From contig NC_079243.1 in the NCBI RefSeq assembly GCF_028009165.1, positions 372,001-436,000 on the forward strand: a stretch of 64,000 nucleotides of DNA, read 5' to 3'. Position 1 is the stretch's first letter. The number at the start of each line of letters is the position of its first letter. Positions 1-64,000 of the stretch are shown in pieces. The notes beneath the pieces were generated by a model. The model saw only the letters and a list, made by a program, of their open reading frames with translations, was not told the DNA's origin and did not search any database. The translations under genes were made by a program, and so were the position numbers. The DNA comes from Akanthomyces muscarius. Taxonomy: Eukaryota; Ascomycota; Sordariomycetes; Hypocreales; Cordycipitaceae.

Positions 1-23
1 AGCAAGCTGTCTTTCACCGACTG

Positions 24-103
24 CGCCCCACTATAATTCAGCGTCCGGGACCCATAAACAGCGCCTATATTCTCTGAAAGCCAGTACGAGAGGACACCGA
101 TAA
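24..103 (+). repeat. Dispersed repeat copy A (partner at 62897-62990)
   Basis: This stretch shares an ordered set of blocks with 62897-62990 in the same orientation: CGCCCCACTA, CAGCG, CAGCGCCTATAT and GGAGGACACCGATAAT-like segments, with small indels between them. Neither copy codes for anything visible. The left side may be cut by the window edge. It could be the terminus of an unrecognised element, or a piece of solo repeat. Confidence 0.6.
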
Positions 104-351
104 TGATTTGAAGTGTAGTGCAGGGAGCATCATTAGTCGCTCAGTAGGTATCGAAAGGTATCGAAAAGATGTGTGCCTTCAGCTTTTAAAAACAGCGTCC
201 GAAAGTTTGCGTGCGACAAGTTGCGCACGAGGATATTGGCAGAAGAGCCGAAGCTAAGCGTTGCCTAGTAATGGCTAGAAGTCTGCGATCATCTTTCGGA
301 ACATCAGGTGTGTTCCTTAAGTCGCACAGCTCGCACGATGCACCGGCTACT

Positions 352-1210
352 TCAACCGTAGAACCAGTAGGTGGCAGTGTAGCTGGTGCTGTCGTCGCCA
401 GCAGCCTTGGCGCAACCGTGCGAGTTGCCGCCGGCAGTGACAACACGGTAGACCAGCTTCGCAGGGCCAACAGCATCGCTAGTGGCTCTCAGCTTGAGCC
501 AAGCGACCGCGCCGGTGCCGTCGGGGCCAGTGGACGCCGAGCTGGGAGCGTCGACGGCCTCATCCTTCTTCGCAGTGAGATGGATGGTGCCGTTGTCGAG
601 CACGAACTCGGGGACGCCCTGACTGGTGAAGAAGTGGTGGCCAATGTACTCAAGGGGCCCGTCGATGGCGTCGACGCTGAGGGGCGCAGGCGCGGGGAAG
701 GGTTCGGTTGGCGAGGCGCCGGGGTGGGCAGGATCAACGCGGCCCTGGGCGGAGGAGTCCATATTAAGCGGGAGCTGGTGGTGGGCGAGGACGTCGCCGG
801 GGAGCGCCATGAACTTGTCGGCGGAGAGGGATCGGGGGCCTTGCTTGGGGTAGAAGGGTAGCGCGTCGTAGAGGATGGCGAGGGCGCCGGTGGCTAGGGG
901 CTTGGCACCGACGGCCGAGCAGGTGTAGTTCTGGATGCCGAATCCAAGGGCGATGTGAAGAAGCTTTAGGCCATCGGGGGGGTTGGTGAGTTCCTTGGGG
1001 CCTAAAGTTGTTTGTGTTAGTGGGCTGTTGGGGAGGTGCTGGAGAGTCATTGGAGCCAAGGAGGTGAGAGGAGCGTGTTAATGACTTCAACTTACCGCCG
1101 GAGGCGGGCACAGTAGGAGTCTGGAAGTGCGCCTGAGGAGAAGCGCAGGGCAGCGGCGCAGCGACAGCAGAAGCCGCCGAGGCGAGGAGGATAACAATCT
1201 TGGACAGCAT
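352..1210 (-). CDS. Secreted DUF3455-family protein
   Basis: Two exons, 1210-1096 and 1001-352, joined across a 94-nt intron (donor GTAAGT, acceptor TTTAG), give 254 aa. Residues 1-18 form a signal peptide (hydrophobic core IVILLASAASAVAA, Ala-x-Ala cleavage), so the protein is secreted. The rest matches the DUF3455 pattern of fungal secreted proteins: a PPxGLKLLHIALG start, the QNYTC motif, a GALAILYD strand and a C-terminal YWFYG end. The biochemical role of DUF3455 is unknown. Some databases label members 'malate dehydrogenase-like', which the sequence does not support. The start is the only ATG that gives a signal peptide. Confidence 0.85.
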
Positions 1211-1454
1211 CTTTGCAACGGGTTATCGCTGCGGAGTGTGGGTTGGTAGACAGGGGAGGGATGCAAAATGCAGAACTGAAGAGACAATGTCTTGGATACG
1301 ACGATGTGACTGTAATGGGGATCTGAGTTGAGATGGCCGCAAAGGGACAGGATTGTCTCCGATATAAGTATCCGTATGTGTAAAATAGGGAGGGAATGGA
1401 AAGTCGGGTGTGGTCAATCTATAAATTCAACAACGACATTGACAACGATAAGAA

Positions 1455-1502
1455 GACAACCAGACAAGAGGACAACCAGACAAGAGGACAACCAGACAAG
1501 AG
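1455..1502 (+). repeat. 16-bp tandem repeat, 3 copies
   Basis: The unit GACAACCAGACAAGAG occurs three times without mismatch, followed by a partial fourth copy. It lies about 250 bp upstream of the DUF3455 start codon. Confidence 0.95.
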
Positions 1503-2741
1503 GACAAGAACAGGAGCCGACGAAACGGCCAGGTAGCCAGAAGGTCAAACAACCCGTCAGAAATATTAACAAGTTGCTCACAAACCACGGCCAAAACAGC
1601 ACACAGGCACAAATGGACAGCTACTACATCGCTGGCAATGGACAGCCGAAGAGTTACTAGCTACCAACCAGCCGACAAGAACATCTTGGACAGGAAGTCA
1701 CAAAGACACAAGAGCACAAAAGAACGGCTGGAAAGCAGGACGAAACCATACAAACGCAGTACTAACATCGCAAAGAAGGCCGCACTAAGATAAGATCCAG
1801 CGGCTTCTACTGTACTTGTATTGGAAATTTTGAGTGAAATTGCAATATAGCGAATGTTAGTTTCTCTGTGCCTTGCTCTGTAGCTTCTGAATAGCCTTGC
1901 GTAGGAATGGCCGGTTTGACTATATTTGTTCTGCTTACCGGTACTCCTTCCCGCTTCAATGGTGCTCACTGAGACGCAGAACTTGGGGGCCAAACTTGAG
2001 GCTCCGTCGTCGCCATCGTCGCAGAGGAGCGCGGTATGGAAGCAGCGGGATAATGATTTGCTATCACCCGGAGTCCATGGAGTCTCCCTTAGAATGTCTT
2101 AGCCCAGCACAGTCTGACACCAGCCGCCGAATGTTATCATTGAACAGAGGTGCGTGCCATGCTCAATACTTCCGACTGCACTAGCTGGCGAGGTCGATTA
2201 GCTCCTTAGCCTAGCCGGGTCATCCAAGTGCAATACCCAACAGGCAACTTCGATAATGATAGCCTCACCAATCAAATTATCTTTGATAGATAATGCTGGG
2301 TAGCAGTTTTATGATGAAATTTGCCGACAGCAACAATAGAGAACCTATTTCTTGCAACATTGGGAAATGCGACCGTACCAACGTCTGCTCTGCCAAACCA
2401 GCTAAGCGCACTGACCCGTAAATGGCTAGCACCAGCACAATTGGGCGTGCGTACTATGGAAAAGATACCATCACGCGCCAATAGCGGTTGAGGTCATTGA
2501 GGCTCGTCTGTTAGGCGTTGGAAGTAATTTAGGAGTAAAGATCATATGTCCGCGTCAACATCATCAAAATTTGCCTAGACTACTCCGTCACAAGGCACGC
2601 TAGTGCAGCCAGGTACGTTTATCAGGTGGGTTTGGGTGGGTACCTTCAAGAACTGTGCAGTACTAGGTAGGGCTTGTTCTAGGCAACATTTGCTTGGCTT
2701 GACAGCCTAGCAAACCGCAGCGAAAGGGGTTTTCTTCCCTG

Positions 2742-2747
2742 TATAAA
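2742..2747 (+). promoter_or_regulatory. TATA box of the TPR/BTB gene
   Basis: TATAAA lies 71 bp before the ATG at 2813. The first AUG downstream of it, at 2773, is in another frame and opens a 40-codon frame that overlaps the main start, which could act as an uORF. Confidence 0.55.
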
Positions 2748-2812
2748 GCTTGTTGCCCATCCTCACCCCGCAATGACTCTCCAGCGCTTCGCTCGTTGCA
2801 CCACAGACTACA

Positions 2813-3805
2813 ATGCGATGGACTCAGCATACCGATTATCAAGGGACTGGGATCGCGACGGACGAGAGCAGTTATCAGCCTGCAACTGCTAAGGGACGAC
2901 AGGAATTGGAAAGGTTGCTCGAATCCTACATACTCGAAATGCCAGACGTTAAACTGGTCGCGGTCCGGCAGAAGGCTGAATTGTATTTGGACAGTGATCA
3001 GCATACCGAAGCACGACAACTGCTTGAAGAAGCAGTTGATTATTTCAGCCAACGAGGCATGGCGATCACAGCGGCGTGTTTTCAACCTTTGTTGTCTCTC
3101 TGGGTACAAGCGCTGCAGACTGACGGTCGGCATGCCCAAGCGCGACAACTCGTCGACGAGATCCTCGAGTCGTTCAAACAAACGGGCAACAAAGCGGACG
3201 AGCCGTGGCTAGCACCCTGCATCGAGCACATGATATTTCATAGTATCAGCAGTGGTGAGACAGAACTAGCTTGGCAACTTATTGAACGCACTTTCGACTC
3301 CTACGAACTTGAAAACCTTGCTTGGAAGACACAATTTGGACTTCTCGACTTATTCGTTAACATATATCGAGAGCACCCAAGCGCCCTCAGAACAGCATCC
3401 CCGCTTACTCTTGCCCCGAGCCAACCTATCTTGCGTCTTCTTTATGAGAAGGAAAGCCTACCCGCCAGCTATCGAGCATTGCTCTCGCACAGTTTGCGTG
3501 ATTCCTCAAGAGACCATTTACTCACCAAGTTGAAGAACGGATCAATTTCCCTTGAAGTTCATTCCGATATTTTGAAGTTTTGGTCAGAGTACTTCGAAGC
3601 CAGGTTGTCCGGTCGATGGAACCAGGAGGACATACGAGTTGAGAATGACTTGTCCGACGAATCCATCACCAGGGTATTCTCGGATTTCTTCTACTCTGGC
3701 TTATATACGGAGACTGATTGTGAGAAACAAAAACAAGATTTTGTCGTTGCTGACTTCTACAAGATTACGAAGTTGAAATCGGCACTAAACATCGAATGGG
3801 AATAG
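2813..3805 (+). CDS. TPR-like protein with C-terminal BTB-like domain
   Basis: Uninterrupted 330-aa frame. Residues about 25-190 are strongly helical with TPR-like pairs: repeated A-x-x-L-x-x-x-x-L spacing, a segment EARQLLEEAVDYF, then ARQLVDEILESFKQTG. Residues about 235-300 look like a BTB/POZ fold: the DILKFWSEYFEARLSG strand-helix, which in BTB proteins follows 'VHS/VHK', then a FSDFFYSGLY helix equivalent to the conserved '..YLYTG' region. BTB proteins often serve as dimerising adaptors for cullin ubiquitin ligases, so an adaptor role is possible but inferred. An AUG at 2773 in another frame precedes the start, so a small upstream intron or a frameshift at the 5' end cannot be excluded. 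Confidence 0.65.
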   Translation: MRWTQHTDYQGTGIATDESSYQPATAKGRQELERLLESYILEMPDVKLVAVRQKAELYLDSDQHTEARQLLEEAVDYFSQRGMAITAACFQPLLSLWVQALQTDGRHAQARQLVDEILESFKQTGNKADEPWLAPCIEHMIFHSISSGETELAWQLIERTFDSYELENLAWKTQFGLLDLFVNIYREHPSALRTASPLTLAPSQPILRLLYEKESLPASYRALLSHSLRDSSRDHLLTKLKNGSISLEVHSDILKFWSEYFEARLSGRWNQEDIRVENDLSDESITRVFSDFFYSGLYTETDCEKQKQDFVVADFYKITKLKSALNIEWE

Positions 3806-4736
3806 ACATATCTTTGTAGGTACAATAGAGAATCTACACTATGCTAGTTCAAACGCTACTATGTGACGTCATGCGATGGCCTTTTTCGTGACAGTCACTA
3901 CATGTAGGCAAGGCTCTAGTTCTTGACGTGGCCTCGACTACCTCGAAAGCGCTGGGCTCCCTCTGAGTACTTGTAATCGGTAATTTTGATCTGGCTGTGA
4001 CGGTATCGAACCGCGGGCGGGGCTTCAAGATCAACTGCGAAATGCCATCTCGCTGGAGGTGCTTAATGAAAGACATTGTGTTAAAATAGAAGATTGCATC
4101 ATTCAGACATTAAAATAAACCGTAAGGTTGCGGTCTGAGTTCTGGTTACTGGTTTCTGCAAAGAGACAGGCCTGGCAGGAACCTTTTTACGGAAAACATC
4201 CCGCAGCACGGCTGATGGTAGACCGCATCGGCCTGGGGAGGTTTGTTCTAATGGCGTTTACTGGGAGGATTTGATTGGTCGCCGTACAAAGTCCGCAGAG
4301 CCTTGAGCAGCATGTGCAAGGCACGAAACGCGGCCCTGCAAAGCTCATTTTGCCTCGAAGCGCCGCAGCACAGCACGGCTTCTATTGGGTTGGGTAATAC
4401 TGCACTTCAATAGTAAGTCTCAATACCGTGCTTCAGTACTTTTGCGTGCCACTATTTCCGGATGCTGCACCTGTAAGGCTTACACCCACGGGCGTAGATC
4501 CGGAACCAGTAACGCTCCACCTGGAAGTCGACAGTCCCGAAGAATTGCATCAACTCTGTCGATTCAAGATTGCAAACCGTAACCGAAAATCCCCAATTCT
4601 GCCCGCCCACCAGATGCAGCAGCTGATTGCAAAACTTCTACCGGGTAGCTTATTCCTTCCTTCGCTCCAGAGGACAGCTACTAATCAGGGGGCTATCGAC
4701 GTGTCTAAAAAGCCCAGGGCCCCAGCTGGAGCACTA
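3806..4736. other. Intergenic, no confident gene
   Basis: No gene supported. An open frame at 4428-4811 (+) runs into the left terminal repeat of the adjacent transposon, so at least its 3' end is transposon DNA. Confidence 0.5.
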
Positions 4737-4793
4737 ACGTCAGCCACCCACTTCTTGGCCCTACCCACCTCTCGGCAGCGTTTTACACCAAAA
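4737..4793 (+). repeat. Left terminal inverted repeat
   Basis: Begins right after a TA and contains CACCCACTTCTTGGCCCTAC. It is the reverse complement of 5502-5558 apart from two substitutions and a one-base indel. Confidence 0.9.
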
Positions 4794-5501
4794 CACACAC
4801 TTTTAATCTAGCTATATTATAGCTACTATAGCAAGTTAAAATATACTAAAATATAGATAATATAGTTTCTAATTTAGTATCTACTATATAAAGATATTAA
4901 TATTTTTTATTAGATAGTTGTTTTTAAAAAGATTTTTAAAGTTAAGGAAAATAATTTACTAGTTATTCTACCTATTTTATTTTTATATTTATTTTTTAAA
5001 TATCTTCTTTAATAGATATATAGTTTTAATAAAATAATTATATAAAACTCTTTTACTTATAATCTATATAAAAAGGATTTTTTCTTATTTTTAATAAAAG
5101 TCTAATAATAGTTTAATATAAAGTACTTTTTTAAAATTCTTTTTTACTCTCTTTTTTAGATTTTCTTAAATATCTTTATATATATTAGATAAGAAGACTA
5201 TTTATTAATAGACTTTATAGTATATATTCTTATATAATTATCTATATTTTTTTAATTATTATATATAAATACACTAAATAGTTAAATAAAAGATAAAAGT
5301 GTTAAGATCTCCTAGTACTTTATATATAAACCTTAACACTTTTTTATTTTATTTTAAAAGAATTATTACTATTTAGAAGAATTTAGTTTAAGTATAAAAA
5401 ATGTAGAGTATATAGAAATCTATAGAAAGAAATTACCTAATAATATTATCTATTCTATATATAAAAAGTGGGCTTAGGGTAAGTGGGTAAAAAGTGGTAC
5501 T

Positions 5502-5558
5502 TTTGGTGTAAAAACGCTGCCGAGATGTGGGTAGGGCCAAGAAGTGGGTGGCCGACGT
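5502..5558 (-). repeat. Right terminal inverted repeat
   Basis: Partner of 4737-4793, ending just before the TA at 5559-5560. Confidence 0.9.
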
Positions 5559-5789
5559 TACTCCACACCTGTACCAAACAGTGGGCGCTTACCCGGAGGC
5601 TTTGAGTGGTCCGGGGGAACAAAAAAAAAATCCATGGCGTAGTTCTTATGCAGGTAGGTGTATGTCACTGAAACCACAACAACACTGGTGTAAGCATTCA
5701 TGGCAGATGTAGACCGTTACTCATGACGGTGGAATTTTCTTCTCTCTATCACGCTGCGACATCCCGCTCGTTTTCGATACAACACGATC

Positions 5790-6272
5790 ATGAAATTAAG
5801 CGAAGGCAATCTCGCGTTGTTGCAGGCTACGCCGTCGCGCTCTCCATCACCAGAAAATTCAGAAGAAGAGCAGCTCGCCGAGATAATGCGCGAGTGCAAC
5901 GCTTACGCAACACGGCTGAAGCGACAGGGCCGCGCAGACTGCCTCGCCCGCCAGAACCTCGTTTTGGCCGAAGGGCGCCTGCGCCGAGCAGACGGCAAGG
6001 AAATTCCCCCAAAAATGACAACGTGGCAAGACATAGAGCGATCTTTAGCTGCCGAGTTCGCACCGTTGCCGACCAATCTCGCCCAGGCGAGGAAGCTCCC
6101 GCCTCGCAGCAGTCAGGCGCGGCTCCAACAGAAAAGAATAGATGAACGGCACGTCCAGCGCCACCCGTCGTGGCCTGTTTATTGGGACTCGACGATGGAA
6201 AATGAGTTTTCAGTTTTTTACGCGGGATTGGCTGTAGACACAGACCATGACAGTTTGGTAGTTCTTAGTTAG
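5790..6272 (+). CDS. Hypothetical protein, 160 aa
   Basis: Single open frame starting at an ATG. The N-terminus is Ser/Pro/Glu-rich, followed by a basic, probably helical stretch (about residues 30-115) with Arg/Lys-rich segments such as RLKRQGRADCLARQNL. I recognise no family. It sits between the transposon and a membrane-protein gene, and no TATA box or intron helps decide whether it is expressed. It could also be a chance frame or an exon of a longer gene. Confidence 0.3.
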   Translation: MKLSEGNLALLQATPSRSPSPENSEEEQLAEIMRECNAYATRLKRQGRADCLARQNLVLAEGRLRRADGKEIPPKMTTWQDIERSLAAEFAPLPTNLAQARKLPPRSSQARLQQKRIDERHVQRHPSWPVYWDSTMENEFSVFYAGLAVDTDHDSLVVLS

Positions 6273-6662
6273 CACTAGAGCCGTCCTCTCACGCCAACTT
6301 GCAACCATAGACGCCAACTTGATGATCCGCATGCATCTAACAGAGATCGAGAAAATCTGCACCGATGCAGACGGCACATTTCTGCCCGCAGGCGACCCCC
6401 AGAGGTGGTACAAAAGCTGGACAAAAAAGCGGTGCACTCTCTCTCCGAGGCCGCACCCAACTCCATCCAAGTTCAAGAAGCAACATTTGGCAACTCGGTG
6501 TCAATTTGCTGTGGATTACCTGCAGCCTGTAGGACGTTCAATCAGCCTAGTGCTCCGCGCCTGTGCCCCGTCGCAGACGGCTACCACAGTATAAGCCAGA
6601 ACCCTGCTACTCGGCCGGCGAACGATATAGTCCACGACCCATTCGGCTCAACTGTTTATTTC

Positions 6663-7482
6663 ATGTGCGAATTTTGCACAATGCGAATGCGAAAATTGTT
6701 ACTGCTTGCTCCGTTGGCAAATCTTGCTATGAGTATCTCTTTGGTGGCCTTGCTCACCTTGACGTATACAAAACTCAATGTTCCAAGTCAACTATTTTTT
6801 CGCGTGAGTGCATTTCTGATAGTAGCACAAAGTGCTGATACTCTAAGCTGCGATAGTTTGACAAGCGGGATTTGGCTAATACTCTGTGAGGCTTTAGCAC
6901 AAGCCAACTTCATTTGGTTCGCAAACCCGAATCGCAAGAGACGCTCGCGAAGACTCGCCAACTCTAACTCCTTCTTCATTGGTCGTAATCATTGAACCGC
7001 CCGGGTGTGCAGGCTTGAGTTGTCACCTTACGCGAACTCTATATGGTGCATTACAGAGGGGTGCAACCGACACCAGCTTATCTGGATTGTCCCCTTCGCA
7101 ACCATTCAACGACAAAATCACCACTATCAGTAGGGCAATATACGTAAGGCAGGTCCTGTTACTTGGCTTTAATGTTCTCTCACTTGCTCTTCACGCGTTA
7201 CTATTATACTTCAAAGCCTCGCGGAAGTCCCTCGGGCTGATGATGGTCATGTCTCTCATTCTGGCCATATATGCCACCAGTCTTCGAGCGTACGCCAGCC
7301 ACGCAGCTGTTAAACTAGTGGAAGACTTGGATGATCCGGAATATAAGTTTGACCATTCTGCGCAACTTGTTTTTATTTTTGAGATGCTTGGCTGGGCAGC
7401 AGTGGTGTTTGCGTGGTGTGGCGTGGAATTTTGGGCTCTTTGGCTTATTGCTGTATCGTATCCTAATGTGGCAGCGGGCTGA
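6663..7482 (+). CDS. Four-pass integral membrane protein
   Basis: Exon 1 (6663-6803) joins exon 2 (6898-7482) across a 94-nt intron with donor GTGAGT, a GGCTAATAC branch site and acceptor TTTAG. The splice restores one frame of 241 aa. Four hydrophobic segments are visible: about residues 10-32 (LLLLAPLANLAMSISLVALL), 103-125, 131-153 and 180-210, with a polar loop of about 70 aa between the first and second. The layout is like other small fungal tetraspan proteins (Sur7/PalI-like or 'integral membrane protein' families), but no diagnostic motif is seen, so function is unknown. Two more unrelated tetraspan-type genes lie in this window. Confidence 0.65.
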
Positions 7483-8334
7483 TCCTACTGTCCGCATTTT
7501 CTCCTGGCTTGATATATCATGATTTATACTTTATTCGGTTGCATTGGAAAAAAGTCTGCGTGAATCAACGCCGGAAGAGGCTTAGCCTGCCACAGATCAA
7601 ACCTAGAACAGCACCTCGAAAACCGGCACACGTATAACGAACCAGGCCACTCCAACCAATTCCCTCTTCACTTCCACAATCATCAATCACTTGCTGCTCA
7701 ACCTCGGGCAGTTTCAAATTACCGCATGAACATCCACCACTTGTTGTGGTTTCACGGAGCCAAATAGGTGGTCGAGGGGCTCTTGTACCTCTAATATCCT
7801 CGTCAATGCGCATGGAACCGTGAAGCTCTGTAAGTCTACGCATGAAAAAAGTAAAACAATTAACTAACTCGAAATAGGGGGCCAAGATTCTCTTCAGGAG
7901 CGATTCAATATGAATGAAGCTACAGTGCTCACAATGAAGCTTATACAAGGGTATGCTAATGAAGATGGCCGACTCGGGCTAAAGAAGCCTGACCGTTGTC
8001 CGCTTGGCTTCGACTTTCTCCGTGCACTTGAACGGATGATGAGCATCGATGGTCTAGAAAAGGTACGCTTGAGTGTAAATTGAAGCTGTCAAGGTCATAA
8101 TGACGGTAGGCAATTCTGTTGCTACTTGCGCCAAAATCAAGATTAAGTAAGCTGGGTTTTGCACATGCTGTTTCAGAAAGACAATTGAGGGACAGTGCTT
8201 GTATTGCATATCAGTATAGTTTAATGTCTTCTTGAGGCTTCACATTGCCCATCTCCGGGCCCTCTTCCTCATTGCTTTCGCTAGTTGCGTTGCAGCCTGT
8301 GCGCGGTGTATTCTTTTGCGAGTGTTTCTAGCCA
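7483..8334. other. Intergenic, no confident gene
   Basis: A 57-codon frame starting at 7911 (+) reads like protein and ends near a possible donor (GTACGC), but I find no partner exon. A 127-codon minus frame at 7565-7948 has no support. This may be a degraded gene. Confidence 0.4.
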
Positions 8335-8877
8335 CTATTTAATTGAACCCCAACGAAGCCCTAGCCCTCTTCTGTCTTTGCAGTCGCGGTGGTTACGGCC
8401 TGTTCCCCCAGCAGGTCCTCGACGCCTGTTCCTCGTCAGCGTTGAGCTGCGCCATGGTACCAATGTGGCACGTGTTGTCGTTTGAGCGGGACTTAAAGAT
8501 GGATTTATGTATGCCGACAGCTGGAGGATGTCCAATTCAGGCGTTGAAAAAATGTCGAGAGGCGGGAGGCCTTCCATCGCCGAACTTGGAAGTGAGACAA
8601 CGGATGCCGCATTTGAAAAGCTAGAGGCACCATTCATCGAAGGACTTTCAGTGAGACTGGCTCTCAAACTTGATGCATACCGACGAAATTCTTCGAAGTC
8701 GGGCTTTGGGGGAAGGTGTGTCGTCGCAATTTGATCCACCCCGTACTCGTTCCATTCTGGACAGAAGTCATCATTGGCGTTGAAGGTGTGCCTTCTATTT
8801 TCCGTTTCCATGTAAATCGGAATTCGAGCAGTGTAATCTGTATTGCCGGATGACTCTCGTTTTATATTTGCGAGCAT
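8335..8877 (-). CDS. Hypothetical protein, 180 aa
   Basis: Single frame from an ATG at 8877. The first 130 residues look natural: mixed acidic/aromatic composition, Ser-rich middle, and a segment PPLDIFSTPELDILQLSAYI that may form amphipathic helices. The last 45 residues are Arg-rich and low in information, so the true C-terminus may be spliced differently. No signal peptide, membrane segment or known domain. Confidence 0.4.
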   Translation of the reverse strand: MLANIKRESSGNTDYTARIPIYMETENRRHTFNANDDFCPEWNEYGVDQIATTHLPPKPDFEEFRRYASSLRASLTESPSMNGASSFSNAASVVSLPSSAMEGLPPLDIFSTPELDILQLSAYINPSLSPAQTTTRATLVPWRSSTLTRNRRRGPAGGTGRNHRDCKDRRGLGLRWGSIK

Positions 8878-9798
8878 AGTTTAAACACGTTTTGGATCTC
8901 TGGATAACTTGAATGTGATATAGGCCAAAACGCAGGCAGAAGATTCCACGCCCAATCAAGATAGAAAATCCAAAGAAGTGAAGGCGAGAGTGTCGGGGAG
9001 AGGTGATGCCATATGATATATCTCTAAAATTGGACCGAGCAAAGACTAACGTTAAGATCTAGTTCACAGAAACCTAAGACATCGCATCCTTCACAATGCA
9101 GATGTCCGTTTCCTGCTTCCGCGCCGCCCTAGCGCGTGGTGGGCGGGACTCAAAACCGTGCTAGGGTCAACAAAGGTATTCTTGGTTGCTAAGCCATGCT
9201 GCCTGGCGTAGCAACATGGGTCCGATAAGATGACTTAATGCCTACTACATTCACTCATCCATTCCTCATTCAAGTTGCCCGAGTGACATCAGTGTTCCCG
9301 GGGCGGTTCAAATTATGAAGAGGACGATCGACAAAGGTAGCTCTGGTAGCTTCTCCCGCCGCTACAAGTCGTCGTCCACTCTTCCACAATGCGTCCCACA
9401 TACAGCCCTCGCCCTTCGAGCATTTCCTGCCAGTCAGAAATTTCCTTCAATTTACTTAAAAATGAATTTTTGATGCCAAAGCCACGAAAAGTGGTTTTGG
9501 AGTCCTCCATTCGCTCTCAAGGTCGCTCACTTAAAGCTCCTTTCGGCCACCCATGCTGGTTTTATCATAACTCTGACATGCCTTCCGGGAGTGATCATTC
9601 TAGTTTGTTGGCTGATGAGAAGCCAATCTGTAGCCCTACTGCAACCGGGTACAGTACAAGAATTTCCTTTTATTTTCCGGTAGCCTAGTGTCTCGACTAT
9701 CACATCAAAACAGTTTCCTACCAATAGCCTCCAGCCACTCCCTGCGCCCACGCTGGTGCTTCACACATCTTGCGCCCAGACGAACGCCCCGACAGCAA
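8878..9798. other. Intergenic, no confident gene
   Basis: A 65-codon frame from an ATG at 9510 to 9313 (-) has protein-like composition (FLSKLKEISDWQEMLEGRG) but no recognisable family. It may be a remnant exon. The 3' region of the neighbouring minus-strand gene also lies here. Confidence 0.4.
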
Positions 9799-11219
9799 TT
9801 ATCCACCGGACGGCTTCTTCGTATTGAGCCCAACACCGTGGCTGCGCAAGGCTTTGATCACAGCCTCGGCTGACTTTGCCTCCCCGAACGACAACACTAC
9901 AGTCGTTCCGCCATAACCAGAATCAAGAAAAAAAGAATTCGACTCCGTCTCCGCCCTCACCTGCTCTTGCAGCTGCATCTCCATATTATCCGTTAACCAA
10001 TCTCTAGTATGAGCCACGTCAATGAGACGAGATGCTTCTCCGCGCACAGCCTAGCTCGCAAAGCCAGCCCTCTGCTCCACTTCCGGGAGCGAAACGGGCG
10101 ACCACAAAGCTTGAAAAGGGTCAATTGCTCCTGCTGGTGTGCCGATACTTGTTGCCTCGCCGACAGTGTCCTCATTAATCGTCAGTTTGACTTCTGAGCC
10201 CAAAACGTTTTTACGCCTTTTGATTGCCATATTGCCAGCTGTTGCTTTATGCTGTCTTTTCGCGGATGTCAGCGGTGCTGCACCGGCTCCCGGCGACGCT
10301 GCCTTGGGCCCTTCTACTTCGAACTGAAGCAGTCCCCGCAGGAAGTCAGCCTCGGAAACCTTATCTGAAGGATTGAAGAACATCCATTTCATTAGCTTTT
10401 TTCTTCAGGGCGTCGCCGGTTTGGCGCTGGGCTTACCGGACACTGTTGTTACTTCACCTTTGTCTGAGCCGATGAACTGCGTTTTCGATCCTGCATTTGG
10501 AAGAACATTATCACCGAAGTCCCTGTGTGGTTTCTTGCGCTTTGTACTCCCAAGTCCTGGCTTTCCAGTGCTTGATGTCTCGCCGGCAATGTCCCCTGTA
10601 CTGGGTAGTACAGTTGTAGATCTGATACTCCGTCTTTGCCGCCTTAGGCCGTTGGTAGCAGGTGCATCCGCGCCGCGAGTCTGTCTCTTGGCTTTTCCGG
10701 CAAGTTTTTCGCTTATGATTGCTTGGCCGATCGGAGCTTCACTTCCATCGTCTGAGGCGGGTATGACGATCTCGACGCGAGAAGTGTTATGAGCCGCTGT
10801 TTTAGTTTGCGATAGATCCTGTGAGTCCGGGGTTCGCCCAATCTTAGGTGCGTTTGTTGCCAGTCCAGCGCCGCAGAAAACGATACCAGTCGTGGACGGA
10901 GGGGCCGCACTCTGCAGAAACACTGCACCGCGATGATTCTTAGCATGTTCTTGACCATGATCCTCCATAAGACCGGGTATACTAGCATTTGCGCCGCTAC
11001 TAGCCTTGGCGTCTCCAGCCACTGTTTGCAAATTCTCTGTGTGCTTCTGATCAGCTTTGTATTAGTATGCGCTGCTATTGTTGACCTACCAGTATGACCT
11101 CCGTCATTTGTTTTGTCCAAGGTAACAACTGGCACCTGGGGCACAAGGCCAAATGCAACAGGCTTGGAGTTTTGAGCGGCCGAGCTCTCCGCTGCTGGAG
11201 TTGTTTCGACTTTTACCAT
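9799..11219 (-). CDS. Basic low-complexity protein with in-frame TAG
   Basis: Three exons read from the minus strand: 11219-11090, 11036-10437 and 10364-10051. The introns are 53 and 72 nt, with donors GTAGGT and GTAAGC, branch sites TACTAAT and GCTAAT, and acceptors CACAG and TTCAG. They give 347 aa ending at a TAG (10053-10051). The same frame stays open past this stop for another 83 codons to 9799, with protein-like sequence. The gene is therefore either truncated, a pseudogene, or spliced in a way I cannot see. The product is Ser/Thr/Lys/Arg-rich and probably disordered, with basic clusters (STKRKKPHRD, IKRRKN) that suggest nuclear targeting. No domain recognised. Confidence 0.5.
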
Positions 11220-11563
11220 GGTAATCAGTTTTACGCAGAAAGGGACATCACAGCTCGGCTTTATTTGCGCCTCCTGTCAGATTTCTCCTTCGAACGAAGG
11301 AACGTGTTTCAAAGGGCTACGTGCAAAGAGTATGATTTCTTCCGCCTCTCTATCATTGGCCAGGCTATTCGTGTCGGACACGAACGGATCGCCGCTCTAC
11401 CTTGAAACCCCACGAAGCGTCACCTAATGTTGTCCAAAAGCTGCAAGGCCTTGTTCGCTAGGCTTACTGCAACGACTGTAGTTGAGTCATGGAGTGCAAG
11501 GCCGTCGCACCCCTTGCTTGCACGTGTTTCTTGAACATACGTCATCCGCGAGAGCGTTGAAAC

Positions 11564-11570
11564 TATATAG
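11564..11570 (+). promoter_or_regulatory. TATA box of the first F-box/ankyrin gene
   Basis: TATATAG lies 114 bp upstream of the ATG at 11684. It argues against the in-frame ATG at 11573, which sits directly after it. Confidence 0.55.
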
Positions 11571-11683
11571 AGATGCCGGCAGTCTTCTGTATTCTCGTAA
11601 TCTACGTCTTATTCATTTACCATTCGTCGCTACTCTTTATCCGAATTTTCAAAACTTCAGCTTCCACTCATCGCCTGGTCAAA

Positions 11684-12841
11684 ATGCTAGGACTAAGAAA
11701 TCTGCCGATGGAACTGCTTCTCCGCGTTAGCTACGCCCTCTCAGAGCGCGACACTTGCTCTTTGATGAGGACGTGTTGGCTTTTCTACAACACTCTTCAA
11801 AGAGACGTTTACCGCCGAAACATTATGCATTCCCGCTCAACTTTACTACCCTATGTCGTCCAAGCTGGTAACCCGCAATCTATTAGCTTGGTTCTGAGTA
11901 TCGACTGCAAGCCATCGCTAAGCTACCTGGCGCGAAGTCGTCAAGGTAAAACAGCGCTCTTGGCAGCTATTGACTTGGGTGATGTTGACACCGCTCTGAA
12001 GCTGATCGACAGGGGCGGCCAGCAGATTAATCTTAGAGACATTGGTTTGGGATGGCGGCCGCTCACATTGGCTGTGGTGAGGAATCAAGAGGAGATTGTG
12101 AAAGGGCTGATTACCAAGAAGGTATCGGACGTCAATGGCTACGAGGATTCCAAATATCACGGAGCTCCCCTGATTTTGGCGGCCCGGTCTGGTCGATATC
12201 GTCTAGTGGAGATCTTGCTTACGATCAAGAAGCTCGACAGACGTGTGGCAGATCGCAAGTTGCGTACCGCCCTTGATCTTGCAGTCATAGCCGGCTGCTG
12301 GCGCACGGTTCATGCTTTACTCGACGATCCGTTTGAAAGAGATTGTTTTGCGACGTATGGACATAATCCAATGTTTCATGCAATTGCATCGGGAAATGTC
12401 AATATCGTGGAGAGCTTGATCCAGAAGAACTTCGCCGTCATCCCTCCTTATCTTGGCAAAGCTCTTCAATCTGGTAAAGAGGCTGTGGTGCGAGCACTGC
12501 TTACAGGCCAGGCTCAGCTCGCAAGTGCCCAGTGGCTGGCCCGCAAAGCCTTAGCATGCGCTGCAGAGGGAGGTCTTTTACACTTTGTCGAGACTCTCCT
12601 ACCCGGTGCTGATTCGGCGGAGCGCCACGAGGCGCTTTTATGCGCAGTGGAAAAGAACCATTGGGGAGTGGCCAGACTTATCCTGGATGATGATAGGGCA
12701 CGCGAGGCCGACACAATATTTTCAGAATATCCTTTTGCTTCTTGGTACTTGCTTATGGCCAGAAACAATGGTGAAGCATGCGATGGTGCTGACTTCGACT
12801 TCAAAAGCTACTGCTTCTGTCTTGCAGAGCGGGAGTTCTAG
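11684..12841 (+). CDS. F-box-like / ankyrin-repeat protein
   Basis: Single exon, 385 aa. Residues 5-45 (LPMELLLRVSYALSERDTCSLMRTCWLFYNTL) match the F-box pattern LPxEL-L-x-I-x-x-L and L-x-x-x-C-R-x-x-x. From about residue 75 to 350 come degenerate ankyrin repeats, for example GKTALLAAIDLGDVDTALKL, HGAPLILAARSGRYRLVEIL and NPMFHAIASGNVNIVESL. F-box proteins recruit substrates to SCF ubiquitin ligases, and ankyrins bind protein partners. Such F-box/ankyrin genes are greatly expanded in accessory regions of filamentous fungi. The start at 11684 is chosen because the F-box begins five residues later and the TATA box lies upstream. Confidence 0.8.
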   Translation: MLGLRNLPMELLLRVSYALSERDTCSLMRTCWLFYNTLQRDVYRRNIMHSRSTLLPYVVQAGNPQSISLVLSIDCKPSLSYLARSRQGKTALLAAIDLGDVDTALKLIDRGGQQINLRDIGLGWRPLTLAVVRNQEEIVKGLITKKVSDVNGYEDSKYHGAPLILAARSGRYRLVEILLTIKKLDRRVADRKLRTALDLAVIAGCWRTVHALLDDPFERDCFATYGHNPMFHAIASGNVNIVESLIQKNFAVIPPYLGKALQSGKEAVVRALLTGQAQLASAQWLARKALACAAEGGLLHFVETLLPGADSAERHEALLCAVEKNHWGVARLILDDDRAREADTIFSEYPFASWYLLMARNNGEACDGADFDFKSYCFCLAEREF

Positions 12842-13754
12842 TTGCAAGCCAAGGCAAAAACAAAAGGTTACGAAGAAATAGCTCGAGCCACAGTTGAAGA
12901 TTTAATTGTGAAGCAAGATGCGTCTGCTAGTAATTCATACACCAATTGATAAAGCTCTGTATTGAGCTCTCGCTTCGGCCCGTAATCTGCGAAAGTAGCC
13001 GTCATCGGGGCAGCAGGCGCCGATGTGACTGCATGCCAAAAGAATCACGATGTATCTATATAGACATAAGGAGCGAACTAGCAAATGATTATCCTCCTTT
13101 TTCGGTGACGCCGGCTGCCTCGCCCAGGCCACACTGGTAGGCCCCACGCGCCGTCCAGTCCATGTCTTCGACTGACAGGCAGCCCATAGCACAGACAACA
13201 CAATTTCTCGGAGCCGTCGCGGGGGCTGCGGTGCTCGGACACAGTCTCCGTCGGCTGCCGCATCTCCAGCGCGCTTTCATGATGGTCAGAAAACCGGGCG
13301 TAAGCCTTTTCGACGCGCTCGTGCAGCTTGTGCGTCTTACGATTAAAATGGTAATCCTCGCGCGTCACGTGGCGCCGGTGACGCTTCTCCTTGCCATTCT
13401 GTCTTTGCCCAGCCTCGCGTGTTCACCTTTGTCTTGCGACGGCCGTCGGCATCTAGGAGAAAAGTAGTGCTGCATATTGTGAAGGAAAAGGCTGTTGCTG
13501 AACCCTGTGATGTGGGTGGAGGAGGACGTGGAAGTGGTTCGTGCTGGGGGAGGCTCCACGCCCATAGTCCCATCGCGAAATGAGGTCAACCAGCAAGACT
13601 GGCGTAAAGTTCCAGATATGCAATATACGTCAAATCTCAATTTAGCTCTCAATATAGCGAAAATAGGCTACTAATTCCAATTGCCGCTCAGTCAGCGCCG
13701 CGGCCTGCCATCAAATCGCCAGCCCCCTAAACCAAATGTATGTAAAAGACTTGA
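12842..13754. other. Convergent intergenic region, no confident gene
   Basis: This is the shared 3' space of the two F-box/ankyrin genes. Overlapping short frames on both strands at 13078-13652 show no family and no splice pattern that links them. Confidence 0.55.
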
Positions 13755-15083
13755 TCAATATGGAGCTTGTATTGCGGACACCATCCCCACGCCCCGAGCT
13801 CCGAAAGCGAGATCCTGCTGCAGCATGCGATGGACTAGCCCTATCGCCTTACTCGGTACGCGTCGCATGAAAGATTTCATTATAATTCCTCGTTTATCTT
13901 CTGGGAACGTGCAGCATTGCGAGTGCACTACATGCAGCACCTTCAGAATCTTGGGATGGCGACGTAACACGCGAAGCGTGTCGCTGTAGAAATCTGATGA
14001 TTGTACCACGTCCAACAACTCCTGAAACGTCTCTGCCTGAATCTGCACGCCATGGCACATAAATAGAGTAGCCATATCTGTATCTCCCCTATCAACGCAT
14101 AGCAGTTGTCGTAGTAGATTTTCCATCACGGCGCTGGTGTGTTCGAGCGACATTTCCGAACTTTGTTGAAGGCATGAGCCAAGACGGCTCCTGTAATGAC
14201 GATTTATAATCATCAAAAGCTGTTTAACAAAAGCCTTCTGGGTAATCCTAGTGCCACTTACTCTTTGTGTCGCTGCGAACACTGTGAGGTTTACCATGTC
14301 CGAGAGAGGGAGAGCGTTGCTCCACCCCGGCAGCGCAGCTGCTGCATCCAATAAGAGCAATGCATTTGTGAACAAGTGATCATGACAAGCTTTCAACAAC
14401 GCGTCGTGTACATTTGCGCCGAGTTGCAGCAGCTTCTGCACCATTGTTCCTCTGCAAGAAGAAAAAGCTAGCATGATTGGCGTTGCCCCTGATTTTGTCT
14501 TGCGGTTGACGTCCATCTTCCTGATCTTGACGAGGTAATCAGCCAGATTCGATAGACCGTACTGTATGGAAGCGTGAAAAGCGTCTAGGCCTTCAATGGT
14601 GGAGGATTCCGACGCGCCATGCTGCAGCAGCATCAACGCTGTGCTCTCCTTGCCGGCCAGGACAGCACCCCAGAATGGGGAAATGGACGTCCCTGACGGC
14701 CCTTCTGCAGAGACCCCACAGCTGAGGAGAAAAGCAACGACATCTTCCAGACCTCTTGTAGCGGCTAAGTATATTGGCGCATAGATTTGTAAAGGGGACC
14801 TTTGTAGGGCTTCCATTCTTCTTGGATACGGCCGACAGCGTTCGAGGCTGGCACCTGCTGCGGCGGCAGCTTGTAACGTACCAATTACTATTTTCTGATC
14901 AACGTAACAGGTTATGGCGTGAAAAATAGCCGCTGAGCCATGATCTCGACTATCGCTCCTGTATAGAATCCGGTTGCAAATGTCGTGGAGTGCGTGGCAA
15001 GTGCGTGCGAGAGCAGCCTGAGACGCCACAGGACTGAGCCTGGCAATATCGCAGATAATTTCAACGGGAAGCCAGATAAGCAT
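13755..15083 (-). CDS. F-box-like / ankyrin-repeat protein
   Basis: Single exon, 442 aa, beginning at the ATG at 15083. Residues 3-40 (LPVEIICDIARLSPVASQAALARTCHALHDIC) form an F-box. Ankyrin-like repeats follow from about 95 to 260, including APIYLAATRGLEDVVAFLLS, SPFWGAVLAGKESTALMLL and TPIMLAFSSCRGTMVQKLL. The C-terminal 170 residues are helical with no recognised domain. It converges on the F-box/ankyrin gene at 11684-12841. The two proteins share architecture but little sequence, so they are members of a large family rather than a recent tandem copy. Confidence 0.8.
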   Translation of the reverse strand: MLIWLPVEIICDIARLSPVASQAALARTCHALHDICNRILYRSDSRDHGSAAIFHAITCYVDQKIVIGTLQAAAAAGASLERCRPYPRRMEALQRSPLQIYAPIYLAATRGLEDVVAFLLSCGVSAEGPSGTSISPFWGAVLAGKESTALMLLQHGASESSTIEGLDAFHASIQYGLSNLADYLVKIRKMDVNRKTKSGATPIMLAFSSCRGTMVQKLLQLGANVHDALLKACHDHLFTNALLLLDAAAALPGWSNALPLSDMVNLTVFAATQRVSGTRITQKAFVKQLLMIINRHYRSRLGSCLQQSSEMSLEHTSAVMENLLRQLLCVDRGDTDMATLFMCHGVQIQAETFQELLDVVQSSDFYSDTLRVLRRHPKILKVLHVVHSQCCTFPEDKRGIIMKSFMRRVPSKAIGLVHRMLQQDLAFGARGVGMVSAIQAPY

Positions 15084-15153
15084 TGTGTGATACACTTCTG
15101 TTCAGCATCGAGGAAGAGTAGACCGGCCCCGATCAGCCCCGGCATAGTCTGTC

Positions 15154-15159
15154 CTTATA
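15154..15159 (-). promoter_or_regulatory. TATA box of the second F-box/ankyrin gene
   Basis: TATAAG on the minus strand, 71 bp before the ATG at 15083. Confidence 0.5.
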
Positions 15160-16562
15160 CTGAATGCATGCATGTACGTGTGGAAGATTAATTACTGTTT
15201 TTTTGCCCTTTTTGACAGGATCTTTCGTTTGTGGACAATTTACAGGGGTGGGAAACGGATGTCCGGCTTTGCGCCGACGAAAATGGCTACGTGCGTATGA
15301 CGCATTTCGAGCAGACCGTAGAAGATTTACAACATCTTGGTTCTTTAGTCTGATTCCATCACCCACAGTTGGTAAAACCTTTTGCGCATATCCAATTGAT
15401 AATTTATTGAATGCGGAACTCATATGCTATAATGAGCTATCGAGATCCTTAATCAGAAACAAGACGATCTGCGGTTTAGTTTTGTTCAGTGCATGCATTT
15501 CCGTTTGTTTTTATCATTGTACTCTGCTTTTCTTCGTTCCATCCCATATAATTTGCAGAGCTTTCTCTGTGTCGTTCTTCAGCGACAGGTGTAGGCTTCC
15601 AAATAATTAGAAGGCAACCCGGCGGTCCATCTGGACCGCTTAGCATTTCTCTAGTGATCCAATAGGTGGCAAATTGACATCTGATTGATCGTATTTTCAT
15701 TCCCGTAATTGAAATTGCCACTGGTCGAGGAGGGGGTCAAACTGTCGCGGAAGTAGTAGCGTGGGTATAGATAACAGTGGCTGTAAATGGCGGTGATTTT
15801 TAACTAGCGGAGGGGCCAATAACTAGGCTAACGTAAAAGTGCTAGGCCATTTCTGGCAGAACTCGGGCCGCTATGGGCCTCACTGAAGCAATGTGCGGGG
15901 GCAAAAGAAGTGCCGAATTAGGCTTTCCACCAGATCCTCTAAAACGTGAAGAGATTTGCCTGGCAACCGCTAAAAGTCTCATCAAATGCCACAGCCACAA
16001 TGTTAGGCCAACCACATAGGTCAGTCTGCATTTCAGCATGATTGTCTCTCGCTTCACAATTAATTCGCGTCTGCATGCCTAATGGCCGTCTAGTCTGATC
16101 AGGAGTTTGCGCTGCCTCTCAGCTGCGTAGCTCTCCTTGACTGTTTCTCCGCTGACCTACTTTCAATCATGAATGGTCCTCTCTGTGGTGTGCGGCTGCC
16201 ACTTGCATATACACTGGACATCTCGGACTCTGGAACGTGGCTGGACGAAAGTGGCTGTAGGAAGTATTGGGATGATGCCACGGCAATGGTATGTACATAC
16301 GGTCTTATGACTTGTAGAATTATACTTTGTCTCCCTGTCTATTTTTGTAACGACACCTAAATGAGCTGTACTTACTATCAGACAAAGAGCTCATGCGACT
16401 TCTCATGGGTACGCACCGGTATTATCACTGTCTATCCACACTCTTTGTCTTTCGTCATCTTAAATTTGCAAATCAATTGTGTTGAAGCCTCCGAATATCG
16501 ATAGAGCAGGATTGGGCCTCAGAAGGCAAGTCTGTGTAAAAAGGGCGTAGTTTCGCTCCGCC
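15160..16562. other. Intergenic, no confident gene
   Basis: 1.4 kb with only short frames on both strands, none with homology, a promoter or splice continuity. I see nothing else in it. Confidence 0.55.
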
Positions 16563-16964
16563 TCACTCAACCCGTCTGGCTGATGCTGCTGTCGCATCAC
16601 TGGGGAAGTTTTCTGCAGCGCTGGTCTGAAGTGCACCACTGCGCGTCGTCGCAGTATTCTCCAGTCTCTCGATCTGTTTTGTTTGATCACGAATGAACTG
16701 CATTTGCGCCGCGAGGCCGAAGTCTGCCTCCTTGACTTGTTGCTCTAGCAGTTGTTTTTGCTGGAGAAGATGCGAGCGTTCTCTTTCTCCCTTTTCTGCT
16801 AGGGCACGCGAGGCACATTCCATTTCGTAAAATTCATGGTAAATGGCCATGAACCAGCTTGAAATAACCCTATGAGTCTCTCCATCGATTGCTTGTGCAC
16901 TGTTCATGCTTAATTGGGAGGGCAGTGAGGATGACTTGTTTTCCCAACGATGAGCGCTGGGCAT
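16563..16964 (-). CDS. Small coiled-coil protein, 133 aa
   Basis: Single frame starting at ATG 16964. Residues about 45-110 form one long amphipathic helix rich in Glu, Gln, Lys, Arg and Leu with heptad spacing (EKGERERSHLLQQKQLLEQQ, then IRDQTKQIERLE), which indicates a coiled coil. The N- and C-termini are Ser/Ala-rich and disordered. There is no signal peptide. It is one of at least five short coiled-coil genes in this window (see 27784, 47307, 49982, 52430). They do not look like recent copies of each other, and their function is unknown. Confidence 0.6.
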   Translation of the reverse strand: MPSAHRWENKSSSLPSQLSMNSAQAIDGETHRVISSWFMAIYHEFYEMECASRALAEKGERERSHLLQQKQLLEQQVKEADFGLAAQMQFIRDQTKQIERLENTATTRSGALQTSAAENFPSDATAASARRVE

Positions 16965-17939
16965 TAATTTATATTTCAATGAAGTTTTAAGGTTTTGAAA
17001 TGCAGAAAGCCACTAACTGGTATTTCCAATTTCTTCAGCCACGTTTTACAACAATCACAGTATTTTTTTTGGTGCAGTACATAACAGCTCCCTTTCTATC
17101 TTTCAAAAATGAGCGCGCCGTATCGGTTGAAAACGAGCGGCTGTTAGTGGGTGTTTATAGGCCACCACACTGAGCAATAGGTGCCTTGCGCGGGTGGGCC
17201 TACCTGTTTCGTCTCCAGTGTAGGCGAGGAGATAAATCTGATTATGCACCAAATAACCACATTCATGGCGAGCAGGGTCAGTGATACTTTGATCGAATTT
17301 TGAAAGACACGGCAGAAGTACTTGGCCAGATGACGAAACCAAGGTGTGCAGAATATGATTTGCCGGATATGGATTATGAAAGCCCATTAGTGCACAATTG
17401 ATGAACGTGTAGGCAGGTGATCTACAATCTGTATCGACAGGATGCTCCCCAAATACTTCCATGCGAGTAGCTACTTCGTGCTATGTAATATATCTCCACC
17501 AAGGCATGCACAATCTTGCGCACAATCTTGCGCAATATTACACGCTATTTTCCACTATTCTTTCTTCCTATTAGACTATTTTTCGCCCAGGAGTTGGCCC
17601 GATTCTTGCCTTGAACTAGGAGTAATCAATAGCGGATTTGCGCTGACCAAGAAGGCCAAGACGGATATGAAGCACAGCCTCTCCTTTTTACTTTTAGACG
17701 CATTGAATAATGTTCAGCGCGAGTTCGAATTGAAATTTGCGTAGACTGTATTTGGATATTGGTCTTTTTGTGATCACACAAAGTTGTGAGCTAACTGCCA
17801 TAAAAAGTGACAGTCAGCTCTGGTCGTTCACGTGTTCACGATCACAAGTTCGAGTTCGAGTTCAAAAAGCAGTCGGTCGGTACTTCTCTTTTTTTATTTC
17901 TACTTGGAAAAGGTCTCTAATGCTTATGTCGCATCCCAC
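16965..17939. other. Intergenic with dispersed repeat
   Basis: Apart from the repeat at 17131-17245 and the 5' region of the ferric-reductase gene, no coding sequence is supported. A 119-codon minus frame at 17103-17462 overlaps the repeat and is probably not a gene. Confidence 0.5.
17131..17245 (+). repeat. Dispersed repeat, copy related to 33668-33802
   Basis: Shares GAGCGGCT, TAGGCCA-CAC, AGCA-TAGGTGCCTTG, GGGCT/GGG and TCTGATTAT blocks in the same order with 33668-33802, with roughly three-quarters identity over the first 75 bp. It is non-coding and may be a fragment of an unrecognised element. Confidence 0.65.
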
Positions 17940-19682
17940 ATGGCATCGTTCGAAGTTTCCGCGACCATTGGTTACTCTCTTGTTCTCTGTGGGATCATGT
18001 CCGCGATACTGTGCTACAACTTCAGATCAATTCTGATCGCTTTGCAAGGCACCGTACGCAAACCACTATTGAAACATTTATCGTATTCACCCGTGGTTCA
18101 TAGTCTACGTTTCAAACTGCAATGGAGCCGAGCCGAGTTCTTGGCAGAACTTGCCTACCTAGGCTTCAGCATATTTTGTGTTTGTTTCAAAAGCCATACT
18201 GTCGAGTCGTCCGGTCGTCGAGCGGCGAATATGTGTATTGGTAACCTCATCTTTCTATGCATCACACCGCATCTTGACTCCCTGACCAATACGCTGGGAT
18301 TACGGTGGCGCACAGTTCGTAGAGTTCATGGTTCATTCGGTATCATGGCAATTCTACTACTTACATTCCATGTAGTTGCTTTTGCGTTTTCAAAAGCATC
18401 ATTCACCATGAGCGTGGCAGAAAACAAATGGGCAGTTGTCGTAAGGCGCCGTTCCCTTTTGGCAGAAGGCTCGAATAATAAATTAACGTTTGCTAGGCAG
18501 CGGCCTCCGTGGGGGGCTCCTTGATCATTTGCATACCCGCCATACGATCGAGGTGGTATGAAGTGTTTCTACGACTTCATCAGGGCCTTGCAGTCGTTTC
18601 GGTGTACGGAATATGGGTGCATATCGCTTCACAGCGGTTGCTCCCCCATATACATTTGTACCTACTCATTGGCGTCGCTGCCTTTTCTCTGATGCTTCTG
18701 AGCGCTCTCGTCATAATTAGAAACGGCATGATGTGGCATACGCTTCCTCGCGCGGATATCATCCACAAAGAAGGGGCTGTACTTATCAGAGTGAATCTGT
18801 CTCGTCCTGTTCACGTGAGGGCCGGCCAATACATCAGCCTTTGGCTGTTTGTACCAACTACAAGCCCCCTCTCCATCATTCAGTGCCATCCATTCACGGT
18901 AGCATCTTGGTCAGCTGATGCTGCTACTACTTTGGACTTGCTGATCGAGCCGCGCGCGGGGCTAACTCAGCGTCTGCTACGGCGCAGCCGTGCACGACAG
19001 GATCTCTGTGTCGCCCTCTTCAGTGGCCCACACGGAAACAGCATACCAGTGGGCGATTACGAGGTAGTCTTGATGGTGGCTAGCGGATATGGCATCGCTG
19101 CACAGCTGCCGTATCTTAAACAGCTTTTGCACAACTATAACAGACGTAGCGCGCGGGCTCGGCGAATTCACCTAGTTTGGGAATTGAAAACATTAGGTAT
19201 GCTTGACCCGTAAGTAGTGCCAAAATAACTAACACAAGCAGATTTAGCGATTGCAATCGAGAGTTTGCTGAACAACGCGCTGGATGACGACACTCTGGAC
19301 AACGGTTATGTAAGGAACAATCTACATATTGCCAATACTAGCTGACAAACAAAAGATTCTTCAAATTTCTGTCTATGTAGAGCACGTGGAATTGGAGAAG
19401 CGAATGGGACGTCGTTCTAAAGTCATCAAAGGGCTGCCTGATTGGCATTCTATTGTCCAAAAGGAAGTCCAAGGCAAACTGATCAAGCGAGTGCAGGAAG
19501 AATCACCTGCCTTGGGAAGCATGATAGTTACAGGCAAGTTACAATTCCAAATTTTCCCAGATTTGTGTTAACCAAATACAGTTTCCGCTTCGACCCCAGT
19601 GCGGCAAGACCTGCGAGCAATTGTGCAAAGACACGTAGACAACGAGGTTGTCCTGGTAGAGTTAGATTATCAGCCTAGTTAA
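17940..19682 (+). CDS. Ferric reductase / NADPH-oxidase-like flavocytochrome
   Basis: Five exons: 17940-18440, 18497-19196, 19242-19309, 19356-19533 and 19582-19682, giving 515 aa. The last intron uses a GC-AG pair (GCAAGT donor). The N-terminal half is the ferric-reductase transmembrane domain: four heme-binding histidines in two pairs, H130/H144 (VHGSFGIM...FH) and H195/H209 (LHQG...VH), each pair 13 residues apart. The FAD-binding part carries HPFT at 298-301. The NADPH-binding part carries GPHG at 344-347 and VASGYGIAAQLPYL near 361-374. The protein moves electrons from NADPH across a membrane, typically to reduce Fe(III) or Cu(II) before uptake. No signal peptide is present, and it is somewhat short for the family. 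This class recurs as Starship cargo. Confidence 0.9.
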
Positions 19683-20996
19683 TTTTGTGAGGAAACTTTG
19701 AACGTGCGTCCCGAATTGACATGGTCATTATTGAGTGAGGATGCTATAGACTTGTAAGTCATACACTCTTAATGGGTCACGGTCATTATGTCAATGAGAA
19801 GGGCCGAACAGAAATTTGTCAGCGCACCGGCATGTTTCTAGATTGGGCCATCATCATGTCATTCATACTTGCCCCTGAACTAAAAATATCAAAAATTGAC
19901 GTACCATTCCACCATCCGCCAATGTCGAAGAGTCTGTACCCATCAGAGGAAGTACCGCCATGGCCGCGAAAAGTATCATTTTTACCTGGGCTGGTCAGAA
20001 CAAATTCTACCATTGCTGTATTCCATTCACTTATAGCTATTCCACATTATTAATAAAATGAATGTTTCAGAAACATAATTAGAAAGACACTCTCGTTTTT
20101 GGTTTCTTTAAACGTAGTATGACATCAATTCTTTGGCCGGATTGTAGCCATACTAGAGCCTAATAGCGACGTCTGATGGGTTCTTGTCCGTTCGTTTGCG
20201 TAGATGAGACTCTGTTAAGTGTCATCTCTGGCATTCGTGTATTATACCATCTGCCTCGCTTGTCTGCCCATGTATAGCAGTAGCGAACAATTTGATGACG
20301 TCGACAGACCGCTCCCAACCAATGCTATTTAGATCTTACGCCTAAATTTTGTTTGCATCAATCACGTCCGCGCTGTAGGCCAAGAAGTTTGCCACAGTTC
20401 CGGAGCCAAGCTTGCTTATCGCCAGCACTTGGCACCCAGAGCGCGGTTTCCAAGGCAGATACACCGGAAAGCCACAGTTGCCAAGTTCAACCAACCACAA
20501 GCAACCCGGCAGCATATGAGAGATGACGTATTTTAACAACGGTTTTTTCTTTCCAACTGCTTGTCTATATTTGGCAGTGACCACCAACCAGGTAAAGCAG
20601 CTACTGGATGCTGAAAAGCATCGAAGAAATGCTGCAACCTATTTTGAAGATTTCTCTTGTATACATATGTTCCCAGGCACTGAAGCAAAGTAAAGGACCA
20701 TTGCTGAAGCCAATTATGCGAGAAGGTCTCACGGGTGCTTGGTGCTTTCTGCCTTATCATCTAGAATCAATTTGCTGACGTTGAAACGCAGCATGCGTAT
20801 ATTGAAGATTTTGCTACTGTACTGTGAACATCAAGCGTTCTTTTATCCACGATGGTTTACTGCTTGTGGACAAAAATGCCCCTGTGAAATGCTAAGAAAG
20901 CGGCCGAAAACGATTGTCTTCTTTTAAGTAGCAGACTCACCGTTACTATAAATTGCGGTATTGATCCATGACAAAAGATGCTGGTCAGCAATCATC
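19683..20996. other. Intergenic, no confident gene
   Basis: Short frames at 19772-20053 (+) and at 20342-20587 and 20533-20760 (-) have no family. A spliced reading of the two minus frames was tried and gave no good junction. A TATAAA at 20947 serves the next gene. Confidence 0.5.
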
Positions 20997-22259
20997 ATGG
21001 CTCAAACGAGAAGCCAGACAGCAGGCAATCAGCCGACGAACATCAAAGACCAGAAGACCAAGCAGCAGGATAACAGTATTTCGAAGAAAAAGGATTCTAG
21101 CAAGACATCCAAAAATTTGGAGAAAACCCTTACTGCTGCAGCAGATGCGTACGAAAAGGCAGATGACGGCAAGAAAGCAGAAATGCAAAATCAGTTGAAT
21201 GTTCACCAACCCTTGGAGAAGCCGGAGGCCATGGAGGAGGATGAGGAGGAGTCCAAAGGAGAGCAACCCGTGAAAAAAGAGCCCGAAGAGAGCGGTATGT
21301 TCGTTTCGACGACCGGTGGGGGCCAGGTTCATTCGTCGAAGGATGACGGAGGCTCGCCGTCAGACCAAAAGCCGTCGTCCAGCAAGGAGAAGGACTCAAA
21401 GCCGCCCAGTGACAACCACGAGAAGTCTCCCCCGCCAAAAGTAGGCTTCCAACATGGCTTGGCCACGCCTTCAACTGACGTTGAAGATGAATTGGACCTG
21501 GTACGAGCAAATCCCATGCGTGAGATCTTCCACGACGGCGCGTCTGAAAACGTAGGCTGGGCAAGGCTCTCGTATGGCCGTGCTTTCGATGTCGAAAGAC
21601 ATGGGCCACCTAACGCCGCAAGATTCAGATTCAAGCGACGTAACGACGAGATCAACACGGACAGTCTCGACGATACTTCGTTTGGAGACAAAAAGCGGCG
21701 CAATGGCAGAAAGGTTTACCAGTGTGGTGACATGTTAGCAATCCAGGGTGTTGCCTGGCAGTCTCTGAAAGGAGTCGACCACTACTCGTCACTCGCGCCC
21801 CGCAACTGGAAGCAAGGGAACAAAACAGCACGTCCTTCGATGCGCATCATGGTGAAATGGGAAGGAAAGGATGAGAATGCGGGGAAGGAAGTGACGAAAT
21901 GGGAAAAGCGTGACGCAGTGTGGAGGTGCTGGGAAGATGAACGAGGCAATGGAGGTGCCACAGTTCTATGTGAGGAGGAGCTGAAACTGGGTGAGGCTGT
22001 CATCTTGGAAAAGGGGGAGACCGTTTCGCTCTGTGACTTTGTGATTGTCACTGCCGCGTGTCGAGGCGAGAAACGATTCAAGGAGTGGGAATCGCAGCAG
22101 CGGCCGGGAAGGGACCGCTCTCCTACGCCTGGGCTGCCTCTATTGAACAGCAAGAATGAGAAGCAGTCGGGTGATGAAAAAGGCTCCGAAAAGGCGCAGT
22201 CATCTCAGCGTACAAACAACGCAGAAGAGGCTGGGGGTCACGGAGACACTACCCACTAG
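20997..22259 (+). CDS. Charged, mostly disordered protein, 420 aa
   Basis: Single frame from ATG 20997, with TATAAA 50 bp upstream. Residues 1-150 are very rich in Lys, Glu, Gln, Ser and Pro and are surely disordered, with an acidic block (EAMEEDEEESKGE). Residues 180-370 look folded: alternating hydrophobic and charged strands, a basic patch KKRRNGRKVYQCG, and a Trp-rich part (VAWQSLKGVDHY, ...AVWRCWEDERG). The C-terminus is again low-complexity. Basic clusters suggest the nucleus. I recognise no domain. A GTATGT at about 21296 could be a donor for a short in-frame intron, which would shorten the protein slightly. Confidence 0.6.
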   Translation: MAQTRSQTAGNQPTNIKDQKTKQQDNSISKKKDSSKTSKNLEKTLTAAADAYEKADDGKKAEMQNQLNVHQPLEKPEAMEEDEEESKGEQPVKKEPEESGMFVSTTGGGQVHSSKDDGGSPSDQKPSSSKEKDSKPPSDNHEKSPPPKVGFQHGLATPSTDVEDELDLVRANPMREIFHDGASENVGWARLSYGRAFDVERHGPPNAARFRFKRRNDEINTDSLDDTSFGDKKRRNGRKVYQCGDMLAIQGVAWQSLKGVDHYSSLAPRNWKQGNKTARPSMRIMVKWEGKDENAGKEVTKWEKRDAVWRCWEDERGNGGATVLCEEELKLGEAVILEKGETVSLCDFVIVTAACRGEKRFKEWESQQRPGRDRSPTPGLPLLNSKNEKQSGDEKGSEKAQSSQRTNNAEEAGGHGDTTH

Positions 22260-22637
22260 CCGCTAGTCGATGCTGCCGTGGCTGGGCTCGTATGAGGTTT
22301 GCAAAGTTTAGGCATGGATGTAGTGATTTACTTAGATACATGTTTGTGTATAGACCTCTCATGTTTGTTGAAATAGAATGATCTTTGCGGCAAAAACGGT
22401 GGCCCACATACGTGTTTTATGCTACTATAATTCAGCAGCTCGAAGTGCTGACAAACCTGTGATGACAGCAAGGTCGTGGTCTTCCGAGAGACGATAAGCG
22501 GTTAAGAATCAGTCCCGATCTTTGCACTTGGGTTCGTAAGCATACAGAATAGTCATATTTAGCAGGGCAGTTCGCTGCCTACATCAAACAACACATCACA
22601 CTTGCACTGTATTTTTGTATCCACGAATTGTGTATTT

Positions 22638-22823
22638 TCACTGCTCTGTAGGAGAAACTCGCTTGCCACCGTGCACGGTATTCTTTTGAACAGCGCCGTC
22701 AGGTAGATAGGCGGGCGGTATCTGAAACCGAACACGTCGACACTGATGTCTCTTCGATGACTTCGCAGGGACCTTGTCCTTTCTTTTGCTCTCAGCTAGA
22801 AAATAGTCGACAAAATCGTCCAT
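22638..22823 (-). CDS. Small hypothetical protein, 61 aa
   Basis: ATG-initiated frame. It starts with an acidic/aromatic MDDFVDYFLAESKRKDK segment and continues basic and Pro-rich. No family or promoter is recognised. It could be real, or a fragment. Confidence 0.25.
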   Translation of the reverse strand: MDDFVDYFLAESKRKDKVPAKSSKRHQCRRVRFQIPPAYLPDGAVQKNTVHGGKRVSPTEQ

Positions 22824-23107
22824 ATTGCGGAAGAATTGATCGTCATATATGCTGAACTATCTCGTAGATTAGTATTTGATTCAGGCCGTTCGTTCTGAAT
22901 TGCGACTGACAGTCGTTGAGAGATTCATATTCATTAAAATCCAGTGAAGTTTCCCTGGTGTAGGTGCTATGCTGAGGAGGCGCATGCATCCTCGCACAAG
23001 TATAATATTAAATAATCAGCCTTTCAATAGGTACCGTAGCCTTCGAGTACCAGCCTATTCTTGACGGGTGTAGGGGCAGTTGCCGCAACATCATGGCAAA
23101 TCTTTGG

Positions 23108-23335
23108 TTGCGCAACGTTGCGGCCGAAAGTCGTGTCGTGGCCGAAAGTCGTGTCGTGGCCAAAAGTCGTGTCGTGGCCAAAAGCCCTGCTGTGCGTAAA
23201 TAGGTGCACCGCCGGCGGTAAAACGCCTGCTTGAGGCCCAGCCAAAGAAATGCCCCAGCTTCTAGGGTAGGAACATCACTTTTGGCCACAGCACGACTTC
23301 TGGCCACAACACGACTTCTAGCCGTAACATGGGCC
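23108..23335. repeat. Inverted repeat built from tandem ~18-bp units
   Basis: The left arm (about 23108-23190) has three to four direct copies of an 18-bp unit like AAAGTCGTGTCGTGGCC. The right arm (about 23278-23335) carries two to three diverged copies of the same unit in the opposite orientation, and the outer flanks also pair. The loop between is about 90 bp. This layout (terminal inverted repeats made of sub-repeats) could be a MITE-like element or a hairpin. Confidence 0.75.
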
Positions 23336-24210
23336 ACATTACTATTTTCGGATACGACACAACACCAAGAACCAGCGCAAAAAGACGCCAGCAGGGCATG
23401 GGCAAAACAGAACAAATGAACAAGTACACAAGTAAACAAGCGAGAAACGACGTAGCCTGCTAAGCAATGGGAAATCGATCCAGGACCGCTACCTAGAAAG
23501 AATTGCGAGGGAAGTCGGCAAGAAGTAAATCCTGCTTTGCCTTTTTTTTTTTTTTTTGCTTTTTGTGTTGCGCTGGAAGAACATGCAGGCGGCTCGAGGT
23601 GTGGCTGCCAGCAGACATCCTTTCTACGCACAACACGAGAGCGCGTGGTGGGTGATTCACTCGGAGCGTTGGGTAGGTTTTCTGCTTCGTGGTGCAGTCC
23701 TGGGTTTGGGTGGCGAATTTCACACAATTGTGCCCTTGGCGGTTATGTGAACAGTATTCGATAGCTGTGGTGCAATTTTGAAGGCACTGGCGTTGCTGGT
23801 GAGTATACACCGAGCTCGAATTATCTTCTAAGCTATATTACAAATATCGAGTTGTGAAGAAAGACCGAATGAATGCATTCGACAAGATCAAGTCGCGGAA
23901 GGCCAGCAAACGCCTGCTGCAGGCCGCACCCCATATTGTCGCAAAGAAAAAAAAGGAATAAAAAGCCATAGTGGTACGCAGATTACATCCGCAGGGGACC
24001 AGTCATGGTTCATCAGTCTTGGGTCTACCAGCTGAGTAGCTCGAGTCAGCCACCTCTGACTGTCCACCATTCCACCCGAATGCCGCAGCTAGTCTTTTGG
24101 GAGAGGCTTTACATCACACACATAAAAGACGACATGTGCATAGGTATTGGATTTCCATGTAGGATCCTGCTGCCCTGTGACTGTTTCGAGCCCCGGCGGC
24201 TGGCATGGAG

Positions 24211-24423
24211 TCATTTCGGATTGACTTCGTGGGAGGCTTCGCGCACGGAGCGGGCAAACCAGTGCTGTTGATCTCGCTCCATGTTCGCTCGTTCTTTCCG
24301 CAGCGTTTGCAAAAGTAGGAAATGCCCAATTAAGTAGCGAAGGCAATGATGCGTCTGCGAAGCTTCACGTCGAATCTTTTCCGTAGCCATGCCGGCTAGG
24401 GTGTCAATCTCGGTAAAGTTCAT
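24211..24423 (-). CDS. Small helical protein, 70 aa
   Basis: ATG-initiated frame whose product is one continuous charged helix with leucine/isoleucine spacing (TEKIRREASQTHHCLRYLIG, LLLQTLRKERANMERDQQHW). A TATATATATA run lies about 17-26 bp upstream of the ATG, closer than usual, so either the transcript start or the start codon may differ. No known family. Confidence 0.35.
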   Translation of the reverse strand: MNFTEIDTLAGMATEKIRREASQTHHCLRYLIGHFLLLQTLRKERANMERDQQHWFARSVREASHEVNPK

Positions 24424-24888
24424 GATTAGATCGTCAGCACATATATATATACCACAGTAGTCTCGAATTATGAAAACGAATACCGGTATCAAGAAGTTTA
24501 GATGTGTAGCCTGCGGCTGTCGATAATAATGTAGAATAGAAAATACTACGATTTTAGATTGACATGAGCAGACGTATACTATGCATGTAATTGCCATTGG
24601 CGGCCACTGACTCAAAAAGTTGGTTAGCCTCCTAACCATCTCTTTGAAAGCTTTTCTCCAGGCATGTAGTTGTTCGACTGAAATTAGACCGTTTTAGGTG
24701 TCCAAGAGTTGTCAATTCACGGTGTCGGGGCAACAATGGCCATTTCGGACGAGCTGCAATTGGACGTAGACCACTTTAAGCCGAGCATTACATTTGTTCC
24801 GCCGCGACTCCGAGTAGTATTTAAAAGACTCTCGGAAGGTACCACTCCCACTTATTTCGGGGAGGAGTTTTGGCGAAATCGACACAAC

Positions 24889-25552
24889 ATGCGTGTTGTG
24901 TCAATTTCTCTCTACACGGCTCTCTGCACTCTCCCATTTACTCTCGCCACTACTGAAGATGAAAACGTTGTAACCGCCAAGGTCACTAGGACTATCACGA
25001 TTTGTCCCATATCTGGAACCTGGATCGGCAGCGCAAGGTAAATGCACTCTTTAACTCGCGAAAACTATGCAGACTTCTCACATTCATAGAACGGCCTACA
25101 CAATCGTCTCCAACACTGATACCTCAACCACAACGTCGATTGAAAGCAGTGAGCCTGAGCGATCGCAGTGGCCCCACGCTACATCCCCTTCCAGTGAAAC
25201 GCCATCCACCACTTCGGACGCAGTCATGACAAGTACCCATTGGGCCACGGCTACTGTTTTCAAATTGTTGGAGAAGAATGATACAAGCGACAAATTACCC
25301 GAACCTACCGAAACCACCACATATTTCAGCCAGGAGAACATCTCCACGTTGGCTACGCTAGCATCTCATTCGTTCGGAAACCTGAATCACACTGGAATAG
25401 GCAGCCACGGCCTATTCAGCGGTACTTCCGGTCACAGCCTGCCATCCTCACCTACTCTGCCTGTTTCGACCTCGAGTTTCGTGAGTAGTGGTGTCCGGTT
25501 GTTACATCCCTGGTATTTTGCTTTGATTGTGGCATTTGCATTTACTCAGTAG
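24889..25552 (+). CDS. Predicted GPI-anchored, Ser/Thr-rich cell-surface protein
   Basis: Two exons (24889-25037 and 25090-25552) joined over a 52-nt intron (GTAAAT...CATAG) give 203 aa. Residues 1-20 (MRVVSISLYTALCTLPFTLA) are a signal peptide. The middle is Ser/Thr-rich, with clusters such as TDTSTTTSIESS, as in O-mannosylated wall proteins. The last 17 residues (LLHPWYFALIVAFAFTQ) are a hydrophobic tail preceded by small residues (SSFVSSG), the signature of a GPI-anchor signal. It should end up at the plasma membrane or covalently in the cell wall. One Cys only, so no CFEM domain. Splicing was chosen because it alone joins the signal peptide to the Ser/Thr-rich frame. Confidence 0.75.
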
Positions 25553-26829
25553 CATCTAGCACATAGTAGTATAAATAGACATCATTCCACAACTTGCAAC
25601 TTCGTTCTTTAATGCGAGGTGGAGGCATGTGGTCCGGGGTCGCAGTGACGGATCCCGGCGTGCTGTGCTCTCGGATTCCACGAAATTCTTATTCCCAGAG
25701 GTCGCAGCTGCGAATTAAGCTCGGTTTACTATATCTTTCTAGCCTCTAATTATAGTATAGCTTTGGCAACCTTTCGCATGCACTTCGTCGTCTCTGGGCT
25801 ATTCATACAGGTCCACGGACAAGTCAGCGGCGACTCCTCTTGGTTCGGGATTTGCAGGAGTCTAATGTGACGACGCGACGCATGAGCCACGAGACACTTT
25901 AGTAGACGCGAAGCGTTGCCCTCTGCGCTTGTTGTCAGCGGATCTTAAAGTCCATTTTAATTGTTTTCTTTTCCCTTCTTTTTTCCATCGCTAGGAGCCT
26001 TAAATCTATTCCTGCACCACTGGCGGGATTGGCAGCTGCCTGGCGTAGTTAGTTGCCAAGCAGCCCTATTTGCTTGGACCTTTCAGATCCGTGTCCACTA
26101 CTTCAGCAGCTTCTACAGCGCCTCCAGGTGATCTTGAGCGCTAACGTATGGCGATTTGGTGGCAGTTCGCCCGGACGACCCACTGAAATATATGATAAAT
26201 GGACATCTGACACCTGTTGTAGACTGGTTTGGACTACCCTACATTGGCCTCCCGCACTGGCTCGTGGTTGTAATTTCAGAACGTGTTGCCTCTTGGGCCG
26301 GCAACTATCGGTACTTTAGCAAGGAGCAAATGACGCTGTGTTAATCGCGATAATCTTGGGTTTGGACCTCAACCTTTGCCTGTGTATAAATACATGGCTG
26401 TTGACTCTCTGTTGCGAAACTCTACCCCATGTGGATTCAATACTCCACCGCCACCTTTCTCCATCGGCAGTCTACTCGGGCAGAAACTTTGCCTCGGAAT
26501 TTGTCCCTGGCCGTTGGTCGCGTCGCACGTGTGGTCTGATTAGAGCCGACATCCCTTTTCCGCGGCTCGAAGTGCCCTATCGGTCGAGTGCTGCTTGGCA
26601 GGTGTCCAGACTCAGAAGCTACCAGTTGTCATTCCAGAAGCTATCCAGGAGGGTGGAGCAGACTATACATACCTACGTCCAAGCCGGCGCCGCCAGCAAA
26701 ACGCGCAGGTCTAGAACAACAGAGATCAAAGAACCTTGGAAGATCTTTTGCCGACAGCATCACACCGAAAATTATCGAGGACCAAAAGCTTATCAGCCTT
26801 ATTAGTTTTGTTGAACTCTTGAACAGTAC
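25553..26829. other. Intergenic with possible gene fragment
   Basis: A protein-like frame at about 26165-26344 (+) (for example LPYIGLPHWLVVVISERVAS) follows a plausible acceptor (GGTGGCAG) and branch site (GCGCTAAC), and it fits a phase-1 exon ending at 26128. No start exon is found, so it looks like a remnant. TATAAATA at 26383 may be the promoter of the next gene or of an unrecognised spliced gene. Confidence 0.45.
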
Positions 26830-27333
26830 ATGGCCCAATCCACATCAACGCAAACATCTACCTCTCTTGCACTGGTCTTCTTTGTTGCCCTCGACGCTGT
26901 GCTGGTTGCGCTGAACTCTTTCAACGCATACACGCTCGTCTCCGTGTCTAAAAAGTCCGCGCCGCACAACTCTGAAACAGACTGTAGCATCAATGGGCCG
27001 ACCTGCTTTCCATATCTGTTTGCATATTCACTCACTGCAGGTGGTGGCGCCGCCCTGCATGCGGCAGTCGGCATCGTCTCCCTCTTTGCTGCTGGAAAGC
27101 CTCTGACAATGTACAAATGGACACATTTCGGCCTCGCGGTCGTACTTGTGATTATTGGTCTATGTCTTGCCATAGAAATTACAGAACTAGGCCGCAGTTT
27201 TTACATGCGTTTTGGCGGACGGAACACCGTCTACTTCCAAATACTATACTATGGTAGTTTCTCCCAATCAATATACGGTGTCAGTGGCGCAGTTTTGACT
27301 GCCATCGCTTTCGCCAAATCTGCATTTTCATGA
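26830..27333 (+). CDS. Four-pass integral membrane protein, 167 aa
   Basis: Single exon. Four hydrophobic segments lie at about residues 13-33, 65-88, 97-117 and 140-163, separated by short polar loops. The first loop contains two cysteines (DCSINGPTC), which could form a disulfide. There is no signal peptide beyond the first helix. The size and layout resemble other small fungal tetraspan membrane proteins, but there is no diagnostic motif, so function is unknown. A 74-bp tandem duplication lies just downstream. Confidence 0.65.
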   Translation: MAQSTSTQTSTSLALVFFVALDAVLVALNSFNAYTLVSVSKKSAPHNSETDCSINGPTCFPYLFAYSLTAGGGAALHAAVGIVSLFAAGKPLTMYKWTHFGLAVVLVIIGLCLAIEITELGRSFYMRFGGRNTVYFQILYYGSFSQSIYGVSGAVLTAIAFAKSAFS

Positions 27334-27401
27334 CAGCTAGCTCAGACTCTTCATTGAAGAACATCGTCCATGAACTCTCAGGTGTGCTATTGGTGGTCAA
27401 T

Positions 27402-27549
27402 TATACGGGTTGTATCGGGTACCTATCATCGGCAGCCTCAGCAACAGGGGCATGAAGAGCCTTCAACTAGGAGAGTATACGGGCTGTATCGGGTACCTAT
27501 CATCGGCAGCCTCAGCAACAGGGGCATGAAGAGCCTTCAACTAGGAGAG
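27402..27549 (+). repeat. 74-bp tandem duplication
   Basis: Copies at 27402-27475 and 27476-27549 differ at one base only (T/C at the tenth position), so the duplication is recent. It falls in non-coding DNA just after the tetraspan gene. Confidence 0.97.
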
Positions 27550-27783
27550 CTTCCAATCTATGGGTTTCATAAAAAGGCTGAATGCCTTACAAGAGTCTCT
27601 ATTAGAAGAAATGTCAACACAGAGACAGAGTGTACTCTGCCCTCGGAGACAATTAGTTACACAATGTATCACATTCATGAGTTTGAGAGGCGCCAAAAGC
27701 ATAACATATCATTTTGTATCTTAGTTCTTAAAATCTGCTCTAACCTTTTTTCCTCACGCAGCTGGCAGACGCAGCGAGGGCCG

Positions 27784-28678
27784 TCATGAGCTGGGAAGCG
27801 GCGGGTATGCAAAAGGGTCGTCCTCGGGGAGCGGGCATGCATTCAAAAGGAGTGACAGCTGGTCTCGGAGACTTTCCAAACTCTCGGTAGTTCTGGACTT
27901 GAGGTTAGCGACTACACTGCGCCTGTGCATGATCACGTACTTTTTCTTCAAGTTATTGTTGGCTTCTTCGAGCTGTTTCATGGCTCTCTTGACGCTTCCC
28001 AGCTCCTGCTGGGTGGCGGCCACCTCTTTCTTACAGTTCTCCAACTCTTTCCGGAAATAGTCCATCTCCTGGCTGGGATTGTCATACTCGACGGCTGCGG
28101 AGTCACCACCTTGGCTTGCAGAAGGCAGGTAGGAGAATGGCTGGTCTTCCTCCGGGCCCTTCTCCTGCCGCATCCTCTCCATCATGCTTTTTAGTCTTGG
28201 AAGAGTTGCGCGTTAGTGCATGTCTTGGTACGGGATTCCCATCGTATCCCATTCTGCCTTACTGGTTCAGCGTGCTCATCACGTTTTCCGGTCTGCATCT
28301 GTAAGTTGGAGCGTGGAGGCATGACGGGTCTAGGAGACGTACGAAGCATCAGACGGTGGAGCGGCGCTCATCATGGTATCTGCCATACTGAGAGATATTA
28401 AACGCGGAAAAGGATGACAGGAGAGTGAAATCCACCTACGGTAAGAAACCCGTCCCGGCTCCATGGCCATCTTGAAAACCCGTGGGGCGAGCACCCTCTT
28501 GAAGTGCAGCAGCACCTGGTGCAGCGCCGCTCGCCTGATACAATTGTGTATGGGGAGGGCCATACCGTGGTGCGTTCCCTGGCGCAGGTTTCGCTGATCT
28601 GAGCCAAAAGTTTTGTGCCCCGCGCTGCTGCAGTTGGTTGCGCCGAGATTGGAGGCCGTTACTCTGTCGCGCTTGCAT
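27784..28678 (-). CDS. Coiled-coil protein, 243 aa, four exons
   Basis: Exons 28678-28440, 28387-28343, 28298-28263 and 28195-27784 join through introns of 52, 44 and 67 nt (donors GTAGGT, GTACGT and GTAAGG; the third has a GCACTAACG branch). All junctions keep one frame. The N-terminal 80 residues are Gln/Gly/Ala/Pro-rich and disordered. Residues about 150-215 form a coiled coil (MDYFRKELENCKKEVAATQQ, MKQLEEANNNLKKKYVIMHR), and the C-terminus is Pro-rich. A TATATAG box at 28736-28742 lies 58 bp before the ATG. No family recognised. The two middle exons of 45 and 36 nt are small and could be skipped. Confidence 0.6.
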
Positions 28679-28735
28679 GACGGGCCGTGTATTCTGGTAT
28701 GAGACAATGAAGAAAAAAAGAGTTGGTCGTTGCAT

Positions 28736-28742
28736 CTATATA
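28736..28742 (-). promoter_or_regulatory. TATA box of the four-exon coiled-coil gene
   Basis: TATATAG on the minus strand, 58 bp upstream of the ATG at 28678. Confidence 0.55.
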
Positions 28743-29396
28743 CTGGCCTGCGTCAGTGGTTGGGTTATGTGCATGGATTTCGCACTCGTTAGTGAAGCCT
28801 GTGCAGTAGCAATGTGACAGCCTAATGGCACGACTACAGTGGATGCTGCCACGCCACGATAGCGTTAGTATAATGTCTGTCCCGTTGTCCACTGCTGGAC
28901 AACGCCCGCTTTCAGGCACTGAATCCTCGCTGTCTGTCGCATGCATTAGTGGCCACCGCAGGAAGTGGAAAGCCAGATTTGGCAGTGCAAAATCCTTTTG
29001 GGGGCGAACCTGGGCTGCAGCCTGTTCCACACCACCACCACCAGCAGGAATAGGCCTGCCCTCTGAGTCGCCCACTCTACGTCGGCCGTCCAGCTCCACG
29101 TCCAGGTAGTTCGCACTGCTAGCAGTGCTAGCATGCTTCATGTGTCGCAGATCAACGGAACACAAGCCAGCAAATGTCGCCTTGTTACGGAACGAATAAA
29201 ACTTTGACGCGCAGCATAAGGGCAATGGTATTCATACCATATTATATGTAGGTACATACCATCTTCTACATGTCTTTCAAACGGCTCTGGAGCAGTAGCC
29301 TTCCACTATCTACTTCTTTCCCACTTTCCTTGGAGCAGTCGTCGCCGCCTACCTTTGTTGTTAGCTTGCTTTCGCAGCATCGATATCTCAGCAGCC
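28743..29396. other. Divergent intergenic region
   Basis: This lies between two divergently transcribed genes. A long minus frame at 28659-29225 overlaps the TATA box and start of the coiled-coil gene, lacks an upstream promoter, and is not called. Confidence 0.5.
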
Positions 29397-30197
29397 ATGG
29401 ATCGGTTGCACGCCTTAACTGATGAAGAACGCATTGCTACTTTGAACCAGCGTCTTGTCGATGGATGCCACATTGTCGTCCACCCGCTCTTAGAAATTGG
29501 AACATTCAACCCCGATATCGTCTCCTCTCTACCATTGTTAGATAGGTCCATCATGGGAGATGAGCTGGCGAACCAAGCAGAAGCTATTTTTTACGGCAAA
29601 AACACCTTTCTTGTTTGGTGGGATGCTCTCCAGGAATTTTTGTCCCCAAGACACGGATTGCCGATCGACAAGCTAGTCAGACGGGTCATTGTTCGCTACA
29701 GCTTTCAGGAGCTATACACGAGCAAACGGAACCTGGTCACGGAGCTACATCATTTATTTCGGCTCACCCACGCCGAGTTAGTTGCCCTCGATATCACAGG
29801 CAGCGGAACCCCAGACGGTAGCGATCTGGCAACGCAAATGGTACTTCGCGATATAGCCTCCATTGTTCAGCAGCTCTTTTTACACTTCGGTCCTCGTTTT
29901 GTCGTCGGGCGCTCTCTAGGCGAATGGCCTGCCCTGTACGACATCAAGTGGGTCAGCTTCAGGTCCTACTGGCAACCCCCAATGCCTGCGGCTCGCGATA
30001 GGATGAGAGGCGGCGAGGCTAGCTTCGAGGAGACAATGCAATTGCAGGTGGAGAGTTGGATACAGGCCACCGAAAGGCCTGAGTTGACGGCGCCACTCGG
30101 TGCCGTGCCGGGGGTTGACGCCTCACTGTTGGATTGGAGCAGTGACGCGCTCACTGACTGCTTTGCGCCTGGTGTTCTAGTACCAGAGCTGGCCTAA
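29397..30197 (+). CDS. Hypothetical protein, 266 aa
   Basis: Single exon from ATG 29397. The product is a mixed alpha/beta protein of even composition. The segment AEAIFYGKNTFLVWWDALQEFLSPRHG followed by VRRVIVRYSFQEL resembles, in spacing, the '...FYGxNxF...L..FL......IRRI.V' core of fungal 'DUF7730/F-box-associated' hypothetical proteins, but this is a loose resemblance. No signal peptide or membrane segment. Likely a real cytoplasmic protein of unknown role. Confidence 0.6.
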   Translation: MDRLHALTDEERIATLNQRLVDGCHIVVHPLLEIGTFNPDIVSSLPLLDRSIMGDELANQAEAIFYGKNTFLVWWDALQEFLSPRHGLPIDKLVRRVIVRYSFQELYTSKRNLVTELHHLFRLTHAELVALDITGSGTPDGSDLATQMVLRDIASIVQQLFLHFGPRFVVGRSLGEWPALYDIKWVSFRSYWQPPMPAARDRMRGGEASFEETMQLQVESWIQATERPELTAPLGAVPGVDASLLDWSSDALTDCFAPGVLVPELA

Positions 30198-30714
30198 CGC
30201 AGTTGCATGCTGGCGGCCTGCGGCGCTGGCAAAGCTGCCTTTCTGGCATGTCAAGGCCACGCACTAGACTGGTGCGAGACTGAAGGTTGCGGCACTAGGT
30301 TTTGACTTTTGACGTTGTTTTTGTTTTTCGGGATTGCTGCTTTTGGATTGCCATAATGCCGTGGCCTGCAAATCGACCGCCCAATGGAGCCGCGCTGTGA
30401 GCCGTCTTTACCACACATCGCTGCCGTGTTTCTGGTAGCTGCAGAATATAACCTTGAGAAGGACTAAATATAGTTATTTCTAGTCTATTTAAATAGCGAC
30501 CTTGAAAAATGGTGTATGCTGGACACTGCCTTCAATATTCACGGAGCCTTAACACGACCTCGCTGTACACAAGACACCCTGGGCATCAGATGATGCTGTG
30601 GCTTCGTGCGGGTGCGCGAGGGCGGCTAGCTCTGCAGCGAAGTAGACGCTCCGTGGCAAAACACAGATGCAAGAAACGAACGGGCCCTTGGGCTTTCAAG
30701 CCAGCCAGCGCCTG
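30198..30714. other. Convergent intergenic region
   Basis: 3' regions of the two flanking genes. Nothing else seen. Confidence 0.6.
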
Positions 30715-31218
30715 CTAGCCGCATAGGGTGAGTATAGTATCACCCGAGGCACGGCATCCCTTGGTGGCGAAATCGTCATTGGGTTCATTGTAGACCTGTG
30801 AGCAGAAATTCCCACAATCCGCTGGGCAAACAATGGAAGCGCACTCGGCGGAACTAGGTTGTACACGTAGCCCGTACTGACAGAACTGGCGAGGTGCTTG
30901 ATCATTGATAGACGAAACGTCGTAAAACAGGTCCGGGTTCTGCCAGGGGACAAACGCATATTCGAATTGTGTGAGGGGATCAGCCAGCGATGCGCCGAGC
31001 GTGGCCGTTGCTATCTTGATTGATACGCCAGTCCCGTCTATAACTGTCTTGTAGGCCTCGGAGTATGATCCACCTGGAGATACTTCGTAAATCTCTGATG
31101 GCTCTTGTTGCACAGACTGGACATAAACTGTGAATGGGCATTGGTTCACGACGCGCGCGCCTGGGCTAGCAAGCACGACATGCGAAATGAGGTACAAGGC
31201 GGTAAGTTGCAGCTTCAT
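30715..31218 (-). CDS. Bys1-domain secreted protein
   Basis: Single exon, 167 aa. Residues 1-18 are a signal peptide (MKLQLTALYLISHVVLAS). The mature part matches the fungal Bys1 (Blastomyces yeast-phase-specific protein) / thaumatin-like fold: RVVNQCPFTVYVQSV at the start, VSPGGSYSEAYK, GVSIKIATATL, then ITQFEYAF-like and a Cys-rich end with DCGNFC. Eight or so cysteines suggest disulfides in the extracellular space. Bys1 proteins are small secreted proteins, common in wall or host-interface secretomes, with no known enzymatic activity. Confidence 0.85.
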   Translation of the reverse strand: MKLQLTALYLISHVVLASPGARVVNQCPFTVYVQSVQQEPSEIYEVSPGGSYSEAYKTVIDGTGVSIKIATATLGASLADPLTQFEYAFVPWQNPDLFYDVSSINDQAPRQFCQYGLRVQPSSAECASIVCPADCGNFCSQVYNEPNDDFATKGCRASGDTILTLCG

Positions 31219-31458
31219 GATCTAGATCTATGATATCGGTACGGGCCAACTGCATAGAAGCAGAGAAGTCAGCGAGCAGCGAACAGTGTACGGTCTACGG
31301 AGCAGAAATTTCTCTCTTTAAGTAGAGGGGGTCATCAAGTTGCCGCCTATAAGCACGCCATCTTCATCGGAGCAAAGCTTCTTTCAACTGTTTCCATTGA
31401 ACCTGTTGTATGCTATTGCTTGCGAAATGTGCTGGTCGCGGTGGCTGCGAAGGTCAAA

Positions 31459-33108
31459 ATGGTCTCTTCCAGTCGCAGTACATCGCCAGGTCGGCCTGGT
31501 GCTTCATATAAAGACAACGAGGCGTGTGAGGCCATGGAAACAGTGCACTGCTTTCCGATGGACACTGAAGACCAACTACTGAAACAAATCTCGTTGGGAG
31601 CCTACTCCAGAAAATCTATCTACCAAGCAATTTCTGCGCTAAAGGCCGTTCAACGAAGGTACCCTGCCATATCCCCCATGCCACCGTCGGGGTTGGGCTC
31701 AACAGCAACGGCCGAGGACGAAGTTAATTCATTCTTGCGCACAGAAGACAAGTTCTTGGAGTATGCTTCCAGATTTGCCGATACCGTGCCAACATCCGAA
31801 GGCTTATCGGAAGCGGCGTGGCACGTAGCACAGCAGCAAGCGCCCCCTCGACATGCCGTGCAGAGCTACCTCGATCTTCTACGGCAACTCGACAGCCCAG
31901 TTGAAATCTTACCAATTCGGCCACTTCGGAATCACATCACGCTGTCCTCCGAAGGCTCCGTCCGCCCTGCTATAATACCATTCGTGGAGGGCAGCGCGTG
32001 GGCTTTCGCTGTGGCGTATCCCGATTGCATTCACTGGTATGACAGCAGATGCGACCAGCCTATCCCATCGCTTTCGTCGCCCGACAAGCGCGTGGTGACG
32101 AATCATTGGACCGGGCCCAAACATGAGAGAAATGGAGACTCTGGCATCTTCATGCTGATGGGTATTAGATGTATCCAACGTGGTGGTCCACATCTCCCTC
32201 AAGAGACTGCAGTCAACCTGGCATCGGCGTTTCGTGCACGAGTCGTGCTCGAGCTTCTCTGCGGCAAAATAGACCCATCCAGACATACTGCGGAGAGCTT
32301 GCTCTCCCAGGAGGTGGAAGAGCAGTCTCTGTTCTTTGAGGACGCGATGAATGGAATCGACAGGCAGTCTCCTGCTTCGCCGGATGCCGAGCCGGAGAAC
32401 ATGCTCGCTCCATCGCCATTCGACTCCGACCTCAGCCCCCCACCAGCTACCGCTTCTCTGGCACAGCCTGCATGCAAACGAGTGCGGCAGGAGAGTGGCT
32501 GTAAAGTGGCCGATGCCAGAACAATTCTCGCCAACCTCAACGAGGCGTCCCTCGCTACGCGGGCCGTGGTTCGGTCAGCGGGCACACCCTTGGACATTCT
32601 ATGGTTGCTGGTGCAGAACATCTCATCTACGAGCGCATTTCACGACCGGCTTAACGCCATTCTCTTCTATGAGGAGATGACGCGCCATCGGACAGACAAC
32701 GACGTCAAAGAGGCGATGCAGCATCCGATCGACGTTCGAGACATGCGCATCGTACAGGCGCGCTGCAAGTTTTGGAAGGACGTCTGCGAGCTCCGTAGTG
32801 AGTGGGAGGAAGACAAGTATGTTTTGCTGCTGGCATTTCCTCGGGCGGTGACCGGGAGAACCGGCCGGGCGCGGCACATCCAAGAACTAGAGCGGAGACT
32901 GAATGATCGTGATGACCATCTTCAGCAGTATCTCCACGCTGCGAGGGACCTGTGCCGCGCCATCATCCATAGTTCTCTCCCGTGCGAGAGTCTGATGATA
33001 GACATCTATCATTTGAAGCAGCATGAGCCTTTGTCCGACAGCATGTATGACGCATTCGTGAGCGTGAAGCCGAGGGCTAGAGTACCTCTACCACGCTTAG
33101 CAAGATAG
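31459..33108 (+). CDS. Ulp1-like (C48-type) protein with degenerate active site
   Basis: Single exon, 549 aa, starting at ATG 31459. The middle (about residues 165-285) follows the layout of Ulp1/SENP cysteine-protease domains: IIPFVEGSAWAFAVAY, IHWYDS, then a QNDSxCG-like region reading NGDSGIFMLMGIRCI. In active enzymes the first block has a His and the last reads D-C-G. Here those positions are Ala and Ser, so catalysis is unlikely and the domain may only bind SUMO or ubiquitin-like partners. The N-terminal 130 and C-terminal 200 residues are helical, with a disordered Ser/Pro segment around 300-330. The family call is inferred from pattern only. Confidence 0.55.
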   Translation: MVSSSRSTSPGRPGASYKDNEACEAMETVHCFPMDTEDQLLKQISLGAYSRKSIYQAISALKAVQRRYPAISPMPPSGLGSTATAEDEVNSFLRTEDKFLEYASRFADTVPTSEGLSEAAWHVAQQQAPPRHAVQSYLDLLRQLDSPVEILPIRPLRNHITLSSEGSVRPAIIPFVEGSAWAFAVAYPDCIHWYDSRCDQPIPSLSSPDKRVVTNHWTGPKHERNGDSGIFMLMGIRCIQRGGPHLPQETAVNLASAFRARVVLELLCGKIDPSRHTAESLLSQEVEEQSLFFEDAMNGIDRQSPASPDAEPENMLAPSPFDSDLSPPPATASLAQPACKRVRQESGCKVADARTILANLNEASLATRAVVRSAGTPLDILWLLVQNISSTSAFHDRLNAILFYEEMTRHRTDNDVKEAMQHPIDVRDMRIVQARCKFWKDVCELRSEWEEDKYVLLLAFPRAVTGRTGRARHIQELERRLNDRDDHLQQYLHAARDLCRAIIHSSLPCESLMIDIYHLKQHEPLSDSMYDAFVSVKPRARVPLPRLAR

Positions 33109-33933
33109 ACTTTTCATGCACGTTGTGCGTGGTACTTCATTCCCGACACTGCGAAGTCACAAACAAGCTACGTTAGATGGTTGGCTGGGAGACAAATATA
33201 TTCTAGCCCACCCCATTCTTGTGGTGCATGCACGGAGGCGCCATATCACGGTCGTCGAATTTCGTAACGAAACAATTTTGAGCTTTCGGAAGGCAACTTC
33301 GTTAAATCACTAGACGCTACATATTTTACCAGTATGATTAATATAAGCAAATATCATTCGATGTAGTTATCCGCATAGCGGAATGAGCATGGCGGCAACG
33401 CGAGCGCCATAGTTAGCTTTGGCTGTGAAGTTTACTGAAGAAGCTAGCTATAGTGGGATCGGCTTCATGCCTGCATGCGTCCACTTTCCTTGCCAGCATT
33501 ATCACCTAACCAGATCAATTACCATCGTGGGTCGACACATGCGCACACCGCGCTTGTACTTGAGAAGCTCGGAGATCGTTACCTATGTTACCATCTTGCT
33601 GGTGTTTGATGCGAAAAGAGCTTCAGTTCCCACTCTACCTTGTATTTAGCGTGCGCTGCGGCAGCTAAAGACGAGCGGCTAGTAGCAGGTTTTTACAGGC
33701 CATCACGCTAAGCAGTAGGTGCCTTGAGTGGGCTGGCAGGCTTTATTTTTAGAAGATTTTTTTTTTTTTTAAAGAACGGGCTAGGTCTGATTATACATGA
33801 ATAAGTGCCGAGATATGGAAAGGATTTATTTCCATGACTCCAAATTAATGAAAAAGGATGTCATTTCAGCTCCAACGACAGTACTTATACATTTCTATCG
33901 GAGCACAAAACTTGAAGTAGCCTGACATTCTTT
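33109..33933. other. Convergent intergenic with dispersed repeat
   Basis: Contains the repeat at 33668-33802 and a run of 14 T residues. No gene seen. Confidence 0.6.
33668..33802 (+). repeat. Dispersed repeat, copy related to 17131-17245
   Basis: Same ordered blocks as the copy at 17131, but with a T-rich insertion before the shared GTCTGATTAT end. Same orientation as the other copy. Confidence 0.65.
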
Positions 33934-36900
33934 TCATCCACAAGACTCTCCGCCATCCTCGTTGCACGCAGCGTAGCGTTGACGATGGTATGCAGTCCCG
34001 AACGGTGCATAGAGATGCTGCTGCTTCTTCAGTCGGGCCAACGTGAATGGAGACCCGCTGATGTTGGACGACGTGGAATCCTCCTCTACCGTGATTGCAA
34101 ACATTTGCTGAAGGCTAGGCACCTCGAGCGCAACCTCCTTCTCAAAATGGGTCGCATCGAAGATGCCATCTCTACCTCTCGCCACGATGGGAGCTTGTTG
34201 TCCTTGGCACTTGAAGACAGCGGATGAATTGAGCAGCTGGGTGAGAAAAACACGCAGCTCCTCAGAACCCGCTCGTAACCGGCACTTCAGCATGCCTGTG
34301 CAATAATATGTGCCATTACGCATGATCAGGGGAAATCCTGAGTCTAGCTCCAGGAAAAACAGGTTCGCACGAAAGCACTTGGCGAGACGTCTCATTTCCG
34401 TCGAGGCTAGGGCGATTTCGCGTGCCATCTCCGCCACCTCCTGCATGCTCCCCACATCATCCAGGGCTGGCTGGTCGTCCCCGAAGCGAATATCAAAGCG
34501 GAAAAGGTCTCCTCTTTTGTCTAGCTTCTGATGACGTAAAAGCTTGTCCCATGCAGCCGCGGAGTCACTTTGCCTCCAGAAGGCTCGAAACAGCCGTGCT
34601 GGGAACAGACTGTCCCAAAGCGACGCGCTGTTGCGCTTTTCACCTATGGAGCCGGTGCCCAGAGACACGACGATACTCGGTTCCGTTAGCGGGGGAAACA
34701 GGGATGCGGCTTCGTTCAGCGCGATCGCTGCCGGATTGTTGAAGGCCAGCCCGCCATCTTGGAACGTCCCTGTTCCAGCAATGTGATGAGGTGTGAAATA
34801 GCTGACGGCAGCAGGTTAGCCAGCGTCGTTTCTGCGAAGTTCCCGCGTACTTACTAAGGCGCAGCCGTACAGCATCGCAATCTAGCGTCTATCAGTATTC
34901 ACCACGGTGTCGTATCCTTCCCGCAAAATGTACTCACATTTCCCACAGGGGTACGTTGCGCGCCCCATTACTGAATATCAACGTGGTATAGTCTGCTTCT
35001 GCCCGTGTCAATCACTGAGTTTTGTCGTAACCCAACAAAACGTACCAGTTGCATCGTTACGACAACCAACACCGTTGTAGTTCGTCGCAATGCAGGTGCT
35101 TGCATCGTCCGTTGTCGTCAAAGTCACACCGAGCGCGATGCCCATCTCACTCGCGGCGTTGGAGTCCACAATGCTTCTACTCTCGCCGTACGCGTCTTTT
35201 TGGATGGACTCGAGTCCCTCGGCTGAGTACTTGCTGTCTACCAGCAGAGAGCTGAGGAATTGCAGCAACGGGGACAGGATAGGCACATTGCCTACCAGGG
35301 GAGCAACGACCCGGAAAAGATGGTTGGCGTCAAATGCCAGACGCGATGACAGCTCGAAATATTCAATGCAGCGGTCTACCTCCCATCCATTGAGGCAAAG
35401 GGCACATGCCGTCATGGCCCCTGATTTGGTTAGCACGCTAGACTGCAGATTGCCGGGGAAGTGCCTACCAGAGCTAGTGCCAAAGACAACGTCGAAATGC
35501 CGCGGTACGGAGACTGGCAGATCAATCATCTCTTCCAAGACGCGAAGAGATTCCAGCGGCCCCCTGCCTCGAATCCCACCACCGTCAATGCTTAGTATGC
35601 GCACGTCGGCGGTGTCCGGCTTGATGCGGATGCGGCGCTCATCTGTTCCCATCCCACAAATGACGCAGCAGTCGACGTTGTACAGCCACGGGTCGTCCAG
35701 ATCGGCATCATAAAAGGTTCGAACACATATGTGGCACAGCCAGTGGCCGCAAGGCAAGCAGTGCTGCGGTCGTCGCTGGAGGCAGGCGAAGCAGGTATCT
35801 TCCGACGAGGGTAGGCAGCTCCTTCTTTGAGCATGTGCCAGTTGCAGCCTATGGAGGCTCTTTGGTCCGCCGTGATGTTCGAGATGGTCATACAGTACAC
35901 AAAGGTGTTTGACGATGAGCGACGGAAAGTCGTGGGTCATGACAGGAAGACCAGCCTCGTTGCGGTGCGCCGCAATTGCCCTGGCGACGTTGTCGCAGGA
36001 CTCCTGATAAAGAGAGTCGAACACAGCCGTAGGGTCGAATTCTAAACCGTTGATTAGTTTTGATGATATCTTCGCTGTAAGCTTCGATCTGCACATACCG
36101 TGCATGCCTGGTACATAATGATTGAGCAGGAAGCTGGATGCTATGAGCGGCGCAGCGACATCCACCACATCATCATGGTGCGGGAAAAGCGAAACCAGGT
36201 TGAATATATGGGATTCCATGTTCTCTTCCACTTTATTGGACAACCTTGACGCCTTCACCAAATCCAGAGGTGTCCAGTCTGCTTGTGCTGCGCCGGCGGC
36301 AGTGAGACGCAAAAACTCGAGTACGTGCCGAGCGGAAAACAACAGGCTTTGGCGGCGCCGTTCTCTCGTGCTGGCGTGAAGCAGTTGGGATATCTCCCTT
36401 GATAGTGCTTGGTAAGACTTGGCCTGTCGTCTACTGCTGCGTTGGTGTGCCTCGCGGTCGATGCCCACCACGCGAGTCACACGGAACCAGCCATGTGGTC
36501 GCTGCAATTTCTCCGCATGTAGCTTCGCTCGTACGTTGGCTTCGCTTCCTCGGTCCACGACCAGAATGACGGCTAGAGAACGGGCCGCTTTTGATGATGG
36601 GCCTTGACAGTTCCAAGCGGACAGATGCTGGATTGCGACGTCGCTGCCGCCGATGTCTTCCGTGAAGATGCAGACAACATCCGTCAAGGGGAACAGTGCT
36701 CGGTGATAGAGGCTATCGCTGACCGAGGCTGCCAGAAGAGGTGTCTCTGCATACTGCGTGGAGTTGACTTCATGGCAGGCGTAGACTCCCCGTGTTCTAG
36801 GGAGTTGGCCGTGTGTGGGGAGATCGCCGTCCGCGATGAGTATCTGCTGCTTATCTCGCAGTTGCGCTACGTCCAAGTGAATCTCGCCGTGTGACTTTCT

Positions 36901-37101
36901 CGCCCGCGCCGATCGACTGAGCAGATGCAAGGCGCTAAAGGCACCATACTTTCGTTGATGGCCAATAAAAACAGCGACCCCGAGTGGCTCCTCCGGGCAA
37001 ACAGCGTCAAGTAGGCGGCCAGGGCGATCGGATACCTCCAGGGTCGCGTGGCTCCCTCTTTTCCAAACTCTCAACCACCCAGTATGCTTACAGAAGCTCA
37101 T
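33934..37101 (-). CDS. Patatin-like phospholipase with RING-like motif, 968 aa
   Basis: Six exons: 37101-36099, 36041-35469, 35420-35046, 34998-34938, 34881-34855 (27 nt) and 34801-33934. All junctions keep frame and use GTATGT, GTAGGC, GTACGT, GTGAGT and GTAAGT donors. The patatin domain has the oxyanion motif DGGGIRG at 487-493, the nucleophile elbow GTSSG at 522-526 (Ser524) and the catalytic Asp in DGG at 695-697, so it should be an active lipid acyl hydrolase. Just before it, residues 418-463 hold a RING-like C-x2-C...CGH-x2-C-x2-C...C-x2-C cluster. The N-terminal 330 residues are a large unassigned domain. Patatins of this type recur in Starships and in fungal NLR-like proteins. A TATA box lies at 37171. 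Confidence 0.88.
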
Positions 37102-37507
37102 GATGAGACGAGTGAGGCACGGCTAGGTTGCAGTGCAGCTGTTCATCACTTTTCCATGGTGCATTCTCGTCTATATATCAGCCATGGTCGATCAGCAAGA
37201 AACTCGGAGATCGAGTTGTGTTCAAATAGCCAATGAATCAGTCCGATATATTTGGCGTCCACTTGTGCGCATCTCTCTGAAGAAAAGCATTCAGAAAACA
37301 AGTGCTGGGAGACACTCTGACCATCCAGGATTGATCTGATGAAGCAGATACTCGGAAATGGGCATGAATGAGGGCATGAACGGGATTGCGAAATGGCATA
37401 TCAATATTCTTCGTGCATGGCGCAACAAACGATGCTCAACAAAGACGCGTAAGACTACACCCTGCGACCCAGCACTGTCCTAGCGGCCATCATTCTAACT
37501 TGTGTCT
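37102..37507. other. Promoter region of the patatin gene
   Basis: Holds the TATA box at 37171-37177 and the 3' end region of the chromodomain gene. No gene. Confidence 0.55.
37171..37177 (-). promoter_or_regulatory. TATA box of the patatin gene
   Basis: TATATAG on the minus strand, 70 bp upstream of the ATG at 37101. Confidence 0.6.
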
Positions 37508-38434
37508 CTAGCCTTGCTTGCGCTGTGCGCCCTTTGCGCCTTTTGCTCCTTTTGCACACATCACACCTTTTCTGTCAGCAGCTCGTTTTGCCCTCACCTT
37601 GACCTTTTTCTTCATCTTTTGCCATTCACCAACTACCTCCGCTGCATTCCGCATATCATCTTCGACAACAAGACTAGGCACCCATTTCACCATGTAATAC
37701 AGCTTTCCAGCTTTTGTCTCTTCGCCAATGATTTCCTCTACTTCCCACTCCTGCTCCAGGTTACTGTATTGTGCATTCTCCGAGGCAATAGCCTCGTGCT
37801 GTGCCTGAGACCCGAGATCTTCTGCTGACATTAGCCTAGCTTCCTTGTACGCAGACACGCATCATACCGCTCGGTGGTTCTGGTGAGATATCTCTCGCTG
37901 AGCCTTCCGTGTCGTGCACAGCGTCCTCGCTGACGCTCGCCACAGAAAGTATCTCTGACTGGGTATGGGAGCGTGCTGCGCCCAACTGAGAATGCCTAGC
38001 AGAGGACGGGCGCAGTTCCGGGATCATGGCAGCGAGCGGTTCCGAGGCGGATTTGTACAGTCTGCCTAGCAGCGGCTGGTTACCTGCATGTAAGTTAGCT
38101 TGTGCGTGGTTTTCTGCGCGCAACAGGCCGCACCGAAAAACATATCGCTCGCAAGGTCAACGTTTGTGGCTTGAGAGGTAGGCTCTTCCGTACCGACACG
38201 AAAGTTCGTATCTATCACAGGCTCTTTTAAGACTGCATGTCTGCTGGGTGCGAAGGTCGGAGCATCGTCTTGCTTGGAGGGCAGTTGTTTCGTGGCCTTC
38301 TTCTGCGCGGCTCTAGATTCTTTCTCCTTCACCTCTGCGTAGGCCCTTTCAGTAAATGGCTGCTGGAAAAAGACGCCCATGATGCTTTGCGTAAAGAAGT
38401 GGATGAAGAACGGGCATTTTTTGGATTTTTGCAT
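37508..38434 (-). CDS. Chromodomain-like protein, about 277 aa
   Basis: Three exons: 38434-38134, 38083-37868 and 37824-37508. The introns are 50 nt (GTGCGG donor, GCTAAC branch) and 43 nt (GTATGA donor, GCTAATG branch). The first donor is weak, and a GTACGG about 60 bp upstream is an equally in-frame alternative. The C-terminal 100 residues contain a chromodomain core: EWEVEEIIGEE, then KLYYMVKWVPS with the conserved YxVKW, then NAAEVVGEWQKM. It ends in a lysine-rich tail with KGAKGAKGA repeats. Chromodomains bind methylated histone tails, and they also occur in Ty3 integrases, but no integrase is present here. The N-terminal part is Lys/Glu/Ser-rich and disordered. Probably nuclear. Confidence 0.6.
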
Positions 38435-38895
38435 GGAAGGGCGACTATTTATATAAGTCTACAACCGGTCTAGGCAGGAAGTGGGCACACCCTTCCCATT
38501 CCCAGAGTGCAGTCGCTTGGACACATTGACGTCACAACTTCTTCGGTCGGAAAATCGGTGACGGCCGCCTGGCTTAAGGGGTCTGTGAAGCCGGGGCTCG
38601 GGAGGTGCCCTATGGCGGCCTCCGTATGGCCGCGATGTTCACGCGCCGACACACACCCGATTTACGGTGCAACATATGGCACATGAGCTTTGGCACAGTG
38701 AGAGCAGCAGATCGACAGTAATTTTTGACTATTGTACAAATGCTTATAGCTATGCGATAATTTGTTCCACAGGGCGACCTTCTGTGGCGACGAGCTGCGG
38801 CCGTGGCACCAGCGACAGAGTGCTGATGCGCAGTTTTCCACAGAAAAGAGTGTCTTGACACTGTACGGCGCTCTTCCGGCCAAGTGGTCGTGTTA
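38435..38895. other. Intergenic, no gene
   Basis: Lies between the stop of the recombinase and the chromodomain gene, both on the minus strand. Nothing coding seen. Confidence 0.6.
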
Positions 38896-41357
38896 TCAAC
38901 GGAAAACGCTCGCCTGCAAATCTTGGCCATGCTCCTGGGAGTGGCTGGCAAAGTGCTCTCTGCTGCCAAGGATGGCCTCGCAATCTTGCCACGGGCATAG
39001 AAACGGCATTTTCAACTTGTTTAGATGCATGGTTTTCAGGTGTCTGACCAAATGTCTCATCTGCCAAGTCTTCGTGCGGTCGGCACTTCCATGATGCCCG
39101 TGCCAACGGCAAAACGCGCAGATTAGCCCCGTCTCATCACGATCCGGTGTGCGGTCTGCCATGTTCGGGCGACGCGGCCGCACTCTTCTTTTCTCACCGT
39201 CCGTTTCCCCTCCAGCATCAGTGAGCGGCGATGCTTGGCCTGTCCCCCTCGTCAGCTTGCGCTTAGTCTCCCGAATCGCCCGACTTTCCTGCCGGCCGCA
39301 GAGCCGACTGACCTCCCCTATAAGCTCGAGACGCAGCTCATGCAGCTGTTCTGCCCCGGTCACTTCTGCGGCCGCTGCATACGATTTAGCAACATGAGCT
39401 CTCTCGGGTAAGTCGTACGCTATGCTGGGCGGCGCAATGATGTCGGCGGGTTTGATGCCCCGCAGCTGGCGGTCTATTTCCTCCACATGGACATTTGTGT
39501 GAAACCTTTCCAGGACCTGCCGAAGGCGTATAGCCTTGAGATACTTGGACAGGTTCTCAGCTTCTCTGCTATAGCGATCGTAGTCCTGTCGCACGGTGGT
39601 ACCGGCAGCAGCTTCCCTACTTCGATAGCCCAGATCTTTCCATGCTTGCACGGCGTTGGCTTTGGCCAACCGAAGCGCCTTGAGATCGTCGTCTTCGTTG
39701 ATCTCTGCAAGCTCTTCCTCCGTCAGGCATGTAGGCGCCGCATCGTGACGCTGCAGCCGAGCTGCAAGGTGAATGAGATCCTGCTGCGGGGTGCTGCCGA
39801 AGCAAATGGATTGGCAGTCCCTGTCTATGAAGTTGGACATATAATAGGTCAGGTAGGTGCTCGAATCGCCTTTGCGATGACCCATGATCTTGTTTCTTTC
39901 CTCCGGCGTGAGCTCCTCTGTGGGACGCCTCAGTCTTAGCATATACGCCGCTTCGAGCAATCACTTTCTGGAGCAGGGGCCCACATACCGTTGATCCTCT
40001 TTCCTGAACCACGACGAAGGTCGTACCATTGTAGTTGCTTCTCAAATCCGGTAGAACGGCCTAATCGAATCAAGTGCTTCCGTTCCCTGTCATAAGACAG
40101 AGCTTTGGTTTCGGAAATAGACGAGCCGTAGGCTGTCGCTACAGTGTCGCGAAATATAGGGCGTTTTCGCCATTCTTCTTTCCACAGGAGCCGAAGTCGG
40201 TCCTGATTCGGCGGCACCTTGAGTTTGTAGATGTCCTCAGGTGTGGAAAAGCAGTTCAAAAAGGCGCCGTCAGAGAACGCGAGCGCCAAGGCCGGTATGA
40301 GGGGATCGTAGAGAAGCATATCGTCTTCACGGAAGGCAAACTTTTTCGGCTCGGAATCCCCTGCCGCTCGCTTGATATGCTCGAGATTGACGACCAAAAC
40401 GAGCCGTACTCGTTTGGAACCTTGAATTGGTGGGAAGACCTGGAATTCCCAATGCTCGTAAAGCATCGCTCCGATCAGGGCACCCGGTCGCGTTGCGGTA
40501 GCACCCGCGATAATCAGATTTTCTGCTAGCTGGGCGCGCAATCTCTCATGCTCAAAGGTCCCTTCATCGCGGATCCAGAGTTGGTTGAGTAGCATGGCCA
40601 AGTCCTCGATATAGAGCCCGGCTTTCTCCCTCTGCGAAGTATCAAGACAAAATCTCGGCGTCAAGTCTGTACGAATCCACTGTCGGTCATCAGCACCAAT
40701 ACGTTTCACGCATATTCCAGACTCACGTTGCGAACATCGTAGAGAATTGCATCGCTCATCCAGGCTTTTGCCTTCTCTGCATATACCATGCTCAAGGTTT
40801 TCCAGTATGTCATGATGGATGACTGTTTTTCGATCCGCGACATCTTCACCCGCCGGACCAGGTACACTTTGAATAGTGCTGCATCGCTGCGCTTCAGTTG
40901 TTCCTCGGGGTCTTTCGCCCGGCGTTGGCAGAACCTGTAGTGGTAGAAGTCAGCCTGCTGCCGTTAAGTCTTCCGTTGTGCCGCGCGCAGTGCTAGTCTG
41001 GCGGTTATCTTACGCGATCCATTTGGCCTCCTCTGATTTTTTGGCCGCTTTGGTCTTTTCACTGTGATCGGCTAACACCGGTCCATCGTTTTGGAACTTC
41101 TCGTACAGCTCATCTTCGGATAGCTCTGTGTATGGATTTGGCTCCGGCGGAGACATAGGCAGGTCATGAGAGGTTGGCGGGTCGGACGAAGCCGTGCCCT
41201 TGTGAGAGACTGCCATACGTTGTGTTTTGTCCCAGGCCACTGTCGAGAAGTTCTGCACGACGGAACCCCTTTTTTGGCGTCGGATGTTCAAACGCTGCAT
41301 GGCCCGTCTCGCTTGAATATTTGGGCTAGTCACCGGGGCCAACATCAACTCTGACAT
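38896..41357 (-). CDS. DUF3435 tyrosine recombinase (Starship captain family), 765 aa
   Basis: Four exons: 41357-41014, 40934-40727, 40679-39989 and 39950-38896. The introns are 79, 47 and 38 nt, the last unusually short. The central part shows tyrosine-recombinase motifs: the first catalytic Arg in AGATATRPGAL (about residue 248), a Y-x-x-R box WYDLRRGSGKR (about 402-412), MGHRKGDSS with the box-III His, and a Tyr cluster STYLTYY that supplies the nucleophile (about 440-446). The layout after it (LTEEELAEI, long helices, then LCGRQESR and two C2H2-like fingers, C-x2-C...H and C-x4-C...H) is that of DUF3435 proteins. Such enzymes mobilise Starship and Crypton elements. An in-frame upstream ATG at 41510 lies too close to the TATA box to be likely. 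Confidence 0.85.
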
Positions 41358-41548
41358 GGCTCTAGATGGTTTCGAGTAGATCTTTGCGCGAAAGCGAGAG
41401 AAGCAACCTAAAGAGTTCCAATGCAAAGTGGTACTTGGAGGATGGACAAATGAGAAATCATGGGCAACGGCAACTGGATAAGCAAGATGCTGGAGTTTTT
41501 GCTTTGGCATTGAGATGGAGGACGAGGTGCGAAACTTGGCTCTACGCC

Positions 41549-41556
41549 TATTTATA
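41549..41556 (-). promoter_or_regulatory. TATA box of the DUF3435 recombinase
   Basis: TATAAATA on the minus strand. It is 39 bp from the in-frame ATG at 41510 and 192 bp from the chosen start at 41357. Confidence 0.5.
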
Positions 41557-42480
41557 GACGCAGAGTCTACGAAAGCCGTGCGGATCTGGAGCAGGACACG
41601 TGAAAGCAGAGGTTACACATTGTTTATACCACAGAAAGGACCAGTTTATGCAACATTGTCTAGCCAGGTGCTCGCCTGTTCGCGGCCATCTGCGATACCC
41701 AGGATGCACACAAATGCTACAGCTGATCACTGCCGTTGCGCCGACTTGGAATCAAACGCCGTACATGATGACGAACGAGGACTTGTGCTTCAAAACATCG
41801 GAAACACCCTTGGGGGGCAGTCCCGAGGCAACATTCACTTTGAGCGTCACCCATTCGGCCAACGGTCGGGGCGCATCTTGTTCCGATATTTCGCTCGCGA
41901 TAGCATGGCGTCTGTATGCTTCTCCATCATTGCAGTACTGTATTCCTTTTTTTTTCTGTTGTCTCTTTGCTCACTTATGGTAGTAAGTAGAGGTGTGTTT
42001 CGTCGCAATGTGGCCAGTCCAACTCCAGCTCAACTACAACCGATGCACTGCTGGGACAGCTACAGCTGCTCATAGCGTTCAGAAAGTATTGCATTCAATT
42101 GATTCTTAACATTGATAATAATACTGTACTATTAACATTGGTATTAATAATAATACTATCAATAATGCATCACTATATGGAGTACAATGCTGATGATCTG
42201 CAGGCCTCCTCGAGTATCCTTCGAGCAAACAAATGTGTCAAGAACGGGGAAACGTAATCATAGAAGATACCACTTGAAGAAGGAGAGTGTCCCATTTTAT
42301 TGTAAATCATGATCTAAGTATCTGTACGAAGCTGTGGTGAGTAAACTTAGGGCAGCCCCTCATTATAGATACTGAGCCCGTCGCCGATGCAGCGACCACC
42401 ATGCAAAAGTTAGAATCAGATCACCGCAAACACTTTTGCAGTTTTCTGTCGAGTTGTAGTCTGCATTCTGGGTATTCTTT
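41557..42480. other. Upstream of recombinase, no gene; expected Starship 5' edge
   Basis: No coding sequence supported. It includes an AT-rich stretch at 42100-42175 with repeated ATAATACT and ATTGATA-like words. If the captain is functional, the element's 5' terminus should lie in this interval. I see no convincing terminal repeat by eye. Confidence 0.5.
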
Positions 42481-42738
42481 TCAGAGGTAGTTGTCTATCC
42501 GTCCGTCAGTCATTAGACGTTGATGAAGTTGCAATAGCACGCACCTAGGTTCCCTCACAGCCTGTGCGAAGGATATGCCAGTCGGACAAGCGACGCTTTC
42601 GGCGCAGCATCCGCAATAATACCAACGCTGTCCAAAATTCTGAAAACCGAAATCTTTCGGGTCGTCTACCGGGGCAAGCTCTATACTTCTTCTGCAACCC
42701 AAACAGTCAATGGACAGCGTATTGTCGTGATGAGGCAT
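42481..42738 (-). CDS. Small zinc-ribbon-like protein, 85 aa
   Basis: Single ATG-initiated frame with a TATATAG box 75 bp upstream. Two CxxC-like pairs, DCLGC near residue 11 and YYCGCC near residue 43, are about 30 residues apart, as in small zinc ribbons. A further Cys follows at ESVAC. The C-terminal 30 residues are a helix. The promoter position and motif spacing make it a likely real gene. Target and role unknown. Confidence 0.5.
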   Translation of the reverse strand: MPHHDNTLSIDCLGCRRSIELAPVDDPKDFGFQNFGQRWYYCGCCAESVACPTGISFAQAVREPRCVLLQLHQRLMTDGRIDNYL

Positions 42739-42812
42739 GCTAACCCTAAGAAAAGTGGCTGTAGCAAGTTCCCGCGTCTAACTCTCGTTACGCAGAGACA
42801 AGACAACACGTT

Positions 42813-42820
42813 CTATATAA
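42813..42820 (-). promoter_or_regulatory. TATA box of the zinc-ribbon-like gene
   Basis: TTATATAG on the minus strand, 75 bp before the ATG at 42738. Confidence 0.55.
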
Positions 42821-43348
42821 CATGCCTGTGTTGATGGGAGGAGCTAAGAATAGCTGGTCATCCCTTGCGATCCTGATTCTCAGCCCAGGTGCCGTATCGC
42901 CGAATACCGGATCGTGTCACGGACATGCGCATGACAAACGCAACAACGTTTGATCTGCTATGCGCCTCCATGACTCGTTTTTCGATCTATCTGCAAAACT
43001 CAGTCTTAGTAGCCCTCCGGAGTCTTCGATCTTCAAGGTCTCCTTTCAACTTCTGCTCCGGAGCGCCAAACTCTTAGTTTTACAGTCTCAGTCAGACCCG
43101 TGTTGGATAGTCCTACTACCAGGTTCCGCGCGGATCACCGTTGGACAAGCCGACAAGCATCGTGTGAGTTTTGGCGTATCACCTCTTGGCAATGCCTCAT
43201 ACGTCGGTCCGTCTTGTCACAAGAGGTCATTCAGCTTCTGGCAGGTCTCTGAATAGCTCAATGATTCACAAAATATATTCAAGATTGTCATATAATACAG
43301 ATGTTCTGCGTGTTCGAACCCCTTCAGTGCATATGCCAAAGTCGGATA

Positions 43349-43696
43349 TTAGTCTACTCGTATCGACTTGCTAATAGGACGTTTTGAGCGCTGCGCCATG
43401 TTAGCAAGGTTCCGGTGTCGATGCATCCCGCTTACTGACCTTCTGCCCGTAGCCGCCAATCGGAGGCTCCACATCCTGCCGTTTTGTCGCACTAGCCCTA
43501 GTGGCTGGCTGGCAGTTTTGCTGCTTGTAGTCTTGCGGCATGTCTTGCGGCCTGCAGTTGTACGCCTAGTAGTCTTTCGGCTTGTACTCTTGCGGCGCGT
43601 AGCCGATACTGCCGGGGACTGGGAGAGCGTTCCGGCACAGCCTCGTCCTTGCGTGATCGATCGTGTGCTCTTCTTGGTTTGCTTCGCTGATGTCAT
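43349..43696 (-). CDS. Very basic small protein, 100 aa
   Basis: Two exons, 43696-43436 and 43390-43349, around a 45-nt in-frame intron (GTAAGC donor, TTGCTAACA branch, GCGCAG acceptor). A TATATC box lies about 57 bp upstream. Residues 30-60 hold repeated R/K-K-T/S units (TRRKSTSRKTTRRTTAGRKT), which come from a degenerate DNA repeat of GCCGCAAGAC type. The composition resembles histone-H1-like tails, so binding to nucleic acid is plausible but unproven. If the intron is retained, the protein is 15 residues longer. Confidence 0.45.
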   Translation of the reverse strand: MTSAKQTKKSTRSITQGRGCAGTLSQSPAVSATRRKSTSRKTTRRTTAGRKTCRKTTSSKTASQPLGLVRQNGRMWSLRLAATGRRSVSGMHRHRNLANMAQRSKRPISKSIRVD

Positions 43697-43752
43697 GACT
43701 TGATGAAGAGAGCAGAAAAAAAAACGAATAGAAACGTGCCAGCTCGTGGCCT

Positions 43753-43758
43753 GATATA
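43753..43758 (-). promoter_or_regulatory. TATA-like box of the basic small protein
   Basis: TATATC on the minus strand, 57 bp before the ATG at 43696. Confidence 0.4.
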
Positions 43759-44022
43759 GGCGCCTATGTCCAAAAATTGCTTCTACAAGCGATCCGCGCC
43801 TGATATCCACAAGCGCAACAGGAAAGTCTGTTCAAAAATGACCATCAGAGCAGCAGCATATAGACGTTGGACAGGAGCAATATGCTTCGCTTTCGGCGCG
43901 TACTTGATCCAGCCTTCATATAGTACGTTATGCCATCCAGATGTGATAATTTGACGACCGTTGGAGCTGCCCTTGGCGCTACTTTACATGATAAATTATC
44001 AGCACTATATACCCCAAAAACG

Positions 44023-44364
44023 ATGGGCTTGAGGCGCCTCAAGATTCGTATACCTGGCTGGCTGCGGCCTAGACGCTGGCGGCGCAAACCTCGCAAACCT
44101 CGCAAACCTCGCAAACCTCGCAAACCTACGGCAGCGAGGAACTCGGCATTACCTTTGACAGGTAGCCTATCGGTTTCTACGTGCACTACATTTCCAGTCG
44201 ACCAGATTGTCAGCATCAATCGCGAACTCGGAAGGGACCGTCTCGAGTTTGCGCGTCTCCGATATTTATCGCGAGGCATTTTCGACCCGATGGTTGTCGA
44301 AGTTGGGCAGCAGTGCAATGCATTGCTAGATCACATAGAGCACTCAATTACAATACTATCATAA
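44023..44364 (+). CDS. Hypothetical protein with KPR repeat, 113 aa
   Basis: Frame from ATG 44023 to 44364. Residues 20-36 are five Arg-Lys-Pro units encoded by a 9-bp DNA repeat. The C-terminal 55 residues read like folded protein (DQIVSINRELGRDRLEFARL, MVVEVGQQCNALLDHIEHSI). A TATATA at 44006 is too close to the ATG, so the start is uncertain, and an in-frame ATG at 43930 exists. A minus-strand frame overlaps it. I prefer the plus strand for its more protein-like C-terminus. Confidence 0.35.
   Translation: MGLRRLKIRIPGWLRPRRWRRKPRKPRKPRKPRKPTAARNSALPLTGSLSVSTCTTFPVDQIVSINRELGRDRLEFARLRYLSRGIFDPMVVEVGQQCNALLDHIEHSITILS
44083..44127 (+). repeat. 9-bp repeat CGCAAACCT, 5 copies
   Basis: Five perfect copies encode the Arg-Lys-Pro repeat of the overlapping frame. 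Confidence 0.97.
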
Positions 44365-44576
44365 GTTGCAAAGAAATTAAACGAGAAAAGAAAGCTACAT
44401 TAATCTAACCCTAAATCCCCTCTTCCGTGCTCTGCTCTTTTACGCTATGCCCTGCTACGCTATGCCCTGCTACGCTCTGCTCTGCCCTTGTGACCCGACG
44501 CATATGAGGGGATATGATTGTCAAAAAAGTGGAATAAGCATCAAAAGTCACGGTATAGGAGCGAAAATTGAGAGAG

Positions 44577-46406
44577 CTACATGTAATGCCTATGCACTAG
44601 TCTCTCATCTGACAACCCAGCGCATCGTATCTCCATGGAGCTCTGGCTGCTGCTCGTCTCACTAGTCCTTCGGTAGCGCCGCCTTTTCCCGTACCGAGAG
44701 GAGAACAGAAACATCGCTGCCCCTAATAGCGCGCTACCGCTAATAGCACCAATAGCAACCCCAGCTGTCGTGACTTTCTGTTTGGCAGTCTGTCGACCAC
44801 CACTGTTTGCAAAGATGTCGCCAGGGGAATTGGGTGTCGCGCCAGTCCTAGAAGCGCCTGTGGTATGTGTAGCTCCAGACGATGTTAGAGACCCTGCTTG
44901 GACGGTGAGCCTACTGGTCCAGGAAGAATCAGCAGTTGGCTCATTCGACGTGTCCAGAGTGGTAGAATAGTTGAGGCTTATATCCTCTCGTGTGGTGGAG
45001 ATGCCAGCATCGGAAGACACAGCTGACGTCGCGTTGCGCGTGGGCTCCGGCGTCATTTCAGTGACTGACGTGTTGTCTGTTTGAATCATATGAGCTTTGT
45101 TTGCAAAACTATCGACAGTGTTTGTACTTGTGGTTCGTGCTGCCGTGTTCGACACTGTGGATTTTGACACAGATTCCGAGGAGGACTGTGACGTCGATCC
45201 TGATTGTCGCGATGATGCAGTGGCCTGCTGGTTTGCCGTAATTGGCGCAGAACTAGAAGTTACGGTGTCCGATAGAACTGATCATGCATTAGTAGGGTTC
45301 AATCAGATGCATGTATGATCGCGGACAGTACCTGGGCTGGCTGGCTGTTTCGAGCTTGTGGCTGTGATGGAACCTGGCGTCGACAGACTATTCGTACGAG
45401 CTGGGGTTGCAAATAATGTAGACGGGAGTGGCTGGGTCGTCTTTGAGTTCCCATTCAATGCAGTCGCAATCGGTGATGCTGGTATACTCATATCTTCCGG
45501 TGTTGAAACTGGGGCGGCCGAGACATTCACGTGTGGCGTGGTTTGCTCTGTGTCTTCAGTGGTGGTCGTGAAGCTTGGTGACAGCGGTCTGCTCGTACTG
45601 CCTAGAGCCGAGTTTGAGGCAGATACGGGAGTCTGACTTGTGTCTGAGTGTCCAGTGGTTGTGAGGATGTCTGGTGGTGGTGATTTGTTCGTGCTGGTCG
45701 GGCTTACAACTGAGGAAACGGTGGACAGCGAAGGCGAGGAAGCAGCCGTGGGCAATTCAGATGAGAAATGAGAGCTGAATAATGCGGTTAGGGAAGTAGA
45801 GGTGGCCACTGTAGTTGGGGAAGTAGAGGTGGACAACTTAGGTGAGAAAGTAGACGTGGGCAATACGGGCGAGGAAGTTGAGGAGGGGAATGCGGTTGGG
45901 GGAGCAGAGGTAGGCAACGCAGGTGAAGTTTGCGTGGTGAGAGGGTTTTCAATGAGCGTAGGTGGATTGCTTGCGACTCGCGAGGTCAAGCCTGAAGATA
46001 CCAGTACTTGGGGAGTAGAGACAGGATAATCGGGTGCTGCTAGCTCCGTTGTGGTGGCGTCCGACGTGATCGAACCTGGAAATTGGGGCGTTGGCAAGGG
46101 AGCGGCCGCGGACGTAGGCTCAATAGTCACCAGGGTTACGACGCTCAGTGAAGTAGGCAACGTCTCCGAGATCAAAGTATGATCAAGAGTCTGTGAGATC
46201 GTCGTCGGTGTAGATAGCGTGAGCTCCTGTGTGAGCTCCTGTGTGAGCTCTTGTGTTGTTGTCTCTGAGACAGCCGGAGAAGTCGAGTTACGATAGCGGC
46301 GGATGATGCGATGACCCGGCGTCATGTTGTCGTATACTCCCGAAAGAGAACTCGCGATAGTTAGGTGCACCAGGGTGGCAACGGGCAAGATCCTTCGTAG
46401 CATCAT
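44577..46406 (-). CDS. Mucin-like single-pass membrane protein, 591 aa
   Basis: Two exons, 46406-45332 and 45277-44577, joined over a 54-nt intron (GTACTG donor, TACTAATG branch, GATCAG acceptor). Residues 1-19 are a signal peptide (MMLRRILPVATLVHLTIAS). About 490 residues follow that are extremely Ser/Thr/Pro-rich with short repeats (QELT three times near residue 55, LPTST-like units around 175-215) and several Asn-glycosylation sites. Near residue 530 lies one membrane helix (AGVAIGAISGSALLGAAMFLF) followed by KRRRYRR and a Ser-rich cytoplasmic tail. This is the architecture of wall-stress sensors such as Mid2/Wsc, but the WSC domain is absent. A surface mechanosensor or adhesin role is inferred. 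Confidence 0.75.
46219..46256 (-). repeat. 12-bp coding repeat (QELT)
   Basis: Three near-perfect units of CTCACACAGGAG type in the N-terminal part of the mucin-like protein. Confidence 0.8.
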
Positions 46407-47306
46407 GTCACTGTTGCGACAGGCAGTACGGGGTCTTGTGGGCCAGGATTTTCTGCAACATAATTTTGCGAGCAGCTCGAGGCTTTCGAAACAGTCCCAT
46501 CCTCGGTGGTATTTTAATAACAGATATTCAATTGTCTTATGTGCGACGCATAGGTGTATAATGCTGTCGCAAAGGGATGACCGGCGTCAGTGCATCAAAA
46601 AGTGACCTTCAGGCTGTTGCGTCATCCTCCCACCCACAAGGAATAGACCCTAGCAGAGCACCGGCCGCTTCTCATTGAAAACTAGGCAGCACAAGGTGAC
46701 ATTCGCTTTCTGGCCTGACACGACAAAAATGGATTCGCAGAAAGCAGTCTGAAAAGGCAAGTCGGAAACTGATGGGTGCTGGTTCATGACTGCTAGCTAA
46801 GGCTGGTAGAGTCCAGCATCAACCCCGGCTAGCGAAGGAAAAAGTAGGATGAGTCATTTTACCGAAACGAATCAACCCCGACTAGAAGGGATGAATTCAG
46901 GCTCGGCACAGTTCGCAGCAAGGACGCTGCTAGGATGGGGGAGGACAAGAGACAAACTCGGTACAGCAGGTAAGCCAGCGGGCTAGGTTGCTAGAGCGCT
47001 GTTCGGCGCCGTGCTAGGGCCGCTGGGAGCTGCTAGCTGCTGCTGGTTGCTGGAACCCTGCTTAGCACGACCCAATGTACCTACCTCAGGTATTATTCGC
47101 GATGGATGAAGGCGGCAATGCTGCTCGCTGATGGAGTCCATAGGGGAGGTCTAAAAATGCTTTGGTCTCGCGCGGTACTTTACAGTACAAAAATCTTGCT
47201 TCATGTAACGTTAATGCATAGTGCATTGTCGCCAGCCCAGCCAGGTGTTCTGCTAAATGACCGTCCGACAATAGGATTGGAGTTCTTCATGATGCATAGT
47301 TACATC
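46407..47306. other. Intergenic, no confident gene
   Basis: 0.9 kb with a GCTG/GCTA-rich low-complexity patch near 46980-47055 and no supported gene. Confidence 0.6.
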
Positions 47307-47750
47307 CTACTCCGAAAATTTTCTTTTCTTTCCATTATGGGCCATAGCAACCCCATCTGCAGACAAATCCTCGAGTCTTCTCTGCAACATCTGTATCGTC
47401 TGGCGCTGGGACGAGGCCAAGGCTTGGCCGTCCAACCAGGAGGCTCGCAAGAGACCGCTCTGGGCTTGGATTGTCTGGTCCCGCTGCCGCAGTCCGCTCA
47501 GCACTTCCGCAATAGCCTCCTTGTGCTGATTGAGGTCAAATTCCAGCATTTTTCGTTGAAATGACTCTTCTTCTAGCTTGTCGTGTTCCTCTGAGAGTAG
47601 ATGATGAAGCTCCGTGTTGGCTTTCTCTTGGCTCTTAATTTGCTGCTCGAGATCGCTAATGCGGCTTTGCATTCTAGAAACGCTAGTTCTCGCTGTATCA
47701 GTCTCAATGGCGGCTGGATTGCATGGCTCGTTGTCTGCTAGCATGGACAT
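47307..47750 (-). CDS. Small coiled-coil protein, 147 aa
   Basis: Single frame from ATG 47750. Residues 20-125 are almost continuous heptad-patterned helix (ISDLEQQIKSQEKANTELHH, KLEEESFQRKMLEFDLNQHK, TIQMLQRRLEDLSA). The C-terminus ends GKKRKFSE, a plausible nuclear localisation signal. No family recognised. It is one of the short coiled-coil genes of this region. Confidence 0.6.
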   Translation of the reverse strand: MSMLADNEPCNPAAIETDTARTSVSRMQSRISDLEQQIKSQEKANTELHHLLSEEHDKLEEESFQRKMLEFDLNQHKEAIAEVLSGLRQRDQTIQAQSGLLRASWLDGQALASSQRQTIQMLQRRLEDLSADGVAMAHNGKKRKFSE

Positions 47751-48112
47751 AATTAGTATTCAATTCGTGCCTTTTTAGTGCAGTGTTCTTAGCAGGTGAA
47801 AGAGGAAAATGGCACATCAACCAGAGAGAATGGGTTGCGTACAAGCATATAGTGTGTGAACGAGGCTACCTATAAATGTTGGTAACGGAAGGTGTCAATG
47901 CCTGGCTTTAGGCGCTAGTACTGGCCATGTGGACGGAAGTCGAGAAAATAGGATCAGAACTGGGCAAGGCCTCTTCGGCACGCAGTGGAATGAGTATACT
48001 TTTCGAGTTACGAAGCACTACCATAGCCTATTCGTCCATTCTCGCATTTCAAAAGCAAACATATAGCATTGTCTCCTCCCAGAAGCCGTCCATCTTGAAG
48101 AAGAGAGTAAAC

Positions 48113-48875
48113 ATGGAGCATTTCGGAAGTTGGAGCACAATCTGGCAGTACGCCGTGCCAACAGTCTTTTCTTTGGCGGTCGCGTCTTTTGGCTTGACCG
48201 CCGGCAGTAAAACGAAAGGCATACTTACTCTTTCGGCAAGCGTTCGACGACTTGACTGATGCTGACTTCGTTGCTGACCGTAGCCTGCAGTTCAACCACC
48301 ACCTCAACCGCCGTGGGTTTCCGTCCGTGCCAGATCCACTGCAGACCATTGTGTCCCAGGCGACCCAAGCAGGCAGCGACCTGGCTACACAGGCCACACG
48401 TGTGACTGATCAAGCCAACAGCCTCGTGAGCAGTGCAACGGCGGCGGCGGAGCACCTCGTTGATCAACTCTTGCCACGGGCGGTAACAGTGGGTACAACG
48501 AAATCATGTTTTGACTTTGGTCACGAGAAATGTTACGGCTTCAATTTTATGCAGCCACTACTCTGGCTTTGCTTCGGCTTTTTTGTCCTCGCCTGTGCGT
48601 TCGTTGTATTGACGTATCGGCATCGACGACCAAGTCTGCACCTGATCGGGTTCTGGTTTGGCATCCTGGCATGGGTCAGCTCGCTGATTTCGGCGTTTGT
48701 TGTTATTCTTATTTACTGGACTGCGGAAAGGGCGCGGGGAGTGGGCGACGGCAGCGTGAAGAAAGGCGTGGTGTTTTATCTTGTCTTTGCGAGCGTGGCA
48801 GTTGCTACCATACATCTATTCTTCAGTTCTAGAACAGTGCTCCGACTCGTATCGGTTGCTGGCCAGCCTTTGTAG
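48113..48875 (+). CDS. Sur7/PalI-like tetraspan membrane protein
   Basis: The N-terminal exon begins at ATG 48113 and reads through a first hydrophobic segment (VFSLAVASFGLTAG). A second frame carries the rest to the stop at 48875, so an intron must lie between about 48215 and 48290. Two junctions fit: GTAAAA...GGCAAG (34 nt, very short) or GTTCGA...CTGCAG (50 nt, weak donor). The second part has a polar, probably extracellular region with Ala/Thr/Gln helices and a Cys pair (SCFDFGHEKC), then three membrane helices (about 48550-48600, 48640-48720 and 48770-48825). The layout matches fungal Sur7/PalI-type proteins of eisosomes or pH sensing, inferred from topology only. Confidence 0.55.
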
Positions 48876-49248
48876 AAGTAGCAGGCCTGAGAAGAGAGCA
48901 GTTAGCCGGCGAGCAGTGCCGGCGAAGAGTGCCAGAAGTGCATTTTCGCTCTGGGTTGATTGGTACATTGTTCTAGGTAGAAGCATCAATAAGTATTAAA
49001 TACGATTGCATAGGGGTTTCACTATTTCAACAATAATTGCGCAGCAGTTCACCATCCTAAACATCTCTTGATTGCTGTTTTCTCTACTTCTGATGACTAT
49101 ATACATAAAACTCGTCTATGCTCAAAACTTGCAACAGTCGAGTTCACAAAATTACATGTGTTTCCGCTAGCATTGGTCCTTGCCATGTTGCAGCTAGCAA
49201 GGAGGGCAATGGTGCCCCTTAGGTGGAAGACAGCACAAGGACAGTAAC
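48876..49248. other. Convergent intergenic region
   Basis: 3' ends of the two flanking membrane-protein genes. Nothing else seen. Confidence 0.6.
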
Positions 49249-49811
49249 CTACGGACTATTCCTCATCCGCGGCAGTACCACGAACGCGGATACAGCAAAA
49301 GATGGAATCATAACCACGAGCCAGGCTGCCGCAACCCCTACAGTGATCTTGGACGCCACCGACCACAGCCCGTGCTGCATGCGGTAAACGCTCAGCAAGG
49401 CAGAGCCTAGACCAGTCCCCGCATGAATCATGGTCGGTCTGCTCAGCATTAGAAACAGCTCGGCAGGCGGGTGTCAGGCGGCACTTACACAATAATGGCA
49501 CGATGCAGCCAGAGATAGTTCTCGCGCCAACGCCATGACAGCCAAGCCAATCCGGCAGCCGCCACTACGCTGGTCACCGCCGCTATACAAATCAATGGAA
49601 TGCTGCGCATGAGATGCACAGCAGACGTCCCCACCACCCCAGCATTGCTCAGAGCGGCCGAATTCTGGATTGTCGCGTACGTTGCCGGAGACACGAGAAA
49701 GACGGCGAGGAGCATCCAGGAACAGCACCCGGCCGCGGCCGAGTACCATGGCTCAATGTCTCGATCAATCTCCAACAGCATTCGATCATACCTGCTCAAC
49801 CTGTTCTTCAT
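49249..49811 (-). CDS. Multi-pass integral membrane protein, 170 aa
   Basis: Exons 49811-49489 and 49438-49249 join over a 50-nt intron (GTAAGT donor, TTCTAATG branch, GAGCAG acceptor). The start at ATG 49811 gives MKNRLSRYDRMLLEIDRDIE, followed by PWYSAAAG, a pattern I associate with uncharacterised fungal membrane proteins. An in-frame ATG at 49973 would leave only 8 bp to the stop of the neighbouring gene, so it is less likely. Four hydrophobic segments are visible, at about residues 24-48, 65-93, 105-120 and 138-162. Role unknown. Confidence 0.6.
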
Positions 49812-49981
49812 GTTGCTGGTCCAGCTTTTGTGTGTTTGACCTGCCCCGTGGTAGTTGCGTGCATATTCATATGCACAAAGCCACCACGCAAGGCAGCGGT
49901 TGCTCGTCCGGCCGTTAGACAACAATCGACTCGAGATGGCTTGGTCAATTAAGATGCGCTTCTTTCGCAACATGTTAAGTC

Positions 49982-50302
49982 TCAAATCACAGCGAAATTG
50001 GCCAGTCGTTTCCTGTCCTCGATTTCGCGTTGCTGCCGTGCCGCCGTCAGCATCTGTGAGATTCTCGTTACGGATTCGGCCATCTCGTGCAGCATCTTTC
50101 GGGCGTTGTCTGCCGCAAGGCGTAGTTTTGCGAGATCACATCTGAGCTGGGTAATCTCCCATTCTAGCGCGGTGATGATGTGTGCCTGCTGCTCCCGTTG
50201 CTCGTGAAGGATGGTCTCGTTCAGTGTGGTGAGGTCGAATGCATCTGAATACACACTAGAGGTGCGCCCTTGCGTTGGAGACATTGGGTTAGAGCTGGTC
50301 AT
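49982..50302 (-). CDS. Small coiled-coil protein, 106 aa
   Basis: Single frame from ATG 50302. A Ser/Thr-rich N-terminus of about 25 residues is followed by one long amphipathic helix (HEQREQQAHIITALEWEITQ, LRCDLAKLRLAADNARKMLH, AARQQREIEDRKR). A TATAAG-like box lies about 35 bp upstream. No family recognised. Similar in size and design to the other coiled-coil genes here, without clear sequence identity. Confidence 0.55.
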   Translation of the reverse strand: MTSSNPMSPTQGRTSSVYSDAFDLTTLNETILHEQREQQAHIITALEWEITQLRCDLAKLRLAADNARKMLHEMAESVTRISQMLTAARQQREIEDRKRLANFAVI

Positions 50303-50599
50303 GAGTAGGGGGAAAGGCTTCGTGTCGCTTGTCTTATACGTATAGTTGCGCTAGCTCCGATGTTGATAAATGATAGTACGGGTAAGTCATTCGGTAGGTT
50401 CGTATTGGACTGGAAGTAGTAGCCTGGACTGTAAGCTACGCGTGCATGTAGGAGCGATGAGGGCAAGGTATGCCACACGGACATGTCGGCTGGGAAACAG
50501 GAGCACACACTCTTTAAATACATTTTCTTCGTGACTGTATTAATATTAATACAAAACTATTTCACACCATTTGGTTTCTACTGTAAACTAAGATATGCG

Positions 50600-51766
50600 C
50601 TAGCGTATCGAAACCTGGCTTTGCTGCATCCAGCCGTGCTGCAACGGCGGCATGGCCATCCCCGCTTGCGTGCTGCTCGGCTCTGGCGCCAGCAGGAGAT
50701 TCACTATTCCCAGTGCATTCTGTGCCATCCTACGCCACGTTTCGCTTGCCAACAACCCTGGCTTTGGGGCGGCTGCCCGTCTGAAACTGTCTTGGCGTCC
50801 TAGCTGCGGCAGGGCGGTCGTGCTTGTGCTGGCGTCCTCTTGGTGGGCGATAACCACGGGCGGAGGTGCTGCTGCTGCTGCTTCCGCGACGGCCACGTCT
50901 TCACCAAAATTAGTGAAGAATGACTCATCGAGCAGATCCATCGTTTCAGTGGGTTGTTCGAATGATTGAGGGCCGCTCTCCACGGCCGAAGCTTCCATTG
51001 AACCTGGAGGAGCACAGTCGGCAGCAGCAGCGATGCCTCCACCTTGCGTAGCAGTGTCACGCGGGTCGGGCTGACGGCTAGCAGAAATTCGCTGCTCTGA
51101 GCCAACAGGAGATTGCTCGTGGGTAGTATTTAAGCCATGGTAGCTGCTGGATCTACTCCCGAAGAGGCTGCCGCTGCTACCAGAGGTACGGCCATCGCTG
51201 CTGCTGCCGCCGCCGCCATTGGTAGACTCTGCGTCCGGTGCGTCCTCGCTGTCTCCTCTGAACGTGTACACATCGTTATCGATCGTTTCCGAAGCCGTTG
51301 TTGGGTGCGTTCTCGCGCTGCGTCGTAGTGGTCGCTTGATCTGTTGGGTCTTGCCAGCCCGTCGACTAGCTCCAGTCGCGTTCGTACGTCGTCTGGAGGT
51401 GACTCTCTTCTTCTTAGGCTTCACTTTGGGCTGTGGTAGGCGCCCGGCCAGTGCCTCGGAAACCTTGTCCTTGTGGTTAGCGATATCCTTTCACAACGAT
51501 CTCGCAACATCAACGTCCAGACCAATACGTACAAGTCTGTTCAGGTCTGGCAGGGTTTCTCCCTCAGGTAATCGCGCCGCGATACGGTGGTATTTGTGTG
51601 TCGGATCCCAGTACACCATGGCGGCAAACACGTTAGCCCCGTCCGCCAGCTCTTCGGTCTTTCTCAGCACGCTGGGACCGCTCTTCCGGGCCTTCGCCTT
51701 CTCCGCGTAGTCGTGCGCGGCTTCCGTGCCGGGGTGTGCATCTTGCTCCATGCTTGCTACATCCAT
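50600..51766 (-). CDS. MADS-like protein with disordered tail, 367 aa
   Basis: Exons 51766-51533 and 51469-50600, with a 63-nt intron (GTACGT donor, CGCTAACC branch, CACAAG acceptor). Residues about 25-75 (KSGPSVLRKTEELADGANVF, then VYWDPTHKYHRIAAR and PDLNRLVRI) follow the shape of a degenerate MADS box: basic helix, 'L-RKA-EL', a beta strand, then a 'P-L--I' end. The call is pattern-based and tentative. The next exon starts DKVSEALAGRL and continues as a long Ser/Gly/Ala/Pro-rich tail with a bipartite basic signal (KPKKKRVTSRRR), so a nuclear regulator is plausible. A paralogue with the same intron position lies at 59459-60133. Confidence 0.55.
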
Positions 51767-52429
51767 ATTGGCTGGGTGTGCATTTGTGGTGCTGCCAACT
51801 TCCTGAAAGAACAAGTCAACAATGATGATCTACCACAGCTCGTACCGCGGTCTCCTAGCTTCCATATAGACATCACGGCGTCACATTGGCGCTGCCGCTC
51901 CTTTTCATCTTCCCAATACACCATCTTGTTACACAAGTGGCTCCCACCAGCAGTTGTGGTTCTACCACAGGGGTCTCTCGCCCATTAGTCTACAATTTGA
52001 CAATATGGGTCGTCTGGAAATGGCCTAAAGCGTTAGGCTGCTGCACGAAGTGGCTGCATTGAAACTGGACTCTCAAATTGTGGCGGCGGCAGGTATCTGC
52101 CTCATGAATGTTGGTTGTGTGCATTTGATACAGCTGTGCTAACGGCACTAGACCCGCACCTCAGAGCATCGAGACCAGCCTGTTACTCGCACGTTATTGT
52201 AAGAATCGGCGATCACCGGAGGCAAGCCGCGCGTGTGATTTTCCGTGTAGTAGGGTACGGCAGCCGCGCTGTTCCCCTCTGTCGTGCTAGGTTGGTTGGT
52301 TGGTTGGCCCATCCCGAGCCTTGACTCTCCGACTTGCAACCGATCTCATCGACCAACGTTTGCATCTACACCTTTGTGTCGACACCTTGACGGCGATATT
52401 TTTGCATCAGTTTTGCCGTGCTCTTCAAC
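51767..52429. other. Intergenic, no confident gene
   Basis: Contains a possible acceptor (TTCTTTCAG ending near 51804) that could bring an upstream exon to the MADS-like gene, but no in-frame first exon was found. Confidence 0.45.
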
Positions 52430-53248
52430 ATGCGTGTACCGCAGGACAACAAGAATACTTCGCCTAGGCGTAAACGATACGACAGACGCCGCCCTGGCTC
52501 CGCCAACAGCCGAGCGGTCCAGACGATGACACCACAGCCGTCGCCATCTCGCTTGTAGGGTACCCCATGTCTCTCTTTCTCCTGCCCATACTCATGCATT
52601 CCACAGAAACAGCCGCACGTCCACGGACAATCCCCAGCAGTCTGGTTCTTCGTATGTGCTTCCCCAGAGTCCCCGCAGCGATAGTGTCTGACCCATGAGT
52701 GAAGACCTCGCGAGTTGGTGGCAGAGTAAGCAGCGCCGGCCATCCGGGCGTGGCCAAAAAATCGAGTCAAGCACTGCTAATAAAAATTCAATTTGTAAAG
52801 GATAGAATCTATGCTCGCGACACTGCGTCTACGCCAAGGTTGGGAAGAGCTCAACGACGCTACCCGCGTTCCTTCTGCTGACAAAGACGCAGTCTTGGAT
52901 GCGAACGACGACACCCACGAGAAGCTCCTTCACATGAAAAATGAAGTGGAAAATATAAAGGAGAGCCTGGAGAACCTGGCTAGCCGCATCGACATGAGCG
53001 ACACCAGTCAGATCGTCCGCTTGGAAAGTAACATGGATGAGATGAAGAAGGCGGTGACGGAGATCGGCCAGAAGGTCGGTCGCATCGAAAGTGACGTGGC
53101 CAACATGAAAAGCCAGCTGGTTGAGTTCAGTAACATGAAGGCGGCCCTTGCCAGTCTCCAGGAGCAGCTTCAGATGCTTTTGAATGGAGGCATAATGCCC
53201 GATACTTTTCCAATGTATCCATTCGATCAGCCACCTCCTGGTGTCTAG
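52430..53248 (+). CDS. Coiled-coil protein, reading frame broken by in-frame TGA
   Basis: Two models share one frame. Upstream exons 52430-52554 and 52607-52691 (52-nt intron, GTAGGG...CCACAG) encode 69 Arg/Ser/Pro-rich residues and end at TGA 52689-52691. The frame continues past it to ATG 52695, then exons 52695-52725 and 52806-53248 (80-nt intron, GTAAGC donor, CTGCTAAT branch) give a 157-aa coiled-coil protein. Its helices run about residues 45-145 (DDTHEKLLHMKNEVENIKES, DEMKKAVTEIGQKVGRIESD). The C-terminus is Pro-rich. The shorter model is the safe one. The gene could be a pseudogene of a 227-residue protein, could use stop readthrough, or could start at 52695. Confidence 0.5.
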
Positions 53249-54981
53249 ACGTTCTAGCAAAACTTTTCGGGTCACACTACGAGTTGAGCAACTCCAGAGC
53301 CGTAACAAAGATCAATTTCATCCTGTACTACTTTAAAGCAGCCTTTTTGCCATTTTACACATGTTGCTTGCTCTTCCGGGCGACATTTGGCATAGTGGCC
53401 CGCATCGTCTCCAGCGTCAGCCAGCGGACGGAGAGCGGTCTTGCAACGCCAGTCGTGTAGCACTCGCTCTGGCGGCCATACCTGCACTCAGTGGCAGGCC
53501 TGCCAGGAAAGCCCTGCGTAGACACAACGGCCGCAGCCACTGCGACCCACTCGCACCTGCCTTTGTTTCTAGCAGTCAGGTTACTCTCCCCCCTTCTGGA
53601 TTTGACCACCTTGAGAAGCCGTCCGCCGTCCGATGGCCTGCAGCCGACGACTGGCATGATGGGTGTTGAGGTGACGCTTCAAACCCCGGGGACATCTGTG
53701 TGTTCATCATGTTCCCTGGCGCGGTCTGTCGTGCGCTACCCAAGCTCTATTACAACCACACCTTGCGTCCAACGCCTGCCAACACGCACGCCCCTAGAAA
53801 GATGGGGAGCAATAAGCGGGCGCCGTGCTGCAACGCTCAGAAGAAGAAGGCACTGGCTCCTTCAGGGGCCGCTACCCAGCGGCGAACCGACCCATACAGG
53901 CAATCAGTGGAGGGACCTTTGTGCTTCGGGCGCTTTTCCTACTACTGTTCCGGCTGGCGCGGCGCGAGGATAGATTTTTCTTGGTCCCTTTGTTCGTGCA
54001 ACTAAGACGCCGGCGCGCCCCACGAGCCAGGGCATGCCACGAGTCGTGTCATACGCTGGAGCACAAATTCAAGTGCATTCAGGTCCGAGCACGAGAATCT
54101 ATGGCTGAATCGTGTTCGGTCCTATCTGAGTGAGGTAATCTATCTATAGCTGGGAAGTCCGCGTACTCGCCATTGCATTCAGCGTTGGGAGTCTCACGCA
54201 CGATTTGGTCGCAACAGATGGATCAACCCACTGCGCATTTTCTAGCATCAAAAGTCTAACGCCACCATCATGGGTAGTCTGGCGCAGAAGTCAGCACATC
54301 TCGCAAGCCCACTTTCGTGGTTTCCTGCACACCAGGGCTGTCTGGGGAGTGATCGGCCGCATCCGACACCGTTTTTTTTATTAAGTTCGTTCAAAATGGC
54401 GGGGTTAACGGCGTTCGTGGGCCAGGTTCCAACGCGATCGGTTCTAGGTACCCCCGATTGTACTGGTAGCCTTGCTTCAACTGCGAGTAGCTAAAAACGG
54501 TGCCCTGAATTGTGCCTCACGTGGGTCTCTTCTCCCAGCCTGATTCTTCATTGCGCCGCCTCGGACTTCACGGCGCCCGAAATCGCCCAAACAGCTGGGC
54601 GGCTCGTCCGCTGGCTTTCACATAACGTGTCGATGTATCTAGCTACATGGCTACGAAAGCGCAGGCCAACTCGGACAGATGCCAGTTACGACATTCCTGC
54701 GGGCCATCCCCACCTGCATCGGCGCTTCAAGTGGTCGCCATTTCTTTGGTAGCACGGAGAGGAGCGAGGACCAGCGCAGGGTAACGCACAAAGCATGAAG
54801 AAGAAATCCCGCTACCTCCCATTCAATTTCGCCTCGATCTAAGAACGTTGATGCCTGCTACCGATCACAATGGCTGTCGCACAAGCTGTTGTACAACTAA
54901 GCCGGCGGTGAGCCCATATGCAAGCAAGCCGTCCGCGGCTCCGGTTGATAGCTACGCAATGAGCGCATATGGCTTTCGGCA
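53249..54981. other. GC-rich region with overlapping frames, no confident gene
   Basis: Many frames overlap on both strands between 53270 and 54130. A minus frame ending at 53272 has a Cys-containing stretch (HYAKCRPEEQATCVKWQKGC) that could be the end of a small Cys-rich protein, but no consistent upstream exons were found. The rest shows nothing. Confidence 0.4.
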
Positions 54982-55221
54982 TTACAATTGCCTCTGTAAC
55001 ACCGTCCCTCCACTCCCTCTCTTGCCTGGTGTGCGCCTGTGCATCTCTCCGTTTGCCCTAGCTCTTGCTGCGTTCCACTCACGCCGCAGCTGCTTCAACT
55101 TCTGCGGTTCCAGGTTAAGAGTCCCGTCCAGTGACGCGGCAAGGTGTCTGGCAATCGTTTCCGCATCGTCATTCGTGGTCTGGGCCAATTTTCCATCTTT
55201 TGTGCAAACGCTCTCTTTCAT
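54982..55221 (-). CDS. Possible exon or small protein, 79 aa
   Basis: ATG-initiated minus frame with protein-like, helical sequence (DDAETIARHLAASLDGTLNL, EPQKLKQLRREWNAARARAN). The frame is open upstream to about 55381 without another ATG, so this may be the last exon of a longer or broken gene. No family recognised. Confidence 0.25.
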   Translation of the reverse strand: MKESVCTKDGKLAQTTNDDAETIARHLAASLDGTLNLEPQKLKQLRREWNAARARANGEMHRRTPGKRGSGGTVLQRQL

Positions 55222-55528
55222 AGGTATCTGTGGCTCGGTGTGTGTGTCTGCTGCGTTGTGCCGCAGGGTTCCGGATGTTGTCTTCGCTTCTCGAGTGCGA
55301 GCGGTACATGCGCTGTTTATGAAGCGGCCGCTCCGCCCTCCGTTGCGGACGTATCGATCAGTCTGGCGTTTCTGTTTCTAGTACTGGGCCTCGATAATTA
55401 TTTACGTCTATAGTGAACATGAATACACTGACACAATTCGCCCATAGTCTGAATGGCCAATGCCCAAAGCAGACATCTGCACATAGCACAAGTTGAGAAA
55501 TTCGCAAGCCGCCCATTGCTGTGACTAA

Positions 55529-56657
55529 ATGGCCCGTCATGGCCAATTGAGCATGGCGAAAGTTGCTGCGCTTGTGCGGATGAGCTTATATGGCCGACCG
55601 CCGAGGGCTCACCAATGTCTAGAACAGGCCACGGCTGTGTACATCGCGCCCCGAAACCTGCCGTCGCTGGGTTTGCCTGCCATCAACAGTCGAGCATTCT
55701 ACCCTCTGGCCGTGCCAGCCATCAACAGCGACGTACATTTAATGGACGTCTCTCGCCCTCGGCGTGGTGTAGCGCACCCGGCCCCAGCAGAGGAGCACAG
55801 CGCACAAGTAATGAGTGAGCGATTGCACCACGGTGGTGCAATTGGACCATACCTTGTAACAGCTACTATAGGCGGCAATACAGGTGAGTATGTTCCGATG
55901 CCTGGCACGATGAGTGTCTCACCTGGCAATAGACGACGACCAGAGCAGTGTCCACAGCAGCAGCACGGAAACCATGGCCGATGTAGTGGTCTCAGCCTTA
56001 GGCGGCGACGAGAGTGACAGCGAGGTCGATAGTGATGGCGGAAGTCAAGATGAGGAGGGAGATGTTCTGGATGATGATGAATCACGAAGCGTGGACAGTG
56101 ATAGTACAGGGAGTCTCGCTGATTTCATCGCGCATGATTGGGAAATGGCAGATGGTGAGGGGTTTCCTGCCGTAGAAGATGACGACGACGACTACTGCGA
56201 CGACAGCGACGACAGTGACAACGACGACGACAGAGACGACGACAGAGACGACGACGACGACAGAGACGACGGAAGACTCAAACGAGCCTGCTCACCCGAC
56301 ACCGGTGATGCACCCTCCCGCTACTCATCGCCTGTCGGCCGCTTACGCGACACAACTCCCCGCCTCGAGATTCTCCTGTACCGCCTCCGCCGACTCGCGC
56401 GCGAGTTCGAGCCCGAGACGGAACAAAGCGCTGTGTTGCACCATCGCCGGCCGCGTTACTGCACTAGACGACGTGGGAGGCGGACGACCTGGGTACCACC
56501 GCCGCTCCGACGCGCTGGCGGGTCCCTGGTGATGGCACCCCATAATAACGCCGAGTCCGACGCGTCGCCACTTTCGCCGAACTGGAGGCGGAGACGACGC
56601 CGCCGCGCGCGAGGCACCCCTTGTGGATTGAATCGATCACCAGTCAATTCGCGATGA
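55529..56657 (+). CDS. Asp-rich protein, 359 aa
   Basis: Exons 55529-55883 and 55933-56657 join across a 49-nt intron (GTGAGT donor, GCAATAG acceptor). Residues 1-118 are of average composition with no recognised domain. After the junction the protein becomes very acidic: Asp/Ser blocks, then a run of Asp-Asp-Arg repeats (residues about 200-232) from a GAC microsatellite. A segment STGSLADFIAHDWEM lies between acidic blocks. The last 120 residues are Arg-rich and low in information, so the C-terminus may be out of frame. Acidic tails of this kind occur in histone chaperones and nuclear proteins, but no fold supports that here. Confidence 0.5.
56181..56274 (+). repeat. GAC microsatellite (poly-Asp coding)
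   Basis: Imperfect run of GAC with interspersed AGC, AGA and AAC, coding for the Asp-rich stretch. Such repeats slip easily and could vary between strains. Confidence 0.9.
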
Positions 56658-56743
56658 TGGATCAGTTCCAACTGCTAAGGCAGGCTCCAGGGGGGGCGGG
56701 GGTTCATGCACCTCATCTTAGGTACGTCGCAATCGTGCTGGCA

Positions 56744-56777
56744 ATGCAGGATATGCAGGATATGCAGGATATGCAGG
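56744..56777 (+). repeat. 9-bp repeat ATGCAGGAT, about 3.7 copies
   Basis: Three perfect units and a fourth with one change. Confidence 0.95.
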
Positions 56778-57944
56778 GCATAGAGCGTGTAGGGGGGACA
56801 GGCGGCAACCAGCTCGTTGGTCTCTGACTGGCGGTTGGGTGCTGACAACGCAGCTGCACAGAACAGTATGACACCACTATAGCGGAAAGTGGAAGTACAT
56901 AGCAGACTAATGAGATAGAATCATATGTATTGTAAAGATGCATGACAATCTATTTAATAATTGTATTTTCTTCTGCCGTGTTGAGTGTTTCTACGTTGCG
57001 TATCCTGCGCCGGCTTGACTTGCTCTGCTACAGGGTAGAGGATGTGGCAATGGCCTGCTACAGTCTTGGCCCGTACCGCTATTGATGCACTGGGTGCCAT
57101 GCTCGCTCTGGCCTTGCTGATTAACGCAACGGGTGGCCGGTGCATGCAGGGGCCAACTTTGAACTATGGATTCTTGTTGCAAACTTGATGCCACCGGTAC
57201 TGTGATTGCTCCCGTAGGCGCGTAGGCAGCAGCGTTGAGTTGGGGAGGTGGGGTGACGGGCAGATCGGCAGACACACCACTCGGATAGGAAATAACGTAA
57301 GAAGAACAAGCGGTTGCAAGGGTAGGGCGCACCTGGCCACACCATCTGGGCAAGCCACGGCCGGTCCAGGGTTGGAGGGTCAGAAAACCACAAACAGGTC
57401 TCCCACAGATAGACGGATCGAGACATAATGCAATAGAACAAGCATAAAGTCGGCAACCGGCAACGTAGCCGGCGGGGCAAAGTCGACTATCAGCCGGATC
57501 AATCAATGAGAAGTGGTACAGCACGATCGCAGGAATTCGTCGACTGCGAGGAGAGCGAGCGTGAGGCGCGGCAATGTGAGGGGCACTGCGAGGCAAAAAA
57601 AATCACAGGTGCAACATTGGACAGGCGAAAGCCGCCAGCGCCGTAAGAAGTGGCTCGAGGGGCAAGCAGAAGGTGGTGTGCGCGCTAGGATATGAAGGGC
57701 CGGAATGAGGATCGGGAAAGGATATGGGGGGGGGGGGTGTCTGGCTTTACGAGGCTGCTGCGGCCAAAAATAACTGCGGAGACGGACATAGATCTAGAGC
57801 CAAAGAGGAACGTCAAACGGGCGAAACGCCGCGCGCTGGTGAGGCGTGGGGGGGCCGGCCAGAGGGCCACTAGCCACCAACCAGCTGGTCAAGAAGCTAT
57901 GGGGGTGAAAGCCGTCCAGAAGTTGGAGCCTAACAATCAATTGA

Positions 57945-58122
57945 ACTTGCGGACTTGTGGACTTGTGAACTAGTGGGCGATGGACGGTGGACAAGTCGAC
58001 TTGTGGACGAGTGGACGATGGACAAATCGACTAACGGACGACTGGGCTAGTGGACGATGGACAAATCTATCAGTGGACAGTGGGCTAGTGACAAGTTGAC
58101 AGGTCGGCAAGTCGACAAGCAG
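57945..58122 (+). repeat. Degenerate VNTR of GTGGAC(GATGGACAA) units
   Basis: Words such as GTGGACGATGGACAAATC (twice), ACTAGTGG/GCTAGTGG (four times) and GGACTTGTGGACTTGTG recur at irregular spacing of about 20-45 bp. No reading frame crosses it cleanly. Confidence 0.8.
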
Positions 58123-59458
58123 AATGCAGGCACGATGAACCCATGCATGGCTAATAAGCCACTAACGAGCGTCGATGGTGGCGGATCGAGTACAGAGGTG
58201 GACAATCCGGCGCAGGCTATCATCGCTGCTAAAGGAGGGAGCAGCTACAAGGCCGTTGATGTGCTGGCTGCAACGGGCTAGGCTCAAAAGCACCAACTAG
58301 AAACCCACTACACATGGTTCGGGCTGTCCGCAGATCGTCGCGTCAAATGTGACAATAGGCCACGGAGAAAAGGGGAAACTAAATGGACGAACAGGCATAA
58401 CCTTGACGAAGGAGGCACACGACTAGCAACACTCCCCTCCTACATCATCTGGTAAATGAAAGGGGAGAAAGTGGACGATGTCGTCTAGTGGACGGAGCAA
58501 AAAGGCGCAAGCGAGCAGGCGGCGGGCCAACTACCTAGAGGGCTCTCAGCATGACGAAAAGCCTGGTCGCAAAGCAAAAGTGACAGGTGGTGTCGCAATG
58601 GAGGCTTGGAAAGCTTGACGCCACCATGGCACTGAGAAGGAGCGAATGGACATATGGGAGGATGTGGACGCAATAGCAAACATACGCCGACAAGCCAAGA
58701 AGTTGGCGGATGCATGTTGGTAAAATGCAATGCTACCAGCCTAGTGGTGAGTCCACTGTCCACTGCGTTCACATCACCGGCCTGTTAGGCCGTCATGACT
58801 TGACCAAAACGTACGAATCCGTGCCTGGTCATAGTGTATAGTGGTTTAAATGCCAACTTCATGCTAAGCAACAAGAGCCTCAGCCGGCCGGGTTTACTAT
58901 TTCCTCTTGTATACAGTGCAAATGAGGAGATATCAAGCTGATGACGCACCAAACAATATTATTCTTATGCTAAAAACCAGCTTGAGGTCGTACTCTGTGT
59001 CTTTTACATCAGCCTTGCGCTGTAACAACTAAAAATGGGTGGCATTAGCGCTAGTTTACAGGCCCGCGGGCCTATTAATCAGTGTAACGACCTGAAAACG
59101 CCCACAAATACCGCCCATCGATAGCAGTTGCAGCGCTCGCTACTTTCTACAGACAGAGAATGTGGCCTCAAGCTGGTTTTGCACCTAACAATAATATACG
59201 ATCATGAATTGACTTGAATGAATAAATCTCAATAAATCAGATTGAAGATATCCTTGCAGCGCGTACCAAGGCTGATGCACGTATTTGCATCGTGATTGAC
59301 AAAAAGCTAGTAACGGGCTTCTTTAGGCGGCTAGGCACTATTTTGCTTGTTGGTCGGCGAACAGCTTAGCGACTCCTTTGCAACCAGCCTCGTTCAAGAC
59401 ACTAAACTGAGCGTACGCCTTTCCAGCAGCCTTGCACGGCTGGGCAACGATTCATCCC

Positions 59459-60133
59459 TCAACGCATCTCATTGTCCTGGCCTCGAAGGCTGTCGCTGTC
59501 GTTGTTTGGAGAGCTGGCAAGACTTTCCTGGCTCAGTCCTAGCACCGGCTCGGCGTGCTCGGCGTGCTCGGCGTGCTCGCTAGACAGCCGCTCAGCTAAA
59601 GTATCAGCAACCTTACATCCCGTTAGCAGGCTGGGTTCACAGTCTCGTCGGCGTAGGGCCACGACCCGGGGGATACTCACAAGCTTGTTTAAATCTGGTG
59701 CAGTTTCGCCCTTGGGCAGCTGTGCCGCGACGCGGTAGCGTTTATGGACCGGGTCCCAGTAGACAGAGGCGGCAAAGACATGGGCCCGGTTTGCCAGTCG
59801 ATCGTTCGTCCTAAGCAAATGCGGACCACATTTGAGAGCCACGGCTGTCGCAATCCGATCGTGCTTGGAAGGCACCTTCATGTTTGCTGCTCTGGCGACA
59901 GCGACATGGGCCCGGCTTGCCGGTTCTTTTTCCATCCTGCGCAATGTGGGATGGCGCTTGCTGGCCGCTGCTGTTTCCTCTCGATCGTGCTGATACGGCA
60001 CACTCATATAGGCTGCTCTGGCGACAAAGTCCTGGGTTCGACTTGCCAGTTTCGCGCTCAGCCTGAGCAATTTGCGGCCCTGCTTGCGAGTCACGGCTGC
60101 CGCGATGGGATCGTGCTGGTTCGGCACGTTCAT
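59459..60133 (-). CDS. MADS-like protein with triplicated N-terminal module, 201 aa
   Basis: Exons 60133-59681 and 59611-59459, with a 69-nt in-frame intron (GTGAGT donor, CTGCTAACG branch, TGTAAG acceptor). Residues 1-130 are three tandem modules of about 42 aa, each beginning AANMNVP / AAYMSVP / AANMKVP plus a QHD-type triplet and ending LASR/PASR/LANR. Only the third continues into the MADS-like core AHVFAASVYWDPVHKRYRVA and PDLNKLV. The second exon starts KVADTLAERL and has a HAE repeat encoded by 9-bp units (59561-59587). It is a clear paralogue of 50600-51766 with the intron at the same place. The DNA-binding role is inferred only. Confidence 0.5.
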   Translation of the reverse strand: MNVPNQHDPIAAAVTRKQGRKLLRLSAKLASRTQDFVARAAYMSVPYQHDREETAAASKRHPTLRRMEKEPASRAHVAVARAANMKVPSKHDRIATAVALKCGPHLLRTNDRLANRAHVFAASVYWDPVHKRYRVAAQLPKGETAPDLNKLVSIPRVVALRRRDCEPSLLTGCKVADTLAERLSSEHAEHAEHAEPVLGLSQESLASSPNNDSDSLRGQDNEMR

Positions 60134-60836
60134 ATTTGCTGCTCTGACGACTGGGCACGACAAAGGCTCGTTCTTTTTCCACTGGGATTGTGGCGAGGTG
60201 CGGGTTGGCTGTAGCTGCGGTGCTCGTTCATTGGGATGGGGTTGCCCGTCTTTTTCACTTCGTAGCCGTTGGTCGGTCCAACAAGCATCTACCGCGGTGA
60301 ACCTAAGCGAGGGTCAAAGCTCTGTCGTACTTGCTGCGCAGAATCGACAGGTGTGAAGCGGGCTAGGTAAGCGTCCTTCAGCGTCCCCTCGGGCCACCTT
60401 CCGCCGCCGCACTCACTTGGCAGGCTGAAAAACGAATGTCAGAGGCAGAGGACCACACCCTCATCTCCTCATCTCCTCATCAAAAGGATGTGCAGCCACA
60501 GTGGACTGCAAGAAGCAACGGAAGCCTTCGCTGACGACTGGGGTGTTAACGACACCCCCTCCTGGTCGAGAACTGGACTGCGAGAATTGTCCTGTTCCTG
60601 CCGCGATAGACTGCCAGGCCAACCGGCTACCAGCGTTTCCCCCTTCCCTGCGCACAGAGAAGCTACGCTTCCAGCCTGCTGTTGTGTAGTAGTATGTGGC
60701 AGTGCCGCACCGGGCTTGCACCGTTCTACTTTACCTTCTCTCTGCGCCACCATGCCGACGGCAGAATTGAAATGTGTTCGCCTGCTCGCAATCTCTAGTT
60801 TCATTGGAAATCATCTACAGACTTCACTACCACGCC
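60134..60836. other. Divergent intergenic region
   Basis: Between the start codons of the MADS-like and CID genes. Overlapping frames at 60461-60877 show no family. Confidence 0.5.
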
Positions 60837-62723
60837 ATGGTGTCTGCCAAAGATCTCGAGACCGAGCTCGAAACTGATCTCGACTCTATGCTCAGTAGAA
60901 AGGCCCCAGGCGCCTCCAGGACCTGCATCAACAGACTGACAACACTCTGTGTCGCCAATGTCGAGGTTCACCGTCCGCTCCTCATCGCTATGGTCTATCT
61001 GCTGATTCAAGAAACACAGTTTGAAGCTATTCTCATCCCCAAGATTCATGCGCGCTTCCGAGGAACACCGAATACGCACAAACTGGGCGTTCTCTATGTG
61101 ATAGACTCGGCAACCCGGGGATGGCTACTCCAGGTCAGGGCCAACAAGCAGGACCTGAGCAGGCCTGCCTCGGATGGCACCTATGTTGCTGCTGTGCATC
61201 GCGTAACGCAGCTTCTGCCAGGATTGATGCGTGCTATGAACGAATGCGCTCCTGACGACCAAAAGGTACGCACACATTGCCTCTATTGCTATTACCTCGC
61301 CTACAACACGTCCGGCACTGCTGTGTTCACCTCTTGCTATGCGACCTGGTTCGGTTGTGATGGGCTGAGAAGCAGACCCGTGCTTGATTCGCAAACGAGA
61401 TACTGACATTCTATCCACTACGCAGGGAAAAATCAGGAAACTGCTCGACATCTGGGACACGGCCAAGACCTTTCCCGCTGAGATTCTACAGAACTGCAGA
61501 CAAGGTCTCACTCCTCAACCGCACACGAGCATACCCTGTGCGCGATCTGAGGGTAGCCGTGGGCTTCACCCGTTGACCGCTTACACGCCTGCCAAAAAAC
61601 ACCACGCGGGGTCATCGACTAGCCTGCCTGAAAAATCCCCAGCAGATAGCCTAAGCCCCGCGCAAAGATATCAGCCAGCTTGTGGACCGAAGGCCGCGGG
61701 ACCAGTCGAGCACCGTGGCACTTCGGCGCCAGGAGGTGTTGGGAGTATTTTTCACCAAAAGGCAGCCGTGCTACCGGATCATGCTGCGTTGTGGGTCTCG
61801 ACGTCGGCGGCTTTGATCATGTCACAGCTAGCATACCTCTTGAAGTCAGGTCAGCCGTTGTCCTCGCCGAGCAAAGTAGCCCAGTGGACTGGCAAGGTTG
61901 CCGAGACAGCCACGTCCAGCGTAGGGAGCAGCCCGTGTCTTGAACTTCCACTTCAAGTAAGCAAAAGCACACAGATGAACATTGTCGGATTTTCTTCTGA
62001 CACTCATGACTCCAGCGTCGATGCGGCGTCGATCTCCGTCCAAGCGACTTAAACAACCCTAACGACTATGCCGCAGAAATTGTTGATCCCTCCATGACGC
62101 TAGCGCACGCAGAGGCTGACCGCAGGCGACGAGCTGCTGCCACTTGCAGCTCTGACGGACGGCCCATCCAGCCCTGCCAATATGTCGAGAGGGTAGAGTC
62201 CGGAGTCGACACAGGTGCCCGGCGGAACGTCATCCGCAATCATGTGCAGACAGGCGAGGGCGGCCACAGCGCATTCATGCGTTATAGACCCAATAGCGCG
62301 CGCCGAGACTCACAAGACCATAACGAGCGTACTGGCAATCCGGCTTCTCGAGACGAACAAGACGAAGGTCAAGATGTGATGCCCCCACTCCTCCCCGGCA
62401 CCAAGACACCGTCCAATGACCCTCACATGCCTAGACGAAAAAGACGACGGCGCTACCGTTCTAGGCTGCAGAAGCCGGGCAGCCAACCCATTTGCTGTCG
62501 TGTGCAGACGGGCGAGGGCGGCCACTGCGAGCCTGAATCCCTTCATCACAGCCCCAATAGCCCCCCCCCTCCCCCAGCTTCTCGAGACGGACAAGACCAA
62601 GGTCAAAACGTGGTTTTCCCAGTCCTCCCAGGCACAAGGGCTCTCTTCAGGGGCCCACACGTGCCCGGGCGGAAAAGACGACGGCGTAGCTACCGTTCCA
62701 GGCTACAGAAACCGGCGACCTAA
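60837..62723 (+). CDS. CID (RNA polymerase II CTD-interacting domain) protein
   Basis: Exons 60837-60965, 61020-61265, 61426-61956 and 62016-62723, about 537 aa. The 54-nt first intron (60966-61019) is in frame. It is inferred because its translation interrupts the domain, but its GTTCAC donor is weak. The second (160 nt) has GTACGC...CGCAG and the third GTAAGC...CCAG. Residues 5-145 are a CID/RPR domain of the Nrd1/Seb1/Pcf11 type: LCVANVE, FEAILIPKIHARF, THKLGVLYVIDSATRGW, VHRVTQLLPGLM and KIRKLLDIWDTAKTFP. CIDs bind the phosphorylated polymerase tail during termination and 3' processing. No RRM is visible, unlike Seb1/Nrd1. The C-terminal 200 residues contain a duplicated module (QTGEGGH ... 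RKRRRR-YRSRLQKP). Confidence 0.75.
62249..62720 (+). repeat. Tandem duplication of a coding module (about 230 bp units)
   Basis: In the last exon of the CID gene, two units share GCAGACAGGCGAGGGCGGCCAC-like and AAAAGACGACGGCG...CCGTTCTAGGCT-like blocks: about 62237-62490 and 62500-62720. At protein level, QTGEGGH, SRDEQDEGQ/SRDGQDQGQ, LPGTKT/LPGTRA and RRYRSRLQKP repeat in order. Confidence 0.85.
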
Positions 62724-62896
62724 ATGCCTGCTATGCCACGCTGACACTGCACGACTGTGATACTCTTGCATTTCTGGTGGGCTAGCGCGGGTTCGGAAAA
62801 CGCGGTCACCTTCGATTCACATAGTAGCAATATATTTACGCTTCACTTTACCTTGCTTATTACGCCCGGTGGCTGTACATTATCGGTCGACGACCA

Positions 62897-62990
62897 CGCC
62901 CCACTAAAATACAGCGGCCAAGGCCTCCAACCAGCGCCTATATCCTTTGATTTAAAGAACAGTGTAAATATGGGAGGACACCGATAATAA
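62897..62990 (+). repeat. Dispersed repeat copy B (partner at 24-103)
   Basis: Aligns with the first 100 bp of the window: CGCCCCACTA, ACAGCG, CAGCGCCTATAT and GGAGGACACCGATAAT are shared in order, with about 12 bp of extra sequence in this copy. Confidence 0.6.
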
Positions 62991-63251
62991 GGTAAATTAT
63001 ATGTTCGACGAAGACCTCAACACAGGACTGCGAGCCAATTTTTAGTGTCGTGATCTTGCTACTGTTCACATCCCAACCGGCTCATACCCCAGTCGAGTTG
63101 TCGTTCCTAAGGGAGGAATTCCGCCAGGATAGGCTAGGTCGCGTTATGCAGGTGACAGGCGACTATCTTCTTGTCACAGAGTATTGTAAGCATCGTCGTT
63201 CCCGTATGTGGCTTTGCATTTCTTTGAAGAGAGGCACGGAAACCTCGAAGA

Positions 63252-63521
63252 ATGGACAAACAGAAAAAATTGCAGTGGGCAGGGACAGGGGCCAGGCGGC
63301 GCGTCCAAGATGAAAATGGACGAGAACTAGTGGCGAACGTGCGGGCGTTGGTTAGGGAGAGGCTTTGCTTGCCCGCTAGTGCCAACTGTCGACGAGGTGT
63401 GTACTGGACGTTCGTCCAGAAGTCGACCAAGGTGGACAGAGCTACGCAGCCTACTGGTTGCTATGGAACACCAGGCGGCCATGCCAACAGCAAAAAACAA
63501 GTGATGGCTTTCACAATATAA
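63252..63521 (+). CDS. Small hypothetical protein, 89 aa
   Basis: ATG-initiated frame with a basic N-terminus and a helical part (GRELVANVRALVRERLCL), then a Gly/Thr-rich end. No family and no promoter recognised. A minus-strand frame overlaps it. It may be a chance frame. Confidence 0.25.
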   Translation: MDKQKKLQWAGTGARRRVQDENGRELVANVRALVRERLCLPASANCRRGVYWTFVQKSTKVDRATQPTGCYGTPGGHANSKKQVMAFTI

Positions 63522-63646
63522 ACGCAAGCATATCCAGTGCAGCTCAGTCTGACCTGAGCCTACGGTGCGCTGGACTTGCAAATGCTCATCAGCTTCGAAA
63601 GCAACTCCCTCGCCTTTCAGCCATAGTAGCCACAGTAGCCATAGCT

Positions 63647-64000
63647 ATGGCTGCACCGATTGACACGACGCCCGCGGCGCAGATCCTGGAGCGGGTTGTA
63701 GGCCATGTTGTGCAATCCATCAACGATTTTAACAAGATCCTGTCTCCGCGGCACAGATACACGCAGAGGCTCACCGAGCTAACTGCACAGCTGGATCGCT
63801 GCATGGCGCGCCTTTACCAGCCACGGTCGCAGCCGCATCCAGGCGACGTGAACACCACCGAGGACGAAATCGTCCAATACGCCAGCGAGATCAAGGCACT
63901 CAGACAAAATGGCCTCCGCGACTTCGAAAATGCATACCAGAACGAAGTGGCTTGCGTTTTGCAAACGGTAACAGACCTACTGACGACCACTATACACCCC
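63647..64000 (+). CDS. 5' part of a gene that runs off the window
   Basis: From ATG 63647 the frame stays open to the last base (118 codons), so this is an incomplete gene. The sequence is well-composed and helical: AAQILERVVGHVVQSINDFN, YTQRLTELTAQLDRCMARLY and EDEIVQYASEIKALRQ suggest an alpha-helical or coiled-coil protein. TATAAA at about 63515 could be its promoter. No family is recognised from the visible part. Confidence 0.55.
   Translation, partial: MAAPIDTTPAAQILERVVGHVVQSINDFNKILSPRHRYTQRLTELTAQLDRCMARLYQPRSQPHPGDVNTTEDEIVQYASEIKALRQNGLRDFENAYQNEVACVLQTVTDLLTTTIHP

Follow-up and report, generated by a model that had tools for sequence, protein, structure and literature searches.

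Captain, cargo and an inverted duplication: a likely Starship-derived region in Akanthomyces muscarius

The locus described here raises the question of whether a captain-type recombinase gene and the genes that it faces belong to a Starship, and whether such an element can be delimited. The window, the whole stretch of 64,000 nucleotides that was analysed, corresponds to C3:372001–436000 of a genome of 36.19 Mb on 12 contigs, and its genes were modelled with a home-made predictor, which makes the models approximate (Table 1). Within the Starship superfamily the captain gene carries a DUF3435 domain (PMC12134995), and NLR, patatin-like, ferric reductase and DUF3723 genes are the accessory families (PMC12506042); PMC11623301 was also consulted. 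A preliminary description of the window had proposed an undescribed Starship at 17940–41600, with captain, patatin and ferric reductase inside 23.5 kb and the captain pointing into its cargo. All three genes were found (PF11917, PF01734 and three ferric-reductase domains), 23.4 kb separate the start of the ferric reductase from the start of the captain, and the captain is indeed directed towards the other two.

Table 1. Features of the window, with positions counted from its first nucleotide
Feature	Position	Strand	Basis or remark
Ferric reductase, FreA-type metalloreductase	17938..19682	+	PF01794, PF08022, PF08030 above cut-off
Inverted segmental duplication	20936..64000, on to 70255 past the window		Partner C3:577561–519989; flank comparison
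ORF of unknown function, left end of duplicated block	20997..22259	+	
ORF of unknown function, common to sister copy	29397..30197	+	
Bys1-family secreted protein gene	30715..31218	-	PF04681 E 4.3e-25
Putative Ulp1-like gene	31187..33108	+	PF02902 E 0.11; single long ORF
Patatin-like gene, RING-like Cys cluster before patatin domain	33934..37101	-	PF01734 E 1.4e-7
Chromodomain-like gene between captain and patatin, model approximate	37495..38382	-	Chromo E 0.017, below cut-off
Captain, DUF3435 tyrosine recombinase with C-terminal C2H2-like segment, 754 aa	38896..41357	-	PF11917 E 1.9e-69
Captain exons	38896–39917, 39989–40679, 40727–40934, 41014–41357	-	
Near-identical tract	39007..60684		Copies separated by one 1-bp gap, at 57726

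The captain and its neighbours

The start codon of the captain was re-set by means of its homologues, 141 bp upstream of the first model. Its active-site columns are conserved in the homologue alignment, and a structure model of the homologue P0001 has a Cre-like fold (434 of Foldseek's 445 top-ranked PDB chains were aligned in this comparison). The captain is a Cre-fold tyrosine recombinase as predicted from homology and modelling, and both marks of a Starship captain, the DUF3435 domain and, on this basis, the Cre-like tyrosine recombinase, were found in it. HhpA, the captain of Hephaestus, is likewise a DUF3435 recombinase with a Cre-like fold; its two transposition-essential tyrosines lie 35 residues apart, and those of Sanctuary 34 (PMC12506042). 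In P0001 the candidate pairs, Y418 with Y451, Y454 or Y455, lie 33, 36 or 37 residues apart, and the likeness to HhpA is one of domain, fold and tyrosine spacing by description, not of compared sequences. A PF11917 profile search of the genome returned four matches, which fall on two C3 loci, and no further full captain. The nearest named homologues of captain and patatin belong to Beauveria, Zarea, Cordyceps and Lecanicillium. In a tree that holds the window captain and 30 of 61 database homologues, and no named reference captains, the window captain pairs with that of B. asiatica (95/92) inside a Cordycipitaceae clade (100/100), beside other Hypocreales, and a Monosporascus captain stands among Diplogelasinospora captains. 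Truncated captain pieces stand behind the same upstream segment in two Beauveria proteins, P0029 of B. bassiana and P0051 of B. asiatica, the latter annotated as a BAH-domain protein.

Next to the captain lie a chromodomain-like gene and the patatin gene. The chromodomain label of the preliminary description falls short of the Pfam cut-off, but is backed by Beauveria homologues: the gene is homologous to the N-terminal part of P0063 from B. asiatica and of P0066 from B. neobassiana. The start of these proteins aligns at 38380, and in each a chromodomain segment and a patatin share a single gene model. The same two proteins served to mend the patatin splicing at GTSSG, a motif that is present in the translation together with DGG; the Cys cluster matched zf-RING_5 at E 2.1 only. 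The succession of captain, chromodomain-like gene and patatin occurs twice on C3. A decayed third copy at C8:49753–52146, with several stops, retains the last third of the captain, the beginning of the chromodomain gene and the leading portion of the patatin. Apart from these copies, the genome contains only distant or fragmentary relatives of this patatin subfamily (on C7, on C1 and at C3:1347 kb). A PF01734 profile search of the genome missed the split patatin of the window itself, so that the count from that search is a lower bound.

Close relatives of the ferric reductase are few, the nearest of full length being that of Hirsutella minnesotensis (64% over the whole length), with Metarhizium brunneum at 66% over 67% and Beauveria bassiana at 64% over 57%. 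As to the genes in between, the Bys1 assignment was confirmed, and the Ulp1-like one remains a hint, although its ORF is kept in the sister copy described below, bar 47 gapped codons. No confirming domain was found for the GPI, tetraspan and coiled-coil labels, and a Ser/Thr-rich protein had no Pfam match. The ORF at 29397–30197 contains a 264-bp stretch that also occurs, 88% identical, on C8. There is no tRNA or Rfam RNA in the 64-kb window, which disposes of either as a target site.

The inverted duplication and the sister locus

The second captain lies in a sister block, C3:519989–577561, which corresponds in opposite orientation to window positions 20936–70255, and the duplicated block continues 29 kb past the 5' side of the captain. 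One border of the near-identical tract falls inside the captain's last exon and the other 19 kb past the captain start. A further stretch (63185–66162) has zero differences between the copies, and most of the duplication outside the tract has diverged by about 1–8%, on both sides. Since both the homology and the edges of the identical tract disregard the captain's ends, the two copies are not the footprint of captain-driven movement, and transposition was discarded as their origin. On the pattern of differences, we read the two copies as accounted for by an old segmental duplication with gene conversion. RIP was also set aside: the copies have no marked C-to-T context bias in their transitions, and the composite index is negative in all 16 of the 4-kb bins of the window.

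Seven genes common to the copies in the diverged left part together carry 42 synonymous and 48 nonsynonymous differences, a ratio of 0.35 (p 1.1e-6 against site proportions). These pooled genes are 7 of the 17 gene models compared, the others being the captain (one difference), at least eight genes free of differences and two right-hand genes (ratios 0.91 and 0.63). As a group, the seven look constrained by their coding differences; one of them, h11, a low-score eight-exon model, has a stop in the sister copy.

Further from the captains the two loci carry unlike genes. At the position held in the window by the ferric reductase, which lies outside the block common to both captain loci, the sister has an intact-looking DUF3723 gene (C3:577867–581545; protein E 1.3e-136), directly past its block and after the counterpart of the ORF at 20997–22259. 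The sister captain also has, 88 kb away, an NLR-type gene whose product combines PNP_UDP, NPHP3_N/NACHT-like and ankyrin domains. That NLR and DUF3723 genes are not seen, as had been stated, holds in Pfam scans of selected window genes, but both occur beside the second captain copy. Of the accessory families, patatin and ferric reductase were thus found in the window and DUF3723 and NLR at the sister locus; these families are usual Starship content and not obligatory. DUF3723 occurs at four loci genome-wide (our own grouping of ten matches), and the other three contain in-frame stops where they match, although parts of these matches may be introns. The chance of a DUF3723 locus within 30 kb downstream of either captain is about 0.7% (four loci in 36.19 Mb), and that of one of the roughly 15 ferric-reductase loci (17 matches) within 24 kb about 2%, both levels being calculated by hand and post hoc for a uniform spread that ignores clustering of accessory genes. 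A fragment of a distal gene of the sister locus, r25 (C3:586191–587520), is present at 7751–8047 in the window (48% over 88 residues). By eye r25 looked kinase-like, and its first exon has no Pfam match.

Ends, alternatives and a proposed history

Comparison of strains is the accepted means of calling a Starship (PMC12289983, PMC12153272). In this one genome, ends were sought by comparing the 1.5 kb upstream of the captain with about 61 kb and about 62 kb of distal sequence: the upstream stretch had no word of at least 14 bases in common with either distal side, and none of at least 12 in common with both. The search for direct repeats proposed earlier gave common 11-mers in numbers slightly above the shuffles yet close to this control (34 and 26, against 21 and 23 expected from 20 first-order shuffles). 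The motif TTAC(N7)A, which, partly on a hint in the preliminary description, we take to be a Starship target pattern, occurs twice in the upstream 1.5 kb and is by itself no evidence. A short-query DNA search of the genome with the captain's 5' flank, which did recover the sister copy, found no captain-free copy; it returned only the two captain loci and 59 bp on C7. A similarity at C7:611622 was rejected as an empty site, as only 42590–42921 and 43061–43107 are paralogous there and the rest of 2 kb is unmatched. Whole-genome searches with long queries returned only part of the known sister copy, and absences in them carry no weight. The captain faces patatin and ferric reductase, and no edge was found in the homology that runs on past its start. 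The proposal of an undescribed Starship at 17940–41600 is therefore upheld for the captain and its Starship-type accessory genes, and the area is likely a Starship-derived region, but with no ends, with the duplication running through the presumed 5' border and with the ferric reductase outside the shared block, the interval is not callable as one element.

It is on balance probable that captain and cargo region represent the captain-bearing end of a Starship-type element, or a remnant of one, which was later duplicated and homogenised. Speaking for a Starship are the captain–chromodomain–patatin core with its decayed C8 copy, the DUF3723 gene past the sister block, the NLR gene and the Beauveria captain relics. 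Against it stand the homology between the loci that continues 29 kb beyond the captain start, the place of the ferric reductase outside the shared block, the preponderance of solo genes among DUF3435 genes, the lack of ends, clear terminal repeat and empty site in the genome, and the separation of captain and patatin in three relatives: adjacency, judged from locus-tag numbers, was found in none of B. asiatica ARSEF4850, L. saksenae and Zarea, in which the tags of the captain and the best patatin are far apart on host contigs of differing size. These last observations, which cover three of three species, would also fit a captain-like recombinase gene standing alone in an accessory region that is poor in genes, with patatin, ferric reductase and DUF3723 gathered independently. 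Such solo genes are common, as most DUF3435 genes are 'solo' (PMC12134995) and 143 Starships were counted against 10,628 orphans (PMC12289983), and the missing ends point the same way. We nevertheless consider this unlikely here, in that the order captain–chromodomain–patatin recurs at three sites, including one on a different contig, and one of only four DUF3723 loci lies just past the block of the second captain. An intact and still mobile Starship, with a 3' end further left than the ferric reductase or outside the window, is distinctly improbable: the captain ORF is open in both copies with a single difference, its active-site columns are conserved, and patatin and ferric reductase look whole as predicted, but no 3' end or repeat was found, the distal parts of the two copies carry unlike genes and the PF11917 search revealed no additional full captain. 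Assembly collapse is a possible source of the identical tract, one 1-bp gap in 21.7 kb contrasting with 1–8% in most neighbouring stretches, but that its identity is an assembly or polishing artefact and not gene conversion, with the rest of the favoured explanation unchanged, seems quite unlikely given that unrelated sequence past both block ends and a one-copy stretch of about 9 kb mark two real loci, and that gene conversion between inverted repeats yields the same pattern.

Under the favoured explanation of a duplicated and homogenised captain end, the captain would cut twice, just upstream of 41.36 kb and again at a distal site to the left, and would move the DNA in between, with the chromodomain-like and patatin genes as its nearest cargo. 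A later inverted segmental duplication would have placed a second copy of captain and cargo, together with about 29 kb of 5' flank, some 135 kb away; the middle of the two copies would then have been homogenised and their distal parts would have diverged, leaving the ferric reductase in the window and DUF3723, with NLR further on, at the sister. Captain and cargo may have moved as one unit, and the locus would now be either derelict or merely unbounded. A more specific version, of two inverted sibling Starship loci whose captain–chromodomain–patatin core is kept identical by gene conversion and whose distal cargo (ferric reductase versus DUF3723 and NLR) was changed by duplication and recombination and not by transposition, is put forward tentatively, as rather unlikely.

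Among known systems, Sanctuary, a Starship of Bipolaris sorokiniana, shares patatin, ferric reductase and NLR cargo with the window and its sister; it has a chromodomain gene in its conserved parts, and its inner content varies between copies, as here (PMC12506042). This likeness rests on gene content and layout, not on captain sequence. Sanctuary differs in having empty sites and a 6-bp direct repeat, in a captain that lies about 350 bp from the edge, where no end or edge was found here, and in a chromodomain gene at the far 3' end, not directly after the captain (PMC12506042). Verticillium dahliae likewise has captain-like genes whose borders are not detectable, in regions that are rearranged and segmentally duplicated as in our locus; there, synteny over 56 assemblies linked them to reference Starships with known bounds, compared with the one genome here (PMC12289983). 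The locus is probably a rearranged or derelict Starship region of a known kind, with putative mobility. Among the titles listed in searches of openly available papers, none dealt with Starships of Cordycipitaceae. If real, the region would extend Starship-type regions to insect-pathogenic fungi and would offer two captain loci in one genome for studying cargo turnover.

Repeats and genes of the wider neighbourhood

The region is accessory-looking within its Cordycipitaceae chromosome. The sister copy holds about 9 kb (C3:566.2–574.9 kb) that is missing at 23529–23848 in the window; this stretch carries kin of a repeat at 4735–5560 and of a TPR-like gene at 2537–3820, which in the window sit 18–21 kb further left than the place of their sister-copy kin. 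The repeat, of about 826 bp with ends of about 70 bp that match each other inverted, looks like a MITE with larger kin and is presumably Tc1-like. Near-complete kin occur on C11 and C8 and a split one on C3, and its end sequence also recurs in pairs, with a spacing of about 1.84 kb at six loci and of 2.0 kb at one more. A minisatellite-like stretch at 23117–23200 has similar counterparts at C5:912 kb and several C3 sites. A short interspersed repeat of about 62 bp (26109–26175), without tRNA or Rfam match in the window, is found 78–89% identical on most contigs and makes up 25 of the 44 matches listed in a whole-genome DNA search. Within the first 313 kb of C3, kin of the BAH-annotated part of P0051 occur at five places (C3:47–313 kb), with one more copy at C4:4110 kb, and this distribution suggests a duplication-rich chromosome arm. 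Some 14–20 kb left of the window (C3:351.6–358.3 kb) lie a GATA factor and a KilA-N/APSES protein, presumably stuA, which are probably conserved host regulators bounding the accessory stretch on that side. Two F-box/ankyrin genes in opposite orientation lie left of the ferric reductase, at 11561–15101.
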